In this document: piece after piece, positions 1 through 64,000 of the stretch
Layout: every line of letters starts with the position of its first letter
How positions within the stretch are numbered: position 1 is the first letter of the stretch
Assembly (NCBI RefSeq): GCF_000717335.1
Contig: NZ_JNYZ01000009.1
Coordinates: forward strand, 1 to 64,000
Length of the DNA stretch: 64,000 nucleotides
DNA from: Amycolatopsis jejuensis
GTDB taxonomy: Bacteria > Actinomycetota > Actinomycetes > Mycobacteriales > Pseudonocardiaceae
Reading direction: 5' to 3'
Made by a program: the position numbers and the translations under genes
Notes under the pieces: model-generated
Seen by the model: only the letters and a program-made list of their open reading frames with translations
Databases searched by the model: none
What the model was told of the DNA's origin: nothing

Positions 1-97
1 CTCGACCCTCTTCCCTAGACAAGAAGAGATCATCAACCAAGGGCTGCACCCATGATCAACCAGGGCCACCACCCACAACCCCGACGTTAAAACCCAA

Positions 98-130
98 GGT
101 TCCCTTCACGGACGTGGGTTTCAGGGAACC
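98..130. terminator. Hairpin downstream of fadA2; dispersed-repeat family member
   Basis: Arms GGTTCCCT (98-105) and AGGGAACC (123-130) pair perfectly around a 17-nt loop, directly beyond the fadA2 stop codon. Positions 98-115 (GGTTCCCTTCACGGACGT) recur exactly at 45181-45198 in another gene-end hairpin, so this is a repeat-derived terminator-like element. No U-tract follows on the fadA2 strand, so termination is inferred. Confidence 0.5.
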
Positions 131-140
131 GGCGGGAGCG

Positions 141-1430
141 CTACTTCTCCAGGATCGCCGTCACGCCCTGGCCGCCGGCCGCGCAGATGGAGATCAGGCC
201 GCGGCCGGATCCCTTCTCATGCAACAGTTTCGCGAGCGTCGCCACGATCCGGCCGCCGGTCGCGGCGAATGGGTGCCCGGCCGCCAGCGACGAGCCGTTC
301 ACGTTGAGCTTCGTGCGGTCGATCGAACCGAGCGGCGCGTCCAGCCCCAGCTTCTCCTTGGCGAAGGCCGGGTCCTCCCACGCCTTGAGCGTGGCGAGCA
401 CCTGTGACGCAAACGCCTCGTGGATCTCGTAGAAATCGAAGTCCTGCAACGACAATCCAGCTCGCTCGAGCATCCGCGGCACGGCATACGCAGGTGCCAT
501 CAGCAGCCCTTCGGCACCATGGACGTAGTCGACCGCCGCAGTCTGGCTGAACGTCAAATACGCCAGCACCGGCAATTTGTGCGCCTTGGCCCACTGATCA
601 GTGGCCAGCAGCACCGTCGACGCGCCATCAGTGAGCGGCGTCGAGTTGCCCGCCGTCATGGTCCCGTTCGCCCCGCCGTAAACCGGCTTGAGCTTGGCGA
701 GCTTCTCGACCGTTGAATCCGCACGCAGGTTCTGGTCGCGGGTAAGTCGGAGGAACGGCGTGACCAGGTCGTCGAAGAAGCCACGCTCGTAAGCTGCGGC
801 GAGGTTGCGGTGGCTGGCCGCGGCGAGCTCGTCCTGCGCTTCGCGAGTGATGTCCCAAACCGCCGCGGTGAGCGCGGCATGCTCCCCCATCGACAGCCCG
901 GTCCGCGGCTCCGCATTGCGCGGGATCTCCGGCACGATGTGCCCGGGCCGGATCTTCGCGACCAGCTTGAGCCGGTCGGCCAGCGTCTTCGCCGCGTTGA
1001 GCCGGACGAGGATCTGCCGCAGGTCGGCGTTCACCGCCAGTGGGGCGTCACTCGTCGTGTCCACGCCGCCCGCGATCGCCGAATCGATTTCCCCGAGAGC
1101 GATCTTGTGGGCGACGTTGATCACCGCCTGCAGTCCCGTGCCGCACGCCATCTGGACGTCCGACGCCGCGGTCGCGGGCGAAAGCCTGCTGCCGAGCACG
1201 CTTTCGCGGGCGAGGTTGAAGTCCTTGGCATGCTTGAGCACTGCCCCCGCGGCGACCTCGCCGATGAGCTCATCCTGCAGCGAGAAGCGGCTGACCAGGC
1301 CGTCGAGCGCGGCGGTGAACATGTCCTGGTTCGAGGCCCGCGCGTAGGGCCCGTTCGACCGCGCGAACGGGATCCGGTTCCCGCCGACGATCGCGACCTT
1401 GCGTACGGCCGGCGCTTTCCTCGTCGCCAT
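141..1430 (-). CDS. fadA2: Acetyl-CoA acetyltransferase / 3-ketoacyl-CoA thiolase, FadA2-like
   Basis: A thiolase of about 429 residues that cleaves or condenses 3-ketoacyl-CoA in lipid metabolism. Visible motifs are the nucleophilic-Cys region (VQMACGTGLQAV), the EIHEAFASQ histidine motif, GHPFAATGG and the C-terminal CAAGGQG cysteine, so all catalytic positions are present. The ATG at 1430 is preferred over the in-frame GTG at 1439 because GAGAGG lies 8 nt upstream of it. It is divergent from fabG4 across a 94-bp promoter region with a strong palindrome. The arrangement resembles the mycobacterial htdX-fabG4-fadA2-fadE5 locus (Rv0241c-Rv0244c), which supports the FadA2 assignment. Physiological chain-length preference cannot be read from sequence. 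Confidence 0.9.
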   Translation of the reverse strand: MATRKAPAVRKVAIVGGNRIPFARSNGPYARASNQDMFTAALDGLVSRFSLQDELIGEVAAGAVLKHAKDFNLARESVLGSRLSPATAASDVQMACGTGLQAVINVAHKIALGEIDSAIAGGVDTTSDAPLAVNADLRQILVRLNAAKTLADRLKLVAKIRPGHIVPEIPRNAEPRTGLSMGEHAALTAAVWDITREAQDELAAASHRNLAAAYERGFFDDLVTPFLRLTRDQNLRADSTVEKLAKLKPVYGGANGTMTAGNSTPLTDGASTVLLATDQWAKAHKLPVLAYLTFSQTAAVDYVHGAEGLLMAPAYAVPRMLERAGLSLQDFDFYEIHEAFASQVLATLKAWEDPAFAKEKLGLDAPLGSIDRTKLNVNGSSLAAGHPFAATGGRIVATLAKLLHEKGSGRGLISICAAGGQGVTAILEK

Positions 1431-1465
1431 GACGTCCACCTCTCTGAGTCGTCCCTTTCACACTG

Positions 1466-1487
1466 TAACCTACTAGCGAGTAGGTTA
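1466..1487. promoter_or_regulatory. Palindromic operator between fadA2 and fabG4
   Basis: Perfect 9-bp arms TAACCTACT (1466-1474) and AGTAGGTTA (1479-1487) flank a 4-bp spacer in the divergent fadA2/fabG4 promoter region. Related sites lie upstream of the nearby tetR gene (4412-4425) and of fadE5 (50733-50746 and 50757-50770). It is the best operator candidate for the TetR protein encoded at 3679-4338; binding is inferred. Confidence 0.75.
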
Positions 1488-1524
1488 GACTGCGACGTGA
1501 CGCAGACAGCACGGGAGGCACGTG

Positions 1525-2859
1525 ATGGCGGACAGGTACCAGCAGTTCACGAAGACCCCGCTGGGGAAGTTCGTGGTGCCGAAGCTCGGCCTGCCCAATC
1601 CCGCGACGCTGCGCCGGTACCGTCCCGGCCAGCCCGCCCTCGAGGGTCCCGCACTTCTCGGCGCGGCGCCCGGCGGAAGGCTGGAGAAGACCGTCCGCGC
1701 CCAGCTCACCGGAGCCGGGATCGAGGTGCTCTCCGCACCGGCAGACCGGCACGCGGCACTCGTCTTCGACGCCACCGGCATCACGGACCCGGCCGGCTTG
1801 CGTGAGGTGTACAGGTTCTTCCATCCGGTGATCCGCAAGGTCGGGGCGTCCGGGCGGGTCGTCGTGCTGGGCACGCCGCCGGAGCTGGCCGAGGGGCGCG
1901 AGCGGATTGCGCAGCGCGCGTTGGAGGGGTTCGTCCGGTCGGTCGGCAAGGAGCTCAAGCGCGGCGCGACGGCGCAGCTCGTGTACGTGGCCGAGGGCGC
2001 CGAGGAAGCCGCCGAGTCGACGCTGCGGTTCCTGCTGTCGGCGAAGTCGGCGTTCGTGGACGGGCAGGTGATCCGCGTCGGCACGCACGTCAAGACCGCG
2101 CCCGCGCCGGAAAACTGGGACAAACCGCTGGACGGCAAGGTCGCGCTGGTCACCGGCGCGTCGCGAGGGATCGGCGAGGCGATTGCCGAAACCCTGGCCC
2201 GCGATGGTGCCCACGTCGTGGCGCTCGACATCCCGGCGCAGGGCGGCGATCTGTCCACAGTGGCCAATCGGATCGGTGGTTCGGCGCTGCAGCTGGACAT
2301 CACGGCGGCCGACGCGCCCGCGAAGCTCGCCGAATACCTGGTCGAACGGCACGGTGGCGTCGACGTCGTCGTGCACAACGCGGGTATCACGCGCGACAAG
2401 ACTCTCGGCAACCTGACCGAAAGCGGGTGGGACGCGGTCCTCGCGGTGAACCTGTCCGCACAGCTCGCGGTGAACGACAAACTGCTGGGCGACCAGGTGT
2501 TGCGCGAGAACGGCCGGATCATCGGGGTGTCGTCGATCGCCGGAATCGCGGGGAATGTGGGGCAGACGAACTACGCGACGTCGAAGGCGGGCGTGATCGG
2601 GATGGTGAACGTCGGCACGCCGCAGCTCGCGGAGTACGGCGGCACGATCAACGCGGTCGCGCCGGGGTTCATCGAGACCAAGATGACGGCCGCGGTGCCG
2701 CTCTTCATCCGCGAAGCCGGACGGCGGCTGTCGAGCCTCGGTCAGGGCGGGCTGCCAGTGGACGTCGCGGAAACGATTGCGTGGTACGCAAGCCCGGCGT
2801 CGGCGGCGGTCAACGGAAACCTGGTGCGCGTGTGCGGCCAGGCTTTGCTGGGAGCGTGA
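1525..2859 (+). CDS. fabG4: High-molecular-weight 3-oxoacyl reductase, FabG4-like
   Basis: A two-part short-chain dehydrogenase of 444 residues: an N-terminal degenerate Rossmann-like half (about 1-200) and a C-terminal SDR half. The second half carries the nucleotide-binding VTGASRGIG motif (about 211-219), NAG in HNAGITRDK, the SSIAG serine and the YATSK catalytic Tyr/Lys pair. The family (HMwFabG, FabG4 in mycobacteria) reduces 3-oxoacyl-CoA or -ACP, usually with NADH. The ATG at 1525 has GGGAGG 6 nt upstream; a GTG at 1522 would be too close. It is followed after 3 nt by htdX, so the two are almost certainly one operon. Confidence 0.92.
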   Translation: MADRYQQFTKTPLGKFVVPKLGLPNPATLRRYRPGQPALEGPALLGAAPGGRLEKTVRAQLTGAGIEVLSAPADRHAALVFDATGITDPAGLREVYRFFHPVIRKVGASGRVVVLGTPPELAEGRERIAQRALEGFVRSVGKELKRGATAQLVYVAEGAEEAAESTLRFLLSAKSAFVDGQVIRVGTHVKTAPAPENWDKPLDGKVALVTGASRGIGEAIAETLARDGAHVVALDIPAQGGDLSTVANRIGGSALQLDITAADAPAKLAEYLVERHGGVDVVVHNAGITRDKTLGNLTESGWDAVLAVNLSAQLAVNDKLLGDQVLRENGRIIGVSSIAGIAGNVGQTNYATSKAGVIGMVNVGTPQLAEYGGTINAVAPGFIETKMTAAVPLFIREAGRRLSSLGQGGLPVDVAETIAWYASPASAAVNGNLVRVCGQALLGA

Positions 2860-2862
2860 GCC

Positions 2863-3690
2863 ATGTCCGTTCGTGAGCTGACGAGCGCCCCGAGCCTCGC
2901 CACGCTGTACCCCAAAGCCTTGCTTCGCCGCGGCGGCTCTTCTTCCTTACCGGACACCGAGTTCGTGCGCCCGGAAGTCGTCGTCGACCCGGCGCACGTC
3001 GCGGCGTACAACGAGGTCTGCGGATTCCGTTTTTCGGACACCTTGCCGGTGACGTATCCGCACATGCTGGTGTTCGGACTGCAGATGGCGCTGATGACCG
3101 AGCCGGGTTTCCCCTTCCCGCTGCTCGGCCTGGTACACGTGGAGAACCGGATCACGCAACGCCGTCCGCTGCAGCTGGGCGAGACGTTCCGGGTGAGCGT
3201 CCGCGCGGAAAACCTGCGTGCGCACGAAAAAGGCCGCCAGTTCGACATGGTGAGCGAGGTCTTTTCCGGCGTCGATCCGGTGTGGACCGAGGTGTCGACG
3301 TACCTGCGCCGCTCGGGTACCGGCGCGTCGGCCAGGCGCACCCAGCTGACGCCCCCGGCGCCGACCGCGTTGTGGCACGTCCCGGCCGACATCGGCCGCC
3401 GCTACGCCGAGGTGTCCGGCGATCGAAACCCGATCCACCTGCACGCCCTGACCGCGCGAATGTTCGGCTTTCCCAGGGCGATCGCGCACGGAATGTGGAC
3501 GAAGGCGCATGCTTTGGCGTCGTTCGAGGGCCGGCTGCCGGACGGGTTCAGCGTTGCGGTGCGGTTCAAGCAGCCGGTACTACTCCCGGCCCGCGCGGAG
3601 TTCACGACGTGGCAGACCGCGGAGGGGTGGGCGTTTGAGCTTTGGCGGGGGGAGAAACCGCATTTGGACGGGGTGATTTCACCCCTCTGA
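2863..3690 (+). CDS. htdX: MaoC-like (R)-3-hydroxyacyl dehydratase, HtdX-like
   Basis: 275 residues with a C-terminal hot-dog MaoC domain. The hydratase-2 signature is visible as YAEVSGDRNPIH followed by GFPRAIAHGM, supplying the catalytic Asp and His. The N-terminal half is a degenerate second hot-dog domain, giving the double-hot-dog layout of HtdX. It should interconvert 3-hydroxyacyl and enoyl thioesters, the step after FabG4. The start lies 3 nt after the fabG4 stop. The 3' end overlaps the convergent tetR gene by 12 bp. Confidence 0.88.
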   Translation: MSVRELTSAPSLATLYPKALLRRGGSSSLPDTEFVRPEVVVDPAHVAAYNEVCGFRFSDTLPVTYPHMLVFGLQMALMTEPGFPFPLLGLVHVENRITQRRPLQLGETFRVSVRAENLRAHEKGRQFDMVSEVFSGVDPVWTEVSTYLRRSGTGASARRTQLTPPAPTALWHVPADIGRRYAEVSGDRNPIHLHALTARMFGFPRAIAHGMWTKAHALASFEGRLPDGFSVAVRFKQPVLLPARAEFTTWQTAEGWAFELWRGEKPHLDGVISPL

Positions 3691-4338
3691 CGGTTTCCAG
3701 ACCTGCCCTTCCACGAGGTCGTTGAACCCGAGCCACACCAGGTTCATCAGCCAGGACGCGAGGACCCCGTCGGAGATTTCCGGGTGGTCCAGTGCCCAGT
3801 CGGCAAGGGATTCGGCGGCGCCGACCAGCGCGGCGGCCAACCCGGTGCCCGAGAACTCCGCCTGTTCGCCGAGGCCCTTGCGCGTACCCGCGGCCACCAC
3901 GAGGGCCGCGACCAGCTCGATCGCCCGCATCCGCATCGCGGTGATTTCCGCCGCGAACGTGCCACCGACGGTGAGGGCTTGGCGATGCAGCACCGTCCAC
4001 GACTCGCGGTATTCGGCGACGAACCGGTAGAACGAGCGCAGGCCGTGCCAGAGCTGCATGTCCGGCGGGAGGTCGGGCTGTACCCCGGCTTGGATGGCCT
4101 CCAGCAGACGCGTCGCCTCGCGCTGGATGCTCTTGCCGAAGAGGTCTTCCTTCGAGCCGAGATAGGTGTAGATCATCGGCTTGGAGACGCCCGCGACCTC
4201 GGAGATCTCGTCCATCGACGCCGAGTGGTAGCCGTGCCGGGAGAACACCTGCACCGCGGCGTCCAGGATCTGCCGTTCGCGGACCGCCCGCGGCAGCCGC
4301 CGGGCTCGCTCGGGTTGGCGCTGATCTTCGTCGGGCAC
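3679..4338 (-). CDS. TetR-family regulator, candidate regulator of the fadA2/fabG4/fadE5 set
   Basis: 219 residues with an N-terminal TetR helix-turn-helix (about 20-65: ILDAAVQVFSRHGYHSAS, then EVAGVSKPMIYTYLGSKEDLF) and an all-helical ligand domain. The GTG start at 4338 has GGGAGG about 10 nt upstream. It faces the SCP2 genes across a 120-bp region that carries a palindrome (4412-4425) matching those at fadA2/fabG4 and fadE5. This suggests autoregulation plus control of fatty-acid/acyl-CoA genes, possibly with an acyl-CoA ligand. Ligand and targets are inferred; the fold assignment is firm. Confidence 0.88.
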   Translation of the reverse strand: MPDEDQRQPERARRLPRAVRERQILDAAVQVFSRHGYHSASMDEISEVAGVSKPMIYTYLGSKEDLFGKSIQREATRLLEAIQAGVQPDLPPDMQLWHGLRSFYRFVAEYRESWTVLHRQALTVGGTFAAEITAMRMRAIELVAALVVAAGTRKGLGEQAEFSGTGLAAALVGAAESLADWALDHPEISDGVLASWLMNLVWLGFNDLVEGQVWKPSEG

Positions 4339-4405
4339 AGTGCTTCGACCTCCCTCTCGCTGGCAGGAAACGGTACCCGGCGCCCTGCCCCCAGCGTGCT
4401 TGCCG

Positions 4406-4427
4406 GGCTACCTACTCATCGGTAGCC
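4406..4427. promoter_or_regulatory. Palindromic operator between tetR and SCP2 genes
   Basis: Arms GGCTACC (4406-4412) and GGTAGCC (4421-4427) pair perfectly. In the register of the fadA2/fabG4 site it reads CTACT-N4-GGTAG at 4412-4425, one mismatch from the shared consensus. It lies between tetR (start 4338) and the first SCP2 gene (start 4459) and could control both directions. Confidence 0.65.
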
Positions 4428-4458
4428 TTATGTCGGAAAGTTCCGGAAGGGGTGGAAG

Positions 4459-5094
4459 ATGGCGGACAACCCGGAGGCGACCAGCGTCGACCTGGCCGGC
4501 CTGCGCGGGGTCGCGCTGCTGGACGCACTGGAGCGCGCCGACGTGAGCGACCTGGACGTCAACGCGGTCGCCGACGCCATCGACCCCCGCGAACTCGGCC
4601 GCGACGACGTCAGCAGGCTGCTGGCCACTCTGGTCCGGCTGGCCGAGCGCGCACCCGCGTTCGCACTGGAAAAGGTCGACCCGACGAGGTTCGCCACGCT
4701 GGTCGCGCGCGCGTCACGGGCACAGCTGGAAGCCGTGGTCGCCGAGCGCACGCTGCGCGAACGGGTACTGGACGAGATCTTCGCGCGCATGGGAGCGCAC
4801 ATCCGTGCGCGTTCGTTGCACGCGGTCGTGCACTGGCGCCTGTCCGGCGGCACCGGCGCCGGTGGCTATGACCGCTACGAGACAGTGATTTCCTCCGGCT
4901 CGTGCACGGTGTCCCGCGAAATGCGCGAGAAACCCCGGGTGACGATCACGCTTTCCCCAGTGGACTTCTTCCGCATCATCACCCACCAGGCGACCCCCGC
5001 GGTCCTGTTCGTCACGGGGAAACTGAAGGTGAAGGGTGACCTGGCCTTCGCCGCCGGCCTCACCAGCCACTTCGACCTCCCGCGACCGGCCTGA
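4459..5094 (+). CDS. SCP2 sterol-binding-domain protein (copy 1)
   Basis: 211 residues. The C-terminal half (about 100-211) has the SCP2-like pattern: a helix HIRARSLHAVVHWRLSGG, strands around GYDRYETVI, RVTITLSPVDFFRIITHQATPAVLFVTGKLKVKGD, and a final hydrophobic segment. Such domains bind acyl-CoA or sterol-like lipids in a hydrophobic tunnel. The N-terminal half is a charged helical region of unknown role. The start has GGAAGGGG 6 nt upstream. It is followed closely by a paralogue; the operator at 4406-4427 just upstream links it to the lipid regulon. Confidence 0.8.
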   Translation: MADNPEATSVDLAGLRGVALLDALERADVSDLDVNAVADAIDPRELGRDDVSRLLATLVRLAERAPAFALEKVDPTRFATLVARASRAQLEAVVAERTLRERVLDEIFARMGAHIRARSLHAVVHWRLSGGTGAGGYDRYETVISSGSCTVSREMREKPRVTITLSPVDFFRIITHQATPAVLFVTGKLKVKGDLAFAAGLTSHFDLPRPA

Positions 5095-5152
5095 CCCGGT
5101 GCCCCGCTGGCGTTCCCGCACGCGCGCCGCGCGCTCCCCCGGTGAGCACGCG

Positions 5153-5698
5153 GTGAACGGCTTCGCGCGCTCGTTGTCGATCGGGAAGCTGACCCCCGAA
5201 CAGTTCGTGCAGGTCCTGGAAACGCTGCACATGCTGGGCACCGCCGGCGCCGGCATCGAGTTGAGCTCCCTCACCACGCAAGCACTGGTAGACGTGGTAG
5301 CCGCCGCGACCCGCGACCAGCTGAAGGCCATCTCCGACCACGCGGACCTGCGCGCAGTCTTCTTGGACGAGATCTTCCGCCGCATGTCCGAACACTTCCG
5401 CCCGGACCGCGCCCGCCACATCGACATCGTGGTCTCCTGGCGCTTCCCCAACGGCGCCGAATACGACCGCTACCAGACGGTCATCGAAGACGGCTTGTGC
5501 GTGTCGAGCACCGACCTGACCCGCACGCCAGACACGACGATCACGGTGTCAGTCGAGGATTTCATCCGCATGGCGACGGGTAATGCAGCGGTGGCGGCGA
5601 TGTTTGTCACGGGGAAGGTGAAGGTGAAGGGGGAGTACGCACCGGCTGTTCGATTGTCGGGGTACTTCGACATTCCGAAGCCGAGTGATGCGGGCTGA
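5153..5698 (+). CDS. SCP2 sterol-binding-domain protein (copy 2)
   Basis: A paralogue of the preceding gene: the blocks VLDEIFARM/FLDEIFRRM, YDRYETVI/YDRYQTVI and FVTGKLKVKGD/FVTGKVKVKGE align without gaps, so this pair is a tandem duplication. It probably binds the same class of lipid. The start is uncertain: GTG at 5153 gives 181 residues; GTG at 5099, 4 nt after the previous stop, gives 199. Neither has a good ribosome-binding site, so translation may be coupled to the upstream gene. Residues before VNGFARSL look like frame-extension sequence, so 5153 is preferred. Confidence 0.75.
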   Translation: MNGFARSLSIGKLTPEQFVQVLETLHMLGTAGAGIELSSLTTQALVDVVAAATRDQLKAISDHADLRAVFLDEIFRRMSEHFRPDRARHIDIVVSWRFPNGAEYDRYQTVIEDGLCVSSTDLTRTPDTTITVSVEDFIRMATGNAAVAAMFVTGKVKVKGEYAPAVRLSGYFDIPKPSDAG

Positions 5699-5700
5699 GC

Positions 5701-6945
5701 TCACCCGGCGAGGTCGTCGAGAAGCCAATCGAGCACCATCTCTTCCTCGACTTTGCTGCCGATCTCAGTCATTGCGACGCTCAGCTTGGGATCCCAACGG
5801 GCCACTACCGGCGATCCGCTGAGGGCGGCGCTCGGACGCCGTGCGGCCTGCCGGTATGCGGCGGCGTCAAACCGCCACGGTCGGACCGGCAGCCGATCGA
5901 AAAGGACGTTGCCGATGCGGATGCCGCCCCAGTCGAAATCGCTGTGGTGGCGTAGTTCGGCACCGGTCTCGGCAAGCGCTCGAAGGAGCGCCATGACCGC
6001 CGTTCCCGGCTGGCCGTAGGTGCAGACCAGCGGCGGGCAGGCTGGCCCGAGGCGGTCCGCGGCTGCGGTGACCACGACCGGGTTCTCGCAGACGAAGACG
6101 AGCTGGTCAGTCAACCGCGGTGGGTCCCGGACGAGCTGACGCAGGGTCAGGACCGCGGGCTCGCCCGCGGCGTGGAAGGCAGCGAGGGCCTGGCCGGTCG
6201 TGGTCTGCGGGTCACCAGACAGGCCGAGGGTGAGGACGGTGCTGGACACCTCATCGCGCAGCACCCCGACGGCGGCCCAGACCTCCCGGTTGGTCGCGGT
6301 GTCGGATACCTCGGCAAGCGCTCGTGCGGCGCTCAGCGCGAGTGTGGCCAGAGGTTTGCCGTCGTCGAGGCCGTGCGCGTCCTGGATGGTGCGCGCGGCC
6401 AGGTGCCCTAGAGGTTCACCGGATGCGGGTAGTTCAGTGAGAACCTTGGCGAGGTCGGCGAGCAGCTGGGCAGCGGTCTCCGGGGTGACAGCCAGCCTGC
6501 GGACGAGCCCGGTCGCGTGCTGGCGTTCGTACCACCTTTCCAGTTCCGGCCGCGTCTGCACGATCGCCGCAACCGGGACGAAAGCCTGCTGCCAGGCCGT
6601 TTCCACCGCGGCACGGTGCGCGCTGCGGTCGACGATCGGGCCGCCGAGCGCGACCACCGCAGCGACGAGTCCTTCACGGCTGGCGCCGGAGCGTCGGAGC
6701 ACTTCGTCGACCGCGGGTAGCGCCACCGTCAGGGCGTTTCCCGCCCGCGGTCGCCGTCCGAGCAGGCGGTGCACCGCGTCGCGCTGAGCGAGGGTGGCAT
6801 CGGGGAGCGTAATGGTGGTGTCCAGCGTTTCGCCCCGTTCGAGCCTTCGTCGTACGCGCTCGACCAGCCATGTCAGTTCGGTACCGAGAAGCCGGGCCAG
6901 CCGCGCCCGGTCGACCGCAGGTGCTGGGGGGTGCTGATGGTTCAT
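5701..6945 (-). CDS. jetD: Wadjet protein JetD, TOPRIM-type nuclease subunit
   Basis: 414 residues. The C-terminal third has the TOPRIM signature of the DUF2399/TIGR02679 family: a Glu in FVCENPVVV (about 287) and the acidic pair in HSDFDWGGIRI (about 336-338), the metal-binding nuclease residues. In Wadjet systems JetD cleaves circular DNA that the JetABC SMC motor has extruded into loops. The ATG at 6945 overlaps the jetC stop as ATGA, so longer in-frame extensions are rejected. It is the last gene of a four-gene operon whose members all overlap by 4 bp. The subtype by published numbering is uncertain to me. Confidence 0.9.
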   Translation of the reverse strand: MNHQHPPAPAVDRARLARLLGTELTWLVERVRRRLERGETLDTTITLPDATLAQRDAVHRLLGRRPRAGNALTVALPAVDEVLRRSGASREGLVAAVVALGGPIVDRSAHRAAVETAWQQAFVPVAAIVQTRPELERWYERQHATGLVRRLAVTPETAAQLLADLAKVLTELPASGEPLGHLAARTIQDAHGLDDGKPLATLALSAARALAEVSDTATNREVWAAVGVLRDEVSSTVLTLGLSGDPQTTTGQALAAFHAAGEPAVLTLRQLVRDPPRLTDQLVFVCENPVVVTAAADRLGPACPPLVCTYGQPGTAVMALLRALAETGAELRHHSDFDWGGIRIGNVLFDRLPVRPWRFDAAAYRQAARRPSAALSGSPVVARWDPKLSVAMTEIGSKVEEEMVLDWLLDDLAG

Positions 6946-9900
6946 TGCTGCTCGTCGTCCGGAGCGAGCTGATCGGTGTCGCTCCACAGGTCGTCCATGG
7001 CCGCTGTGGGTGAAGGCTCGACCAGTATTTTCCGCCGGCCGTCCCATTCCCAGTTAGTGACGAGTACCGCGGCGACTTCGTCGGTCCTGGACAGCTGCGA
7101 GATGGCGAGGCCCGGCACTTCCGGGTAACAGCCCCATTCTCGTTCGCTTGTCATCACCACGTCGAGGTCGAATGCGGCGAGCAGGCCGAGGTACTTCGCG
7201 CGGGCATTGTCGTCGACGCCGGCGAATGCTTCGTCCAAGGTCACCAGCCGCGGCGCATGCGGATTGCCGGCGGAGCCGTAGTGCGACGATGCGGCCGCGA
7301 AGAGCGGCACGCTGGCCGCCAGCACCCGTTCTCCGCCCGAGGCTGGGCCGGTCGCCGGTTTCCATTGGCCGTTCTGGTGGCGCTGGATGACGAACCGGTT
7401 CCAGGCCCGGTAGTCCAGTGCCGTGGTCAGGTGCTCGAGCCAGGTGCCGGAGCTGTCCTGTGCCCGCACCTCCGCAATCCTGGCCTGCAGGAATGCGCCG
7501 ACGGCCGCTCGATCCTCCTCGGACCAGGCGTCGGCGGTCTGGCGCAGCAACCGCTCCCGGGCAGCGGCCAGCCCGGCCGGGCCGTCCTCGCGGGGCCGCC
7601 ACTGAAGCCGCAGCCGCATCCCGGTACTGGTCGGCCGTTCGGAGAGCTCCACATTCATGCGCGCGACCTGGGCTTCGGCGGTGGTGATGAGCTCCTGCAG
7701 AGTACTCGCCACTTCGTTGACCAGGTGGTTTTCCAGGATTTCCCGCTCGCGTTCGTTCAGCAGCCGCTCCCGGTCAGCCACCTCGGCGGCGAGCGCAGTG
7801 GTCAGTTCCGGCATGGTTGCCGGCTTTCCGCGGAACTCGACCTCGACCACCAGACCGTCTTCGAGCAGGTCGCCGGAAACCCGGCTGCCTTGGCGCGACA
7901 GCGTGTCGGTGAGGCTCTTGAGCTCGTCGTTGACCTGCTTCTGCGTGCGATCCCAGGCATTGTCGTCGTCCGGGGTGTCAGCGAGTTCCTCGTTCACCCG
8001 CCGGGCGAGCCGGACGGTCGGATCAGGCGCCCATGCTTCGAGCGGATCCGGGATCGGCAAGTTGGGCAGCGCCACCGCGAGCAGGCCGGTCCGTGCGAAT
8101 CGTCGTAGGGATTCAGTCGCTGCAGCGCGTTCCTTGGTTGCGCCTTGCAAGTCCTCGCGGAGTTTTCCGCGGAGAGCGTCCGCCTTGCCCCGGGCATCGA
8201 TCGCGACGTCACGCTCCCGGCCGGCGCCGGTCGCAGCAGTTTCGTTGTCCGCTATGGCTTTCGCTACTGCGGCCAAGCGTGCTTCGAGCTCCGCGACGGC
8301 CGCCCCGACGGTTTCGCGCAGCGTCCGGTGGTGCTCAGCGGTGGTGGCCGCGGTCTGTTCCGCGGTCGCCGCGCGGTCCGCCACCTCGGCGAGGTCCGCA
8401 TCGGCTTCTTCCCGTTCTTCGGTTGCTTGCTGCGCTGCGCGGCGTGCCTCGGCAACCGCGTTGAGCACGGGCCAAAGCCCAGCGAGCGCGACCCGGTAGT
8501 CGGAAAGGCCATCCTCCACTTCGGAGAGTGCAGCGCTGGTCGTTGGCAAGCCGGTGTCCATTGCGGACTCGGCGAGCGTGGCCCGGGCCGTCTCGGCGGC
8601 CTCGCTCGCAGCGACCACAGCGGCCTGTGCGTCCGACTGTCTTATCGTCATCCGGTGCACATCGTCGGCCAGTCGTTGGGCTGCGGAGTGTGCATCGTGC
8701 AGGGTAGCGTCGGACGGCATGCCGGACACCTCGTTGTTGAGCGTGTGCTGACGTTGCCGCAGCTTGCCTCGCTCCTGCGCGAGCGCGCTCAGTTTTGCTT
8801 CGACCTCGGCAAGTTCGGCGAGCAGTGTCTCGAGCCGGGCCCGTCTGGCGGCCTCCCGGGCGCCGCGTCCGACGTACTCCGCGGCCGGCTTGTGCCAGGC
8901 TCCGCGCAGCACACCAATCTGGTACTCCCCGGCCGTGTTGACCCAGGTTTCGCCGCTCCCGTCCAGCCCAATTGCGCCGAGCAGTTCGGCCACCGTTGCG
9001 TCGGAAACCGCATCGGCCAGCGGATCTTCTCGATCAACCGCGGGGGTCAGCACCGTGGCCAGGCTCGTGCCGTCGATCGTGTGCCGCGGGCTGAGGACAA
9101 CGTCTTCGGTATCTGGCGAAAGCAGCTCGCCTGCAGGGGTGACCCAGGCGTCGAGGACACCGGCGGCTTCGAGCGCTGCTTCGAGGCCCGCGCGGTCGGC
9201 AGGCGCCACGTCGGCCGCGAAGTCGACCAGCTGCCAAAAGGGGGCGCCGAAGCGAGCGGATCGGGCAGCGTGCCGGCGGGTGTAGGGCGTCGGTGGGGCG
9301 TTGTCCTCACCGCGCTCCAGCCGTTCGATCTCCGCCACGAGCTCGCCGGATCGCTCGCGCGTGGTGCGCTCCTCGGCTTCGTGTGTGGCGTCCGTGCGGG
9401 CAAGGTTCGCAGCTGCTGCTTGTCCGGCAGTGGTCACCGCGGCGGCGGCGGGATTTACATCCGCCATCGTCTCGATCCAGAGCTCGAGCTCGGCGAACGT
9501 GCTTGCCGGGTCGACAAGGTGCAGTTCGGTGGCGCCGTCGAGGTGCTCGCGGATCGCCGTGACCAACGTTCGCCCGCACTCGACGATGCGGCTTTCTGCC
9601 TCGACCCGCCGCTCCGCGAGTTCAGTTGCCTCCGCATCCAGGTCGGTGGCCTTGCGTCGGGTTTCGGCCAGTGTGCGTTGGGCCGCATCGACGGCGCGAA
9701 TCAGCCTCGTCACTTGCTCGATGGCGTGCTGTTGCCGCTTGGCCAGTTGATCGGCGGCCGAGCGTAGCCGGGCAACCTCGGGTTCGGTGTCGAGCGGGGA
9801 GTTGATGCGTTCAGCATGCAGGGCGTCGATCCTCGCCACGGTCGAGGCGCTCTTCGCGTGTTCCCGGGCATCGCTGAGCGCAGCGTCGATTTTAGACAAT

Positions 9901-11057
9901 TGTTCCGCTGCGCGGGTTTCCTGGGCACGACGAATGGCGAACTTGGTGGTGGCCTTGTCCTGGGCGACCTTGAGTCGAGTCTTCTCATCGCCGGCCTTAC
10001 GGGCGTCTTCGGCGGCGCGCGCGAGCTCTTGCGCACTGCGCATCTCGGGGCCAGTACGCAGGGCGGCGTCGCGCGTTTGCAATTGGTTGCGTGTCGCGGT
10101 GAGCTCGGCCAGCGTCGCCTCCGCAGCAGCCAGTGCCGTTTTCGCCTGTTCATAGGCATTTTCCGCGGCAGTCAAGTCTTCACTGACCCGCCGGTAAGTG
10201 ACTTGGGCTGCCCGCGGAAGCGCGGCTCGGCGCCGCGAGGCGATCCGCGCGTAGCGGCTGTAATGGCTCAGGAACGTATTCGCCGCTTGGTGCGCTTCGG
10301 TCATCGCGACGAGGGAGTTGCGGTCTTCTTCGAGGCTGCGGAACGCGTCTGCAACGTCCGCGACCACGGCTTGATCAAGCGGTGGCAACGCTTCGGTGAG
10401 TGCTGCGGACAGTGCCTTTTCACTGGGGCGCTTGGACAACTGAGGCTGCCGCAACTGCACGAGCAAGTCCACCAACGCGTCGTATCGTTGTTCGCCGAAG
10501 CTGAACAGCGCTTCGTCGACGGCGCGCCGGTAGTTGCGGGCGCGCTCGTAGACTGTGCCGTGTTCGCCGAGCGCGTCGCTGAGACGATCCTTGCTCAACG
10601 CTGTTGCAGTCGCGTCGACCAGCTCGAGATCAGCGCCGACCCGCTGCTCGGTGACGAAGTACCAATGCCGGGCGATCCCTTTCCCGGACACCGCTTTCAT
10701 CCCACAACCGAGGGTGGTGAACCGAGGCATCCCGTCGTCGTCGATGCGGCCGAACTCGAGCCAGGTGTACCCGAGCCGTTCCGGGTAGGGGTGTGCCCCA
10801 CCGAGCAGGAGGTTCCATTCCATCTTCTTTTTCGGGTCTGCATCCGGCTCGACCCGATGCGGCGACAGGTCGCCGTCGAGCAGAAACGGCAGCATGAGGG
10901 CGAGCACTTTGGACTTGCCCGTGCCATTGTTGCCGCGCAGCAGCAGACGTCCATCGCGGAACCGGAACTCTTCGGTGTCGTAGTAGAAGAGGTCGACTAG
11001 TCCGGCGCGCAACGGTTGCCAGCGTTCCAGGGACGGCTCAGGCAGAGTTCGGGTCAT
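6942..11057 (-). CDS. jetC: Wadjet protein JetC, SMC-like ATPase (TIGR02680 type)
   Basis: 1371 residues. The Walker A motif GNNGTGKSK is at 42-50. Long Ala/Glu/Arg-rich coiled coils fill the middle on either side of a compact hinge-like segment (about 560-740). Near the C-terminus is an ABC signature-like PASGGERVL followed by Walker B LVTLDEAFAGVD (about 1271-1280). This is the split-head layout of SMC/MukB-type ATPases. With JetA and JetB it forms a condensin-like motor that senses small circular DNA. Start and stop overlap jetB and jetD by 4 bp (ATGA), so the subunits are translationally coupled. The gene is intact. Confidence 0.93.
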   Translation of the reverse strand: MTRTLPEPSLERWQPLRAGLVDLFYYDTEEFRFRDGRLLLRGNNGTGKSKVLALMLPFLLDGDLSPHRVEPDADPKKKMEWNLLLGGAHPYPERLGYTWLEFGRIDDDGMPRFTTLGCGMKAVSGKGIARHWYFVTEQRVGADLELVDATATALSKDRLSDALGEHGTVYERARNYRRAVDEALFSFGEQRYDALVDLLVQLRQPQLSKRPSEKALSAALTEALPPLDQAVVADVADAFRSLEEDRNSLVAMTEAHQAANTFLSHYSRYARIASRRRAALPRAAQVTYRRVSEDLTAAENAYEQAKTALAAAEATLAELTATRNQLQTRDAALRTGPEMRSAQELARAAEDARKAGDEKTRLKVAQDKATTKFAIRRAQETRAAEQLSKIDAALSDAREHAKSASTVARIDALHAERINSPLDTEPEVARLRSAADQLAKRQQHAIEQVTRLIRAVDAAQRTLAETRRKATDLDAEATELAERRVEAESRIVECGRTLVTAIREHLDGATELHLVDPASTFAELELWIETMADVNPAAAAVTTAGQAAAANLARTDATHEAEERTTRERSGELVAEIERLERGEDNAPPTPYTRRHAARSARFGAPFWQLVDFAADVAPADRAGLEAALEAAGVLDAWVTPAGELLSPDTEDVVLSPRHTIDGTSLATVLTPAVDREDPLADAVSDATVAELLGAIGLDGSGETWVNTAGEYQIGVLRGAWHKPAAEYVGRGAREAARRARLETLLAELAEVEAKLSALAQERGKLRQRQHTLNNEVSGMPSDATLHDAHSAAQRLADDVHRMTIRQSDAQAAVVAASEAAETARATLAESAMDTGLPTTSAALSEVEDGLSDYRVALAGLWPVLNAVAEARRAAQQATEEREEADADLAEVADRAATAEQTAATTAEHHRTLRETVGAAVAELEARLAAVAKAIADNETAATGAGRERDVAIDARGKADALRGKLREDLQGATKERAAATESLRRFARTGLLAVALPNLPIPDPLEAWAPDPTVRLARRVNEELADTPDDDNAWDRTQKQVNDELKSLTDTLSRQGSRVSGDLLEDGLVVEVEFRGKPATMPELTTALAAEVADRERLLNEREREILENHLVNEVASTLQELITTAEAQVARMNVELSERPTSTGMRLRLQWRPREDGPAGLAAARERLLRQTADAWSEEDRAAVGAFLQARIAEVRAQDSSGTWLEHLTTALDYRAWNRFVIQRHQNGQWKPATGPASGGERVLAASVPLFAAASSHYGSAGNPHAPRLVTLDEAFAGVDDNARAKYLGLLAAFDLDVVMTSEREWGCYPEVPGLAISQLSRTDEVAAVLVTNWEWDGRRKILVEPSPTAAMDDLWSDTDQLAPDDEQQ

Positions 11058-12247
11058 CGGCGTTCCTGGATGGTCACTTCGGCCAGCGCGTACCGGGACA
11101 GGGCAGGCCGAGCGGTGGCCGCTTCGGTAGTCAGACTGATCAGCCGCAGGGCTGCGAGCCGGGACAACGCAAGCGCCGTCAACTCGATTTCCGCGCCGGG
11201 TTCAGCGGCGGCCCGACGCCAGTAGGTGCGATTTATGGCAGCGAACTCGCGGAGCTTGGCATGCAGTTCGGGCAACGGAACCTGGCGATTACCGGTTCCG
11301 GCTAGATATTCCGCGAGCAGCAGGGTGGCATGGCCTTCGGTGCCGCTTTCGGGCATGCGGACGTCGGTGAGGTCGTCGACCGGGTCGACCATGGCGATGC
11401 CTTCGGCGCGAATTTCGGCGACCAGCCCGGTCAGTTCCCCGATCCGGGAAGTGATCGCGGCGCGCTGGCTGGTGAGGTAGGTGAGTTCCGCTTCCGTCAG
11501 CTCGTCAAAATAGAGCACTGGTTCGTCTAGCAGGCGCCGGGTCAGCTGGTGACGGATGCGCTGGTTGCGCAAGTCTTCCGTGGTGGGTGGGAGCTCCCCG
11601 GTCAGCGCGGCGAGGCGAGCTTCGAAGCTGTCCGCCTGGATCGTGGATGGCCCGCGCGGTGTGGCCAGCAGTGCCCCCAGCACGCGGCGTTCTACGTCGT
11701 AGAGCACGTCTCCGGTGTCTTTGACGAACGCGTCCTCGTCGCCTGCGACGCGGCTGAGTACCCCGAGGTCGAGCAGGAACCGGACTACGGAAACCAGGTC
11801 GCCGCGTTCTTCCCGGCCCCGCAGGGTGAACTCGATTCCGGCGTCGACCAGGTCCGGATCACCCGCGCCAAGGACGACTTGCTCGGCGAGCCGGCCGAGG
11901 GTGATCTGTGCGTCCGCGCGGTCGAGGGTGGCCAGTGCGAGGCAGAGCAGCACGTACCGACGGCGGCCGAACGGCTGCTTGGCACGTACGTCCCGAGCTG
12001 GGTGGGTGTGATCTGTGGTCGTCGCTGCGGTTTTGACCAGGCGCGCGACCTCGCTGTCGACAAGCAGGCGCCAGCCGGTGTTGCGGTCGAACCAGGCGCG
12101 CAGCTCGCTCGCGTGCCGCCGGATCGCGGCGAAGTCGTCAGAACCCGGACCGGATGCCCGCACGATCGGGCGGCGCAGGAGCGCGCGTGCCGCCCGCCGG
12201 AAGTCGTCGACGTGGGAGGCGGACAGTGCATCAGCCAGCGAACTCAT
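11054..12247 (-). CDS. jetB: Wadjet protein JetB (DUF2398/TIGR02678)
   Basis: 397 residues, recognised as the TIGR02678/DUF2398 protein of this cluster by its position and by FGRRRYVLLCLALATLDRAD and NRTYWRRAA-like blocks. It is thought to be the KITE-like winged-helix subunit that bridges the JetC heads and the JetA kleisin. It overlaps jetA upstream and jetC downstream by 4 bp each. There is no enzymatic motif, as expected. It is full-length for the family. Confidence 0.88.
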   Translation of the reverse strand: MSSLADALSASHVDDFRRAARALLRRPIVRASGPGSDDFAAIRRHASELRAWFDRNTGWRLLVDSEVARLVKTAATTTDHTHPARDVRAKQPFGRRRYVLLCLALATLDRADAQITLGRLAEQVVLGAGDPDLVDAGIEFTLRGREERGDLVSVVRFLLDLGVLSRVAGDEDAFVKDTGDVLYDVERRVLGALLATPRGPSTIQADSFEARLAALTGELPPTTEDLRNQRIRHQLTRRLLDEPVLYFDELTEAELTYLTSQRAAITSRIGELTGLVAEIRAEGIAMVDPVDDLTDVRMPESGTEGHATLLLAEYLAGTGNRQVPLPELHAKLREFAAINRTYWRRAAAEPGAEIELTALALSRLAALRLISLTTEAATARPALSRYALAEVTIQERR

Positions 12248-13788
12248 CCGACCGCTTCTTCGATGTCGGTCGCCGTGAGGTCGACGATCTCCACCAGGTG
12301 ATCCGGTCCGCGGAACACGCCATGTGGAGTATTGATCGCGGCGTCTCCAGCGCCGTCGACAGCTGTCAGCCGGATGGACATACTGCCGTCTGAGGTCGTG
12401 GTTTCCACGCTGCGCCGCCCCGGCGTGCGGGCGGCGAGCGCGTCCCCGAGCAGAGTCAGGAACAGCCGAAAGGTGTTCGGATCGAGTTCGCCGAGGTCGG
12501 CGAGCCGGGTTGGCCGGCTGGTGACCAACGCGGCTCGGGCGGCCGCGGTCTCCGCTGCCTCGCGGGCGGCAAGTGCGGCCAGGTATCGACGTTGTTTGCT
12601 GCGGTCGACCACCCGGTTCGGCTTGCCCCGCCGCTCGTAACTGCCGGTCTTGCGCAGCCGAGGGCTAATCTCCAGCGGTGGTGCCTGTGCCCACGGCGTG
12701 CTCGCTGGGACCGGATTCTCTTCGCGGGCCCGGAGGGTGTCCGAGTCCACGGTCAGGTGCCGGGCGGCGGACAGCCCGAAAGCCGAGCGCCAGAGCCGGT
12801 GCGCTGATGTCTCGTCCGGTGCCTGTGCGAACCATTTCGCCAGACTGCGGAAATCGGCGGACCGATCCGACCGTCCGGCCCGGCGTTCGTTGAGCGCTGC
12901 GACGACCTGGAGCAGCTGCGGAATAGCCGCCCTGGCCTGTGACCGGAGAAGTTTCGCCTGGCTAGGGTGCTGCTGTTCGCTGATGAACCAGCTACGCACG
13001 CCCTGCCAACGGTCCCGCCACAGCGGCAGCAGACGTTCGAACTCAACCTGCCGGGGGTCGTCGACACCGGCCGCCTCGCCCGGTGCGGCGTCCTCCGCTT
13101 CACGCCAGGCGGTGAGGTCAAGCAGCGCGCCGACGCCGAGCTCCTCGATTTCGCCGATCAGGGCGGTGATCTTGCCACCCGTGCCGACCAGGTCACGGAT
13201 GAATCGCTCGAGGTAGTCGATCAACCGGTCTTTGTAGGCGCGGAAAGCGTCGGCATCGGCGTCGTGCAGATCGATCGTGCGTTGCAGGGACGCCATGAAC
13301 GCTTGCGCGTTGCTCGCCAGGTCGGTGAATCGGTCGACCAGTGCACGAAGGAGCAGGTGCACTTTTGCCGGATCGGGCTGAGACTGCCGAGCGAGCTCGA
13401 GCAACGCCCGCAGCTGGCCGGCGATGTCGGACAACGCGACGGCCTGCAATGCGCCACGCCGGCCAAGCGCCTCGTCGTACGCGGCGATCGCCTGCTCGGC
13501 AGCCTCGCCACGTTCGGTGAGCTGGTAGAGGAATCGGGCCCGGTGGAAGTCCTCCACCGTGGTGACCCGGCTCGTGTCCGGATCCGCGCGGAGGTTCCCC
13601 CACTCCACCAACCGGGCGAGTGAATCGGCGACCGCGGTGAGCTCGGTCCCGGTGACCGTTTCGTGCACGTCCTCCGGCCGAAGGTGCACCGTGAAGCGAC
13701 GCTTGGCCTGCACGAATGCGTGCATGAGCTGGCGGTAGAGGGTGCTGTTGGGTGCGGTCAGGTGCGCGAACGGCTGGAATTCCTGCAC
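12244..13788 (-). CDS. jetA: Wadjet protein JetA, kleisin-like subunit (DUF2397/TIGR02677)
   Basis: 514 residues from a GTG at 13788, with AGGAG 5 nt upstream (13794-13798). The in-frame extension upstream reads into the promoter and the opposite gene and is rejected. The N-terminus (FQPFAHLTAPNSTLYRQLMHAF) and the helical middle are typical of TIGR02677, the first gene of the conserved four-gene set. By analogy with MukF/MksF it is the kleisin that closes the SMC ring. It is divergent from the SRA-HNH gene across about 117 bp. Confidence 0.88.
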   Translation of the reverse strand: MQEFQPFAHLTAPNSTLYRQLMHAFVQAKRRFTVHLRPEDVHETVTGTELTAVADSLARLVEWGNLRADPDTSRVTTVEDFHRARFLYQLTERGEAAEQAIAAYDEALGRRGALQAVALSDIAGQLRALLELARQSQPDPAKVHLLLRALVDRFTDLASNAQAFMASLQRTIDLHDADADAFRAYKDRLIDYLERFIRDLVGTGGKITALIGEIEELGVGALLDLTAWREAEDAAPGEAAGVDDPRQVEFERLLPLWRDRWQGVRSWFISEQQHPSQAKLLRSQARAAIPQLLQVVAALNERRAGRSDRSADFRSLAKWFAQAPDETSAHRLWRSAFGLSAARHLTVDSDTLRAREENPVPASTPWAQAPPLEISPRLRKTGSYERRGKPNRVVDRSKQRRYLAALAAREAAETAAARAALVTSRPTRLADLGELDPNTFRLFLTLLGDALAARTPGRRSVETTTSDGSMSIRLTAVDGAGDAAINTPHGVFRGPDHLVEIVDLTATDIEEAVG

Positions 13789-13905
13789 CTCGGCTCCTCT
13801 TCTCGGCCTGTCTAAGAGGGTACGGGTGACCACCGACAGAATCCCGAGGTGCTGGGCGGTCAGTCTCGGCGGCTTCTGTCGGCGTCCCGCCATAGAGTGA
13901 TGCGC
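13789..13905. promoter_or_regulatory. Divergent promoter region of jetA and the SRA-HNH gene
   Basis: A 117-bp spacer carries both promoters. A TAGAGT -10-like hexamer at 13893-13898 lies 7 nt before the ATG at 13906, so the restriction gene may be transcribed leaderless. The jetA ribosome-binding site is at 13794-13798. I see no convincing operator. Confidence 0.4.
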
Positions 13906-15096
13906 ATGGCATTTGCAGACATTCGGGCCGACCACGTGCGGGCCGCCGTCGTCGAGTTTGAGCGGCTGCAGCAGGGCGAATTCCTTGCCCGGTATGGGCT
14001 CCCGTCGGACAAACGGTACGACCTGCTGGTTGAGCCATACGCCTACCCTGCCCGGGCGATTGTCTGCCGAGCGTATCACTTGGCGACCGGAGGTAAGCTC
14101 CCGACAAGCCAGGCCAACGGAGCCATCGCGTTGTTCCTTACTTGCCTGACGGACCTGGGCTTTGAGGTCATCGATCGGGAGACAGCTCCCCGGTTCGGGG
14201 AGATTCCGGGGGTACCGGAGGGCACGACGTTCGTAGATCGACGTGCGGCCCAGGCACGGGGCACGCATCGGGCTGGGCAGGCTGGCATTGTTGGCACCGG
14301 TCAGACGGGCGCTGAGTCGATCGTCGTTTCCGGCGGTTACGGCGACCAGGACTATGGTTCCGTGATTCTCTACGTCGGGCACGGTGGGCGCGCTAAGAAC
14401 TCCAAGAAGCAAATCGCCGATCAGAGCTTCGCTGCTCCCGGTAACGCGGCCTTGCTGAACAGTTGCACTACCGGCGCTTCTGTCCGGGTGGTTCGTGGCG
14501 CGCATCCTGGGTCGGATTATGCACCGAAATCTGGATATCGCTACGATGGTTTGTTTCGGGTGGACCATGCCGAGCAGGTTCGGCTCGATGATGGTTTTGT
14601 TCGTTGCCTTTTCTGGATGTCCACTCTCACCGTTGATGTGCTCAGTGGACCGCTGGTTCCGGTGGAGATATCAGCCACAGATGAGGAAGTCTCGTTACCT
14701 CCGGGAAAATCTCAGCCTGGCCGACGGACGGTTGTCGCCGAGCGGGTGATCCGAGTCACTCGAGTGGCGCGCGGGATCAAGCTCATGTACCGCGATACCT
14801 GCCAGATGTGTCGAGTCCAGTTGGCGGTGGGTGATCGAACTTATTCGGAGGGTGCGCATATCAAAGCGCTCGGCAGCCCCCATAATGGCGACGACGAACC
14901 GAGGAACATGCTGTGTCTTTGTCCGAACTGCCACGCCCTCTTTGACTTGGGCGGTATCATTATTCGGGATGACCTGTCACTTATTCGAAATGGTTCACCG
15001 GCAGGTTCACTGCACGTGTTGCCAGGTCATGAAATTGATATGAAGAGCGTCGCTTACCATCGAGCAGCGGCCCGAAGGACGGCGCTGAAGACGTGA
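13906..15096 (+). CDS. SRA (YDG)-HNH modification-dependent restriction endonuclease, McrA-like
   Basis: 396 residues in three parts. An N-terminal helical region (about 1-85) contains the KRYDLLVEPYAYPARAIV block common in front of such proteins. A central SRA domain (about 95-245) has SGGYGDQDYG, GHGGR, DQSFA-N-AL, VRVVRG and SGYRYDGLF, the base-flipping fold that reads modified cytosine. The C-terminal HNH nuclease (about 295-360) has Cys pairs CQMC and CLCPNC plus AHIKAL, RNM and CHALFD. This resembles ScoMcrA-type type IV enzymes that cut methylated (and sometimes phosphorothioated) DNA. An ATG at 13900 or GTG at 13897 is also possible. Codon use is less GC-rich toward the 3' end than in neighbours, consistent with transfer. 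Confidence 0.85.
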   Translation: MAFADIRADHVRAAVVEFERLQQGEFLARYGLPSDKRYDLLVEPYAYPARAIVCRAYHLATGGKLPTSQANGAIALFLTCLTDLGFEVIDRETAPRFGEIPGVPEGTTFVDRRAAQARGTHRAGQAGIVGTGQTGAESIVVSGGYGDQDYGSVILYVGHGGRAKNSKKQIADQSFAAPGNAALLNSCTTGASVRVVRGAHPGSDYAPKSGYRYDGLFRVDHAEQVRLDDGFVRCLFWMSTLTVDVLSGPLVPVEISATDEEVSLPPGKSQPGRRTVVAERVIRVTRVARGIKLMYRDTCQMCRVQLAVGDRTYSEGAHIKALGSPHNGDDEPRNMLCLCPNCHALFDLGGIIIRDDLSLIRNGSPAGSLHVLPGHEIDMKSVAYHRAAARRTALKT

Positions 15097-15122
15097 CGGC
15101 TGGGTCGTTGCCGCCTGCTCGC

Positions 15123-15635
15123 TCAACCCTCCACAATCCGGCCCTCGATCACCGGATGGGCCGCCTTCGGCTTGGGCTCCTCCGTCACTACCTCGCTGTC
15201 CACCACCATCACCGGGCCCCTCCGCTGGTTCGCGTACCTGATGGCGCGCTTCTCCGCCCTCCGGAGCCACATCCGGCGGGCTACCGAGCGGGTCGGCGGG
15301 AGGAGGAACAGCAGGCCAAGCACGTCGCTCACGAAGCCGGGTAGCATGATCAATACGCCACCCACTGCGACGAGCATGCCGTCGGTCAGTTCTTTTTCCG
15401 GGTTGCGGCCTGATTGTGCCGTGGTGACGAACGCGCGCATCGCCTTGCCGCCTTCTCGGCGGGCCAGCCACGAGCCCGCGAATGCGCCCGCGATCAGCAG
15501 GGCGATCGTGCCCAGCACACCGACTACCGAGCCCACCGCCCAGATCGCGGCGACCTCGGCGAGGACGTAGAGCAGGAACACGACAGCCATGTCCAGTGAA
15601 CGAACGATGCCCCGGTTTTGCTCCCGAACCGGCAT
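15123..15635 (-). CDS. fxsA: FxsA-family membrane protein
   Basis: 170 residues with several hydrophobic segments (VVFLLYVLAEVAAIWAV, VLGTIALLIAGAFAG, GMLVAVGGVLIMLPGFVSDVLG) and the family core in which the PGFVSD motif is followed by LLLFPPTR-like sequence, here LLFLLPPTRS. FxsA proteins are small inner-membrane proteins whose known effect in E. coli is relieving phage T7 exclusion by the F plasmid; the function in actinobacteria is unknown. The ATG at 15635 shares one base with the stop of the upstream kinase gene (TGATG), supporting this start, though the Met 15 codons in would also give a normal N-terminus. Confidence 0.85.
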   Translation of the reverse strand: MPVREQNRGIVRSLDMAVVFLLYVLAEVAAIWAVGSVVGVLGTIALLIAGAFAGSWLARREGGKAMRAFVTTAQSGRNPEKELTDGMLVAVGGVLIMLPGFVSDVLGLLFLLPPTRSVARRMWLRRAEKRAIRYANQRRGPVMVVDSEVVTEEPKPKAAHPVIEGRIVEG

Positions 15636-16132
15636 CAGTGCAGGTCAGCGAGGAATGCGGCGACGTCGCGGGGGGACTGCAGCAGTACCTGTCTCGTCCG
15701 CGAGGTTGCGACGCGGTGGAGCAGGGCGCTCCGGTGGGTGCGCCGCCAGTGCCAGATCCACTTGACGAACTCGAAGTCCACCTTCGACACGCATCCGGCG
15801 GCCTGCGTGTCCTGACCACGTTCGCGCAGGTGGCGGCGCAGTACCCGGACCATGCAGACGGCGCGCGGAGGGTCCAGGAACACGACGGTGTCGGCGAGCG
15901 GCAAGCGTAAATCGAGGGTCTTGCTGTAGTTCCCCTCGATGACCCAAGCGCCCGTGCTCACCGCCTTGGCGACCCCGGCGCGGAACTCCTCGAACGGCGC
16001 TTGCACCCAGCCCGGGCGCCAGAACAGCCGGTCCAGATGGGTGACCGGCACGCCGAGGGTCGCGCCCAGCTGCCGGGCCAATGTGGACTTCCCGCTGCCG
16101 GAACAACCCAGCACCACAATGCGCCGACCCAT
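15635..16132 (-). CDS. P-loop kinase-like protein (FlaR / topology-modulation type)
   Basis: 165 residues with Walker A GCSGSGKST (9-17), then HLDRLFWRPGW and WVIEGNYSKTLDLRL blocks and an LDPPRAV segment. These are diagnostic of the small adenylate-kinase-like family often labelled DNA topology modulation or FlaR protein; substrate unknown. It is translationally coupled to fxsA downstream and lies 9 bp after the membrane-protein gene, all on the minus strand. Confidence 0.8.
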   Translation of the reverse strand: MGRRIVVLGCSGSGKSTLARQLGATLGVPVTHLDRLFWRPGWVQAPFEEFRAGVAKAVSTGAWVIEGNYSKTLDLRLPLADTVVFLDPPRAVCMVRVLRRHLRERGQDTQAAGCVSKVDFEFVKWIWHWRRTHRSALLHRVATSRTRQVLLQSPRDVAAFLADLH

Positions 16133-16141
16133 CCCGCCAGC

Positions 16142-17323
16142 CTAGAAAACGAGACTCGCCACGACCAGCCCGATCACCAGCAGATCCGGCCCCCGTACCA
16201 GCTGCCGCACCAGGCCGGCCGGGATCAGGACTCCCTCGTACAACACCATCCCCATCGAGCTGAAGTCCAGCGGGCCCCGCGTCACCGAGCGCACCGCGGA
16301 CAGCGCGGCGACCAGCACTGCCACCAGCGCGCCTGCCGGCACCGGTACCCCCAGCAGCAGCACCACCCCGGCCCACGCCAGAGCCAACAAGGACAGAAAG
16401 CCGCAGGTCACCGCATGCAGGCGCAGGTTCGGGACATCCAGCCACCGCCGCAATGCGGGTACCCGATGCAGCTGGGCGACCGGGGCGGTGAACGGCAGCA
16501 GCGCGAGGTACCCGCCGAGTCCGAGCAGCCAGACCGCGCTGACCGCGGGAAACGTCACGTGCGCGGCGAGTACCGCGAGGGCCAGGAACACCGGCAGACC
16601 GAGCGCATGCCGGCGCGCGAGGGTCCCCATCACGACGTATCGCGTCACCACGAACCGGCCGGCCAGGCCGATTCGCCACGGGACCGGGCGTCCGGCCGGG
16701 AGCAGCGCCCAGACGTCCAGGAAGGCGGCCGACGTCCGGCGCACCATGCGTTCGGTGAACTGCCGGACCAAGGTCCGCCGACACGCGGTGTGCGGCCGCG
16801 GCGGCGACCAGGCCAGCGCGGCCGCGGCGAGACCGGCTGCCAGCGCGTACGTCCACAGTGGAACCACCAGCGCGAAGGCCAGGGTGAGCGGCAGCAGTGA
16901 TTCGCCCGGAAACGGCGGGCGGCGGCCCATCACCAGCGCCAGCGCGGCCACCGTGAGGTACAGGGCGATCGGACCGAGCAGCGATGCCGGGAACCCGATG
17001 AGCATTCCCGAAACGGCGAAGAAATACGCGGCCACGCCGAATCGGGCGGCCCAATCCAAGAGGAGCCGCCGAGTGAGCACGACCGGGCGGCGGCCGTCGA
17101 AATCGCCCCAGGTCAGCGTGGCCGGTTGGGCCCACAGGTACCCGCGCCGCAGCGTTGACCGCCAGGCCAGCGCCAGGCCGGTGCACAGTACGACCACGCT
17201 GCCGAGCGCGCTCACCGGCGCGGAGCCGATCAGCTGTTCCCGCACCAGAGCGGTGTTGTAGAACGGCGACCCCAGGATTCCGGCCGCGATCACCAGCGAC
17301 AGGACCAGGTCAGGACGCTTCAC
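16142..17323 (-). CDS. Polytopic membrane protein coupled to an ABC exporter
   Basis: 393 residues from a GTG at 17323 that overlaps the ABC gene stop as GTGA. At least eight hydrophobic segments are visible, including LVLSLVIAAGILG, GVAAYFFAVSGMLIGFP, IALYLTVAALALVMG and the C-terminal LLVIGLVVASLVF. I do not recognise a family. The strict coupling to a TetR-ABC operon suggests a partner of the exporter, perhaps a second permease or an immunity-type protein. No catalytic motif is seen. Confidence 0.7.
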   Translation of the reverse strand: MKRPDLVLSLVIAAGILGSPFYNTALVREQLIGSAPVSALGSVVVLCTGLALAWRSTLRRGYLWAQPATLTWGDFDGRRPVVLTRRLLLDWAARFGVAAYFFAVSGMLIGFPASLLGPIALYLTVAALALVMGRRPPFPGESLLPLTLAFALVVPLWTYALAAGLAAAALAWSPPRPHTACRRTLVRQFTERMVRRTSAAFLDVWALLPAGRPVPWRIGLAGRFVVTRYVVMGTLARRHALGLPVFLALAVLAAHVTFPAVSAVWLLGLGGYLALLPFTAPVAQLHRVPALRRWLDVPNLRLHAVTCGFLSLLALAWAGVVLLLGVPVPAGALVAVLVAALSAVRSVTRGPLDFSSMGMVLYEGVLIPAGLVRQLVRGPDLLVIGLVVASLVF

Positions 17324-19275
17324 ACATACGCCTGCGCTTGCAAGGTGAACAACTCCGCATACCCTCCCCCAGCAGCCATCAATTCCTCGTGCGTCCCATA
17401 CTCCGCTACCTTTCCGTGGTCCAGCAACAGGATTCGCTCGGCCTGGCGAACCGTCGAGAACCGGTGCGAGATGTACAGCGTGGTGCGGCCGTCGGACAGA
17501 CTGTCCAGCCGGGCGAACAAGTCGTGCTCGGCCTGGGCGTCCAGGGCGGACGTCGGCTCGTCCAGGATCAGGATCGGGGCCTCGCGCTGGAAAGCCCGCG
17601 CCAGCGCGATTTTCTGCCATTCGCCGCCCGACAGCGAGACGCCCTGGTCGAACCAGCGGCCGAGCGGGCTGTCGTACCCCGACGGCAGGCGGGTGATGCG
17701 TTCGTCGGCGCCGGCGCGGCGGGCGGAGTCCTCGATGTGCGTGCGGTCGGTCAGGCGGGTGAGGTCGCCGAGACCGATGTTTTCCGCAGCGGTGCCCTGG
17801 TATGTCACGTAATCCTGGAACATCGCGCTGATCTGGGTACGCAATTCGTCGGGTTCGTACTCGCGGATGTCCACGCCGTCGAGCAGGATCCGGCCTGCCG
17901 TCGGGTCGTACAGCCGGCACAGCAGCTTGAACAACGTCGACTTGCCTGCGCCGTTGCGCCCGACCACGGCCACCGTTTCGCCCGGCCGGATCTCGAAACT
18001 CACGCCGTGCAGCGCGGGTTCGTCCGCACCCGGGTAGCTGAAGCTCACCGACTCGAACCGGATGTGACCCTCCACAGTGGACGGCAACGGCCGCGGCCGG
18101 GCCGGTTTGGTGATCTCCGGTTTCGTGTCCAGGAACTTGTAGAGCGTGTCCAGGTACAGATTGTTCTCATACATTCCGGAAAATGCGGTGAACAACCCGG
18201 TCACCGACGTCTGCACGGAAGTCGCCGCCGCGGTGTACAACGCGAGATCGCCGAGCGTGAGCCGTCCGCCGACGGCTTCCAAGGCGATGTACAACGCAAT
18301 TGCCGACCCGGCGAACGTGCTCAGCAAACCCCACGACGTCGAGCTGACATTGCGTTTCACGGTCAGCTTCCGCTGCCGCTCGTAGGCCACCACGCCCAGT
18401 TTCCGGAACCGGTCCACGAAATACGGGCCAAGGCCGAAGAGTTTGGTCTCCTTGGCGTACGTGTCCGTGGTGACCAAAGAAGACAGATAATCCATCCGCC
18501 GTTTGATCGGCGACATCAGGAACGTGAGCCAGAATGCGCGTGACCCGTATTTCGACTGCGACACGAAAGCCGGGATTGGGGCCAGCAACGCGACCAGCGC
18601 GAGCAGCGGGCTGATGGCTACAAGCAGGGCGATCATGCTGGCGAACGTGATCATGGTCCGGACCAGGCCGAGTGCGGAGTTCATCATCGACAACGGCCGC
18701 GTCGGCGCTTCCTGCGCCGCTTGCCGCAGCATGTCGTAAGACGCCGAACCCTCGAAATACGCCAGGTGTAAATCACTCGCATGCTGCATGACCCGGTGCC
18801 GGATGGTGAGCGTCATCCGTTCCTGCAACAGGGACTGCGCAATGGACGTGATCGCGCTGCTGATCGCAGTCGCCGCCAGTACGCCGAATTGGAACAATGT
18901 GATCCGGACGATTTCCCCGGTCGTCCCCCGGTGCTGAATGGCGGCGACCACCGAATCGAGCAGGATTTTCGCGATATACGCCGTCGCTGTCGGCAAAAGC
19001 CCGGACACCAAAGTGACCAGCGCGAGCAGAATGGTCAACGCCGGACTGGCCTGCCACGTCAGTTTCACGACCTTGGGCAACCCGCGCACGGTACCCGCAA
19101 TCGACGTCCGCATTCGCGTCAGCCGGGATCTCAGGTCGCGAGGCTGGTCGGGTTGCTCCGGTTCGGGGATGTCGACCGGGCCGGTGAGCCCGCTGTCCGG
19201 CACCGTCTGCGGTGGACGGCGGCGACCGCGGCGGCCGGCGAAGAGCAGGGCGGCATCCCGCCCGCCCGGCATCAC
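17320..19275 (-). CDS. ABC exporter, fused membrane and ATPase domains
   Basis: 651 residues. A cytosolic N-terminal extension of about 65 residues precedes a six-helix type I exporter membrane domain (about 70-370) and a nucleotide-binding domain with Walker A GRNGAGKST (439-447), signature LSGGE (about 548) and Walker [13 protein letters not shown] (about 568-579). As a half-transporter it should act as a dimer, exporting a lipid, peptide or drug-like compound; the substrate cannot be read. The start overlaps the stop of the upstream tetR gene by 4 bp, so the regulator, exporter and membrane protein form one operon. Confidence 0.9.
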   Translation of the reverse strand: MMPGGRDAALLFAGRRGRRRPPQTVPDSGLTGPVDIPEPEQPDQPRDLRSRLTRMRTSIAGTVRGLPKVVKLTWQASPALTILLALVTLVSGLLPTATAYIAKILLDSVVAAIQHRGTTGEIVRITLFQFGVLAATAISSAITSIAQSLLQERMTLTIRHRVMQHASDLHLAYFEGSASYDMLRQAAQEAPTRPLSMMNSALGLVRTMITFASMIALLVAISPLLALVALLAPIPAFVSQSKYGSRAFWLTFLMSPIKRRMDYLSSLVTTDTYAKETKLFGLGPYFVDRFRKLGVVAYERQRKLTVKRNVSSTSWGLLSTFAGSAIALYIALEAVGGRLTLGDLALYTAAATSVQTSVTGLFTAFSGMYENNLYLDTLYKFLDTKPEITKPARPRPLPSTVEGHIRFESVSFSYPGADEPALHGVSFEIRPGETVAVVGRNGAGKSTLFKLLCRLYDPTAGRILLDGVDIREYEPDELRTQISAMFQDYVTYQGTAAENIGLGDLTRLTDRTHIEDSARRAGADERITRLPSGYDSPLGRWFDQGVSLSGGEWQKIALARAFQREAPILILDEPTSALDAQAEHDLFARLDSLSDGRTTLYISHRFSTVRQAERILLLDHGKVAEYGTHEELMAAGGGYAELFTLQAQAYV

Positions 19276-19874
19276 TTCCGCACCGAGCCGTGCAGGAAGA
19301 CGTCGATCATCTCGTCGGTCGTCGGGGTACCCGGCACCGGCCGGGAATGCGTGAACAGCAGCGACAAGAACAGCGACGCAGCCTTGTCCACCGGCAGCCG
19401 CAAGCGTTCGGCGTCGGGCACGAACAGTTCCCGCACCGCGCGTTGCATTGCCTCGAACGATTCACGCCTGCTGTCCCCGGTCGGCGCCCGGCGGTTGCGC
19501 AGCTCCTCCGCGCGCTGCCCGCCCTTCATCGTCGCCGCCATCACCGCGCCGATCCGCTGCAGGTGCGCGCGCAACGCCTCGGCGGCCTCTGCCAACCGCT
19601 TCTCCAGCGGCAGTTCGGCCGGAATCTCGCCGATCATCTCCAACGCCTCCGCCGGGTCGAGCGCGGCCACCACACACGCGTCGACCAGCTGGTCCTTGTC
19701 CTGGAACACCCGGAAAATGGTGCCCTCGCCGATCCCGGCCGCCCTGGCGATCTGCGCACTGGTGACCGCCCGGCCGTGCTCGACGACCAGCGGCAGCACC
19801 GCGCGCACGATCATCCGCCGCCGGTCGTCGGGCGCCATCCCCGGCGCACGTTTTCTCGTCTCCACGACGACCAC
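19272..19874 (-). CDS. TetR-family regulator of the adjacent ABC exporter
   Basis: 200 residues; the helix-turn-helix is visible as TSAQIARAAGIGEGTIFRVFQDKDQLV (about 39-65) and is followed by a helical effector domain. A GTG start at 19874 lies only 4 nt from a 22-bp palindrome; an ATG at 19838 would leave a normal leader and still precede the DNA-binding domain, so the start is uncertain. First gene of the exporter operon and probably its autorepressor. Confidence 0.85.
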   Translation of the reverse strand: MVVVETRKRAPGMAPDDRRRMIVRAVLPLVVEHGRAVTSAQIARAAGIGEGTIFRVFQDKDQLVDACVVAALDPAEALEMIGEIPAELPLEKRLAEAAEALRAHLQRIGAVMAATMKGGQRAEELRNRRAPTGDSRRESFEAMQRAVRELFVPDAERLRLPVDKAASLFLSLLFTHSRPVPGTPTTDEMIDVFLHGSVRK

Positions 19875-19877
19875 CGT

Positions 19878-19899
19878 ACGGAGTGAGCGCTCACTCCGT
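19878..19899. promoter_or_regulatory. 22-bp perfect palindrome, TetR operator
   Basis: The core GAGTGAGCGCTCACTC (19881-19896) is extended by 3 bp on each side to a perfect 22-bp palindrome, immediately upstream of the tetR-exporter operon. The GAGTGAGCGCTCACTC core is a familiar TetR-type operator. Binding by the adjacent TetR would block transcription of the operon. Confidence 0.85.
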
Positions 19900-19914
19900 C
19901 AACCGGGCAAGCGA

Positions 19915-19941
19915 AAGGCCGCGCCTGGACGACGCGGCCTT
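19915..19941 (-). terminator. Hairpin after the E2 gene
   Basis: Arms AAGGCCGCG (19915-19923) and CGCGGCCTT (19933-19941) with a 9-nt loop lie just downstream of the 2-oxoacid dehydrogenase E2 gene and upstream of the tetR promoter. It probably separates the two operons. No strong U-tract is present. Confidence 0.55.
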
Positions 19942-19946
19942 CCGGG

Positions 19947-21308
19947 TCAGTACGTGATCGCCACCGCCGGATCGGCGAGCAGCGCACCGACGTCGGCGAG
20001 GAACTCCGACCCCTGCTGCCCGTCGACCACCCGGTGGTCGAAACTCAGCGACAACTGCATCACCTTGCGCACCTGGATCTCCCCGTCGACCACCCACGGC
20101 GTGTCGCGGATCGCGCCGACCGCCAGGATCGCCGACTCACCAGGGTTGATGATCGGCGTACCGGTGTCGACGCCGAACACGCCGACGTTGGTGATGGTGA
20201 ACGTGCCGCCCAGCATCGCCGCGGGAGTGGTTTTGCCCTCGCGCGCGACGTCGGTGAGCTCGGTGAGCGCGACCGCCAACTCCTTGAGCGACAAGGAATC
20301 CGCGTCACGGATCTTCGGCACCACGAGCCCGCGCGGGGTCGCCGCCGCGATGCCGAGGTGCACGTAATCCTGGTAGACGATCTCCTGCGCGGCCTCGTCC
20401 CACACCGCGTTGACGTCCGGCGTCCGCTTCGCCGCCAGGCACACCGCTTTGGCCGCAAACGCCAGCGGCGTGAGCTTGACCCCGCTGAACTCGCGCGATT
20501 TTTTGAGTTTCTCGCGCATGTCCATCATGGGCGTGACGTCGACGGTGAGGAACTCCGTGACGTGCGGTGCGCTGAACGCGCTCTGCACCATCGCCGCCGC
20601 GGTCGCCTTGCGGACGCCCTTGATCGGTACCCGCCGCTCGCGGGTCGCCGGGTCGTATCCGGCATCCACCACGGCCGGGACGGCGGACCCGTTGGCCGCA
20701 CGCTCGACGTCTTCGCGCGTGATCACGCCGCCGTCCGCGCTGCCGGTGAGCGCATGCAGGTCGACGCCGAGGTCCTTGGCCAGCTTGCGGACCGGCGGTT
20801 TGGCCAGCGGAACGTAACCACCACCAAGCTTCGCCGTCACCGGTGCCGCTGGTTCCGGCGAACGCCCCAATGTGGCATTGGGTGCATGCGACGCAGCCAA
20901 TGTGGCATTGGGTGCGTCAGATGCAACCAATGCCACATTGGGGTTCTTTCGAGCCCGCCGTTTCGTCCCACCGGCCTTGGAGCCGTAGCCGACCAGCGGC
21001 TTCATCTCCTCCTCGGCCTCGACAACAGCGGGAGCAGCCGGAGCAGGAGCAGCCGTCCCACCAGGATCCACGTCCATGGTGAGAATCGGTGTCCCGACCT
21101 CCACCGTCTGCCCCGGTTCCACGTGCAGTTCGGTGATCACCCCGGCCCACGGAATCGGCAGCTCGACGGCAGCCTTGGCGGTCTCGATCTCCACCACGAT
21201 CTGATTGACCGTGACCGTGTCGCCGGGCTTTACGCGCCAAGCGAGAATGTCGGCCTCGGTGAGTCCCTCCGCCGTGTCCGACAGGGGAAATTGCTTGTAC
21301 TCGGGCAT
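19947..21308 (-). CDS. 2-oxoacid dehydrogenase E2 (dihydrolipoyl acyltransferase)
   Basis: 453 residues from the ATG at 21308 (MPEYKQFPL). One lipoyl domain (about 1-78) with lipoyl-Lys45 in EIETAKAAVE; a linker; a peripheral subunit-binding domain (about 165-200: PPVRKLAKDLGVDLHALTGS); and a C-terminal catalytic domain with DHRVVDG (His about 425). It transfers acyl groups from E1 to CoA, most likely in a branched-chain (Bkd-like) or pyruvate complex; sequence alone does not decide which. The linker contains an unusual 30-bp tandem palindromic repeat. No E3 gene is nearby, so a shared lipoamide dehydrogenase is presumed. Confidence 0.92.
   Translation of the reverse strand: MPEYKQFPLSDTAEGLTEADILAWRVKPGDTVTVNQIVVEIETAKAAVELPIPWAGVITELHVEPGQTVEVGTPILTMDVDPGGTAAPAPAAPAVVEAEEEMKPLVGYGSKAGGTKRRARKNPNVALVASDAPNATLAASHAPNATLGRSPEPAAPVTAKLGGGYVPLAKPPVRKLAKDLGVDLHALTGSADGGVITREDVERAANGSAVPAVVDAGYDPATRERRVPIKGVRKATAAAMVQSAFSAPHVTEFLTVDVTPMMDMREKLKKSREFSGVKLTPLAFAAKAVCLAAKRTPDVNAVWDEAAQEIVYQDYVHLGIAAATPRGLVVPKIRDADSLSLKELAVALTELTDVAREGKTTPAAMLGGTFTITNVGVFGVDTGTPIINPGESAILAVGAIRDTPWVVDGEIQVRKVMQLSLSFDHRVVDGQQGSEFLADVGALLADPAVAITY
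20866..20942. repeat. Three 30-bp-spaced palindromic repeats inside the E2 gene
   Basis: CCAATGTGGCATTGG occurs at 20867-20881 and 20897-20911 and in inverted form at 20927-20941, each exactly 30 bp apart. Each has 6-7-bp pairing arms around a 3-bp centre. In the E2 frame they encode a decapeptide repeat (PNVALVASDA, PNATLAASHA, PNATLGRS) in the flexible linker between the lipoyl and subunit-binding domains. Confidence 0.9.
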
Positions 21309-21324
21309 AACAGGAAGAACCCCC

Positions 21325-22314
21325 TTACCAGGAAAGTGAACGGTCGACCGCATGCAGGACCCGGTCGAGATCGGGGAGATAATGCTCCTCGAGTTTCGAT
21401 GGCGGGTACGGCGTGTCGAATCCGGTCACGCGCAGTACGGGGGACTCCAGGGAGTAAAAACATTCCTGCTGTACCCGGGCAGCGATTTCCGAGGTCAACG
21501 ACGATTCCGACGGCGCCTCGCTCACCGCGATGAGCCGTCCGGTCTTGCGGACCGACTCGAACACCGGCCCGAGATCGAGCGGCGAGAGTGTGCGCAGGTC
21601 GATGACTTCCAGCGATTTACCTTCGTCCGCAGCGGCAGCCGCGGCGTCGAGCGCCACCTTCACCGACGGGCCGTACGCGACCACCGTCGCGGTGCTGCCC
21701 GAGCGCACGACGGCCGACGAAAACACCCGCTCCGGCGCCGTTTCGGTATCGACCTCCATTTTCAGCGCGCCCGAGTGGTACAGCTTCTTGGGCTCGAAAA
21801 AGAGGATCGGGTCGTCCGAGCGAATTGCCTCCTGGATGCCCCAGTAGGCGTCCACGGCATTCGACACCGAAACCACCTTGAGCCCGGCAATGTGCGCGAA
21901 CAGCGATTCCGGCGATTCCGAATGGTGTTCCACCGCGCCGATCCCGCCGCCGAATGGCACGCGAATCACCACGGGCATCTTGATCTTGCCCTGAGTGCGG
22001 TAATGCAGTTTCGCGAGCTGCGAGGAAATCTGGTCGAAGCCGGGGAAAATGAATCCCTCGAACTGGATTTCGCACACCGGCCGGAATCCGCGCACGGCAA
22101 GGCCGACCGCGGTGCCGATGATGCCCGACTCGGCGAGCGGCGTGTCCAGCACGCGCTGCTCACCGAAGTCCTTCTGCAGCCCGTCGGTGATCCGGAAGAC
22201 GCCGCCGAGCTTGCCGACGTCCTCCCCCATGATCAGGACCTTCGGGTCCGCCTCCATGGCCCGCCGCAGGCCGAGGTTGATCGCCTTGCCGATCGTGAGC
22301 TTCTGCAGGTCCAT
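21325..22314 (-). CDS. 2-oxoacid dehydrogenase E1 beta subunit
   Basis: 329 residues with the transketolase-like pyrimidine-binding and C-terminal domains. GEDVGKLGGVFRIT, DTPLAESGIIGTAVGLA, EHHSESPES and VIDLRTLSPLD are characteristic of branched-chain/pyruvate E1 beta. With the alpha subunit it makes the thiamine-diphosphate-dependent decarboxylase. The start shares a base with the E1 alpha stop (TGATG) and the E2 gene follows after 16 nt, so E1alpha-E1beta-E2 are one operon. Confidence 0.94.
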   Translation of the reverse strand: MDLQKLTIGKAINLGLRRAMEADPKVLIMGEDVGKLGGVFRITDGLQKDFGEQRVLDTPLAESGIIGTAVGLAVRGFRPVCEIQFEGFIFPGFDQISSQLAKLHYRTQGKIKMPVVIRVPFGGGIGAVEHHSESPESLFAHIAGLKVVSVSNAVDAYWGIQEAIRSDDPILFFEPKKLYHSGALKMEVDTETAPERVFSSAVVRSGSTATVVAYGPSVKVALDAAAAAADEGKSLEVIDLRTLSPLDLGPVFESVRKTGRLIAVSEAPSESSLTSEIAARVQQECFYSLESPVLRVTGFDTPYPPSKLEEHYLPDLDRVLHAVDRSLSW

Positions 22315-23519
22315 CAGTGCTCACCCGCCGTCGCGAAACCGTCGAGGTAGGACAGGAACTCCTCGCGCTGCGCATCGAGCGCCGCCGAGGGTTCGGCGTA
22401 CACGTTGGAGAATATCCGCTCCGGCGGCGGCTCGGGCATGTTGAACGTGTGGTCACGCAGCTGCTGCGCGAACCGGTCGGCCTCGGCCTGAACGTCGTCG
22501 AAGAAGTCCTGACCCGCTCCGCCACCACGCGCCAGATGCGCCCGTACCCGCTCGATCGGGTCCTTGAGCTTCCACTCCTCCAGCTCGTCGGACAGCCGGT
22601 ACCGGCTGGGGTCGTCGGTGGTGGTGTGCGCGTCCATCCGGTACGTGTACGCCTCGATCAGCACCGGACCGTTGCCGTGCCGGCATTCCTCCAGCGCCCA
22701 CCGCGTGACGGCGAGGCAGGCGAGGACGTCGTTGCCGTCCACGCGGATGCCGGGGAAGCCGTACCCGCGAGCGCGCTGGTACAGCGGCAGTCGCGACTGG
22801 CGTTCGGTGGGCTCGGAAATGGCCCACTGGTTGTTCTGACAGAAGAACACCAGCGGCGCGTCGTACACCGCGGCCCACACGAAGCCTTCGTGCACGTCGC
22901 CCTGCGAAGTCGCGCCGTCACCGAAGTAGCAGATCGTCGCTTCGCCGCCGTCGTCTCCGACTTTGCCCTCGAACTTCTGCCCCATGGCGTACCCGGCGGC
23001 GTTGAGGACCTGGTTGCCGATGACGATGGTGTACGGGTGGAACCGGTGCGCCTGGTAGTCCCAGCCACTGTGGTCGGTGCAGCGGAAAATCCCGATCAGA
23101 TCCCGCATGTCGACGCCGCGCGTGTACGCGACACCGTGCTCGCGGTAGCTCGGGAAGGCCATGTCCTGCGGCTGCAGTGCGCGGCCGGAGCCGACTTGCG
23201 CGGCTTCCTGGCCGAGCAGCGGGACCCAGATGCCGAGCTGGCCCTGGCGCTGCATGGCATTGGCCTCACGGTCCGCGCGGCGCACGAGCACCATGTCGCG
23301 GTAGAGGTTCTTGAGTGCTTCGGTGTCCACGTCGGCGACGTAGCGGTCGAAGCGGGCTGACGGGACCCGCTGGCCCTCGGGGGTGAGCAGCTGAGTGAGC
23401 TCAGCGCCACCTTCACTGGTTGCTCGCAAACCGGCGATCACCTGTTCGGGGGATGGCTGGGCCGCTACGGCGGCCGGCCCGTCTCCAGGCTCCGGGTGCG
23501 TCCACTGTTCGGACGGCAT
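22314..23519 (-). CDS. 2-oxoacid dehydrogenase E1 alpha subunit
   Basis: 401 residues from the ATG at 23519, which has GGAGAA upstream. The thiamine-diphosphate motif is GDGATSQGDVHEGFVWAA ending in FCQNNQWAIS. The lid region carries RMDAHTTTDDPSRYR with the serine typical of branched-chain enzymes, and the GGGAGQDFF segment follows. It decarboxylates a 2-oxoacid and passes the acyl group to E2 lipoate. The product assignment is firm; branched-chain rather than pyruvate substrate is more likely but not proven. First gene of the operon. Confidence 0.93.
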   Translation of the reverse strand: MPSEQWTHPEPGDGPAAVAAQPSPEQVIAGLRATSEGGAELTQLLTPEGQRVPSARFDRYVADVDTEALKNLYRDMVLVRRADREANAMQRQGQLGIWVPLLGQEAAQVGSGRALQPQDMAFPSYREHGVAYTRGVDMRDLIGIFRCTDHSGWDYQAHRFHPYTIVIGNQVLNAAGYAMGQKFEGKVGDDGGEATICYFGDGATSQGDVHEGFVWAAVYDAPLVFFCQNNQWAISEPTERQSRLPLYQRARGYGFPGIRVDGNDVLACLAVTRWALEECRHGNGPVLIEAYTYRMDAHTTTDDPSRYRLSDELEEWKLKDPIERVRAHLARGGGAGQDFFDDVQAEADRFAQQLRDHTFNMPEPPPERIFSNVYAEPSAALDAQREEFLSYLDGFATAGEH

Positions 23520-23879
23520 GCGTTGTTCTCCTCGGTGTCGGCGCCGCTGACGGCCGCTTGTGGCGGTCACAGAGACTGCACCGGCGGGGACCGGCTCCTC
23601 GGGTCCGAGGCGCCCGGCCTCCGTCGGCGTTGACGGTTCGTGCGCACATCCTGGCACGAAGGCGGCCGCGATGGAGAGCCACCGGTGCTGATTTGTTGCT
23701 GAGAAAACCCGGCTGAACAGGGGAAACGCTCGGAAGCCCGAGGATCGGAGTGGCGATGGTCGGGCGGCCATCCCGGGCCCGACCTGCCCGCCGCCGGAGC
23801 GCGACCGGCCACGCCCGGGTGGCCACGGTCACGGCTGCGGACCCGGTCGTGACGTCGGTCACCGTGGCAAGATGGCGCT
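23520..23879. other. Divergent intergenic region, E1 alpha / M20 peptidase
   Basis: A 360-bp spacer holding both promoters. The E1 alpha ribosome-binding site (GGAGAA on the minus strand) is at its left edge. No tRNA, repeat or credible small gene was found in it, and no clear Lrp-type palindrome. Confidence 0.5.
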
Positions 23880-25301
23880 GTGGAGCAGAAATCCGTACGC
23901 GAATCCGTTGTCTCGACGTGGATCAACGACGTCACGCCGAGCCTGTCCGGTCTGGTCGCGATCCCCGCGTTGTCCCCGGCGTTCGACGCGGACTGGGCGG
24001 CCACCGGGCATCTCGCCGCCGCCGTCGAGCACGTGAAGGGCTACCTCGAAAGCCGCGACCTGCCGGGTGCGCAGTTCGAGGTCGTCACGCTGGAAGGCCG
24101 TTCGCCGCTGCTGTTCGTGGACATTCCGGCCACCCCGGGAGCCACGGACAAGGGCACCGTGCTGATGTACGGCCACCTCGACAAACAGCCTCCGGTCGGC
24201 GGCTGGGCCGAGGGGCTGGGCCCGTGGACGCCGGTGATTCGCGACGGGAAGCTGTACGGCCGCGGTTCGGTGGACGACGGCTACTCCGGGTACGCGGCCA
24301 GTGCCGCGGTGGAGGCAGTGCACGCCGCCGGTGGTGAGCACGCGCGGATCGCGCTGCTGCTGGAAACCGGCGAGGAATCCGGCAGCCCGGACCTGCCCGC
24401 GTACCTCGAACACCTCAGCGCGCGGCTCGGCGAGGTCGGCCTCGTCGTGTGCCTCGACGCGGGTGGCATGGACTACGACCGGCTGTGGCTCACGACGAGC
24501 CTGCGCGGGATGGTGCACCTGACGGTCACCGTGCAGCTACTCGCCTCCGCGCAGCACTCCGGCATGGCGAGCGGGGTGGTCGCGAGTTCGTTCCGGGTGC
24601 TGCGGCAGCTGCTGGAGCGGATCGAGAACGGCGAGACCGGCGAGATCAAGCTGGCCGAGCTGAACGTCGAGGTACCGGCTGATCGGCAGGCCGAGGTCGA
24701 GGCCGTCGCCGAGGTGGCCGGTGATGCGATGCGGACGGCGTTCCCGCTGGTCAGCGGCGGCCGGACGATGTCGGAGGACGCGCTGGAGCTGCTGCTGAAC
24801 AACGGCTGGCGGCCCACGCTGTCGATCATCGGCGGCGACGGGCTCCCGTTGCCCGCCGAGGCAGGCAACGTGTTGCGCCAAAGCACCACGCTCACGCTCA
24901 GCTTCCGCCTCCCGCCCACCGCCGTCGCGGACGACGCGTTGGCGGCGATCAAGCGCACGCTCACCACGGATGTCCCGTACGGCGCAAAGGTCATCATCGC
25001 CGACGACCAGCAGGCGGAGAACGGCTGGAATGCTCCGGCCGAGGCGCCGTGGCTCACCGCCGCGCTGCGCCGGGTCGACGACGAGGTGTTCGGCCGCCCG
25101 CACCGCGCCGCCGGAATGGGCGGATCGATCCCGTTCATGGGCCTGCTCGGCGAGAAGTACCCGGAGGCGCAGTTCCTGGTCACCGGGGCGTGCGGGCCGG
25201 ATTCGAACATCCACGTGCCGGACGAATGGTTGAACCTGGACTTCGCACAACAGGTCACGGAAGCGGTGGCGCACCTGCTGGACGCGCACGCGCGCTCCTG
25301 A
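23880..25301 (+). CDS. M20-family metallopeptidase / dipeptidase
   Basis: 473 residues from a GTG start. Metal-ligand motifs are visible: MYGHLDKQP (His and Asp), the bridging Asp in GRGSVDDGYSG, LETGEESGSPD (catalytic Glu), the Asp in CLDAGG, and a C-terminal GACGPDSNIHVPDEW His. This is the di-zinc M20 fold with an inserted dimerisation domain (about 205-350). Related proteins act as cytosolic di- or tripeptidases. It stands alone between a divergent and a convergent gene and ends in a strong hairpin. Confidence 0.9.
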   Translation: MEQKSVRESVVSTWINDVTPSLSGLVAIPALSPAFDADWAATGHLAAAVEHVKGYLESRDLPGAQFEVVTLEGRSPLLFVDIPATPGATDKGTVLMYGHLDKQPPVGGWAEGLGPWTPVIRDGKLYGRGSVDDGYSGYAASAAVEAVHAAGGEHARIALLLETGEESGSPDLPAYLEHLSARLGEVGLVVCLDAGGMDYDRLWLTTSLRGMVHLTVTVQLLASAQHSGMASGVVASSFRVLRQLLERIENGETGEIKLAELNVEVPADRQAEVEAVAEVAGDAMRTAFPLVSGGRTMSEDALELLLNNGWRPTLSIIGGDGLPLPAEAGNVLRQSTTLTLSFRLPPTAVADDALAAIKRTLTTDVPYGAKVIIADDQQAENGWNAPAEAPWLTAALRRVDDEVFGRPHRAAGMGGSIPFMGLLGEKYPEAQFLVTGACGPDSNIHVPDEWLNLDFAQQVTEAVAHLLDAHARS

Positions 25302-25305
25302 GACG

Positions 25306-25339
25306 TTGCTCCAGGCCGAAGCGCCGGCCTGGAGCAACA
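25306..25339. terminator. Bidirectional hairpin terminator
   Basis: Arms GTTGCTCCAGGCCG (25306-25319) and CGGCCTGGAGCAAC (25326-25339) pair perfectly around a 6-nt loop in the 40-bp gap between the convergent M20 peptidase and transglutaminase-like genes. Confidence 0.85.
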
Positions 25340-25341
25340 CG

Positions 25342-26184
25342 TCACGCCAAGCGGGTCAGCTGCACTGAAACGTCCAAAGTAGACTGACTGGCTCCGGTGA
25401 AGATTCCCTTCAGCGGCGCGACATCCGCGTAATCCCGTCCGGTCGCCACCCACACGTGCCGCGGTCCGACCGGGATGGCGTTGGTCGGGTCGTGTGCCCA
25501 CCAGCCGCCGGTCCACACGTCGACCCACGCGTGGCTTTCGCCTTCCACCTTCTCTCCGAGCTTGGCCTCCGGTTTCGTATGCAGGTACCCGGAAACGTAG
25601 CGCGCGGGAATTCCGATGGCGCGCAACATCACCAGCGTCACGTGGGCGAAGTCCTGGCACACGCCTTCGCGCGCTCGCCACGAATCGGTGGCTGTGCTGT
25701 GTACGCCGGTGGTTCCGGGCTGGTACTTGAGTTGTTCGTTGACCCACCCGCAGATCGCGAGCACCGCGTCGGCCGGGTCGAGCCCCTTGCGCAGGGAACG
25801 GGCCTGTTTGGACAGTTCCTGGTCATTCGGCGTATACGGCGTCGGCGTGAGGTATTCCGTGCGTTGATCGCGTACCGTTTCGCTTTGCAGATCTTTCCAC
25901 GTCGCGGTGTGCACCGGTTCCGCTTCATCAGCCGTTTCCACTACGGAAGTGGCGAGAACGGTGAATTCGGTGTGCGGCGCATGCAGGTCGAATGACGTGA
26001 CCTCGGTACCCCAGTAATCGGTGTACCGATACGCGCGGGTGGCCGGTGTCGTTTCGATGCGCGTGGCCAAAGTGGTTTGCCGCCGGTCCGAACGCGGGGT
26101 GAGGCGGGCTTCGTTGTACGACTGCGTAGCCGGCGTCGCATAGCGGTAACCGGTGCGGTGTGTCACCCTCAATTGCCAGGTCAC
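25342..26184 (-). CDS. Transglutaminase-like cysteine protease-fold protein
   Basis: 280 residues from a GTG at 26184 that overlaps the alpha-E gene stop as GTGA. An N-terminal beta-rich domain (YRYATPATQSYNEARLTPRS) precedes the transglutaminase core with the Cys of GVCQDFAHV, His of SHAWVDVW and Asp of HDPTNA, an intact catalytic triad. Homologues (Rv2409c type) always travel with an alpha-E protein and a circularly permuted ATP-grasp protein. They are thought to hydrolyse or form amide bonds in a peptide-like product, but the substrate is unknown. Confidence 0.9.
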   Translation of the reverse strand: MTWQLRVTHRTGYRYATPATQSYNEARLTPRSDRRQTTLATRIETTPATRAYRYTDYWGTEVTSFDLHAPHTEFTVLATSVVETADEAEPVHTATWKDLQSETVRDQRTEYLTPTPYTPNDQELSKQARSLRKGLDPADAVLAICGWVNEQLKYQPGTTGVHSTATDSWRAREGVCQDFAHVTLVMLRAIGIPARYVSGYLHTKPEAKLGEKVEGESHAWVDVWTGGWWAHDPTNAIPVGPRHVWVATGRDYADVAPLKGIFTGASQSTLDVSVQLTRLA

Positions 26185-27128
26185 AGTGACACCTCCGCGC
26201 CGCTCCACGCCACCCATGGCGACGTGTGGAAGTACTGCATGGACACTGCTTCCCCGATGTCCTTGATCGCCGTTTGCAGGCCACGCAACCGCCGGGGCAA
26301 ATCGTCGAACAACGCGTCGGGGTGCAGGAATTCCAGTTCACTGCGGGCGCGGCCGAGCAATCGCACGGCTTCGGTTTTTTCGTTACCCCGTGCGTTGATT
26401 CCCGGGTCCAGCTGGCGTAGGCAATCCTCGGCCTGCCGGAGCGCGTGGAAAACCGAGCGCGGGAATAGCGTGTCGCGGAGAAGGAATTGCACCACCCGCG
26501 CCGCATCAAGGGCGCCGCGATTGGTGCGCAGGTACGTGTCTTGCGCACCGGCCGAGCGCAGCACGGTCATCCAGCCCGGCGACGACGCCCGGTCCGAAAC
26601 CCGCGAAAGCAACAGGCGTACCACCATGTCGGCGCGTTCGACGGAACGGCCGAGCACCAGGAAGAGCCAGCCGTCGTCGCGGCTCATCGTGGAATCCGCG
26701 AGCCCGGCGAACATCGCCGCTCGTTCCTCCACAAAGGACAGGAAGGCGTGCGGCCCGGCGCGCCGGGCGTACCGTTGCCGGTCCGGCACCGCATTCCAGG
26801 TCGCATTGAGACATTCCCACAGCTCGGTGGACACGACTTCCCGTGCGCCACGGGTGTTTTCCCGCGCGGAGTTGATCGAGCCCACAATGGACGATGGGTT
26901 GTCTTTGGCATACGCGACCAGTTCGGTCAGCTTCCACACGTCGAGCGCGTCACCCGCGTCGAACGGAATGCCGAGCACCGCGAGCAGCTGACGGCTGACG
27001 TGGTCCGGGTCGACGCTCGCGTCCTCGAGCAGCTGGTGCACGGAGACGTTGAGGATACGGGAGGTGTCGTCGGCGCGTTCGACGTAACGGCCGATCCAGT
27101 ACAGCGATTCCGCATTGCGGGCCAGCAT
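26181..27128 (-). CDS. Alpha-E domain protein (DUF403)
   Basis: 315 residues from the ATG at 27128 with GGGAGGGAG upstream. The family opening MLARNAESLYWIGRYVERADDTSRIL is clear, and the protein is all-helical, ending in FHTSPWVAWSG. It is the middle member of the ATP-grasp / alpha-E / transglutaminase trio (Rv2410c type); the biochemical role is unknown, presumably a partner of the ATP-grasp enzyme. It lies 13 bp after the ATP-grasp gene and overlaps the transglutaminase gene by 4 bp. Confidence 0.92.
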   Translation of the reverse strand: MLARNAESLYWIGRYVERADDTSRILNVSVHQLLEDASVDPDHVSRQLLAVLGIPFDAGDALDVWKLTELVAYAKDNPSSIVGSINSARENTRGAREVVSTELWECLNATWNAVPDRQRYARRAGPHAFLSFVEERAAMFAGLADSTMSRDDGWLFLVLGRSVERADMVVRLLLSRVSDRASSPGWMTVLRSAGAQDTYLRTNRGALDAARVVQFLLRDTLFPRSVFHALRQAEDCLRQLDPGINARGNEKTEAVRLLGRARSELEFLHPDALFDDLPRRLRGLQTAIKDIGEAVSMQYFHTSPWVAWSGAEVSL

Positions 27129-27141
27129 CGTGCTCCCTCCC

Positions 27142-28794
27142 TCAGCTCTGCTGCTGTTGTTGCTGTTGCTGCGACGTGGAAAGCTCCGGGCCCTGCTCGG
27201 CCGCGACACCGTCCACAACGGACACCTCGCCGAGTGCGGGCCGGTCCAGTTCCTGTTCTGACGTCGACGACCGCGACGCGAGCACCCAGGTGTCCTTCGA
27301 CCCGCCGCCCTGCGACGAGTTCACCACCAGGCTGCCCTCGGGCAGCGCGACCCGCGTGAGCCCGCCGGGTAGCACGAAAATCTCCTTGCCGTCGTTGACC
27401 GCGAACGGCCGCAGATCGACGTGCCGCGGCGCGAGCCGATCGTCCACCTTGGACGGAACGGTGGACAGCTGTACCACCGGCTGCGCAATCCAGCCGCGCC
27501 GGTTCGCGCGTACCTTGCGGCGCAAGGCATCCAGCTCCGCTTTGGACGCGTCCGGCCCGAAGACGATGCCGTACCCACCGGAGCCTTCGACCGGCTTCAC
27601 CACCAGCTCGTCCACATGCTGCATGACGTGGTCGAACTCGTCGGGCAGCCAGCAGCGGAACGTGTCCACATTGGGCAGAATCGGTTTTTCGTTCAGGTAG
27701 TAGCGCACCATTTCCGGCACGTAGGTGTACACGAGCTTGTCGTCGCCGACGCCGTTGCCGACCGCGTTGGCCACCACCACGTTGCCCGCGCGAGCGGCGT
27801 TGAGGATCCCGGCGACGCCGAGCACGGAGTCCGGCCGGTGGTGCACCGGGTCGAGGAACTCGTCGTCGATCCGCCGGTAGATCACGTCGACCTGGCGCTC
27901 GCCCTCGGTGGTACGCAGGTAGACCACGTTGTCGCGGCAGAACATGTCGCGGCCCTCGACCAGTTCGACCCCCATCAGCCGGGCCAGCAGCGAATGCTCG
28001 AAGTAGGCGGAGTTGTACACGCCGGGGGTGAGCACGACGACCATCGGGTCGGCGACGTTCGGCGCGGCGGCCGCGCGCAGTGCCCGCAGGAGATGTGACG
28101 CGTAGTCACCGACCGGGCGCACTCGGTGCCGGGCGAACAGGTCCGGAAAGACCCGCGCCATCGTCCGCCGGTTCTCCATTACATACGACACGCCCGAAGG
28201 GTTGCGAAGATTGTCCTCAAGGACGCGAAAGGTGCCCTCTTCGTCCCGGACGAGGTCCACTCCGGACACGTGAATGCGGACGCCGTTGGGCGGTTTGATG
28301 CCGTAGGCCTCGCGATGGAAATGCTCGCACGAGGTGATCAGCCGCCGCGGCAGCACGCCGTCGCGCAGGATTTGCCGGTCGCCGTACACGTCGGCGAGAA
28401 ACGCCTCCAGCGCGCGGACCCGCTGTGCCACGCCGCGTTCGAGGCGGGTCCATTCGGTCGCCGGGATGACGCGGGGCACGAGGTCGAGCGGAAACGGCCG
28501 CTCCTGGCCGGACAGCGAGAACGTGATCCCCTGGTCCACCATCGCCCGGTCGAGGGCTTGCGAGCGGTTGGTGAGATCGCTCGAATCGAGCGCCGCGATC
28601 GAGCCGTACAGCGCGCGGTACGGGCCGCGGACCATGCCGTCGGGCGCGAACATCTCGTCGTACGCGCCGGCGTACGGCCGCTCCGGAGCCAGGTACCCGT
28701 CGAACTGCGCGCCGGGCCGAGCCGCGCGGCGGCCCTTCACCGTTCGCGCACGTCGCCCGGCCGGCGGCAACCGGGGACCGCTGTTGCTGTTCAT
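27142..28794 (-). CDS. Circularly permuted ATP-grasp protein with poly-Gln tail
   Basis: 550 residues from the ATG at 28794 (AGGA 9 nt upstream); an ATG at 28803 is a weaker option. The type 2 circularly permuted ATP-grasp core shows VLEDNLRNPSGVSYVMENR, VVLTPGVYNSAYFEHS, VDVIYRRIDDEFLDP and VVKPVEGSGGYGIVFG. It is predicted to ligate amines or amino acids with ATP (Rv2411c type). The last residues are a run of eight Gln followed by Ser, encoded by mixed CAG/CAA codons, next to a transglutaminase-like gene. First gene of the trio operon. Confidence 0.9.
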   Translation of the reverse strand: MNSNSGPRLPPAGRRARTVKGRRAARPGAQFDGYLAPERPYAGAYDEMFAPDGMVRGPYRALYGSIAALDSSDLTNRSQALDRAMVDQGITFSLSGQERPFPLDLVPRVIPATEWTRLERGVAQRVRALEAFLADVYGDRQILRDGVLPRRLITSCEHFHREAYGIKPPNGVRIHVSGVDLVRDEEGTFRVLEDNLRNPSGVSYVMENRRTMARVFPDLFARHRVRPVGDYASHLLRALRAAAAPNVADPMVVVLTPGVYNSAYFEHSLLARLMGVELVEGRDMFCRDNVVYLRTTEGERQVDVIYRRIDDEFLDPVHHRPDSVLGVAGILNAARAGNVVVANAVGNGVGDDKLVYTYVPEMVRYYLNEKPILPNVDTFRCWLPDEFDHVMQHVDELVVKPVEGSGGYGIVFGPDASKAELDALRRKVRANRRGWIAQPVVQLSTVPSKVDDRLAPRHVDLRPFAVNDGKEIFVLPGGLTRVALPEGSLVVNSSQGGGSKDTWVLASRSSTSEQELDRPALGEVSVVDGVAAEQGPELSTSQQQQQQQQS

Positions 28795-28951
28795 ACCGGA
28801 CATCCTGACGCACGGTCTCGAACGTGCGCGACACCCGTCGGGCGGCCTGTCCTGTGCGAAACTTCCCCGTGACGCATCGGTGCTGTGCATCCCCGCTTTC
28901 GAGTGGCAGGATGCGTGCTCTCAGCCCTTGAGAACTACGAGGAGTGACGAA

Positions 28952-29875
28952 GTGGCCCGAGGACATCAGATGAAGGCGCTCGCCCTTCTCCCGGCGTTTG
29001 CGCTGGTCGGCCTGACGATGGCCTGCGGCGCGGGCGGCAACGGCGCAGCAGGGAACGCGAGCTCCGCTCCGGCTGCCGGCGGCTCGGACACCGTGAAGAA
29101 GGACGACGCCCTCGCCGCGCTGGTGCCCGCCGACGTGAAGGCGGACGGCAAGATCGTGATCGGACAGGACCAGACCTATCCGCCGAACGAGTTCGTCGAG
29201 AACGGCAAGCCGACCGGCTTCGACGTCGACCTCGGCACCGCGGTCGGCCAGGTGCTCGGCCTGCAGACGGAGTTCCAGAACTCGTCGTTCGACGGCATCA
29301 TCCCGGGTATCGCGGCGAAGAAGTACGAGATGGGCATCTCGTCGTTCACCATCAACGCCGAGCGGATGAAGACCGTCGACATGGTCTCCTACTACAGCGC
29401 GGGCACGTCGATGGCGGTGCTCAAGGGCAATCCGGACAAGCTGTCGGTGGACGACCTGTGCGGCAAGAACGTCGCCGTGCAGAAGGGCACCACGCAGGTC
29501 GACGACCTCGACAAGCGCAATGCCGCGTGCACCAAGGCGGGCAAGCCGGCCATCAACATCACCCAGTTCCAGGCGCAGACCGACGTCAACCTTGCGCTCA
29601 CCGCCAAGCGCGTGCAGGCCGAACTGGCCGACTCGCCGGTGATCGACTACGCGGTCAAGCAGACCGGCGGCCAGCTGGAATCCGTTGGCGCGCCGTATGA
29701 CACCGCGCCGTACGGAATGGTGCTGCCGAAGGGCAGCGGCGATTACGGAAAGGCCGTGCAGGGCGCCATCCAGAAACTCATCGACGACGGGACGTACAAG
29801 AAGATCCTCGACAAATGGGGTCTGTCGGCATCCGGTGCCATCACCAAATCGGAAGTCAACCCGGCGGCTTCCTGA
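28952..29875 (+). CDS. Amino-acid ABC transporter substrate-binding lipoprotein
   Basis: 307 residues from a GTG at 28952 with GAGGAG 7 nt upstream. A lipoprotein signal peptide ends in LVGLTMAC with Cys25 as the lipidation site. The mature protein has the family-3 solute-binding pattern: IGQDQTYPPNEF, GFDVDLGTAVGQVLG, FDGIIPGI, SFTINAERMKTVDMVSYY. These bind polar amino acids outside the membrane. It is followed by permease and ATPase genes of the same system, so the three form one importer operon. Confidence 0.93.
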   Translation: MARGHQMKALALLPAFALVGLTMACGAGGNGAAGNASSAPAAGGSDTVKKDDALAALVPADVKADGKIVIGQDQTYPPNEFVENGKPTGFDVDLGTAVGQVLGLQTEFQNSSFDGIIPGIAAKKYEMGISSFTINAERMKTVDMVSYYSAGTSMAVLKGNPDKLSVDDLCGKNVAVQKGTTQVDDLDKRNAACTKAGKPAINITQFQAQTDVNLALTAKRVQAELADSPVIDYAVKQTGGQLESVGAPYDTAPYGMVLPKGSGDYGKAVQGAIQKLIDDGTYKKILDKWGLSASGAITKSEVNPAAS

Positions 29876-29928
29876 CCCTTTTCGATTGCTGCTCGATTCC
29901 TGCTCGACTCCTGAGGACGTAACTACCC

Positions 29929-30864
29929 GTGTCCAGTCTCCCCGGCCCTGCCGAAACCCGGCAGGAGGTCGACACCACCCCGATCAAGGCCGTCCCCGTC
30001 CGGCACTACGGACGCTGGGTGGCCGGCGTGATCATTCTGTTCCTCGCGTTCATCGTGATCCGCAGTGTCGTCACGAATTCCGCGCTGCAGTGGCCGGTCG
30101 TCGGACAGTTCCTGTTCGACGACCGGATTCTCAACGGCGTCCGGAACACTTTGCTGCTCACCGTGATCTCGATGATCATCGGCATTGTCGGCGGGGTCCT
30201 GCTGGCCGTCATGCGGCTTTCCCCGAACCCGCTGATGTCGGGTGCGGCGTCGATTTACATCTGGCTCTTCCGCGGAACTCCGCTGATCACGCAGCTGATC
30301 ATCTGGAACTTCCTGGCGCTGGCGTACTCGAGGATCGGCCTCGGCATCCCGTTCGGGCCGACCTTCATCAGCTGGGACACCAACACGCTGATCACCCAGT
30401 TTGTCGCCTCACTTCTTGGGCTGGGCCTGAATGAGGCGGCGTACATGGCGGAAATCGTGCGAGGCGGTATTCAGTCGGTGGACAGCGGTCAGCTCGAGGC
30501 GGCCTCCGCACTCGGCATGAGCCGCGGCAAGACGCTCCGCCGAATCGTGCTGCCCCAAGCGATGCGGGTGATCATCCCGCCCACCGGCAACGAGACGATC
30601 TCGATGCTCAAGACGACGTCACTGGTCGTCGCGATCGGGTATTTCGAGCTGATGGTGTCGGCGCAGACGATTTATTCACAGAACTACAAAACGGTGCCGA
30701 TTCTTATTGTGGCCGCGGTGTGGTATCTGTTCATGACTTCGGTGCTGACGGTCGTGCAGTATTATATCGAGAAGTATTTCGCCCGCGGCACTTCGCGGGC
30801 GGTCACCCGACCGAACAAGTGGGGAGCCCGCATGCTCGGCTTCCGCGGGGGTGTTCAGCGATGA
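29929..30864 (+). CDS. Amino-acid ABC transporter permease
   Basis: 311 residues from a GTG start. A hydrophilic N-terminus precedes about six membrane spans with the His/Glu/Gln/Arg permease domain: [31 protein letters not shown], and the EAA loop [25 protein letters not shown] that docks the ATPase. Import of a polar amino acid is expected. It overlaps the ATPase gene by 4 bp (ATGA). Confidence 0.93.
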
Positions 30865-31634
30865 CCCCCGTTGTTTCCGCACAGAAGGTATGCAAGAGCT
30901 TCGGTTCCCTGGACGTCCTGAAGGGTATCGACCTGGAAGTCCAGGAACGGGAAGTGCTTTGCCTGATCGGCCCGTCCGGCTCCGGCAAATCCACCTTGCT
31001 GCGCTGCATCAACCATCTGGAGAAAATCGACGCAGGCCGCCTGTACGTAGACGGCGTCCTGGTCGGCTATCGTCAACGCGGCGAAAAACTGCACGAACTA
31101 CGCGATAAAGAGATCGCCGCCCAGCGCAAGGACATCGGTATGGTGTTCCAGCGCTTCAATCTCTTCCCGCACATGACAGCGCTGGAAAACGTGATGGAAG
31201 CCCCGGTGCAAGTCCGCGGGGAAGCGAAATCGGCAGTCCGGGAACGCGCTTTGGCCCTACTGGACCGGGTCGGCCTCGGCGACAAGGCCCGCGCCTACCC
31301 CGGCCAGCTCTCCGGCGGCCAGCAACAACGTGTCGCCATCGCCCGCGCGTTGGCCATGGAGCCCAAACTGATGCTCTTCGACGAGCCGACGTCCGCTTTG
31401 GACCCAGAACTCGTCGGCGACGTATTGGGTGTCATGCGCCAATTGGCAAAGGACGGCATGACCATGGTGGTGGTGACCCATGAAATGCAATTCGCCCGCG
31501 AGGTAGCGGACAAGGTGTTGTTCATGGACGGCGGAGTGGTCGTGGAAGCCGGACCGCCGGACCAGGTGATCGGCAATCCACAACATGAGCGGACAAAGTC
31601 ATTCCTGGCCCGGGTTCTGAACCCGAACGCTTGA
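30861..31634 (+). CDS. Amino-acid ABC transporter ATP-binding protein
   Basis: 257 residues from the ATG at 30861, inside the permease stop codon. Walker [10 protein letters not shown] (37-45), Q-loop [13 protein letters not shown], signature [15 protein letters not shown] and Walker [15 protein letters not shown] are complete. It is the GlnQ-type ATPase of the importer encoded just upstream. The gene ends in a textbook hairpin. Confidence 0.95.
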
Positions 31635-31639
31635 CGGCA

Positions 31640-31664
31640 GGCCGCCCGGGCTTCCCGGGCGGCC
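31640..31664 (+). terminator. Terminator of the amino-acid transporter operon
   Basis: Perfect 11-bp arms GGCCGCCCGGG and CCCGGGCGGCC with a 3-nt loop, followed by a pyrimidine-rich tail (CTGTCTATTT). Confidence 0.85.
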
Positions 31665-31688
31665 CTGTCTATTTGCCGCCCATCCTCT

Positions 31689-32435
31689 TCACCGCCCGGC
31701 CCGCAACTCTTTCTCCACCTGCTGAACCTTGTTCATGAGATCCTGCGGCCCAGCCCCCGCCAGACTGACCCACCCGGACTTGTCCACCCCGAACAAAATC
31801 CGCCCCTGCTCGACATCAGCCCACCCCGGCGGATTCTCATTCCGCAGCCGCTTCCCCCGACTGTCCCGAACCGCAACGTACAACCGCCCGAAATACGTAT
31901 GCGGCGCGTCAAGCCATTGCAACACCTGTTTGGCGTCACGAATACTGGGACTCGTACGACTGGGAACATCCCCACTCTTGATCATATTCAGATCGGTATC
32001 CGAACAGTTCAACGACGGAATCCGAGCAGGCGGCGCCTCCGGCAACATCGTGACGAACTCCCGGACAAGCGAGTCCGCAGAACAAGGCGAGATGTACAGC
32101 ATCTGCTGCATGTTCACGACGGTCGCCGCGTCCCGCCCACTGGCCGCAGCCCGCACGGTGCGCTCCCCTTGCCCCGACTTGACCCAGGAGTAGTACTCGA
32201 CTCCCGGCCGCTGCAAGAGATTGAGCGTCTCGACGAACCCATCGTCGAGCCGCCCACCACGCAACAGCCCACGTTCACTAAGCTCGCGATCAGTATCGGC
32301 CGCCAGCTGCCGCCGCTCGTCGGGCGAATACCACAACGCACCCCGCACGAGGGTCGGATGAATATCACCGAGATTAAGCCGTTCCAGCAGAACTTCAAAA
32401 GTCCGCAAACTCACCTCGACGGGCTTACGCAGCAC
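31689..32435 (-). CDS. EspG-like ESX secretion-associated protein
   Basis: 248 residues from a GTG at 32435 with GGGAGG 4 nt upstream. The opening KPVEVSLRTFEVLLERLNLGDIHPTL and the two-part alpha/beta architecture match actinobacterial EspG family proteins, which in mycobacteria chaperone PE/PPE proteins to ESX systems. It shares a neighbourhood with a WXG/PPE-like gene, consistent with that role, but no ESX core gene lies in the window. Its promoter appears to be a duplicated copy of the one that drives the 36278 operon. Confidence 0.7.
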   Translation of the reverse strand: MLRKPVEVSLRTFEVLLERLNLGDIHPTLVRGALWYSPDERRQLAADTDRELSERGLLRGGRLDDGFVETLNLLQRPGVEYYSWVKSGQGERTVRAAASGRDAATVVNMQQMLYISPCSADSLVREFVTMLPEAPPARIPSLNCSDTDLNMIKSGDVPSRTSPSIRDAKQVLQWLDAPHTYFGRLYVAVRDSRGKRLRNENPPGWADVEQGRILFGVDKSGWVSLAGAGPQDLMNKVQQVEKELRAGR

Positions 32436-32640
32436 CGTTCCTCCCCTTCCCCCGGAATCGGCCTGAATATCCCGAACACTCGAACCGGGCATTTGTGGGC
32501 GGGCCGGATGGACTCGTATCACACGGTAGCGTCAGCCTTGAACACCGAGCAGCACTTGCCAGCCGACTGAAACGCCACAGCCCAGCCACCCGATCAGTCA
32601 GCAGATGCCCCCACCGTACGGCGGCGTGTTCGTGCGCCAT
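32425..32640 (-). CDS. Possible 71-residue protein or leader remnant
   Basis: An ATG at 32640 has GGGGAGG upstream within a leader nearly identical to that of the operon starting at 36278. The predicted peptide (MAHEHAAVRWGHLLTDRVAG...) is basic and low in recognisable features, and its end overlaps the espG start by 11 bp. It may be a coupled leader peptide, or the start of a lost gene whose body was deleted. Low confidence that the product is functional. Confidence 0.3.
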   Translation of the reverse strand: MAHEHAAVRWGHLLTDRVAGLWRFSRLASAARCSRLTLPCDTSPSGPPTNARFECSGYSGRFRGKGRNGAA

Positions 32641-32740
32641 GTCGTGCCTCCCCGCACGGGCCACACTCCTGCTCGGGCGGTGACCTACCCTCAGTTCTCA
32701 GTCAGCTTCAAGAAGTAACATTAGCAGGGGTAGACGCGGT
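32641..32740 (-). repeat. Duplicated promoter/leader, copy A
   Basis: This segment aligns with 36281-36370 at roughly 80% by eye. Shared blocks are GTCGTGCCTCCCCGCACGGG, CCACACTCCT, GGGCGG and CCTACCCTC, then GTAAC and TAGCAGG further out (plus-strand readings). Both copies carry the ribosome-binding site and sit directly before an ATG on the minus strand. Confidence 0.85.
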
Positions 32741-33116
32741 ATGTGGCCGCTCGCACGAAGATCACCCGGCCATGTCAGCGATCGACCCGTCCGACGGATA
32801 GTGCACCTTGGCACGTTCGAGCACGAGCCTTTCGCGGGACCGTACCGACTCCCGTCCGCCGAGGTAACCAGTCGAGCCGCCGCTGAGGATGCCGGATGGG
32901 TCCCGAAGCGCATCACTGCCGCCTCCAGAGCCGTATCCACTACTTGCGCCACTTTGGGGTCGCCGATGCACTGCTTGCATGCTGATTCCGCTGTGCCAGG
33001 ACAACCCTGGATTCGGGTGCTGAATTCGCCGGAACCGTTGACGTTGCGGTCATGGCGTCGTCCGTGACGAAGCGCCGTTCAGGCGTGCTCTTTGCCTGAT
33101 CGGCTGGGAACGCCAT
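32741..33116. other. 376-bp stretch with no convincing gene
   Basis: Overlapping short frames exist on both strands (for example minus-strand 32698-32952 and plus-strand 32741-33067). None has a good ribosome-binding site or a recognisable motif. Because it sits between a second DUF3558 gene and a duplicated leader, it may be the decayed remains of a duplicated ESX-type gene. Confidence 0.4.
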
Positions 33117-33716
33117 CTACGTCACCTTCATCGTGCCGACCGCTGCAGCGGCGATTTTGGCGGCCAGGCCACAGGGGTCGGACAAGGCAGGGCTCTCGGT
33201 GCGCAGCAAAGCAACCACTGTGTAGGTGAGGTTGTCTCGTACGCCCACTGCGAGATTGCAAGTGCCCTGCCCCTCGCCCCCGCGTGCATACACGACAGCG
33301 GGGTAGCCTTCGACGTTCTCATATGGTTGAAACTTGGTCAGCGTGCCAGTGCGATGACCTGTATAGAGTGCGCTGAGCCCTTCCTTGTTCCCGGTGACAA
33401 GGCCGGCATTGATGTTTCCTGCGTTGCCGCTGAATATCCAGGCGCAGCTGGTTCCCGTTGAGTCGGTGTCCACGTCCGTGCGGGTGACCTTGCCGCCTAG
33501 GGACTCGACGGTACTCGTAGGGACTGTGGAACACGGATCCGATTCGTACGGCTTCGTATTCATGATCGGGTCGGCGACCCGAGGCGCAGAGTTGGTGTCC
33601 AGGCTGCGGCTAGGCGACTCCGGGGTTGCTCGTCGGCTGGCGCTGCCGTCACATGCCGAAACCACGGCCACAGTAAGGCTGAGGATGGTGAGTGACAAGA
33701 CGGAGCGAAGACGCAT
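33117..33716 (-). CDS. DUF3558 lipoprotein (copy 1)
   Basis: 199 residues with a lipoprotein signal ending in VAVVSAC (Cys22). The DUF3558 pattern follows: DPCSTVPTSTVESLG, the second Cys in SCAWIFSG, YPAVVYARGG with the TCNLAVG Cys, and DPCGLAAKIAAA near the end; the four conserved cysteines probably form two disulfides. It is cell-surface anchored and of unknown function, common in Pseudonocardiaceae ESX neighbourhoods. A paralogue lies at 35133-35762 in the same cluster. Confidence 0.85.
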   Translation of the reverse strand: MRLRSVLSLTILSLTVAVVSACDGSASRRATPESPSRSLDTNSAPRVADPIMNTKPYESDPCSTVPTSTVESLGGKVTRTDVDTDSTGTSCAWIFSGNAGNINAGLVTGNKEGLSALYTGHRTGTLTKFQPYENVEGYPAVVYARGGEGQGTCNLAVGVRDNLTYTVVALLRTESPALSDPCGLAAKIAAAAVGTMKVT

Positions 33717-33864
33717 CTGAAACCCTTTTCACGCATTGCAATGCCTGAGTTTCGCAGTCGGTCGGCAGACTTATGGCATCAGCCGGCGTCGAGGTCTTGG
33801 CGAACCGATCGTCGACACGCCCACCGCGCAGCCAGCCCTTGCGTGCCCGCCCACCGCTGTTGCT

Positions 33865-35130
33865 CTATGCACCAATCACCGGAGGAGTTGGCCGATCACC
33901 GTCGTACCCGCCGAAAATCGAGTCGGGATCGTCTTCGGAGAGCAGGATTTTGCGCTGGTGCTCTTCGTCCTCCGACCCTTTGCCGCCCCGGCCGCTGGAA
34001 CCCATACCGCCCATACCAGGTTGGCCTTTGGCTCCGGTGCCACCTGCTGCGCCGGTGCCCGGGCGCCCGGTCGCTGCTCCTTCACCGAGTGCTCCGGAGC
34101 CGGTTCCGGAACCTGAACCGACCCCTCGACCCCCGATGCCGCCACCTCGCGCACCCGATCCAGAACCGTCCGGCCCGAATCCGCTGCTGCGGCCGCCGGA
34201 CTGGAATCCGCCGCTCCCGCCTGGCCCGTAACTCCCGGTCGGTCCGAATCCGCCCACGAAATTGCTGTTCCCGCTCCCTGGACCGAACCCCGTTGAGCCG
34301 GTGCCGCTGCCCGCCGGGTTCTGCCACGGCTGTGTTCCGGGCGGCGTCGGCATGGGATTGGCCCAAGATGCGCTCGTCCGATCGTCCGGGGTCGGCGTTG
34401 GAGGAGCCGGGATGTTCGAGACCGGAGTGCTGCCGGGCGAAGGAGGTGCCGGCATTCCCGCGGCGCCGTGCGGTGGTGTGTAAGTGCTCGGTCCGCTGCT
34501 GTAACTGTGCGAAGGTCCGCCGGACGGGTTCGAGGAGTGGCCGCCACTCCCGCTGGAGCGCTCGCCGCCCGCAGGCCCCGTTCCAGGGACGATCGGATCG
34601 GGTGTGACTCCGCCGGCAGCCACACTCGGGTCGTGTGCGGCGGGGTAGTCCTTGGTTGCCTCCGGACCGTAGGTTCCCGTCGTCATCTGGTAGTAGCTCT
34701 CGTACACATCCCTGTTCTTCTGGGTGTCCGAGTCGAACTGTGCGGCGCGTTTCTCGTCGTCACTGGCGCCGAAGGAAATCCAGTCCGATAGTTTGTTGTC
34801 ATCGGGTCGGTTGTTGTCGACAGGTACCACATCGTCTTTGGTGCTGTGGAACTTCGCTTGCTGGGAATACATGGAAAGCTGAACGAAGTTCAAGTGTTCC
34901 GCGGCGGTGTTCGAGGTTTGGATGAGGGGCGCCAGGCCGGCAGCCGCGGTTTCCGAACTCTTTCCCTTCCAGAAGGAATCCAGTGATTTTTGCGCGTCCG
35001 TGAGCGACTTGGCGAGGTCCTTGTGCAGGTTCATGAGGCGTTCGGACGCCTGCTGGGCAAGGTCGAGCCTCTGCGTGGTGCTGGGGTTGGCATGCAGTTT
35101 TTGATAGATTTCGGCGCCGCTGTAAACCAT
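33865..35130 (-). CDS. WXG/PPE-like protein with Gly/Pro/Ser-rich tail
   Basis: 421 residues from the ATG at 35130. The first 170 residues are helical with a WXG-type turn (Trp54-Lys-Gly56 in DSFWKGKSS), as in ESX substrates of the PPE/WXG100 superfamily. Residues about 200-390 are a low-complexity Gly/Pro/Ser region, probably disordered; the C-terminal 30 residues are acidic (KGSEDEEHQRKILLSEDDPDS). It is likely an ESX-exported or envelope protein and a client of the nearby EspG-like protein; both are inferred. It starts 2 bp after the DUF3558 gene. Confidence 0.75.
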   Translation of the reverse strand: MVYSGAEIYQKLHANPSTTQRLDLAQQASERLMNLHKDLAKSLTDAQKSLDSFWKGKSSETAAAGLAPLIQTSNTAAEHLNFVQLSMYSQQAKFHSTKDDVVPVDNNRPDDNKLSDWISFGASDDEKRAAQFDSDTQKNRDVYESYYQMTTGTYGPEATKDYPAAHDPSVAAGGVTPDPIVPGTGPAGGERSSGSGGHSSNPSGGPSHSYSSGPSTYTPPHGAAGMPAPPSPGSTPVSNIPAPPTPTPDDRTSASWANPMPTPPGTQPWQNPAGSGTGSTGFGPGSGNSNFVGGFGPTGSYGPGGSGGFQSGGRSSGFGPDGSGSGARGGGIGGRGVGSGSGTGSGALGEGAATGRPGTGAAGGTGAKGQPGMGGMGSSGRGGKGSEDEEHQRKILLSEDDPDSIFGGYDGDRPTPPVIGA

Positions 35131-35132
35131 CG

Positions 35133-35762
35133 CTACGCTCCCTTGAGGTGCTTGATGGCGAACTCGGCAACCTTTTTCGTCAGGTCGCAGGGAGCGTTGT
35201 AGTAGGCGCTTTCCTGTCGAAGCGTCGCGAACACGAAGTACATGGTCTTGTTGCTCAGGCCGACCGCGAGCTGGCATCGGCTGGGGTCTTCTCCGCCATT
35301 GGCGAAGACGACAGCGGGGTAGTCGAGAATCGGGCTCTGGGGCTCGAAGGTAGTGACCCCGCTACCTTGGGCTTTGAGCGCGTACAGGTGGCTCAGACCG
35401 TCTTTGTCGATCGTATCGACTCCCGCGGAAATCTTGCCGAGTTCCCAGTTCTCGAACGTCCATGCGCACCTCTTGCCGCCGGCCGGATCCTGCTCGACGG
35501 CATTGCTTTTGACCTTGCCATTGACTTGGCTGATTTGATCGTTCGTGATGGCGCTGCACGGATCGGTTTCGATCGCGGTGGTCTGGAGCGGCGTGGTCAC
35601 CGCAGGCGCGCCGTGGTGTGGCAGCTGGTCGGCGCCGCTGGATGGTGCCGAGCCTGCGGAGTTGGCCGGAGCTGGGGCACCGGACGTTGTCGATGTGCAT
35701 GCAGTGCCGAGCATGGCGGTGAGGCCGAGCACTGTCATGAGTACGAGTTTTCGACTTTGCAC
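35133..35762 (-). CDS. DUF3558 lipoprotein (copy 2)
   Basis: 209 residues from a GTG start; lipobox MLGTAC (Cys22), then a Pro/Ala/Ser spacer and the DUF3558 domain with DPCSAITNDQI, RCAWTFENW, YPAVVFANGG, RCQLAVG and APCDLTKKVAEF. It is a clear paralogue of the 33117 gene. It lies 6 bp after the upstream 169-residue gene and 2 bp before the WXG/PPE-like gene, so the three are co-transcribed and may form one envelope complex. Confidence 0.88.
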   Translation of the reverse strand: MQSRKLVLMTVLGLTAMLGTACTSTTSGAPAPANSAGSAPSSGADQLPHHGAPAVTTPLQTTAIETDPCSAITNDQISQVNGKVKSNAVEQDPAGGKRCAWTFENWELGKISAGVDTIDKDGLSHLYALKAQGSGVTTFEPQSPILDYPAVVFANGGEDPSRCQLAVGLSNKTMYFVFATLRQESAYYNAPCDLTKKVAEFAIKHLKGA

Positions 35763-35768
35763 GGAGAG

Positions 35769-36278
35769 TCAGTCTTCCTTGATCGTGCGGAGGGCGTCCA
35801 GTGCCGCATGGTCTTGTCGGCGATAAGCGTCGCGAATAGTGGTCAGTGTTTCCGCGTACGACGTGAGGAACTTGACTGCTCCGGCGAGGTAGTCCTGGTA
35901 CGACTTGCCGGTTTTGTTTGCGATGTCGACATACGAATGGCTGGCGATCTCGTCACCGGGGGCATCGATACCGGTCAGGCGCCCGGCATCGTCTTGCGCT
36001 TTGATCAGGTTGTTGTCGAGTGTTTCGTGGAGGCTCTTGAGCACCGTGTCCATCGCTTCGGGGTCGAACTCCCAGCCTGCGCCTGCAGATGCCGCGGTGA
36101 AGTCGGCTTTCGCCTGGTTCGCGCCCAGTGCCTTGTAGTCGGGCGGTGCTCCGGTCGTCACCGTCTGGCCGGAAACCGGCAGCGGCATGGCCGGACTGCC
36201 CGGAGCGGGTGCCTGTGGCGGCGGTGCGAGCGTCTCCTGGTAAATGCCCTCCGGGCCACGCGTAGTTCCATCTGGCAT
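35769..36278 (-). CDS. Small helical ESX-associated protein
   Basis: 169 residues from the ATG at 36278 with GGGGAGG 7 nt upstream. A Pro-rich N-terminus is followed by a helical region (about 65-165) that begins GWEFDPEAMDTVLKSLHETLDNNL, reminiscent of Pseudonocardiaceae ESX substrates, though it lacks a WXG motif. First gene of the operon with a DUF3558 lipoprotein and a WXG/PPE-like protein. No enzymatic motif; function unknown. Confidence 0.75.
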   Translation of the reverse strand: MPDGTTRGPEGIYQETLAPPPQAPAPGSPAMPLPVSGQTVTTGAPPDYKALGANQAKADFTAASAGAGWEFDPEAMDTVLKSLHETLDNNLIKAQDDAGRLTGIDAPGDEIASHSYVDIANKTGKSYQDYLAGAVKFLTSYAETLTTIRDAYRRQDHAALDALRTIKED

Positions 36279-36280
36279 CG

Positions 36281-36370
36281 TCGTGCCTCCCCGCACGGGC
36301 CACACTCCTCCTTGGGCGGTGGCCTACCCTCTGTTCATTGTCGGCTCCGATGTGTAACTCTAGCAGGAGC
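36281..36370 (-). repeat. Duplicated promoter/leader, copy B
   Basis: The counterpart of 32641-32740, directly upstream of the ESX-associated operon. It contains the ribosome-binding site (plus strand CCTCCCC at 36286-36292) and the presumed promoter. One extra base lies between the conserved block and the ATG compared with copy A. Confidence 0.85.
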
Positions 36371-36621
36371 CAAACCGTGGCATGGGCAATTTCCGGCAAG
36401 ATCACCTGTTGTATTCATTCCTCGCAGTTACTACTCGTGAGTAGTCAACACTGACAGGCAAGTTGTGGATCACACGGCCGGTACTGTGTGAATGTGCCCG
36501 CTTTCCCTGGGTGACCGGGCTCTCTCGAGTCACTTCGCGGGGTCCTCCGCTACTCCGTTAGGCCCCTTGCTCATCCGCCGTTGATCCGATTCGCTGGGGG
36601 CCGACCACTGTGGGGAGAAGC
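36371..36621. promoter_or_regulatory. Divergent region with palindrome ACTACT-N4-AGTAGT
   Basis: The spacer between the ESX-associated operon and the beta-solenoid gene. A perfect palindrome with arms ACTACT (36430-36435) and AGTAGT (36440-36445) and a 4-bp spacer matches the YTACY-N4-RGTAR consensus of the fadA2/fadE5 sites. Nothing else stands out. Confidence 0.5.
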
Positions 36622-38928
36622 GTGCCGACCGATACGACCTTGCCGCCGCTTGATCCGTTTGCCGGGGTGCCCGACAGGCGGTACGAGGTGAAAGCGGCGG
36701 ACCTGCTCAAACCCGGCACCGGTGGGCTGTTGCGATGGCGGCGGCAGGCCACCAATGCGCCGATTGTGCAGGTCGAGGACGCTTATATCACCGGGACCTT
36801 CGACCTTCGGGCGGCGGATCTCAACTTCCTCTTCCGCTTCGAGCGTTGCCGTTTCGAGCAGCCGCCCGACGTGCGGGAGGCGAACGTTCTCGGGCTCGTC
36901 TTCCGGAAATGCTGGCTGCCCGGGTTGCGGGCGCGCAATCTGCGCAGCCGTAATGATCTGCGGTTGATCCGGAGTGTCGTGGAGGTCGCGCCGGAGGAAT
37001 TCGAGGTCGAGGAAACCACTTCGGTACAACGCGGCGACGATCGTGAGCGCGGTATGCCCAATGCGGCCGTCAATCTCACCGACGCCGTCATTGACGGGTC
37101 CGTCGTGCTCACCCGCACCACGATCAGTCATCCGCATGGTAAAGCAATTCAAGGCGACCGGCTCGTCATCACCGGTGCATTGCTCGCTTATCGAATGGTT
37201 GCCCGCGGTGAGGTGCGGCTTCCTGGTATGCGGACTGGCGGTAACGTCAATTTCTCCGGCGCTACCTTCGACAATCCCGACGGCTTTGCGCTCAACGGAA
37301 ATGGTCTGCACATCGGCGGCAGTCTGCTGTGCGAGGTCGACAACTACGGTCCGGCGAGCGAGCGGAAACGGTTCTCCGCCAAGGGTGTTCTCTACCTGCC
37401 GAGCGCCACTGTGGACAGTGACATCGTCCTGCGTGAGGCGCGGCTTGCGGTCGACCAGCGTGGACCCGTCGTCGTGGACGCGTGGAAATCCGGTGATCCG
37501 TACCTCGATCCGCGGCCTGCGCTCGTCGCCGACCGGCTCAAGGTCGACGGTAATCTCGAGCTTTCCGACGGTCTGCAGGCATTCGGCACGCTTCGAATGG
37601 TCAACGCGCGGATCGGTGGTTCGCTGCGGCTCGCCGGCGCCGAAATCACCATGGCCCGCGGACGTGGTACGCCTTATTACGACCGCGCATTGCATCTCGA
37701 TGGATCGGCGATCGGCGGGGATATCGAAGCAACCAATCTGCGGGTACCGGTGGGTCAATTGCGGTTGGCGGACGTCACTGTTGGCGGCAATTTTCTCGCA
37801 TGGAATTCGATGTTCCTGCATCCGGGGCGTGACGTGTTTTCCGCGCGACGCGCCAAGATTTCCGGAAATTTCCAGCTCACCGACGCCACTCTGCAGGGAA
37901 CGCTACGGCTTCAGGGTGCGGAGATCGGTGGCAGTGTAAACATGTACGGCACGCTTTTCACTGAGCCGGGACAACGGAAAACAAGCAGTTTTTCCCTTGA
38001 TATCCGTACCGCGCGGATCGGCCGTGACGTCGTGCTCACGGAGAACAAGGAGCGGCCCTTTCTTGCCGAGGGTGGCGTCAATCTTGATGGCGCACAGATT
38101 GCCCGTAAGCTGGATATGAATGGCGCGAAGCTGGGTTCGCTGGCGCCGCACGGAATTGCACTTGATGCCAGTGACGTCGCGGCCGACGAATTCATTCTTT
38201 CTCCGGCCGAGCCGCCAACTGGGTCGGTGCGGTTGCGACGCGCGCATTGCGGTGCGCTGGCGGACAACGAGGAGGTCTGGGCTGCCAGCGACGGCGTCGA
38301 GCTCGACGATTTCCGTTACGACGCGCTGAAACACGGCATCGCCCTCGACGACGACCGAGCCCTTAACCGTCGCATCGACCTGCTTCGCAAGGCAATGCGC
38401 GGCTACCGCCCCGGGCCCTACGACCAGCTCGCCGCGACTTTGCGTGCAGCCGGAAACGAGGAACACGCGTCCACGGTTGCCTTGCGCAAACAGCAATTCC
38501 GCTACGAGGCACTGGCAAAAGGGTTCAAGGTCTTCGGCCCCGGGGTGCGGGTGTGGAGCTGGCTGCAGCGGTCGATGGTCGGGTACGGCTACCGGCCGGT
38601 ACGCGCGCTCGGGTGGCTGTTTACGTTGCTGGTTCTGGGCAGTCTGTGGTTCGGCCTCGGCTCGGACGATTGCGTGAACGACCATTCCGGCCGGCTCATG
38701 GTCAACGGGCCGCGATGTGTGGTCAATCAGCAGGACACCGGGCTGCAGTGGAATCCGGTGATCTATACCGCCGACCTCATGGTGCCGATTGTCGATTTCG
38801 GTAACAAGTCGAGGTGGTACATGCATGGAGTGGACAACTGGGTGTCGGCCGGGTTCACGGCGTCCGGCTGGATCCTGGCGTCGACCGTCGCAGCCGGGGT
38901 GAGCCGGATGCTGCGGCGGGACAGCTGA
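36622..38928 (+). CDS. Beta-solenoid membrane-anchored protein
   Basis: 768 residues from the GTG at 36622 (GGGGAGA upstream; a GTG at 36610 overlaps that site). Most of the protein is a repetitive pattern of about 20 residues of the type L.GA.I.GSL.L.GA (for example ARIGGSLRLAGAEIT, AEIGGSVNMYGTLF, AQIARKLDMNGAKLG), typical of right-handed beta-helices of pentapeptide or bactofilin type. A helical stalk (about 590-650) and two membrane spans (ALGWLFTLLVLGSLWFGLG and GFTASGWILASTVAAG) end the protein. Homologues are often called membrane-associated oxidoreductase, but I see no redox motif. Function unknown. Confidence 0.75.
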   Translation: MPTDTTLPPLDPFAGVPDRRYEVKAADLLKPGTGGLLRWRRQATNAPIVQVEDAYITGTFDLRAADLNFLFRFERCRFEQPPDVREANVLGLVFRKCWLPGLRARNLRSRNDLRLIRSVVEVAPEEFEVEETTSVQRGDDRERGMPNAAVNLTDAVIDGSVVLTRTTISHPHGKAIQGDRLVITGALLAYRMVARGEVRLPGMRTGGNVNFSGATFDNPDGFALNGNGLHIGGSLLCEVDNYGPASERKRFSAKGVLYLPSATVDSDIVLREARLAVDQRGPVVVDAWKSGDPYLDPRPALVADRLKVDGNLELSDGLQAFGTLRMVNARIGGSLRLAGAEITMARGRGTPYYDRALHLDGSAIGGDIEATNLRVPVGQLRLADVTVGGNFLAWNSMFLHPGRDVFSARRAKISGNFQLTDATLQGTLRLQGAEIGGSVNMYGTLFTEPGQRKTSSFSLDIRTARIGRDVVLTENKERPFLAEGGVNLDGAQIARKLDMNGAKLGSLAPHGIALDASDVAADEFILSPAEPPTGSVRLRRAHCGALADNEEVWAASDGVELDDFRYDALKHGIALDDDRALNRRIDLLRKAMRGYRPGPYDQLAATLRAAGNEEHASTVALRKQQFRYEALAKGFKVFGPGVRVWSWLQRSMVGYGYRPVRALGWLFTLLVLGSLWFGLGSDDCVNDHSGRLMVNGPRCVVNQQDTGLQWNPVIYTADLMVPIVDFGNKSRWYMHGVDNWVSAGFTASGWILASTVAAGVSRMLRRDS

Positions 38929-38949
38929 TCACATACCCTTGGTATGTGA
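38929..38949. promoter_or_regulatory. Palindrome overlapping the SRPBCC start codon
   Basis: Perfect 9-bp arms TCACATACC (38929-38937) and GGTATGTGA (38941-38949) with a CTT centre. It begins one base after the beta-solenoid stop and covers the GTG start at 38946. It could be an operator or an mRNA hairpin that masks initiation. Confidence 0.6.
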
Positions 38950-39401
38950 GTCCTGATGCCACGGGTGAGATCGAGGTCGATGCGTCGCCCGAAGCGGTGT
39001 ACGCGCTGGTCAGCGACCCGGCAGCGCTGGCAGGGGTGACCGCGGAGTACTGGCGGCACCGCTGGCTCGGCGGCGCTACCGGCCCGGCGGTGGGCGAACG
39101 CTTCCGCGGCAGCAACCGCCGAGGCCTCCGCCGCTGGACGACCACGGTCACCATCACCGCCGCGGACGCGGGTCGGCGCTACGCCTTCAACGTCGACCTG
39201 GGGCCGGTGCCGATCTCGCGGTGGGAGTACGTGATCGAGCCGTCCGGCGCAGGCTGCCGGGTAACGGAAAGCACGTGGGACCGGCGCCCGCCGTGGTTCC
39301 TCCCACTGGCCCTGGCGGCGACGGGAGTACGCGACCGAGCGGCGACGAACCGGGCGAACATCGCGGAGACCCTGGCTCGGGTGAAGAGCGCGGTGGAGTG
39401 A
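38946..39401 (+). CDS. SRPBCC / polyketide-cyclase-like lipid-binding protein
   Basis: 151 residues with a START-like opening (TGEIEVDASPEAVYALVSDPAALAGV), a beta-rich middle (WTTTVTITAADAGRRYAFNV, WEYVIEPSGAGCRVTESTW) and a long C-terminal helix. This fold binds hydrophobic ligands; no catalytic residue can be assigned. The GTG start lies inside a palindrome and has no ribosome-binding site, so translation may be leaderless or coupled to the gene that ends 17 nt upstream. Confidence 0.8.
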   Translation: MSPDATGEIEVDASPEAVYALVSDPAALAGVTAEYWRHRWLGGATGPAVGERFRGSNRRGLRRWTTTVTITAADAGRRYAFNVDLGPVPISRWEYVIEPSGAGCRVTESTWDRRPPWFLPLALAATGVRDRAATNRANIAETLARVKSAVE

Positions 39402-39985
39402 AGGGTCCCTTCACACCCTTTCTTGAGGTGGCGTGCGAGGGGGACCCTCATGCTTCGTGGCGCACGAGGGGGACCTTCGTGCGGTGCAGTGCAGTGCGGT
39501 GAGGTGCGGTGGGGCGGGTTCGGCTCGGTTTGTGCCCCGCTGGGCTCGGCTGGGTGGGTCGTGCCGGTCCGGCTGCGCGAACGGGACTTTCGCGCTCGGC
39601 CGAGTGGTGCCAAGGGGACTTTCGTGCCGGGCTGACACTGCACGAAGGGGACTTTCGCGTGACGGCCGCCGCGACGCGGACGAGGGGACCGTTCGTGCAA
39701 GTGGTGGCTGTGCGAGGGGACCGTTCACGCGAGTGGTGCGCGAGAGGACCGTTCGTGCGGTAGGTGGCCGAGCGAAGGGACGTTCGCGCGCTTGTCGGCT
39801 GTGCGGGGGCAGCTCGCGCGGATGGCAGGCGAGTCAAAAGGGCCGTTCGTGCGGGTGACCGTTGAGCGAGGGGACCATTCGCGCGCGTTGCGAGCGAAGG
39901 GACCACTCGTGCGGATCGCGGGTGGGCGAAGGGACCGTTCGCTCGGCTAGTAATCGAGCGAGGGGACCGCTCGCAGATACGCAGA
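39391..39985. repeat. Array of about 16 degenerate small palindromes
   Basis: Units of 16-21 nt resembling GCGAAGGGACCGTTCGCG recur roughly every 30-36 bp with varied spacers, for example near 39580, 39611, 39643, 39681, 39712, 39742, 39770, 39864, 39894, 39926 and 39957. Many are imperfect hairpins with arms such as GCGAA/TTCGC. The first (GTGAAGGGTCCCTTCAC at 39397-39413) links the array to the hairpin family at 98-130 and 45142-45196. Long frames on both strands only reflect the repeat (for instance recurring NGPLA or KGPFT-like peptides); I see no real gene between 39402 and 40046. Confidence 0.85.
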
Positions 39986-40046
39986 TACGCAGACGACAGG
40001 CGAGCGAAAGAACCAGCCCACCCAACCCACCCCAAAAACCCACCCC

Positions 40047-40616
40047 TCACTCCACAAACCGCGACCAAAACTCCACCACCCGACCCCCTCCCTCAGGTTC
40101 CTCCCCCAACGCCGCACCCCCGAACTCATGCCTCAAATACCCCCGCAAATCCCACCCGTACACCACCACATCCGTCTGATACACCGACAACACCGGATAC
40201 CCCACCCCACCCGGCACCCCCGGCAAATATCGATGCCCGCAGACCGGCACCAGCTGTGGCACCCCCGCCAGATGACGGCGCGCCACCGCCAACGCATTGG
40301 ACAAAACCCGAGGTCGCCCACCCCACTCCGGGAGCCACAGGTCGTTGTTCTCGACGTCGTACAACACCCCGTCAACCGGCCAGTCCAACCGTTTACGCAG
40401 CTGATCAGGGTCCCCATGGAGCCAGTCCGGCCACCGCTGCCCCACCGGCACCCCCGCCGTGAGAAACACGCGATGATCCGCAGAAAAACTGAACCCGAAC
40501 TGCTCCTCGACATCGTCGAGCTCGGCGGGCGTCAACCCTGGCCGCAGGGGCTCGCCGAGGTCTTGCTGCAGGGTGCGGGCCTCCTCCACGGTAAGGGCCG
40601 CCTGAACTCGTGACAT
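40047..40616 (-). CDS. SMI1/KNR4 (SUKH)-like protein
   Basis: 189 residues. The opening LRPGLTPAELDDVEEQFGFSFSADHRVFLTAG and WPDWLHGDPDQLRKRLDWPVDGVLYDVENNDLWLPEWG are the SUKH pattern. Family members are often immunity proteins for polymorphic toxins, but no toxin gene is adjacent. It may instead be one of the many orphan housekeeping SUKH proteins of actinobacteria. It is monocistronic. Confidence 0.8.
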   Translation of the reverse strand: MSRVQAALTVEEARTLQQDLGEPLRPGLTPAELDDVEEQFGFSFSADHRVFLTAGVPVGQRWPDWLHGDPDQLRKRLDWPVDGVLYDVENNDLWLPEWGGRPRVLSNALAVARRHLAGVPQLVPVCGHRYLPGVPGGVGYPVLSVYQTDVVVYGWDLRGYLRHEFGGAALGEEPEGGGRVVEFWSRFVE

Positions 40617-40772
40617 GTCCGAAGCGTACGTAGGCCACGCCTGCGCCCGCGCGTCCTTTTTACCCGGCTTTGACCAGCATTACCCGACCGGGACTCCCTC
40701 GGCGGGGTGAGGTTCTTCTCCCAGGCCGTGGATATCGGAACACCTCGTGACCGGATGTAGTTCACTCGACTC

Positions 40773-42626
40773 GTGACTTCCTCACAGCAGGTTCGCGTGC
40801 GCGCACCCGAGCTCGCCGGCGATCTCTGGCTCAACACCGGCGGCCACCGGCTCTCGCTCGCCGGCCTGCGCGGGCGCGTCGTGCTCCTGGACTTCTGGAC
40901 CAGCGGCTGCATCAACTGCCTGCACGTGCTCGACGAACTGCGTCCCCTCGAGCAAGAATTCGCAGACGTGCTGGTCACGGTGGGCGTCCACTCGCCGAAG
41001 TTCAGCCGCGAAGGCGAACGCAGCTCCATCGAGGCCGCGGTGCGCCGGTACGAGGTGCACCATCCGGTGGTCAACGATCCGGACATGGCGCTCTGGTCGC
41101 AGTACGCCGTACGGGCCTGGCCGACGCTCGTCGTCGTCGATCCCGAGGGGTACGTGGTGCACGTCGCGGCGGGGGAGGGCCACGGCGAAGCGCTACGCCG
41201 CGTGATCGCCGACCTGGTGGTCCGGCACGAGGCGAAGGGCACTCTCCGCCGCGGCGGGAATCCGTACGTGCCGGCCGAGGAACAGCGTTCCGAGCTGCGG
41301 TTCCCCAGCAAGGCCGTGGTCACCGCGGGCGGGCGGATCCTGGTCGCCGACACCGGGCACCACTCGATCGTCGAGTTCGCCTCCGACGGCGAGACCGTGA
41401 TCCGCCGCTTCGGCAGTGGCGTCCGCGGTACCCAGGACGGGCCCTTCGACCTGGCGCAGTTCACCGAGCCATCGGGAATCGCCTTGCTGCCCAACGAAGT
41501 CGCGCAGCGGGCCGGGTACCACGCGGTCGTCGCCGACACCGCGGGACATCGCCTGCGCGGCCTCGACCTCAACACCGGCGAGGTGAAAACCGTCGCCGGC
41601 ACCGGAAACCAGTGGCGCGACGGCACCGACACCGGCAAGGCGCCCGACATCGACCTCACCAGCCCATGGGACGTCACGTGGTGGGGGCCGGCCGGTGGCG
41701 TCGTCGTCGCGATGGCGGGAAACCACACGCTGAGCGTCTTCGACCCGGTGTCCGGCGACATCCGCCGGTTCGCCGGGACCACCGTCGAGGGCCTGCGCGA
41801 CGGTGACGTGCACGAGGCGTTCTTCGCCCAGACCTCCGGGTTTGCCGTGGACGGCAAGAAACTCTGGTTCGCCGACGCGGAAACCTCGGCGCTGCGCTGG
41901 ATCGAGCCGGACGGCGAGTCGTTCACCGTGCACACCGCGGTCGGCGCGGACCTCTTCACCTTCGGCCACGCCGACGGTCCCGCCGAGCAGGCGTTGCTGC
42001 AGCATCCGCTCGGCCTCGCCGTGCTGTCCGACGGCCGGATCGCCATCGCCGACACCTACAACGGCGCGATCCGCCGCTACGACCCGTTCACCCGCGACGT
42101 CACCACGCTCGCCACCGGGTTCGCCGAGCCGCAGGGCCTGGTGCGCCACGACGGCGAGCTGTACGTCGTCGAGTCCGCGGGCAACCGGCTGACCCCGCTC
42201 GGGGGCGACGGCCGGGCGACGACCATCGCGGGCGCGCGCCAAGCCGTCCAGCGGCCGCAGACTGTGCTTGCGCCTGGTGACGTGGAGTTTTCCGTCGTCT
42301 TCACCCCGCCGCCGGGCGAGAAGCTCGACGAGCGGTACGGCCCGTCCACGCGGCTGGAGATCACCGCGTCGCCACCAGAACTGCTCGCCGACGGCGCCGG
42401 GGTCGGCACGGATCTGGCGCGCCGGATCCGGTTCGCCGACGACGTGCTCGAGGGCGTCCTGCAGGTGGTGGCGCAGGCGGCCAGCTGCGACGACGGCGGC
42501 GAGCACCCGGCGTGCCGGATCACCCGGCAGGACTGGGGAGTTCCGGTGCGGTTCGAGAGCGGAGGGGGGCAGGCACTGAACCTCGTGATGGCGGGCGAGC
42601 CGAGGGGCGCGGCATCCGGTCAGTAG
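40773..42626 (+). CDS. Thioredoxin-like / NHL-repeat protein (NHLRC2-like)
   Basis: 617 residues from a GTG start. The N-terminal thioredoxin-like domain (about 10-150) has the redox pair Cys46-Ile-Asn-Cys49 in FWTSGCINCLH. It is followed by an NHL beta-propeller (about 165-490; ILVADTGHHSIVEF, AVVADTAGHRLRGLD, IAIADTYNGAIRRYD, LYVVESAGNRL) and a C-terminal beta-rich domain. No signal peptide is evident, so it is cytosolic. Probably a thiol-disulfide reductase that recognises partners through the propeller. The GroES-like gene follows after 1 bp. Confidence 0.9.
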   Translation: MTSSQQVRVRAPELAGDLWLNTGGHRLSLAGLRGRVVLLDFWTSGCINCLHVLDELRPLEQEFADVLVTVGVHSPKFSREGERSSIEAAVRRYEVHHPVVNDPDMALWSQYAVRAWPTLVVVDPEGYVVHVAAGEGHGEALRRVIADLVVRHEAKGTLRRGGNPYVPAEEQRSELRFPSKAVVTAGGRILVADTGHHSIVEFASDGETVIRRFGSGVRGTQDGPFDLAQFTEPSGIALLPNEVAQRAGYHAVVADTAGHRLRGLDLNTGEVKTVAGTGNQWRDGTDTGKAPDIDLTSPWDVTWWGPAGGVVVAMAGNHTLSVFDPVSGDIRRFAGTTVEGLRDGDVHEAFFAQTSGFAVDGKKLWFADAETSALRWIEPDGESFTVHTAVGADLFTFGHADGPAEQALLQHPLGLAVLSDGRIAIADTYNGAIRRYDPFTRDVTTLATGFAEPQGLVRHDGELYVVESAGNRLTPLGGDGRATTIAGARQAVQRPQTVLAPGDVEFSVVFTPPPGEKLDERYGPSTRLEITASPPELLADGAGVGTDLARRIRFADDVLEGVLQVVAQAASCDDGGEHPACRITRQDWGVPVRFESGGGQALNLVMAGEPRGAASGQ

Positions 42627-42627
42627 C

Positions 42628-42960
42628 ATGGCGGGCGTGCCTGTGCCGCCGAAGCTCGAGATCCAGATGCTGCACGACCGCGTGCTCGTGCGGTTGTCGC
42701 AGGAGGAAGGTGAGCGCCGCAGCAGCGGCGGCATCGTGATCCCGGCCACCGCGCAGGTCGCGCGCAGGCTCGTCTGGGGTGATGTACTGGGTGTCGGCAA
42801 CAGCGTGCGAAACGTCAAGCAGGGCGACCGGGTCCTCTTCAACCCCGAGGACCAGCTCGAGGTCGAGATCCAGGGCGAGGGCCACCTGGTGATGCGGGAA
42901 CGCGACATCCACGCGGTGGCCACGGAACGGACCGAACACGGCACGGGGCTCTACCTGTAG
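42628..42960 (+). CDS. GroES-like co-chaperonin, orphan
   Basis: 110 residues with the GroES pattern MLHDRVLVRLSQEEGERRSSGGIVIPATAQ, a mobile-loop-like segment, and GDRVLFNPEDQLEVEIQGEGHLVMRERDIHAV. It is slightly longer than standard GroES and has no GroEL gene next to it. One base separates it from the NHL protein upstream, suggesting co-expression. It may be a divergent GroES serving a specialised GroEL or another partner. Confidence 0.85.
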   Translation: MAGVPVPPKLEIQMLHDRVLVRLSQEEGERRSSGGIVIPATAQVARRLVWGDVLGVGNSVRNVKQGDRVLFNPEDQLEVEIQGEGHLVMRERDIHAVATERTEHGTGLYL

Positions 42961-42984
42961 CTCCCGTACCAAGGGAGGCAGGCG

Positions 42985-44772
42985 TTGCGTGACGAAGAGG
43001 CGGCGGTCTTCGCCGACGACCTGCTGAGCGAACCCGATCTCGCCACCGAGATCTTCGCGGTGGCCGACGCGCCGCCGCTGCCGGACACACGGTTCCGCCG
43101 GTTCCGCAAACGCGTCGGCCGTACGTTCATGATCGTCGGCTGCCTGCTCGGGCTTTTCGTGCTGCTGTACACCATCGACCTGATCACCAGCGCCGGCGAC
43201 GTGCCGCGCGGGGTGCAGGTGGCCGGGGTCGACGTCGGCGGGCTGTCGTACGCGGAAGCCGAGGCCAAGCTGCACAGCGAGCTTCAGCCGCGGCTCACGC
43301 GGCCGGTCACCGTGCAGGCCGGTGACGTCACCTCGTCGCTGGTCCCCGCGCAGTCCGGCCTCGGCCTCGACTGGCCGGGCACGCTCGCTCAAGCCGGGCA
43401 TCAGCCGTGGAGCCCGGTCACGCGGTTGCTGTCGTTCTTCAGCACGCGCGAAGTCGGCGTCGTCACCCGAAGCGACCAGCTGGACGTCGCCCGTGCGGTG
43501 CAACAACTGGCCACCCAACGGCTTAACCATCCGCTCACTGAGGGCAGTATCGGCTTCGTGCCGAAGGATCCGGACGGCGTCACGGCGTACGCAATCGAGC
43601 CGCGACAAGGTCAGGAGCTGGTCGACGTGCAGGCGGCCGTGCAAACCGTGGTCGCGGATTGGCTGTCGCCACGCGGGGTCACGCTGAAAATGGCTGTGAC
43701 GCCACCGAAAACCAACTCCGGTGCCGTGCACTCGATGCTGGACAGCGTGGTCGCGCCTGCGGTGTCCGGTCCGGTCGTGCTGCACGGCGATGGCAAGGAC
43801 GTGGTGTTGAAACCGGCGGCGATCGCGTCGTCGTTCCAGTTCCAGCCGCGCGACGGCGGCGGCCTCGACCTGCGGATCGACCAGCAGAAGCTGCGCGCGG
43901 CCGTCCAAGGGGAGCTGGCGGCCACGGAAACCGAAAGCCACGACGCGCAGATCACCTTCGATTCCGGCGTGCCGGCCGTGAAGCCGTCCGAGGATGGGCG
44001 AAAGATCAACTGGGGCAACACTTTCCAGAAGCTCACCGAGGCACTCGCGAAGCCGTACGGACGCGAACTGCCGGTGGCTTACGACGCCCAGCACCCGAAA
44101 CTCACCACCGACGGCGCGAATGCGCTGGGGATCAAGGAAATCATCGGCGAGTACACGACCGGCGGGGTGAGCGGGCCGAACGTCGCGACGCTCGCCGGGC
44201 GCATTTCCGGCGTCGTGGTGAAGCCGGGAGAAACCTTCAGCCTCAACGTTTATCGCGGCGGCGGGTACGCGTCCGCACCGGTCGACGAGGACGGCACCGG
44301 TCCGGCGGTCACCGGCGGCGGGCTGTCCCAGCTGTCGTCCACTTTGTACAACGCGGCCTACCTCGCGGGCCTCGGCGACGGCGGCCACGCGGCGCACGAA
44401 CACTACCTGGACCGCTACCCCGCAGGTCGCGACGCGATTGCCGTGGACAGCTCCGGCAACGCGGTCGACCTCAAGATCGCCGCCGGCGACCCGACCGGAT
44501 TCGCGATCCAGGCGAGCGTGAGCGGTGGGTCGGTGACCGTGAAGATCTGGGGTACCAAGCATTTCCGGGTCGAGGGCCGGACCGGCGCGCCGACGAACGA
44601 GGTACCGCCGCCGGTGCAGTTCGCGCCAAGTGGCACGTGTCAGAGCTCGCCGGGCATGTCCGGGTTCACCGTCACCGACACGCGCGTGTTCTACGACCTC
44701 GCGAGCGGCAGCGAGGTCCGCGAAGAAAGCCGTACCACGACGTACTCGCCGCGGCCGATCGTCATTTGCTGA
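42985..44772 (+). CDS. VanW-family protein, membrane-anchored
   Basis: 595 residues from a TTG at 42985 supported by AAGGGAGG 6 nt upstream. A cytosolic N-terminus precedes one membrane span (about 48-70: FMIVGCLLGLFVLLYTIDLIT), tandem peptidoglycan-binding-4-like domains, and the VanW domain (about 390-510: EYTTGGVSGPNVATLAGRISG, PGETFSLNVY, GGGLSQLSSTLYNAAYLAGL). It probably acts at the cell wall; VanW biochemical function is unknown. The 3' end overlaps the convergent MmcQ-type gene by 11 bp. Confidence 0.88.
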   Translation: MRDEEAAVFADDLLSEPDLATEIFAVADAPPLPDTRFRRFRKRVGRTFMIVGCLLGLFVLLYTIDLITSAGDVPRGVQVAGVDVGGLSYAEAEAKLHSELQPRLTRPVTVQAGDVTSSLVPAQSGLGLDWPGTLAQAGHQPWSPVTRLLSFFSTREVGVVTRSDQLDVARAVQQLATQRLNHPLTEGSIGFVPKDPDGVTAYAIEPRQGQELVDVQAAVQTVVADWLSPRGVTLKMAVTPPKTNSGAVHSMLDSVVAPAVSGPVVLHGDGKDVVLKPAAIASSFQFQPRDGGGLDLRIDQQKLRAAVQGELAATETESHDAQITFDSGVPAVKPSEDGRKINWGNTFQKLTEALAKPYGRELPVAYDAQHPKLTTDGANALGIKEIIGEYTTGGVSGPNVATLAGRISGVVVKPGETFSLNVYRGGGYASAPVDEDGTGPAVTGGGLSQLSSTLYNAAYLAGLGDGGHAAHEHYLDRYPAGRDAIAVDSSGNAVDLKIAAGDPTGFAIQASVSGGSVTVKIWGTKHFRVEGRTGAPTNEVPPPVQFAPSGTCQSSPGMSGFTVTDTRVFYDLASGSEVREESRTTTYSPRPIVIC

Positions 44773-45094
44773 GCCGCGCCGGGGCTTTCGACCGCCACGA
44801 TTCGGTGAGCAGTTCGCGCAGCTGCTGCGGGTCGACCTGGTCGAGGTGCACGAGGATCGCGCCGTGGCCGTCGTAATGCGGGGTGGTGAAGAAGGCCGGA
44901 TCGCCGGACGCGAGCAGCGCGGCTTTCTCGTCGAGACCGCAGAACAGCACCAGACCGCCTTCGGCCTCGGTGCGCAGCCGCGCGTACCCCTTGCCGGCCA
45001 CCTTGAGCGCGGGTGTGCGGTACCAGGTGGCCACCTCGGTTTCCGGCAGCTCCTCCTGCGCGAGCGCGATCACGTCTTCCCAGGTCATCGTCAT
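44762..45094 (-). CDS. MmcQ/YjbR-family DNA-binding-like protein
   Basis: 110 residues from the ATG at 45094; upstream in-frame sequence is non-coding. The family pattern is TWYRTPALKVAGKGYARLR, LVLFCGLDEKAALLAS, FFTTPHYDGHGAILVHLDQVD and a final LLTESWRSKAP. It has the CyaY-like/YjbR fold; function unclear. It lies downstream of the 5'-nucleotidase gene with a large hairpin between them. Confidence 0.85.
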   Translation of the reverse strand: MTMTWEDVIALAQEELPETEVATWYRTPALKVAGKGYARLRTEAEGGLVLFCGLDEKAALLASGDPAFFTTPHYDGHGAILVHLDQVDPQQLRELLTESWRSKAPARLSK

Positions 45095-45141
45095 GACCCC
45101 ATCGTGCCTTGCCCGCTCCGCCTCGTCTTGGAGAAACGGGA

Positions 45142-45196
45142 GTCCGTGAAGGGAACCATCAGGCCAGCTGATTCCGTGATGGTTCCCTTCACGGAC
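45142..45196. terminator. Large perfect inverted repeat, 20-bp arms
   Basis: The left arm (45142-45161, GTCCGTGAAGGGAACCATCA) pairs perfectly with the right arm (45177-45196) around a 15-nt loop. It begins 2 bp beyond the 5'-nucleotidase stop codon and should terminate that transcript. Positions 45181-45198 are identical to 98-115 near fadA2, marking a dispersed repeat. Confidence 0.85.
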
Positions 45197-45198
45197 GT

Positions 45199-46884
45199 CT
45201 ACGGGGTCGCGGTGATGCGATCCGCAGGCGGCGGCGCGATGCCGGGGTGCGCGCCGAGGTAGGCGATGAGCGCGTCCAGGTCGACCGGGCCACCCGCCAG
45301 GTCGGTGCCCTTGGTGAACTCGGTGAACCCGTCGCCGCCCGCGGCGAGGAAGTTGTTCACCGACACGCGGTACTTCGCCGCCGGGTCCACCGGCGTGCCG
45401 TTCACCGTGATGGCCGAAACGCGTGACCCGATCGGCGCAGCCGCCGAATACGTGTAGTGCAGCGTGTTCGAGATCTGCAGGATCTTGGTGCCACCCGCAG
45501 TCCACTGCTGTTCCAGCACGTTCTTCAGGTTGGCGCCGGTGAGCGTGATCGTCTGCATGATGTTCGCGAACGGCTGCACGGTGAACGCCTCGCCGTAGGT
45601 GACCACGCCGTCGCCCTCACCCGCGGTCGACGACTTGTACGTGAGGTCGGCGCGGATGCCGCCCGGGTTCGTCATCGCGATCACGGCGTTGTTGGACTTC
45701 GTCGCTTCCAGCTGGGCGTCGGCGATCACGTCGCCCAGCGGCGATTCGCCGGACGGGCCGCCGGCCGCGGGCAGGTCCGCGGTGATGGTCCCGACCTGCT
45801 TGTTCGCGATCGGCGCGGCTTTGGTCTTGGCCTCGTCGACGAGCTTCTGCACGGCCGGGTCCGGCGTGACGTCGCGCGTCACGATCTCGTTGTGCGCCTT
45901 GGTCTGTGCCCGCACCACATCGCGCGTACGCCGGTCGATCTTCAGGTCCACCACGGAAAGCAGCCGCCCGAACGAGGCGCCCTGGATGACCGGTCGCGGC
46001 TGTCCGGCCGGGTCGTTGACGACGCAGTTGTACTGCTGGTGGCTGTGCGCGGTGAAGATCGCGTCGACCCTCGGCGTGACGCCCTTCGCGATGGTCGCGG
46101 CAGCGCCGTTCGGCTTCACCTTGCAGTCGTCCGGGCCGCTCCCCGGCAGCGCTTCGTCACCCTGGTGCAGCAGTACGACCTGGGCTTTCACGCCGAACCG
46201 GTCCAGCATGTTCGCGGTCCGGTTGATGGCCTCGACCTCGTCCCCGAACTTGAGGCCCTTGATCGCCTCGGGGGTCACGACCGACGGCAGATCCTTGAGC
46301 GTCGCGCCGATGATGCCCACCGGGACACCGCCGGAGACCTGCACGCTGAACGGCAGCAGGGCAGGTACCCCATTGGTGAAGTACACGTTCGACCCGAGGA
46401 ACGGGAAGTCCGCGCCGCCGAACTTGTCGCGGAACTGGCAGCCGTCGGCCGGATGGCAGCCACCGAACTGCATGCGCTGCAGCTCGCGGTACCCCTCGTC
46501 GAACTCGTGGTTGCCCACCACGGACGCCTTCACGCCGAGGTCGTTCAAGAATTCGATGGTCGGCTCGTCGTGGAACAGCGCCGAAATCACCGGTGACGCC
46601 CCGATGTTGTCGCCCGCGGACAGCACCATCGAGTTGCGCACCTGCGCCTCGAGCTGCTTGACGTGGGTGGCGACGTACGCCGCGCCGCCCGCGTTCACCG
46701 TGCTGCCGTCCGGGAGCGTGACCCGGCCGCCGGATCCGGACGGCGGTTCGAGATTGCCGTGCAGATCGTTCAGCGTGATGATCCGGACGTCGGTGGTCTG
46801 TGCCGCCTCGGCGGGTGCGCTCGTGACGGCCACGGTGGCCAGTGCGGCCGCGGCGGTGACCGCGAGCCGGGTGAAGAGCCTCAT
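45199..46884 (-). CDS. Secreted 5'-nucleotidase / 2',3'-cyclic phosphodiesterase family metallophosphatase
   Basis: 561 residues with a Sec signal peptide (MRLFTRLAVTAAAALATVAV..., cleavage after AEA, about 27). The N-terminal metallophosphatase domain has NDLHGNL, GDNIGASP, GNHEFDEG, LLHQGDE and TAHSHQQYN for two metal ions. The C-terminal nucleotide-binding domain has GDVIADAQLEATKSNNAVIAMTNPGGIR and VQPFANIMQ. It dephosphorylates extracellular nucleotides, scavenging nucleoside and phosphate. No cell-wall sorting motif is seen, so it is freely secreted. GGAGGAAAC precedes the start. Confidence 0.93.
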   Translation of the reverse strand: MRLFTRLAVTAAAALATVAVTSAPAEAAQTTDVRIITLNDLHGNLEPPSGSGGRVTLPDGSTVNAGGAAYVATHVKQLEAQVRNSMVLSAGDNIGASPVISALFHDEPTIEFLNDLGVKASVVGNHEFDEGYRELQRMQFGGCHPADGCQFRDKFGGADFPFLGSNVYFTNGVPALLPFSVQVSGGVPVGIIGATLKDLPSVVTPEAIKGLKFGDEVEAINRTANMLDRFGVKAQVVLLHQGDEALPGSGPDDCKVKPNGAAATIAKGVTPRVDAIFTAHSHQQYNCVVNDPAGQPRPVIQGASFGRLLSVVDLKIDRRTRDVVRAQTKAHNEIVTRDVTPDPAVQKLVDEAKTKAAPIANKQVGTITADLPAAGGPSGESPLGDVIADAQLEATKSNNAVIAMTNPGGIRADLTYKSSTAGEGDGVVTYGEAFTVQPFANIMQTITLTGANLKNVLEQQWTAGGTKILQISNTLHYTYSAAAPIGSRVSAITVNGTPVDPAAKYRVSVNNFLAAGGDGFTEFTKGTDLAGGPVDLDALIAYLGAHPGIAPPPADRITATP

Positions 46885-47052
46885 GTTTCCTCCGGTCTCG
46901 CACCCGTCGTCCCCTGGAACGGGTGCCCCGGCGGAGCAGTCTGCCGCGCGCGGGCGGTCCAGACCAGGGCAGAAGGCAGGATGGTGGGTGAATGTTTCTG
47001 TAACGTCCTTTTGTTCCGCGGCGATTTCCGGGCGGGTACCGAGAGGGGACGA

Positions 47053-47172
47053 ATGGAAACGCAGCTCGTCGTGGTCGTGCTCGGCGTCGTCCTACTGGTG
47101 ATTCTCGGGACCGTGTTCGCCGCGTGGCGCTCCGAACGGGACGAGGACCCGCCCTCGGGCGACAGCCGCTGA
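47053..47172 (+). CDS. Small single-span membrane protein (39 residues)
   Basis: The ATG at 47053 has GAGAGGGG 4 nt upstream. The product METQLVVVVLGVVLLVILG... is one membrane helix with a charged cytosolic tail (WRSERDEDPPSGDSR). No family is recognised. It lies between the divergent 5'-nucleotidase and VanZ genes. Confidence 0.55.
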   Translation: METQLVVVVLGVVLLVILGTVFAAWRSERDEDPPSGDSR

Positions 47173-47275
47173 CCGATCGGCCCGGCGCACCTCAGCCATC
47201 CGGCCGATGCCGGGTCCGCGGCGTCCGGCTCTTCGACCGAAGTGGTCGTGCAGCAAGATCCATAACGTTCTCCGC

Positions 47276-47917
47276 ATGACGAACGCACAGGTCACCGCCC
47301 TGCAGTACGGGTTCATCGGGTTCCTCGCCATCTGGGCGACGATCCTGGTCCCGCAGCTGGTGCTTCAGCTCGCGAAGCACGGCCGCCTGCGGCTGCGCGG
47401 CTTCGTGGCCACGGCGGCGGTCGTCTTCTACGCGTGCATGGCGCTCGCAGTCGTATTCCTGCCGCTGCCCGGCCCGAACGGCAGGCGGCTCGAGCAGACG
47501 GTGCAGCTGCAGCCGTTCCAGTGGATCACTGACATCCACTCCGAGCTGGTGAAACACGGCCTCTCGATGACCGAATGGTTCAGCTCGCAGACGTTCCAGC
47601 AGGCCGCGATGAACGTGCTGCTGTTCGTCCCGCTGGGCTTCTTCGCCCGGACGCTGTGGCGCCGCGGCCTGGTCGGCGCGCTGGCGATCGGTGGATTGGT
47701 GTCACTGGCCGTCGAGATCACGCAGCTCACCGCGAACTTCGGAACCGCGCCGTTCGTCTACCGGATCTTCGACGTGGACGACCTCATGACCAACACCTTC
47801 GGCGCCGGCCTCGGCTGGCTGATCGGGGCCCTGCTGCTGGCGCTGCGGCCGGTCACTTCAACGCTCGACGTGCAGCCTGCCCGGAGCGAGCGGGTCGACC
47901 TCGCCAAGACGCGCTAG
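47276..47917 (+). CDS. VanZ-like membrane protein
   Basis: 213 residues from the ATG at 47276; five hydrophobic segments. The VanZ pattern is AAMNVLLFVPLGFFARTLW, LVSLAVEITQLTA and the RIFDVDDLMTNTFGAGLGWLIG box with its conserved Asp residues. The function of VanZ-like proteins is poorly defined; some give low-level teicoplanin resistance. It overlaps a small convergent gene at its 3' end. Confidence 0.88.
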   Translation: MTNAQVTALQYGFIGFLAIWATILVPQLVLQLAKHGRLRLRGFVATAAVVFYACMALAVVFLPLPGPNGRRLEQTVQLQPFQWITDIHSELVKHGLSMTEWFSSQTFQQAAMNVLLFVPLGFFARTLWRRGLVGALAIGGLVSLAVEITQLTANFGTAPFVYRIFDVDDLMTNTFGAGLGWLIGALLLALRPVTSTLDVQPARSERVDLAKTR

Positions 47918-48034
47918 CCGCGCCCGCCGCTGAAGCGCAGCCCGCCGAGCCGCGCGGCGATCCTCGAGCACCACGATGAGCGAAGCGCCCGCGATCACCA
48001 GCGCGACGAGACCGAGAATGAGCCACAGCTGCAC
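47858..48034 (-). CDS. Small membrane protein overlapping vanZ (58 residues)
   Basis: A GTG at 48034 with GGAGGG 3 nt upstream opens a frame of 58 codons: MQLWLILGLVALVIAGASLI..., one membrane helix followed by a very basic tail (EDRRAARRAALQRRARLARL). The last 60 bp lie antisense to the vanZ C-terminus. The hydrophobic-then-basic layout and codon pattern look real, but the ribosome-binding site is close to the start. No family recognised. Confidence 0.5.
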   Translation of the reverse strand: MQLWLILGLVALVIAGASLIVVLEDRRAARRAALQRRARLARLGEVDPLAPGRLHVER

Positions 48035-48085
48035 GAGCCCTCCTCACCGACGCCCTTGTGCGAGAGAGATCACACAGGCTACCGA

Positions 48086-48380
48086 TCAGAGCGGCGGATT
48101 CGCTACCCCGCGTGCGGTGAACCAGTCCCGATCAGCGGTGAGCCAGCGGTCCGGCTCCGGTTGGTCGTTCGGTGGGGACGAAGTTTTCGCAGGTGAAGTG
48201 GTGCTGCCAGGTCCGGTCTCCGCGGGAGTAGTGGCCGTCAGCAGATTTCCTTGCCGATTCAGGTCTTTCAGGGCGATGGTTACGTCACCGAGCCGGTTCG
48301 TGCTTTCGGCGACGTTCTCGAACCACCCGGGCGGATGCCATTCGACGAGCACTTGCCCGCCTTCGGTGAGGCGTCCAGCA
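48086..48380 (-). pseudogene. Remnant of a SAM-dependent methyltransferase
   Basis: The minus strand encodes the C-terminal third of a class I methyltransferase: LTEGGQVLVEWHPPGWF, RLGDVTIALKDLNRQGNLLTA, then in a second frame GHYSRGDRTWQHHFTCENF (about 48150-48235), then back in the first frame EPDRWLTADRDWFTARG. Two frameshifts and loss of the N-terminal two thirds, including the SAM-binding motif, mark it as dead. The remnant stops just before the mug start codon, so a deletion joined it to the mug region. Confidence 0.8.
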
Positions 48381-48398
48381 TGCCGGGAAACTGAACGG

Positions 48399-48950
48399 AT
48401 GCCGGTGAAACCGACCAAGGCCCAGCAGGCCGCCGCCCACGGGACGACCATCCCGGACGTGCTGGCACCCGGCCTGGACGTGCTGTTCTGCGGAATCAAC
48501 CCGGGCCTGTACTCGGGAGCGCTCGGCCTGCACTTCGCCCGCCCGGGAAACCGCTTCTGGCCCGCGCTGCATGCGGGTGGCTTCACCGAGCGGGTCATGG
48601 ACCCGAGTGAGCAGGAGGACCTGCTGGACCTGGGCTTGGGAATCACGAACGTCGTAGCGAGGACGACAGCCCGCGCGGACGAGCTGTCCGCCGCCGAACT
48701 GCGTGCCGGTGGCGAGATCCTGGTGCGGAAGGTGCTTGAGTATCGGCCGCGCTGGCTGGCGGTGGTGGGGATCACGGCGTACCGCACGGCTTTCGATGAC
48801 CGACGTGCTGTTGTCGGGCGTCAGTCGCGGGTGATCGGGTCTTCGAAGGTGTGGGTACTGCCGAACCCGAGTGGGCTGAACGCCCACTGGACACCCGCCA
48901 CGCTGGGGGAGGAATTCGCCCTGCTGAGGAGGGCAGTTCAGAGCGGCTGA
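48399..48950 (+). CDS. mug: G/U mismatch-specific DNA glycosylase
   Basis: 183 residues from the ATG at 48399. The Mug/UDG family 2 motifs are visible: VLFCGINPGLYSGALGLHFARPGNRFW (motif A with the catalytic Asn in GINPG) and WVLPNPSGLNAHW (motif B). It removes uracil or modified bases from mismatched DNA, important in a GC-rich genome prone to cytosine deamination. The last 13 bp overlap the convergent zinc-ribbon gene. Confidence 0.92.
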   Translation: MPVKPTKAQQAAAHGTTIPDVLAPGLDVLFCGINPGLYSGALGLHFARPGNRFWPALHAGGFTERVMDPSEQEDLLDLGLGITNVVARTTARADELSAAELRAGGEILVRKVLEYRPRWLAVVGITAYRTAFDDRRAVVGRQSRVIGSSKVWVLPNPSGLNAHWTPATLGEEFALLRRAVQSG

Positions 48951-49531
48951 AGGTTGTTCTCGGTGAGGAAGCGTTCCCACCTGTCCATACACCGCTTGGC
49001 AAGCACCAGTGCGTCTTCTGTTTGCACGATCTTGTGCTCGGTCCACGCGAAGGTGGCAGTGGTTCCATGCTCGGCGAACGAGATGCTCTGGATTCGTGCC
49101 GTGATGCCGCCGTTGCGAGTGTGGTGTTTGCTCGTGTTCGCAACGGCGCGGCAGATCCTCCAGCTCGGATCGTCCTTCGGCAGGTGCTCAACTTCGGTCT
49201 TCAACGCTTTGGTCGATGGATCCTGGCTTATCCAGTCACCCAAGTGCGTGCACGCGATGAAGAACGTCTCGATGACTCGTTTCACGCGGTCGACTTCCCG
49301 ACGATTCGCCAGGGTCTCTTCGACATCGGCGAGTTGCTGCCGCACCAGGTGCCACTGCTCATACCAGGGCCGGGTCTCGGCAAAGGTGACGCCGAGTCCA
49401 GCTGAACCCGACTCCGCCGTAACCACGGCAGTCGGAGGCTGGACTGTCAACACCTGCCGCGCACTCCCGCAGGCAGCGCACGGCGCATCAGGCCCCGATG
49501 ATTCCTCGCCGCAATCGCGGCACGTCCTCAT
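48938..49531 (-). CDS. Zinc-ribbon hypothetical protein
   Basis: 197 residues. The N-terminus is a zinc ribbon (MRTCRDCGEESSGPDAPCAACGS: two CxxC pairs), followed by an unrelated helical domain (about 60-190; YEQWHLVRQQLADVEETLANR, IETFFIACTHLGDWI, CRAVANTSKHHTRNGG). The SKHH segment resembles proteins of unknown function in which residues around an N-SKHH motif are conserved. I do not know its role. Confidence 0.7.
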   Translation of the reverse strand: MRTCRDCGEESSGPDAPCAACGSARQVLTVQPPTAVVTAESGSAGLGVTFAETRPWYEQWHLVRQQLADVEETLANRREVDRVKRVIETFFIACTHLGDWISQDPSTKALKTEVEHLPKDDPSWRICRAVANTSKHHTRNGGITARIQSISFAEHGTTATFAWTEHKIVQTEDALVLAKRCMDRWERFLTENNLQPL

Positions 49532-49870
49532 CCCACGAGGCTACCGCGACGATGCCCGAAACCCTCCCCCGAACGAGCACCCTGAGTCACGAAGAAATTC
49601 ACCTGAGCGGCTAAACCCTCAGTAGCGCCAACCAGTCAAAACCGCCATCCACTGGGCCGAATTCCCGCACCTCCACCCCACTTTTCTACGGAGAGTTTGC
49701 TGCGACCGCCCGTTACGGCCATGAGGGGGAAACCGCGTCACAAGGTGCTTCCGGTGGAGTCGAACCAGGGACAAGGTGTCGTTCCCGGCCGGTTCCGGCA
49801 GGGGGGACCGGGTGGCACGCCGAGGGGGTGTGCCGGTCACCGGGAGCGACCTCGAGGACGGAGGCCCGAG
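49532..49870. other. 339-bp intergenic region upstream of the LuxR regulator
   Basis: Between the divergently transcribed zinc-ribbon gene and the LuxR regulator. The regulator's ribosome-binding site GGAGG is at 49860-49864. No repeat, RNA gene or credible small frame was found. Confidence 0.5.
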
Positions 49871-50659
49871 ATGCGTGGCATCGAGCCCCACCGAATGCCC
49901 ATGTCGGCCGGACAGCCGGCCGGCGGCCGTAGCCTGGGGGTGGCCGTCGTCGACCCCATTCCGATTTTCCGTGAGGGCATTGCCGCGATGGTGCATCGCA
50001 CGCTCGGGCTGCATTGGTCCGGGCAGGCGGCGAGTCATCACGCCGCGATGCAGTTGTGCGAGCAGGTCCGGCCGGACGTCGTCATCCTCGACTCCGCGCT
50101 CGATCCGAACTGCCACCTCGCCAAGCTGCTCAACACCGGCGACCCCGCGCTCGTGCTGGTCACGCTCGTGCGGGACACCAATCGCACCCAGCAGTACCTC
50201 GCCGCCGCTATTGCCGCGGGGGCGCATGCGATCGTGCCGCGGGCGGTCGACTCGCGGCGGCTTGCCGAGGCGGTTCGCCGCGCGCACACCGATCGGCGCT
50301 ACATCGATCCCGCGTTGTCGGCGCTCACCGCGCGGCCCAAGCGCGAACCGGCTCCCAGAGCCGCGCCCTCCGACCCGCATCTCGTGCACCCCAAGGCCGC
50401 CATGCCGCTTTCCCGCCGGGAGTACCAGGTCCTGCAGCTCGTTGCCGAAGGGCTGGAGAACTCGGCGATCGCGAAGCTCCTCTTCCTGTCCGTCGAAACC
50501 GTGCGGACCCACGTCAAGAGCATTCTCCGCAAGCTTTCCGCCCGCGATCGGACACACGCCGTGACCATCGCGTTCCGCAGCGGAATCCTGGTCCCCCAGC
50601 TCGACGACAGTGCCGGTCCCGCGGCCGCGCACGAGGTCGTGGCGCGCAGCACCCGGTGA
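49871..50659 (+). CDS. LuxR/NarL-type regulator with degenerate receiver domain
   Basis: 262 residues from the ATG at 49871. The N-terminal receiver-like domain (about 20-150) keeps the phospho-acceptor region VVILDSALD, but one of the paired acidic residues is replaced (VVDPIPIF rather than a DD pair) and the usual Lys is Arg (IVPRAV). The C-terminal LuxR helix-turn-helix (about 180-240) is intact: LSRREYQVLQLVAEG, IAKLLFLSVETVRTHVKSILRKL. No sensor kinase is adjacent. Probably a phosphorylation-independent or ligand-binding regulator; it ends 160 bp before fadE5. Confidence 0.85.
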   Translation: MRGIEPHRMPMSAGQPAGGRSLGVAVVDPIPIFREGIAAMVHRTLGLHWSGQAASHHAAMQLCEQVRPDVVILDSALDPNCHLAKLLNTGDPALVLVTLVRDTNRTQQYLAAAIAAGAHAIVPRAVDSRRLAEAVRRAHTDRRYIDPALSALTARPKREPAPRAAPSDPHLVHPKAAMPLSRREYQVLQLVAEGLENSAIAKLLFLSVETVRTHVKSILRKLSARDRTHAVTIAFRSGILVPQLDDSAGPAAAHEVVARSTR

Positions 50660-50732
50660 GGCAGGTCCCCAGGTCGACGTCGTTGTCCCGGGCGAATCGC
50701 GACCCCTGACCGGGCGGATTCGCTTGCCCTGG

Positions 50733-50746
50733 TTACTCGTAGGTAA
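50733..50746. promoter_or_regulatory. fadE5 operator site 1
   Basis: TTACT-CGTA-GGTAA, one mismatch from a perfect palindrome, matching the YTACY-N4-RGTAR sites at fadA2/fabG4 and tetR. It lies 86 bp upstream of the fadE5 start, in the promoter region. Confidence 0.7.
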
Positions 50747-50756
50747 TATCCTGATG

Positions 50757-50770
50757 TTACCGGCGAGTAA
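50757..50770. promoter_or_regulatory. fadE5 operator site 2
   Basis: TTACC-GGCG-AGTAA, the second tandem copy, 24 bp (start to start) from site 1. Tandem spacing of about two helical turns would let two TetR dimers bind the same face. Confidence 0.7.
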
Positions 50771-50818
50771 GGGAACCTGTGCCCGGCCGGAAAGCCGAAC
50801 ACGACACGGAGTGACGAC

Positions 50819-52660
50819 ATGGGCCACTACAAGAGCAACGTCCGAGACCTGGAGTTCAACCTCTTCGAGGTGCTCGGCGTGCAGGACCGGCTCGGCAACG
50901 GCGTGCTCGCCGAGTCGGACGAGGAGACCGCCCGCGGCGTGCTGTCCGAGCTGAACAACCTCGCCATCGGCCCGCTGGCCGAGTCCTACGCCGACGCGGA
51001 CCGCAACCCGCCGGTGTACGACCCCAAGACGTTCAGCGTGACGATCCCCGAGTCGTTCAAGAAGAGCTACCGCGCCCTCGTCGACGGCGAGTGGTGGCGG
51101 CTGGGCCTCACCAACGAGCTGGGCGGCTTCGGCCTGCCCCCGACGGTGCAGTGGGCCGCCGCCGAGCTGATCCTCGGGGCGAACGCGCCGCTGTTCATGT
51201 ACCTGGCGGGCCCGAACTTCGCCATGATCATGGACAAGAACGGCACCGAGGAGCAGAAGCGCTGGGCGCGGCTGATGATCGAGCGCGGCTGGGGCGCCAC
51301 GATGGTGCTCACCGAGCCGGACGCCGGGTCGGACGTCGGCGCGGGCCGCACCAAGGCCGTCAAGCAGGAGGACGGTTCCTGGCACCTCGACGGCGTCAAG
51401 CGCTTCATCACGTCGGCCGAGAACGACATGGTCGAAAACATCATGCACCTGGTGCTCGCGCGGCCGGAGGGGCCCGGGATCGAGACGAAGCCGGGTACCA
51501 AGGGTCTTTCGCTTTTCCTCGTGCCGAAGTACCACTTCGACACGGAAACCGGCGAAGTCGGCGAGCGCAACGGCGCTTTCGTGACGAACATCGAGCACAA
51601 GATGGGCATCAAGGTGTCCACCACCTGCGAGCTCACCTTCGGCCAGCACGGCACGCCCGCCAAGGGCTGGCTGCTCGGCGAGGTGCACGACGGCATCGCG
51701 CAAATGTTCCAGGTCATCGAGTACGCGCGGATGATGGTCGGCACCAAGGCCATCGCCACGCTGTCCACCGGTTACCTCAACGCGCTCGAGTACGCCAAGG
51801 AGCGCGTGCAGGGCGCTGACCTGCCGAACATGCTCAACAAGGCCGCGCCGCGCGTCACCATCACGCACCACCCGGACGTACGCCGGTCGCTGATGCTGCA
51901 GAAGGCGTACGCCGAGGGTCTGCGCGCGATTTACCTGTACACGGCGTCGTTCCAGGACCAGCTGTGGACACAAGACGGCGACGAGGCGGCGCTGAAGCTG
52001 GCCCACGGCGTCAACGACCTGCTGCTGCCGATCGTCAAGGGCGTCGGGTCGGAGCGGGCCACCGAGCAGCTCGTGCAGTCGCTGCAGACGCTGGGCGGTT
52101 CCGGCTTCCTGCAGGACTACCCGATCGAGCAGTACATCCGCGACGCGAAGATCGACTCGCTGTACGAGGGCACCACGGCCATCCAGTCGATGGACTTCTT
52201 CTTCCGGAAGATCGTCCGCGACAAGGGCGCTTCGATTGCGTTCGTCGCCGGGGAGATCACGAAGTTCCTCGAAGCCGAATCCGCTCCCCGGCTCAAGAAC
52301 GAGCGGGCGCTGCTCAAGCAGGCGCTCGAGGACACCCAGGGCATGCTCGGCGCGCTGATCGGGTACCTGACGTCGGCGCAGGAGGACCCGCAGAACATCA
52401 ACAAGGCAGGTCAGCACACCGTGCGGCTGCTGATGTCGGTCGGTGACCTGCTGGTCGGCTGGAAGCTGTTGCAGGCGGCGGAGATCGCGCTGACCAAGCT
52501 GGACAACGGCGCGTCGGCCAAGGACAAGCCGTTCTACGAGGGCAAGCTCGCGGTCGCGTCGTTCTTCGCGAAGAGCGTGCTGCCCGAGCTCACCGCGCGC
52601 CGCGCCATCGTGGAAGCCGCGGACAACGCGCTCATGGACGTGGCCGAAGCCGCGTTCTGA
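50819..52660 (+). CDS. fadE5: Acyl-CoA dehydrogenase FadE5
   Basis: 613 residues, closely resembling mycobacterial FadE5 (Rv0244c, 611 residues) from the first residues ([20 protein letters not shown]) to the last (VAEAAF). FAD- and substrate-contact blocks include [52 protein letters not shown] and YEGTTAIQ. It oxidises acyl-CoA to enoyl-CoA, the first step of beta-oxidation. In mycobacteria it sits beside fadA2; here it is 49 kb away but has two copies of the same operator. Ends in a strong terminator. Confidence 0.96.
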
Positions 52661-52676
52661 TCGTTCCCGGAATGTG

Positions 52677-52706
52677 CCCCCGGTCCGGTATGGACCGGGG
52701 GTTTTT
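52677..52706 (+). terminator. Rho-independent terminator of fadE5
   Basis: Perfect 10-bp arms CCCCCGGTCC (52677-52686) and GGACCGGGGG (52692-52701), a 5-nt loop and a T5 tract: a textbook intrinsic terminator, unusually clear for a high-GC genome. Confidence 0.95.
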
Positions 52707-52824
52707 CCGTATTTCGGCTGGCGGTGCCGTCGTCTGAGCGGTATGCCGGATCCGACGGGTTTGGCTCGCCGCGTGCCGGGTTACCCCCGGCCCGAGCCCA
52801 GCCCCTTCAGCAGAGGAGTTCGCG

Positions 52825-53100
52825 ATGACGGTTTCCGGCATCATCAGCGCCGTCGTGATCGGCCTGATCCTCGGCCTGCTCGGCAAGCTCGTCGCGCCGG
52901 GGAAGCAGGCCATTCCCATCTGGCTCACGATCATCGTGGGCATCGTCGCGGCGTTCGTCGGCACCGCCATCGCGCGTGGCATCGGCTACGCCGACACCAA
53001 GGGCATCGACTGGCTCGAGATCATCACGCAGGTGGTGCTGGCCGCGATCGGCGTGACACTGGCCGCGAGCCTCTGGGGAAGGCGGCAGGTGAAGTCGTAG
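52825..53100 (+). CDS. GlsB/YeaQ/YmgE family stress-response membrane protein
   Basis: 91 residues, three hydrophobic segments (IISAVVIGLILGLLGKLV, WLTIIVGIVAAFVGTAIA, EIITQVVLAAIGVTLAAS) with the Gly-rich transglycosylase-associated-protein pattern. A small stress-induced membrane protein of unknown mechanism. AGAGGAG precedes the start. Confidence 0.9.
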   Translation: MTVSGIISAVVIGLILGLLGKLVAPGKQAIPIWLTIIVGIVAAFVGTAIARGIGYADTKGIDWLEIITQVVLAAIGVTLAASLWGRRQVKS

Positions 53101-53104
53101 CCGC

Positions 53105-53635
53105 TCAGTCGTCGAGTTCGGGTTCGAGCAGGCTCATCAGGTACATATCGTGGTATTTGCCGTCGCTGCCGCGGAAACATTCGCGGTGGCGGCCGTCTTC
53201 CACGAATCCCGCTTTGCGGTACACGTGCCGAGCCCGCTCGTTCTCGGCGACGACCCACAGCGCGATGAGGTGCAGGCGCATCACGTTGAACCCGTAGCGG
53301 CACAGGAGTTTGAGCGCTTCGGTGCCGTACCCGCCGTCCCAGTGGCCGGTCTCGCCGATGTAGATGTCCAGCTCGGCGCGACCGTCCTCCGGGCGGGCGT
53401 CCCGCAGGTCGGTCACGCCGATGAGCTTGCCCTCGGCGACGGTTTCGATACCGAGCACGACCTCGCCGTAAGTGTTGGGTTTCCGTTCCTCACACCGTTT
53501 CCGCACCTGCGCGAGCGAACGCGGGTGGTCGTTGTTCATCCACCGGCCGACGTCCGGGTCGTGGATCCACCGGTACAGCGATTCGGCGTCCTCCGGTTCG
53601 AGCGCGCGCAACCGCACCAGCTTCCCCGTGAGCAT
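53105..53635 (-). CDS. GNAT-family acetyltransferase (RimJ/RimL-like)
   Basis: 176 residues: LVRLRALEPEDAESLYRWIHD opening, IYIGETGHWDGGYGTEALKLLCRYGF acetyl-CoA-binding motif A, and ARHVYRKAGFVEDGRHRE motif B. It N-acetylates an unknown amine or protein N-terminus. The stop lies 4 bp from the convergent GlsB gene. Confidence 0.88.
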   Translation of the reverse strand: MLTGKLVRLRALEPEDAESLYRWIHDPDVGRWMNNDHPRSLAQVRKRCEERKPNTYGEVVLGIETVAEGKLIGVTDLRDARPEDGRAELDIYIGETGHWDGGYGTEALKLLCRYGFNVMRLHLIALWVVAENERARHVYRKAGFVEDGRHRECFRGSDGKYHDMYLMSLLEPELDD

Positions 53636-53645
53636 CCGCTCCCCC

Positions 53646-54023
53646 TCATTCTCGTTTCAGCATCAGGAAATCCGTGACCCCGACGAGCCCGAGGAACTGG
53701 CGCACCCCGGGCGGCATCGGCCGGCGAGTCTCATCATGCACGAGTTCTGGATCATGCACGCGGTATTTACGGCCGCGCGTGATGATCTCCGCGCCCCCCG
53801 CCGCGAAGACGTTGCGCACCCAGTCCGTGTCGGGACCGTAGGTCAGCGCGACGACAAACCCGTCCGCCGAGCGGAAGATGTTGAGCGGCGTGCGGAACTC
53901 CTTCCCGGACCGCCGTCCGCGATGGATGAGCACCCCGAACCCGGGCAGCTTGTCGGCAACGGGCTTCGTGACCCGGTTCGTGACCACGCGGTTGAACCGG
54001 GCGATACGTTCTGGCAGCACCAT
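53646..54023 (-). CDS. Deazaflavin (F420)-dependent nitroreductase family protein
   Basis: 125 residues from the ATG at 54023. The Ddn-like pattern is FNRVVTNRVTKPVADKLPGFGVLIHRGRRSGKEFRTPLNIF, ALTYGPDTDWVRNVFAAGGAEI and a C-terminal FLMLKRE. Such split-barrel enzymes use F420H2 to reduce quinones or nitro compounds; substrate unknown. It lies 10 bp from the GNAT gene on the same strand. Confidence 0.85.
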   Translation of the reverse strand: MVLPERIARFNRVVTNRVTKPVADKLPGFGVLIHRGRRSGKEFRTPLNIFRSADGFVVALTYGPDTDWVRNVFAAGGAEIITRGRKYRVHDPELVHDETRRPMPPGVRQFLGLVGVTDFLMLKRE

Positions 54024-54096
54024 GGAAGCAGCGTAATCCAACAGCTGTGGAATTTCCTGCCGAGAAGTTGTCGGGGTCGTCTGGTGTGATGTCGGG

Positions 54097-54762
54097 GTGA
54101 CCGCATGGAATTCGTCCGGGCAGTGGCCGCTGAGGCAGCACCCGGAATCGACGGTGATCATCTCCCACGACCTGATCGACCACCCGGACCGGCTGGCCTT
54201 CGCCGTCCTCGGCGATGACGACGACTGGTTCATCAGCAACGGCGCGGAATTCTCCGACGACATGGAGGTGAACCGCCAGCTGTTCGGCGCATTGAGCCTA
54301 CGCGAGGCGGTCGTTTTGTTACCCCATCTCGCAGCGCTGGCCGACGTCCCGTCCGGCATGGCCGCCGACTGGGACAGGCCTCGGGTGACTTGGCTGCTGA
54401 GCTCGGTGTCCGACTCGGATGATGTGGATTCCGACGTCGCGGTCCGCCAGGCGCGGGAGGCGGCGTGGACGTACTCCGGGTCGCCGATGGATGAAGTCCA
54501 GCTGAGCACGGCGTTGACGGAGATCGGCGCCGGCCCGGACGCGCCTTTCCGCGCGGTCCGCCAGGTGGTGCGCGAACTGGACGGGACCTGGCTGTTCGTC
54601 GGGTTCGAGGTCCCGGAGGCCTCGAATTTCGAAGTGGAGGGCTTGGAATTGGGTCACGTGGCCCGGCTGTATCCGGACGTGACAACGGTTCTGAAAGCGG
54701 CGCCGGGCCAGGTTTTCGACCGAGCGGAGCCGGGCGCGGTGTGGGAATTGGTGGAGGGGTGA
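54097..54762 (+). CDS. Hypothetical protein
   Basis: 221 residues from a GTG start. It is acidic and contains short blocks such as LAFAVLGDDDDWFISNGAEF, LREAVVLLPHLAALADVP and DGTWLFVGFEVPEA. No family or catalytic motif is recognised. It overlaps the following frameshifted gene by 4 bp (GTGA), suggesting they were one operon. Confidence 0.6.
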   Translation: MTAWNSSGQWPLRQHPESTVIISHDLIDHPDRLAFAVLGDDDDWFISNGAEFSDDMEVNRQLFGALSLREAVVLLPHLAALADVPSGMAADWDRPRVTWLLSSVSDSDDVDSDVAVRQAREAAWTYSGSPMDEVQLSTALTEIGAGPDAPFRAVRQVVRELDGTWLFVGFEVPEASNFEVEGLELGHVARLYPDVTTVLKAAPGQVFDRAEPGAVWELVEG

Positions 54763-55048
54763 CTTCGAAGGCCGAACGACGTGCGGCTCGCGAGAAAGTG
54801 GCTGCCTATCACGAAGAACAACTTGGTGCGCTGATCAGGCGAGTAGCCGATGCGATCGAGCACCATCGCACCGGCCGGCTGGATGCATTCGAGGTCGACC
54901 AGGTCATCCACCACTACCAACGATCGGCTGGTGGACATTCTGCGGCGAATCCGGAGCGCAGGTCGAACACGCTGCCTTTCTGTTGGGGCAGATGGCAGAA
55001 GACGGAACAACGATCGACTGGTGGGAACGCGGCGAGCGTCGTCGGTAA
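54759..55048 (+). pseudogene. Frameshifted small conserved actinobacterial gene
   Basis: The frame starts as MTSKAERRAAREKVAAYHEEQ...LDAFEVDQVIHHYQRSAGG, then continues in another frame as WTFCGESGAQVEHAAFLLGQMAEDGTTIDWWERGERRR and a TAA stop at 55046-55048. The family normally reads RAAGELWKFC at the junction, so about 7 nt (the GEL-W region, near 54930) appear deleted. Either a recent pseudogene or a sequencing error. Confidence 0.75.
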
Positions 55049-55088
55049 CTGTCACGCGCCGTCTTCGCCCGTTATTCGGAAAGGCCGA

Positions 55089-55487
55089 TCAGCAGCGCGG
55101 ATCGCCGCCCATTCGCCAGTTGATGACCTCGGGCCGGTCGAAGCTGCCGCACACCACCGACTGGGTGCCGCCGTCAAAAATGGTATAGACATTGTCCGGA
55201 GTGGTCTTCACGGTATTGCCGGACTTGAACTCCACGGCGAAATTCTTGCCGACCGGACCTTGAATGGTGTCCGAACACCCGCTCGACACAGCATTGGTGG
55301 ACGGCCCATTGGGAATGAAGGCCCGAACGGTGAAGTCCCCACCGGCAACCTTGCAGACCTGAAGCCCCTGATCACCGGCCGGCGCCGCATTTGCGGTACC
55401 GGCAGCCCCGATAACGGACAATGCACCGATGGCCAGTCCGGCGCCGAGCATTTTCGCGAATCGCGTGGAATAGACTCGTGACATCAT
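55089..55487 (-). CDS. Small secreted protein
   Basis: 132 residues with a Sec signal peptide (MLGAGLAIGALSVIGAAGTANA-A, cleavage about residue 34). The mature part has four Cys (QVCKVAGG, SSGCSDT, SVVCGSF, final RC), probably two disulfides, and is beta-rich. No family recognised. An upstream GAAGG supports the first of two adjacent ATGs. Confidence 0.75.
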   Translation of the reverse strand: MMSRVYSTRFAKMLGAGLAIGALSVIGAAGTANAAPAGDQGLQVCKVAGGDFTVRAFIPNGPSTNAVSSGCSDTIQGPVGKNFAVEFKSGNTVKTTPDNVYTIFDGGTQSVVCGSFDRPEVINWRMGGDPRC

Positions 55488-55745
55488 CGGCGGTACCTTC
55501 GATTTCTCGAATAGCAGGTAATGTTTCTGTCACGCCGACCGTACGCGTCACACCATTGTCTCGCCGGGCGCACAGGACATCTTGCCCGTTCAGGTTGTCG
55601 CGGATGCACGATAACGCCTTGGGTAAAAGACCGGGTTGTGGGCAATCAAACCAGGGTATTCGGCTTTGGGAACCAGCGGTGCGGGCGGAAGTGTTTCTCC
55701 GACCTGCGGTCGAGCAGGTAGCGGAGCCTTGGCGGCCGGAGCACC

Positions 55746-56063
55746 TCACCCGCGTGGCTGCCGTCGGAGGGCGAGGGCGGTTTGACGAATCCGCGTCCGG
55801 AGGCCATCGAGCTGCCGGTTGACGTCATCGACGTCGCTGAGGGTGACTCGGTGCCCGTTGAGGGGATGGATGAGCAGGTCGTTGAAGCTGCCCATGCCGC
55901 CGTATGCACCCAGGACTCGGGTGAGGCAATGCGCATCGCTGTTGGCGATATCGGTCCTTACGGCACTGGCCCATCGCGTCCAGTGTTGCTCGTCGACGCG
56001 CTCGAAGAGTACGAGCAATGCATCGATGTCGGCGGCCAGTTCGCCGATGGGGTCGGATGCCAT
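55746..56063 (-). CDS. Hypothetical protein, DUF6966-like
   Basis: 105 residues: IDALLVLFERVDEQHWTRWASAVRTDI, then VLGAYGGMGSFNDLLIHPLNGHRVT and a C-terminal helix RQLDGLRTRIRQTALAL. The GxFND...L pattern recalls DUF6966 proteins; function unknown. The family match is from memory. Confidence 0.6.
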   Translation of the reverse strand: MASDPIGELAADIDALLVLFERVDEQHWTRWASAVRTDIANSDAHCLTRVLGAYGGMGSFNDLLIHPLNGHRVTLSDVDDVNRQLDGLRTRIRQTALALRRQPRG

Positions 56064-56216
56064 GGACTTACGGTGGCATGGAAGCCAGGCAAGTCAACGG
56101 TCCCACGGCGTGAAGAAAGAACGCGGAAATACAGTCGTCGACCGATGTCCATAATATCCAGGAGGGTTACTTCCCTGCCGGGAAAGCCCGGTCTGAACAG
56201 TGCAAGCAATTCTGAG

Positions 56217-56287
56217 AGCGGATGACGGGAATCGAACCCGCGTATTCAGCTTGGGAAGCTGATGTTCTACCATTGAACTACATCCGC
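56217..56287 (-). tRNA. tRNA-Gly, anticodon CCC
   Basis: On the minus strand from 56287: acceptor GCGGATG pairs with CATCCGC; D-arm GTTC/GAAC; anticodon stem TCAGC/GCTGA with loop TTCCCAA, giving anticodon CCC at 34-36; T-arm GCGGG-TTCGATT-CCCGT. The discriminator is T and CCA is not encoded. It lies close to dcd, upstream of the MpaB gene. Confidence 0.95.
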
Positions 56288-56363
56288 AACGCGAAGCTCA
56301 GCATACACAACCCCGCCGTCCCCCTGTCCACTGGGGCGCGCCTTGACGCCTCCGCCAGCAAGT

Positions 56364-56379
56364 GACAACACTTGTTGTC
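56364..56379. promoter_or_regulatory. Palindrome upstream of the MpaB-type gene
   Basis: Arms GACAACA (56364-56370) and TGTTGTC (56373-56379) with a 2-bp centre, 28 bp upstream of the oxygenase start codon. A probable operator for an unlinked repressor. Confidence 0.6.
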
Positions 56380-56407
56380 GAACCAAGGGTGCCGCAGGAG
56401 GTGTGTG

Positions 56408-57559
56408 ATGGACGACCCCGTGTTGTTCAGGCAAGGCGGATTCCGGCTGGCTGCCCGCAGGCAAGGCCGCCGGGCCGATGAGGCGCAGGTCGCGCGGCTC
56501 CGGGAGTTTGCGCAGCGGCAGGACGACCTCGCCGATGCCGTCGTCGACTGGTTGCACACAACCGCAGGCGACCAAGCCCAACTCGACCAAGCCCTCGCCG
56601 GAGCGAAGGACATCCCGCCGCAGCTCCAACCCTTCATCCGCCACGTCGAAGCCACCCCCTACTGGGTCGACCCCGAACGCCTCGACCGCGGCGCCCGGGC
56701 CATCACCCGCGCCGGGCTGCTCGGCCTCTTTCCCCTCGGCGACATGTCCCTGATGGGCGGTTACCTCGCCTCCCGCGCGACGAAATCCCTGGTCGGCACC
56801 GGCGAGATCGAGTACCGCGCCACCCGGCGGCTCGTCGAGACCGCCACCTGGTGGATCGACGTCACCACCCCGGGCGCGATGGTCCGTCACGGCACCGGTT
56901 ACCAGGCTGCCCTCCGGATCCGGCTCGTGCACGCGCACGTCCGGCGCGCGATGAACAACCGGCCCGACTGGGATTACGCGCGCTGGGACCGGCCGATCAA
57001 CCAGGTCCAGACGGTCGGCACCCTGCTCCTGTTTTCCCTGGTCTACGTCTTCGGCACGCAGCTTCTCGGCCTCCGCTACTCGGCCCGCGAGAAGGCCGAC
57101 ATCCTGCACCTCTGGCGCTACATCGGCTGGCTGATGGGCGTCGCCGAGGAGCTGCTGCCCGCCGACGAGGACGACGCCTGGCGCCTGTTGTGGCTGCTCG
57201 CCGCCACCGAGTTCATCCCGGACGACGATTCGAAACGCCTGGCTCGCGCGCTCGTCGAGAGCCACACGGCGATCGGCGAAGGGCGTGGGGCGGCCGGGAA
57301 GGTGCTGGCGCAGGTCAACGTCCGGGTGCATGCCGCGATCAGCCGGCTCGTGCTCGGCCGCGACAACGCCGACTTCCTCGAACTTCCCGACGACCCGGTC
57401 GTGCAGGCTGCCGTGCTCGCGGCGGCCGGGGTCAACTATGCGGCCGAGACGGTGCGGCAGTTCGTGCCCGGCGCGACCGCGGTGCAGGAGGCGCTCGGCG
57501 CGTTCGGCAGGCGCCGTTACCTGCAGCGGATGAACTCGGTGTTCGGCCGGGCAGCCTGA
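56408..57559 (+). CDS. MpaB/DUF2236-type oxygenase-like protein
   Basis: 383 residues from the ATG at 56408 with GGAGG upstream. The MpaB/rubber-oxygenase-like pattern is TRAGLLGLFPLGDMSLMGGYLAS, a conserved RLVETATWWIDVTTPGAM segment with the following RHGTGYQAALRIRLVHAHVRR, and NQVQTVGTLLLFSLVY with IGWLMGVAEELLPADEDDAW. The His and Arg residues of RIRLVHAHVRR are the likely haem-binding region. It is predicted to oxidise a hydrophobic substrate; the natural substrate is unknown. Confidence 0.85.
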   Translation: MDDPVLFRQGGFRLAARRQGRRADEAQVARLREFAQRQDDLADAVVDWLHTTAGDQAQLDQALAGAKDIPPQLQPFIRHVEATPYWVDPERLDRGARAITRAGLLGLFPLGDMSLMGGYLASRATKSLVGTGEIEYRATRRLVETATWWIDVTTPGAMVRHGTGYQAALRIRLVHAHVRRAMNNRPDWDYARWDRPINQVQTVGTLLLFSLVYVFGTQLLGLRYSAREKADILHLWRYIGWLMGVAEELLPADEDDAWRLLWLLAATEFIPDDDSKRLARALVESHTAIGEGRGAAGKVLAQVNVRVHAAISRLVLGRDNADFLELPDDPVVQAAVLAAAGVNYAAETVRQFVPGATAVQEALGAFGRRRYLQRMNSVFGRAA

Positions 57560-57596
57560 ACCGCGCCCGCGGCGTCGTTCCCGATAGGCTGCATCC

Positions 57597-58178
57597 GTGC
57601 TGCTCAGTGACCGTGACCTCCGCAAAGAGCTCGACGCCGGCCGTCTCGGCATCGACCCCTTCGACCCTGCGATGGTCCAGCCGTCCAGCATCGACGTCCG
57701 GCTCGACCGCTTTTTCCGGGTCTTCGACAACAGCAAGTACACCCACATCGACCCGCAGCTGCAGCAGGACGAGCTGACGTCGCTGGTCGAGAAGGAGGGT
57801 GACGAGCCGTTCGTGCTGCACCCGGGCGAGTTCGTGCTCGGGTCAACGTTCGAGCTGGTCGGGCTTGCCGACGACCTGGCAGGCCGGCTCGAGGGCAAGT
57901 CGTCGCTCGGCAGGCTCGGGCTGCTCACGCACTCCACCGCGGGCTTCATCGACCCCGGATTTTCCGGGCACATCACGCTCGAGCTGTCGAACGTCGCGAA
58001 CCTGCCGATCACGCTGTGGCCGGGGATGAAGATCGGCCAGCTGTGCATTTTCCGGCTGTCCAGCTCGGCGGAGTTCCCGTACGGCTCGAGCGAGGCCGGG
58101 TCCCGCTACCAGGGACAACGCGGGCCGACGCCGAGCCGCGCGTACAAGAACTTCCACCGCGTCGACACCTGGCGCTAG
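57597..58178 (+). CDS. dcd: dCTP deaminase
   Basis: 193 residues from a GTG start. The Dcd pattern [62 protein letters not shown] and QLCIFRL is complete, with the catalytic Glu in [11 protein letters not shown]. It deaminates dCTP to dUTP; the mycobacterial homologue also converts it to dUMP, which this close relative may share. The stop overlaps that of the convergent monooxygenase. Confidence 0.95.
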
Positions 58179-59377
58179 ACCGGGGAGACCGCGACCGGCG
58201 CCGCCCAGTCGATGCGGTGCTCCCACATGAAGCGGTTCGGGTCGTCGCCGGACGGTTTGCGCAGGGCGCGCGTCATGAAGAAGTCCCGGATGACGCGTCC
58301 GACCGGGCCCGGCGCCTTGGCGTCGCCGTTGCGTTTTCCTTGCGCCACCACGGCTTCCACGCGTTCGCGGCGCAGTGTCTCGAACGCCGTCAGTGCGGCC
58401 GCCGGGTCGGACACGTCGCGCAGGCACTTCGCCATCGTCACCGCATCCTCGATTGCCATCGAAGCTCCCTGACCTGCAGCCGGTGACGTCGCGTGCGCCG
58501 CGTCGCCGATCAGGCCGATCCGGCCGCGGTGCCACACCGGGACGGTCGGGAAGTCGTACGTCGCCCACGGTTCGTAAATGGTCTCGGTCGCTTCGACGAT
58601 CTCGGCCGCGCGGGCGCGGTCGCTGCGGACCAGGTCGAGCAGCCGCGGCCGCCAGCCGGGGCCGCGCATGGTGGCGAGGTCGGATTCGGTCGGTTCGGCG
58701 GCGTGCGGGACGTTCGCGAACCACCAGATCGCACCGTCGGGCGCGATGACGTGCGCGAAGAAAACCTTGTGGCCGAACACCATGTGCAACACGCCGGGTT
58801 CGTCGTCGAGCTTCAAACCGCGCGTGAACCCGCCGGTGTTGAGCAGCGGCACGTATCTCGGTGCGGGTGCGGACGGGTCGATGATCCGGCGGACGGCCGA
58901 CCGCAGGCCGTCGGCGCCGATCAGCAGGTCACCGTCGGTTTTGGTGCGGTCGGCGAACGTCGCGGTGACCCCGGACGACGTCTGCGTGGCGCCCGTCAGC
59001 CGCTTGCCGAACTCCGTGTGCACGCCGCGTCTCGCCGCCTCGTCCCGTAGCGCGACGTACAGGTCCGAGCGCAGGACGGTCTGGCTCACCGTGCCGTCCG
59101 GCAGCGGCCCGCCGAGCGGGAACTCGGTGAGCCGGCGGCCGTTGCCGAGCCCGAGCGTCATCCGCGGGGTATCGAATCCCAGGCTCTTGACCAGCGGTTT
59201 CAACCCTAGTGGCGTGAGTGCGTCGAGGCCGTTGACGGCCAGGGTCAGGAACGCGCCGACGCCCTCCGCGCTGCGGTCGTACGCCTCGTACAGCACCGGT
59301 TCGTGGCCGACTTCGTGCAGCGCGATGGCCGTGATCGCTCCCGCGATGCCCCCGCCTGCGATCAGGACTCGTGCCAT
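58175..59377 (-). CDS. FAD-dependent aromatic-type monooxygenase
   Basis: 400 residues. The FAD-binding GAGIAG-type motif is [14 protein letters not shown] (about 7-20); the second FAD motif [28 protein letters not shown] is near 285-312; [14 protein letters not shown] is the DG motif. This is a class A flavoprotein hydroxylase that typically hydroxylates an aromatic or drug-like substrate. It is divergent from a MarR regulator with a shared operator, so it is probably induced by the substrate. Confidence 0.9.
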
Positions 59378-59408
59378 GGTTCGACTCCTCGAATATCTTG
59401 GAAAGTAA

Positions 59409-59426
59409 TTCGTTCTATCGAACTAA
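59409..59426. promoter_or_regulatory. Likely MarR operator
   Basis: GTTC-TATC-GAAC (59412-59423), extended by TT/AA with one mismatched pair, lies in the 72-bp divergent spacer between the monooxygenase and marR genes. AT-rich in a GC-rich setting, typical of a MarR-regulated promoter. Confidence 0.65.
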
Positions 59427-59449
59427 ATAGTCCGCTAGACTCCCCGGCC

Positions 59450-59920
59450 ATGTCAAGCGAACGCGAGGAACTGGTCGCTGAGCTGCTGCTCGGGTCGCGG
59501 GTGCTGTCCACCGAGACGGTCATGTTCCACACCGCCATCGCCGAGCAGCGGGGGCTCTCGACGATCGAGAGCAAGGTGACGGACTACCTCGCCCGGATCG
59601 GCCCGCTCACCCCGAAGGAGCTCGCCGAGTACGCCGGACTCGCGCCCGCGTCGATCACCGCGATGGTCGACCGGCTCGAGCGCAAGGGGATCGTCAGCCG
59701 GGTGCCGCATCCGGACGATCGGCGCAAAATTCTCGTCCAGGTCGATCCGTCGGGGGTCGCACAGGCTGCTCCGCTGTGGGACTACACCGTCGCGGCGATG
59801 CACGAACTGGCCGCCGAGTACTCCGACGAGCAACTCCATACGGTGATCGGGTTCATTCGCCGGGCGGCCGCGATCACCCACGAGTCAACCGTGCGCCTCA
59901 CCGGTCGCTCAGCGGAGTGA
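59450..59920 (+). CDS. MarR-family regulator
   Basis: 156 residues with the winged helix: KVTDYLARIGPLTPKELAEYAGLAPASITAMVDRLERKGIVSRVPHPDDRRKILVQV, the DxRxx wing being diagnostic. It probably represses itself and the divergent monooxygenase gene and is released by an aromatic ligand. Confidence 0.9.
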   Translation: MSSEREELVAELLLGSRVLSTETVMFHTAIAEQRGLSTIESKVTDYLARIGPLTPKELAEYAGLAPASITAMVDRLERKGIVSRVPHPDDRRKILVQVDPSGVAQAAPLWDYTVAAMHELAAEYSDEQLHTVIGFIRRAAAITHESTVRLTGRSAE

Positions 59921-59983
59921 GGTAACCCCACTGCCGGGTAGGAAATCGTCGCGGTGTCACCGGTTGGTGGGAAACTCGCGACC

Positions 59984-62900
59984 ATGGTCTCGGCCGGGAA
60001 ACGTCTGCTCGTGGTACTCGGCCTGATGGTCAGTCTGCTGCCCCCGATTGCGCATGCGGACAACGTCAAGGCATTCACGCAAAATGCGCACGAAGAGGTG
60101 TACGGCGATTTCCGCTATGCGGGTAATAGCGTCGTCCGGTGCGCGGAGGCGGAATGCAGCGGACCCGGGTCTGAGCTGCGATGGTCCGATGTGGACTCGG
60201 ATGCCGGTACGTTCGATTCCTCGCGCGCCCAGGTCACCGTGCCGCCGGGCGCGAAAGTCTCGTACGCCCGGTTGAGCTGGGGCGGCTCGACCTTGCCGGA
60301 CTGCTCACGACCGGCTGGCTCACCCTCCCAGCAGGTGCGGTTTTCCGTCGGCTCCTCCTCGGTTGACGTTGCGCCTGCTTCCTTCGCGGCAGACGCGGAT
60401 TTCTACTCGGCTGGCGCTGATGTCACGTCCGCCTTCGCGGGGGTCGCGACGGGCCGTCCGATGGATCTGACGGCCGCGAACGTCTGGACAGCGGTCGGCC
60501 GCGGGTGTACAGGCGGCTGGTCGGTTGCTTTGATCTACGCCTATCCGCAACGGAATCCGCAGTATGCCCCGGAAAAACGCGCGGTTTACGTGTTTGACGG
60601 ACCTGGTTCCTTGGCAACCATCTCCGGTTTCCGCGCGGCGTCCCCGAAAGCCCGAGTGGGTGTCACCCGATACGGCTGGGGCTCGGATGCTTTCCTTCTC
60701 GACGACCATTCCGTTCCCGGCCGCGCGGCGCCGCTGGGCGTCAGTGCGTCGACGTTCGAGGCGGTACCCGCTGGTTCTCGACTGGCCTTTCCCGGTGCGG
60801 TCGCCCGGAATGTGGCCTTCTCGGTACCGGTGCAAGACCTGCAGGTGACCACAACTGCCGACCCACACCGCGTCCATCCGGGCGACCAGGTCACCTTCAC
60901 TGTGCGGGTGACAAACCCCACTGAGGCTGACTTGTCCGATGTGGACGTTGCCGATCAGCAATTTCCCCAGTGCGGCAAGAAGATCGGCACTTTGGCGGGT
61001 GGTGCAACATCGACTTATTCGTGTGCTGCCGCAGCTCCGGACAAGGCTTTCACGCAGACGGTGACTGTCACCGGGCATTCGTCCGGCGGCAAGCTTGCGG
61101 CATCGGCGAGTAGCCGGGTGGACGTCCTCCACCCGGCAGTAGCGGTGCGCCAGGAGGCGGACAAACGCGCCTACCGCACCGGCGACCAGGCAACGTTCAC
61201 CCTCACGACCACCAACACCGGCGACGTCCCACTACACGACGTGACGGTGTCGGATGAAGCAGTCCCCGCGTGCGCCCGCACGATCGGGACTCTCGCACCG
61301 GGCCAGTCCGTGGTGGGGACGTGTACGGCGAAGGTTCCGCTACCGGGGGGAGGTTCTGCTCCGGCGACGTCGGGTGCACCGGATCGCGGGGCTACTGACG
61401 GAGTGGCTTCTCCGTCGGTGTTTGGGAGTGGCGCAGGCTCTTCCCCGTCGGTGAGCGAGTCTCCTGGCCAGGGCACGGCTTCTGCGTCGCCTGGGCGAAG
61501 TGCTGGTGATCGCAGCCCTTCGCCAGGGGTGCCCGCGAGTGGGTCGGCCGATGCTTCCCCTCCGTCGCCGCCGACCACAGCGGTTGACGGCAGCGATTCA
61601 TCTCGTGCGCCTGCGAGTGCGGCGGTTGGCCGCAGTGCCGTTTCTTCCGCAGATCCCGCGAGTGCGGCGTTTGGCGGTAGTGCCGTTTCTCCTCCTGTGC
61701 CTGCGAGTGCTGCGCTTGACCGCAGCGCCGTTTCTTCCCCAGCGTCCGCGAGCACCCCTGCCAATCCCAGCACCGTTGTGTCCGCGAAGCCTGCCCCCTA
61801 CGCGCTTGCCGGGGCGGGAGCGACCGTGCGTGGGACCGATCCTCTCGGCAAGGTCGTCTCCGCGACTGCCGACGTGAAGGTCCCCCTCATCGCGCCCGCC
61901 TTGTCGGTCACGAAGACCGCCGCGCCGCCGGTTGTGCATGGCGGGGACCAGGTCACCTGGAATGTCACCGTGCGTAATACCGGGGACAGCCCCCTCGAAG
62001 CGGTCACCGTCACCGACGACGCGACACCTGCCTGTTCCCGCGCGTTCGGCGTGCTCGCGCCCGGAGCCGAGCACACCCACTCGTGCACCGCGAATCCCTC
62101 CCTCACCACCACGGACACCGTCACCGCGACCGGCACCGACCTTTCCGGCCAGCCGGTCACCGCCAAGTCCTCGGCCACCGTCACGGTGATCCACCCGGCC
62201 CTCGCCGTCACCGCGAAGGCCAATCCTGCGGTCGTGCGCGAGGGGGACCGAGTCACCTTCATTGTCACGGTGCGTAACGCTGGCGACGTGCCGCTCGACG
62301 ACGTCGCGGTAGCTGACGACACCGTTCCCGGCTGCGTTCGCAAGTTCGGCACCTTGGCGCCGAACGACGTCCAGACCTATCAATGCGAACAGTTAGCGCC
62401 GCCGGATGACGTCACTAATACCGTGGTCGCGACTGGCAAGGATCAACTCGGTCGGGCACAGCGCGTGACGGCCGACGCCCGGGTCGACGTGGTTCATCCG
62501 GCGCTCGCGGTCACCGCCGTTGCCGCACCCGCGCAGGTGCGTGAAGGGGATCAGGTGACGTTCACGGTCACTGTGCGCAACAGTGGTGATGCCGAAATCC
62601 ATGACGTCGCTGTGGCGGACGACCTGGTGCCGGGGTGCGCGCGGAACCTGGGAACCATTGCGGTACAAGGGAAACAGGAATTCACTTGTACGACGGTGGC
62701 GGGGAAGAATGGGTTCGCGAGCAACATTGCAGTGAAGGGCACCGACCCGACTGGGCGGTCAGTCGCGGCGAACGCGAGTGCGGCGTTCACCGTGCAGCAT
62801 CCAGCGGTGAGTCTGACGGCGACAGTCCAAGGTGGACCGTTCCGTGAGCGCGACAGCGTGCCAGTAAAGGTGGTCGTGGCGAACACGGGCGACGTTCCGC

Positions 62901-64000
62901 TTTCCGGACTGGCGGTGACGAGCATCGCTCGCGCGGAAGGCTGTGCGCAGCAACATGATTCGCTCGTACCTGGTACAAAGTGGACGTTCGACTGCACGAC
63001 GACCGCGCCAGGTGACGACGTGACCCAGGCTCTGCAGGTCAGCGCCAAACCGCCGGTCGGGCCGCCGGTGGGTGCGGCGGCTGAGGCGGCGATCGATGTC
63101 ATCCATCCGGCGGTCACGATCACGCAGAGTGCGGTGCCGACGGTTGTGAGACCCGGCGAGCCTGCGACGTTCACGATGACCGTGACCAACGTCGGAGACG
63201 TCGAGCTCCACGACACAGCGATCGCCGACCCATTGGTACCAGAATGCGCGAAACGGCTAGGAACCGTTGCCCCGCAAGCAAAACAGACCTACACCTGCAC
63301 GCACCCGGCGGCCGATGACGTCACCAGCAAGGCGACAGTGACCGCTACCGATCCGTCCGGTCGGCCGGTCACGGCGGCGTCCAGTGCACAGGTCGACGTG
63401 ATCCATCCGGCCGTGGCGATCACTCAGACCGTCGCGCCCGCTCAGGTGCGCGAAGGGGACCAAGTCACCTTTACCGTCACGGTGCGCAACAGTGGAGACG
63501 TTCCGCTCACCAAGGCGTCCATTGTGGACGAACGAACGGCTGCCTGTGCGCGCGACTTCCCTGCTTTGGCGGTCGGTGCGGAGCAGAAATACAGCTGTAC
63601 CGCGCAGGCTGGCCACGACGGCTACACCAACACCGTCAAGGTCAGCGCGACAGACCCACTCGGGGGGCCGGTGACGGCGTCCGCTGACGCCGCGTACACG
63701 GTGGTCCATCCGGGGCTGGCGTTGACGAAGACCGTGCACGGTGGTCCCTTTCGCGCCGGTGACCCGGTCACGTTCACCCTCACGGTCACCAACACCGGCG
63801 ATGTTCCGGTGACCGCCGTGAAGGTGACGGACGACGGATCGTGCGCGAAGACGTTCGACACCCTCGCGCCAAGCGGGAAGGAAACCTACGACTGCACCGT
63901 GCCCGCTCCCGCCGACGATGCGGTCAGCACTGCGCGCGTCACCGCCACGCCACCGGCTGGGCCGCAGCTGACGGCGTCCGCCGAGGCGAAGATCGACGTG
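59984..64000 (+). CDS. Large secreted DUF11/CARDB-repeat protein, incomplete at window end
   Basis: 1339 codons are present and the frame is open at the last base. A Sec signal peptide (MVSAGKRLLVVLGLMVSLLPPIAHA, cleavage about 25) precedes a unique domain (about 26-285) and nine Ig-like repeats of about 100 residues starting near 60838, 61139, 61900, 62200, 62503, 62806, 63112, 63411 and 63715. Each has the pattern REGDQVTFTVTVRNSGDVPL...VADD..PGC...LA. Cys pairs in each repeat probably form disulfides. The second repeat is split by a Ser/Pro/Ala linker of about 150 residues (61345-61800). It is a surface or adhesin-like protein; sorting signal and length lie outside the window. An in-frame GTG at 59954 is a less likely start. 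Confidence 0.9.
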   Translation, partial: MVSAGKRLLVVLGLMVSLLPPIAHADNVKAFTQNAHEEVYGDFRYAGNSVVRCAEAECSGPGSELRWSDVDSDAGTFDSSRAQVTVPPGAKVSYARLSWGGSTLPDCSRPAGSPSQQVRFSVGSSSVDVAPASFAADADFYSAGADVTSAFAGVATGRPMDLTAANVWTAVGRGCTGGWSVALIYAYPQRNPQYAPEKRAVYVFDGPGSLATISGFRAASPKARVGVTRYGWGSDAFLLDDHSVPGRAAPLGVSASTFEAVPAGSRLAFPGAVARNVAFSVPVQDLQVTTTADPHRVHPGDQVTFTVRVTNPTEADLSDVDVADQQFPQCGKKIGTLAGGATSTYSCAAAAPDKAFTQTVTVTGHSSGGKLAASASSRVDVLHPAVAVRQEADKRAYRTGDQATFTLTTTNTGDVPLHDVTVSDEAVPACARTIGTLAPGQSVVGTCTAKVPLPGGGSAPATSGAPDRGATDGVASPSVFGSGAGSSPSVSESPGQGTASASPGRSAGDRSPSPGVPASGSADASPPSPPTTAVDGSDSSRAPASAAVGRSAVSSADPASAAFGGSAVSPPVPASAALDRSAVSSPASASTPANPSTVVSAKPAPYALAGAGATVRGTDPLGKVVSATADVKVPLIAPALSVTKTAAPPVVHGGDQVTWNVTVRNTGDSPLEAVTVTDDATPACSRAFGVLAPGAEHTHSCTANPSLTTTDTVTATGTDLSGQPVTAKSSATVTVIHPALAVTAKANPAVVREGDRVTFIVTVRNAGDVPLDDVAVADDTVPGCVRKFGTLAPNDVQTYQCEQLAPPDDVTNTVVATGKDQLGRAQRVTADARVDVVHPALAVTAVAAPAQVREGDQVTFTVTVRNSGDAEIHDVAVADDLVPGCARNLGTIAVQGKQEFTCTTVAGKNGFASNIAVKGTDPTGRSVAANASAAFTVQHPAVSLTATVQGGPFRERDSVPVKVVVANTGDVPLSGLAVTSIARAEGCAQQHDSLVPGTKWTFDCTTTAPGDDVTQALQVSAKPPVGPPVGAAAEAAIDVIHPAVTITQSAVPTVVRPGEPATFTMTVTNVGDVELHDTAIADPLVPECAKRLGTVAPQAKQTYTCTHPAADDVTSKATVTATDPSGRPVTAASSAQVDVIHPAVAITQTVAPAQVREGDQVTFTVTVRNSGDVPLTKASIVDERTAACARDFPALAVGAEQKYSCTAQAGHDGYTNTVKVSATDPLGGPVTASADAAYTVVHPGLALTKTVHGGPFRAGDPVTFTLTVTNTGDVPVTAVKVTDDGSCAKTFDTLAPSGKETYDCTVPAPADDAVSTARVTATPPAGPQLTASAEAKIDV
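61610..61744 (+). repeat. Three 45-bp repeats in the linker of the DUF11 protein
   Basis: Three direct 45-bp units start at 61610, 61655 and 61700 and encode PASAAVGRSAVSSAD, PASAAFGGSAVSPPV and PASAALDRSAVSSPA. They sit in the low-complexity linker that splits the second Ig-like repeat. Confidence 0.9.

Follow-up and report, generated by a model that had tools for sequence, protein, structure and literature searches.

The DNA analysed here, a stretch of 64,000 nucleotides from Amycolatopsis jejuensis (the window), raises the question of whether a single TetR regulator, encoded beside fabG4-htdX, acts through one palindrome on fadA2, fabG4-htdX, a pair of SCP2 genes and a distant fadE5. A first-pass annotation had proposed this from four palindromes. 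Pattern search of the window with the core YTACY-N4-RGTAR found exact matches at all four places (Table 1), together with a fifth one that had been overlooked, and these five compare with a mean of 0.06 in dinucleotide shuffles, none of 100 shuffles containing five. The palindromes had been called near-identical, which holds for the arms, common to all sites, but not for the central four bases, which differ. The best form of the operator would be TAAC-CTACT-N4-AGTAG-GTTA, built around this core. The gene identities proposed for fadA2, fabG4, htdX, tetR, the two SCP2 genes and fadE5 agreed with domain and family models, and fadE5 begins 46.5 kb away from the start of tetR and 49.3 kb away from that of fabG4. 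The fifth site has no counterpart site-gene pair in the congener G085, of whose 58 sites 50 were covered; the ORFs flanking it show a weak pentapeptide match and a weak PE match.

Table 1. Genes and operator sites of the window, with the evidence for each.
Feature	Position	Strand	Evidence
FadA2-type thiolase	141..1439	-	PF00108/PF02803; NF006740 774.8 bits, cut-off 539
Extended operator TAACCTACTAGCGAGTAGGTTA, fadA2/fabG4 intergenic	1466..1487	.	14-bp core 1470-1483, exact
FabG4-type 3-oxoacyl reductase	1522..2859	+	NF006110 675 bits, cut-off 410
HtdX-type MaoC dehydratase	2863..3690	+	PF01575
TetR regulator, assigned FdmR orthologue	3679..4338	-	TetR_N + TetR_C_46; FdmR clade; gene order
Operator between tetR and SCP2 pair	4412..4425	.	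exact match
SCP2-domain protein, divergent from tetR	4459..5094	+	PF02036
Second SCP2-domain protein	5036..5698	+	PF02036; likelier start is the in-frame GTG at 5099
Fifth operator-like site	36431..36444	.	exact match
fadE5 distal operator	50733..50746	.	exact; overlaps -10-like hexamer TAATAT (50744-50749)
fadE5 proximal operator	50757..50770	.	exact match
FadE5-type acyl-CoA dehydrogenase	50819..52660	+	PF12806/PF02770/PF00441

The TetR of the window is assigned, by its position in the tree and its gene order, as the orthologue of mycobacterial FdmR (Rv0238), the regulator reportedly defined in Dong 2021. It falls within an FdmR clade of 33 rows (support 98/91), which includes the TetRs found beside htdX-fabG4-fadA2 in Mycobacteriaceae, with FasR and the groups C and D placed apart. 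The gene order tetR-htdX-fabG4/fadA2 is present in the window and in 12 of 13 Mycobacteriaceae loci, and the protein shares 38-47 percent identity with mycobacterial FdmR. The TetR_N and TetR_C_46 domains were also detected; TetR_C_46 is common to FasR, and the pair is therefore not specific to FdmR. Scored as FasR, the protein reached 82.4 bits against a cut-off of 330 (NCBIfam NF053731) and lay outside the FasR clade; scored as KstR it reached 26.7 bits against 280 (NCBIfam NF033703), and as MftR 41.2 bits against a model cut-off of 224.9. The Pseudonocardiaceae FasR-type protein L191 itself scored 280.8 bits, below the NF053731 cut-off.

In the accessible parts of the published work, FdmR is a long-chain acyl-CoA-responsive repressor of fatty-acid degradation that controls fadE5. 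The window resembles the FdmR system of M. marinum and M. tuberculosis in having a TetR of the same clade beside htdX-fabG4-fadA2(-fadE5), a palindrome between fadA2 and fabG4 as well as before fadE5, and lipid-degradation targets, a likeness judged from clade, gene order and mycobacterial promoter sites. A. jejuensis differs by its distant fadE5, 48 kb away, the two fadE5 operators, the divergent SCP2 pair and many scattered targets. FasR (Rv3208), described in the accessible text as an activator of fatty-acid synthesis acting on fas-acpS, is likewise a long-chain acyl-CoA sensor of the TetR type with TetR_C_46, and its own promoter carries in Pseudonocardiaceae a palindrome with a near-identical core, but its clade is separate from the window TetR. 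KstR, KstR2, MadR and MftR are similar as TetR regulators of lipid genes in mycobacteria; KstR and MftR are set apart by their model scores. The MftR palindrome given in the accessible text, T-N2-GGCA-N5-TGCC-N2-A, is a different sequence from YTACY-N4-RGTAR, and the accessible parts of the papers on mycobacterial MadR and Rv0158 offered no usable operator match.

The motif was then counted in the whole A. jejuensis genome (10.1 Mb, 136 contigs), where 42 exact 14-bp sites were found, against 10 for a like-for-like pattern with an N5 spacer and 13 for one with a single arm base flipped. The pattern read backwards gave 37 sites, which taken alone indicates no enrichment. This backwards control was taken to be a poor comparator because it contains ATG/CAT and is high for all three patterns, with 36 and 64 sites for the N5 and flipped-base versions. 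Judged from the N5 and flipped-base controls, background may account for 10-13 of the 42 sites. A core acyl-CoA or fatty-acid gene is faced by 17 of the 42 sites and by none of the 23 control sites (Fisher 1.4e-4), while a broad lipid definition gives a weaker contrast, 22/42 against 6/23 (p 0.036). In these counts genes were sorted into lipid categories by hand with the hits already known, and eight of the 50 genes facing a site (L002, L011, two at L046, and one each at L049, L062, L069 and L071), together with the control gene L288:1205-1432, were counted as non-lipid unscanned. Intergenic location, with 36 of 42 sites against 15 of 23 controls, was borderline (p 0.056) and was dropped as main evidence because the controls are mostly intergenic too (6/10 and 9/13). 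Exact cores were used for counts, a position matrix built from the tetR sites having over-weighted the flanks, and genes were called by an in-house codon-position score, which makes gene starts and part of the intergenic labels approximate; the L012 site, labelled genic, is found again in G085, 60 bp in front of the orthologue.

Genes with sites across the genome code for a thiolase, a hydroxyacyl-CoA dehydrogenase, EtfB, an acyl-CoA ligase, further acyl-CoA dehydrogenases, fatty acyl reductases, a crotonyl-CoA reductase and a lipase/esterase. At 21 of the 42 loci, the site also stands before the orthologous gene in G085 (50 of its 58 sites covered). The proposal of a single operator family connecting fadA2/fabG4-htdX, tetR/SCP2 and fadE5 is borne out, but a regulon of four promoters was too narrow, and the palindrome would rather mark a regulon for beta-oxidation that takes in about 20-30 promoters.

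We also examined the sites in relatives. The fadA2/fabG4 site is exact, with conserved AAC/GTT flanks, in all 18 FdmR-bearing Pseudonocardiaceae genomes tested, and in Mycobacteriaceae every one of the 64 loci that contain both fadA2 and fabG4 has the palindrome between them. Upstream of tetR an exact site was found in 17 of 30 Pseudonocardiaceae loci (13 were without it), namely in 17 of the 25 with SCP2 and in none of the five lacking it, and at only 19 of 80 Mycobacteriaceae tetR promoters. SCP2 is divergent from tetR in 44/49 loci, which supports the membership of the SCP2 genes in the regulon. At fadE5, two exact sites 24-25 bp apart were present in 27 of 28 Pseudonocardiaceae promoters; mycobacterial fadE5 promoters carry the operator in 8 of 10 loci, with no pair of exact sites at any of the 10 promoters examined. 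The doubled operator reported at fadE5 is thus real but is a trait of Pseudonocardiaceae. The linkage of fadE5, which had been described as lost, is only loosened, because fadE5 lies 8-58 kb from fabG4 in all 17 Pseudonocardiaceae genomes with both genes on one contig.

We consider it likely that the window TetR acts as an FdmR orthologue, a dimer that represses scattered fatty-acid degradation genes through the palindrome and is released by acyl-CoA, and the palindrome very probably belongs to an FdmR-type repressor. Such a dimer would bind over or beside the core promoters of its targets, spread over the genome from fadA2, fabG4-htdX, SCP2 and fadE5 with its two sites to the thiolase, hydroxyacyl-CoA dehydrogenase, etfB and others, and would repress them, including the SCP2 genes divergent from tetR itself, until long-chain acyl-CoA made on the arrival of fatty acids releases it. 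For the window protein we infer the binding, the direction of control and the ligand.

fabG4 was found in 18/18 FdmR-bearing genomes against 3/12 FdmR-lacking ones. No clean co-loss of TetR and operator was found at fadE5 or etfB, whose sites were kept in 10/10 and 8/12 genomes, respectively, without an orthologue-grade FdmR match, so that another factor can hold them, which led to FasR. FasR, the other acyl-CoA-sensing TetR of the genome (L244, G000:C39), might be the principal protein at beta-oxidation promoters, or bind there on a par with FdmR, which would then govern its own neighbourhood only, a reading that we hold possible but rather unlikely. It fits the survival of the fadE5 and etfB sites, the FasR-type gene in 30/30 genomes searched, the palindrome within one mismatch at the fasR promoter of 25/26 Pseudonocardiaceae genomes, and the FasR-DNA crystal oligonucleotide, which in the accessible part of PMC7382501 includes the stretch TACTGGCGAGTT, close to the core. 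However, FasR self-sites are without the AAC/GTT flanks of the fadA2/fabG4 site, none of three mycobacterial fasR promoters has a site within one mismatch though the fadA2/fabG4 palindrome is conserved there, and the published role of FasR in the accessible text is activation of synthesis. The TetR first named as regulator stands as the likely one, but given these fasR promoters it may not be the sole binder. More tentatively still, FasR for synthesis and FdmR for degradation could share the operator and compete at beta-oxidation promoters, FasR alone keeping the fadE5, thiolase, etfB and enoyl-CoA hydratase operators where FdmR and fabG4-htdX have been lost.

It is improbable that the site is used by yet another TetR, the paralogue of group C (A. 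jejuensis copy at G000:C4:39960). In G005, a genome without orthologue-grade FdmR, an exact site flanked by a GTT-like sequence does stand in the promoter of L172, the group C gene, and fabG4 retains its site, but no exact 14-bp site lies near the A. jejuensis copy and the tree places group C apart from FdmR. It is hardly credible that the palindrome arose by chance and stands near a few lipid genes by coincidence: the backwards count of 37 and the background share of the sites speak for this, but the spacing-specific excess and the conservation across families speak against it, and the conservation already contradicts it.

FdmR as a repressor of fatty-acid degradation was already known in mycobacteria; new are the reach of the site in Pseudonocardiaceae, which brings another large family of actinomycetes within the range of this regulator, and the near-identical FasR site. 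The open literature searched held, in its accessible parts, no report of an FdmR-type regulon outside mycobacteria or of a shared FasR/FdmR site. The list of candidate targets, drawn up at the level of sites, includes SCP2 lipid carriers, etfB, fatty acyl reductases and crotonyl-CoA reductase, which supplies precursors for polyketides. The near-identity of the FasR and FdmR sites raises the testable question of whether fatty-acid synthesis and breakdown are balanced via one shared DNA element. The TetR-like regulator of PDB 3F1B matched mycobacterial-family FdmR with 298 bits over all 187 residues and the window TetR with 138 bits, and is probably an unrecognised FdmR structure.

Five exact matches to YTACY-N4-RGTAR were present in the window, compared with a mean of 0.06 in the shuffled window. 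The four palindromes listed by the first-pass annotation were all exact and far above this background, but its count overlooked a fifth site, at 36431, which had no counterpart among the 50 of 58 sites examined in the congener G085. At fadE5, a -10-like hexamer is overlapped by the distal site and followed by the proximal one; the fadA2/fabG4 palindrome is flanked by two outward-facing -10-like hexamers. With the promoters predicted in this way, the sites would lie where a repressor would block the polymerase.

Palindromes and associated features (window coordinates, except the own-genome locus L064)
Feature	Position	Strand	Context
Palindrome	1470		between FadA2-type thiolase and FabG4-htdX pair
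Palindrome	4412		between TetR and two SCP2 proteins
Palindrome pair	50733 + 50757		upstream of FadE5-type acyl-CoA dehydrogenase
Fifth palindrome	36431-36444		flanking ORFs poorly characterised, with weak matches (pentapeptide, PE)
TACAGT	1462-1467	other strand	fadA2/fabG4 promoter region
TAGACT	1486-1491		fadA2/fabG4 promoter region
TAATAT	50744-50749		fadE5 promoter region
TetR	3679-4338	-	FdmR orthologue
Wadjet-type JetA-JetB-JetC-JetD operon	5701-14568	-	PADLOC models JetA2, JetB2, JetC2, JetD2; directly adjoins SCP2 genes, between tetR and fadE5
L064	G000:C27:270234-276247		perfect extended palindrome before acyl-CoA dehydrogenase; two TetR-like stretches nearby

The closest NCBIfam model of the window TetR was FasR, yet with a score of 82.4 bits against a cut-off of 330. 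In a tree of 53 rows, the protein grouped with the TetRs adjoining htdX-fabG4-fadA2 in other families in a 33-row clade (support 98/91), FasR and two further groups being separate; score and tree thus rule against the window TetR being FasR itself. In the family f8, apparently Mycobacteriaceae, the TetR, HtdX, FabG4 and FadA2 genes were adjacent in 12 of 13 loci, and the palindrome was found between fadA2 and fabG4 in all 12 loci with this neighbourhood. The mycobacterial FdmR gene, Rv0238, adjoins Rv0241c-Rv0244c. The clade, the gene order and the palindrome shared with Mycobacteriaceae indicate that the window TetR is very probably the regulator acting at these sites, as had been proposed. 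PDB 3F1B, deposited merely as a TetR-like regulator, matched a mycobacterial-family FdmR over its full length (298 bits), so that a structure of FdmR probably exists already. This kind of system is known: FdmR (Rv0238) is described as a repressor of fatty-acid degradation genes responsive to long-chain acyl-CoA (PMC12403877), as a key regulator of fadE5 (PMC9262360) and as one of five TetRs retained by every mycobacterium analysed, including M. leprae (PMC4482099).

In Mycobacteriaceae, 564 loci were found and the best 80, all named, were examined; the fadA2-fabG4 palindrome was present in 64/64 loci holding both genes, the fadE5 palindrome in 8 of the 10 promoters in reach, none of which carried two sites, and the tetR promoter palindrome in 19/80. 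In the window organism's own family, 120 genomes were sampled with 25 TetR candidates scored per genome, and a TetR match was obtained at 1e-20 in 111 and at 1e-50 or better in 101. FabG4 was found in all 18 FdmR-bearing genomes tested, each with an exact extended palindrome (core plus AAC/GTT flanks), versus 3/12 genomes without an orthologue-grade FdmR, two of these three having the exact extended palindrome. The fadE5 promoter carried two exact sites 24-25 bp apart in 27 of 28 cases. The doubled operator noted in the first-pass annotation stands, but the supposed loss of linkage does not: fadE5 has remained in the fabG4 neighbourhood, at 8-58 kb in 17/17 FdmR-bearing genomes with both genes on one contig (in the eighteenth they are on separate contigs). 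SCP2 was divergent from tetR in 44 of 49 family loci, and the exact tetR/SCP2 site occurred in 17/25 loci with SCP2 and 0/5 without (p 0.009; first 30 loci, from related and non-independent genomes), which suggests that it serves SCP2 as much as tetR. The SCP2 link, proposed in the first-pass annotation, is new here, as is the extent of the site in the family.

The genome-wide scan gave 42 exact sites, 36 of them intergenic according to a rough gene caller, and many before lipid genes. Patterns with a spacer one base longer or one arm base flipped gave 10 and 13 matches, suggesting some 30 sites above background; these controls argue against the random occurrence that the first-pass annotation had considered, whereas a backwards pattern (37 matches versus 42) showed no excess by that measure. 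The genes faced include a 3-hydroxyacyl-CoA dehydrogenase, a secretory lipase, KAS III, two acyl-CoA ligases, thiolases, acyl-CoA dehydrogenases, an enoyl-CoA hydratase, EtfB, a crotonyl-CoA reductase and two Male_sterility-plus-SDR fatty acyl reductases. With lists compiled by hand after the matches were known, a lipid gene was faced by 17/42 sites versus 0/23 control sites (strict list, p 1.4e-4) or 22/42 versus 6/23 (broad list, p 0.036). Half of the sites (21/42) recurred before an orthologous gene (>55 percent identity) in G085, for which 50 of 58 sites were listed and fetched. These represent 20 promoter regions, the fadE5 pair counting as one. Two of the 20 have no obvious lipid connection: one precedes 2-isopropylmalate synthase, the other an NMT1-like protein that neighbours a large sensor-like protein. 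Both aceE (pyruvate dehydrogenase E1; L069) and leuA (L058) have a site nearby that is retained in G085, which hints at control reaching acetyl-CoA use, past beta-oxidation.

The sites also persist where no orthologue-grade FdmR was found. All 10 genomes with fadE5 and without an orthologue-grade FdmR kept fadE5 sites (two exact in nine, one in one), the exact etfB site was found in 8/12 such genomes versus 18/18 with FdmR, and G043, a relative without FdmR and fabG4, still has sites before fadE5, a thiolase, etfB and an enoyl-CoA hydratase. A FasR-type TetR was found in 30/30 genomes searched, its own promoter carrying the palindrome within one mismatch in 25/26 family genomes (8 exact) and in 0/3 mycobacterial FasR promoters, and the FasR-DNA crystal oligo, as given in PMC7382501, includes a TACTGGCGAGTT stretch. 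Together these observations point to FasR as a candidate occupant of the core sites. The flanks differ, AAC/GTT being found at the fadA2/fabG4 sites and not at FasR sites. The window TetR is distinct from FasR in clade and model score; a core palindrome shared by FasR and FdmR sites is new here. The FasR-type promoter of the own genome (L244, on G000:C39) has one mismatch, and exact palindromes were seen at five FasR-type promoters (L186, L187, L175, L188, L195) from genomes without an orthologue-grade FdmR. In genome G005, the promoter of a TetR paralogue from the separate group C holds an exact site whose flank is GTT-like.
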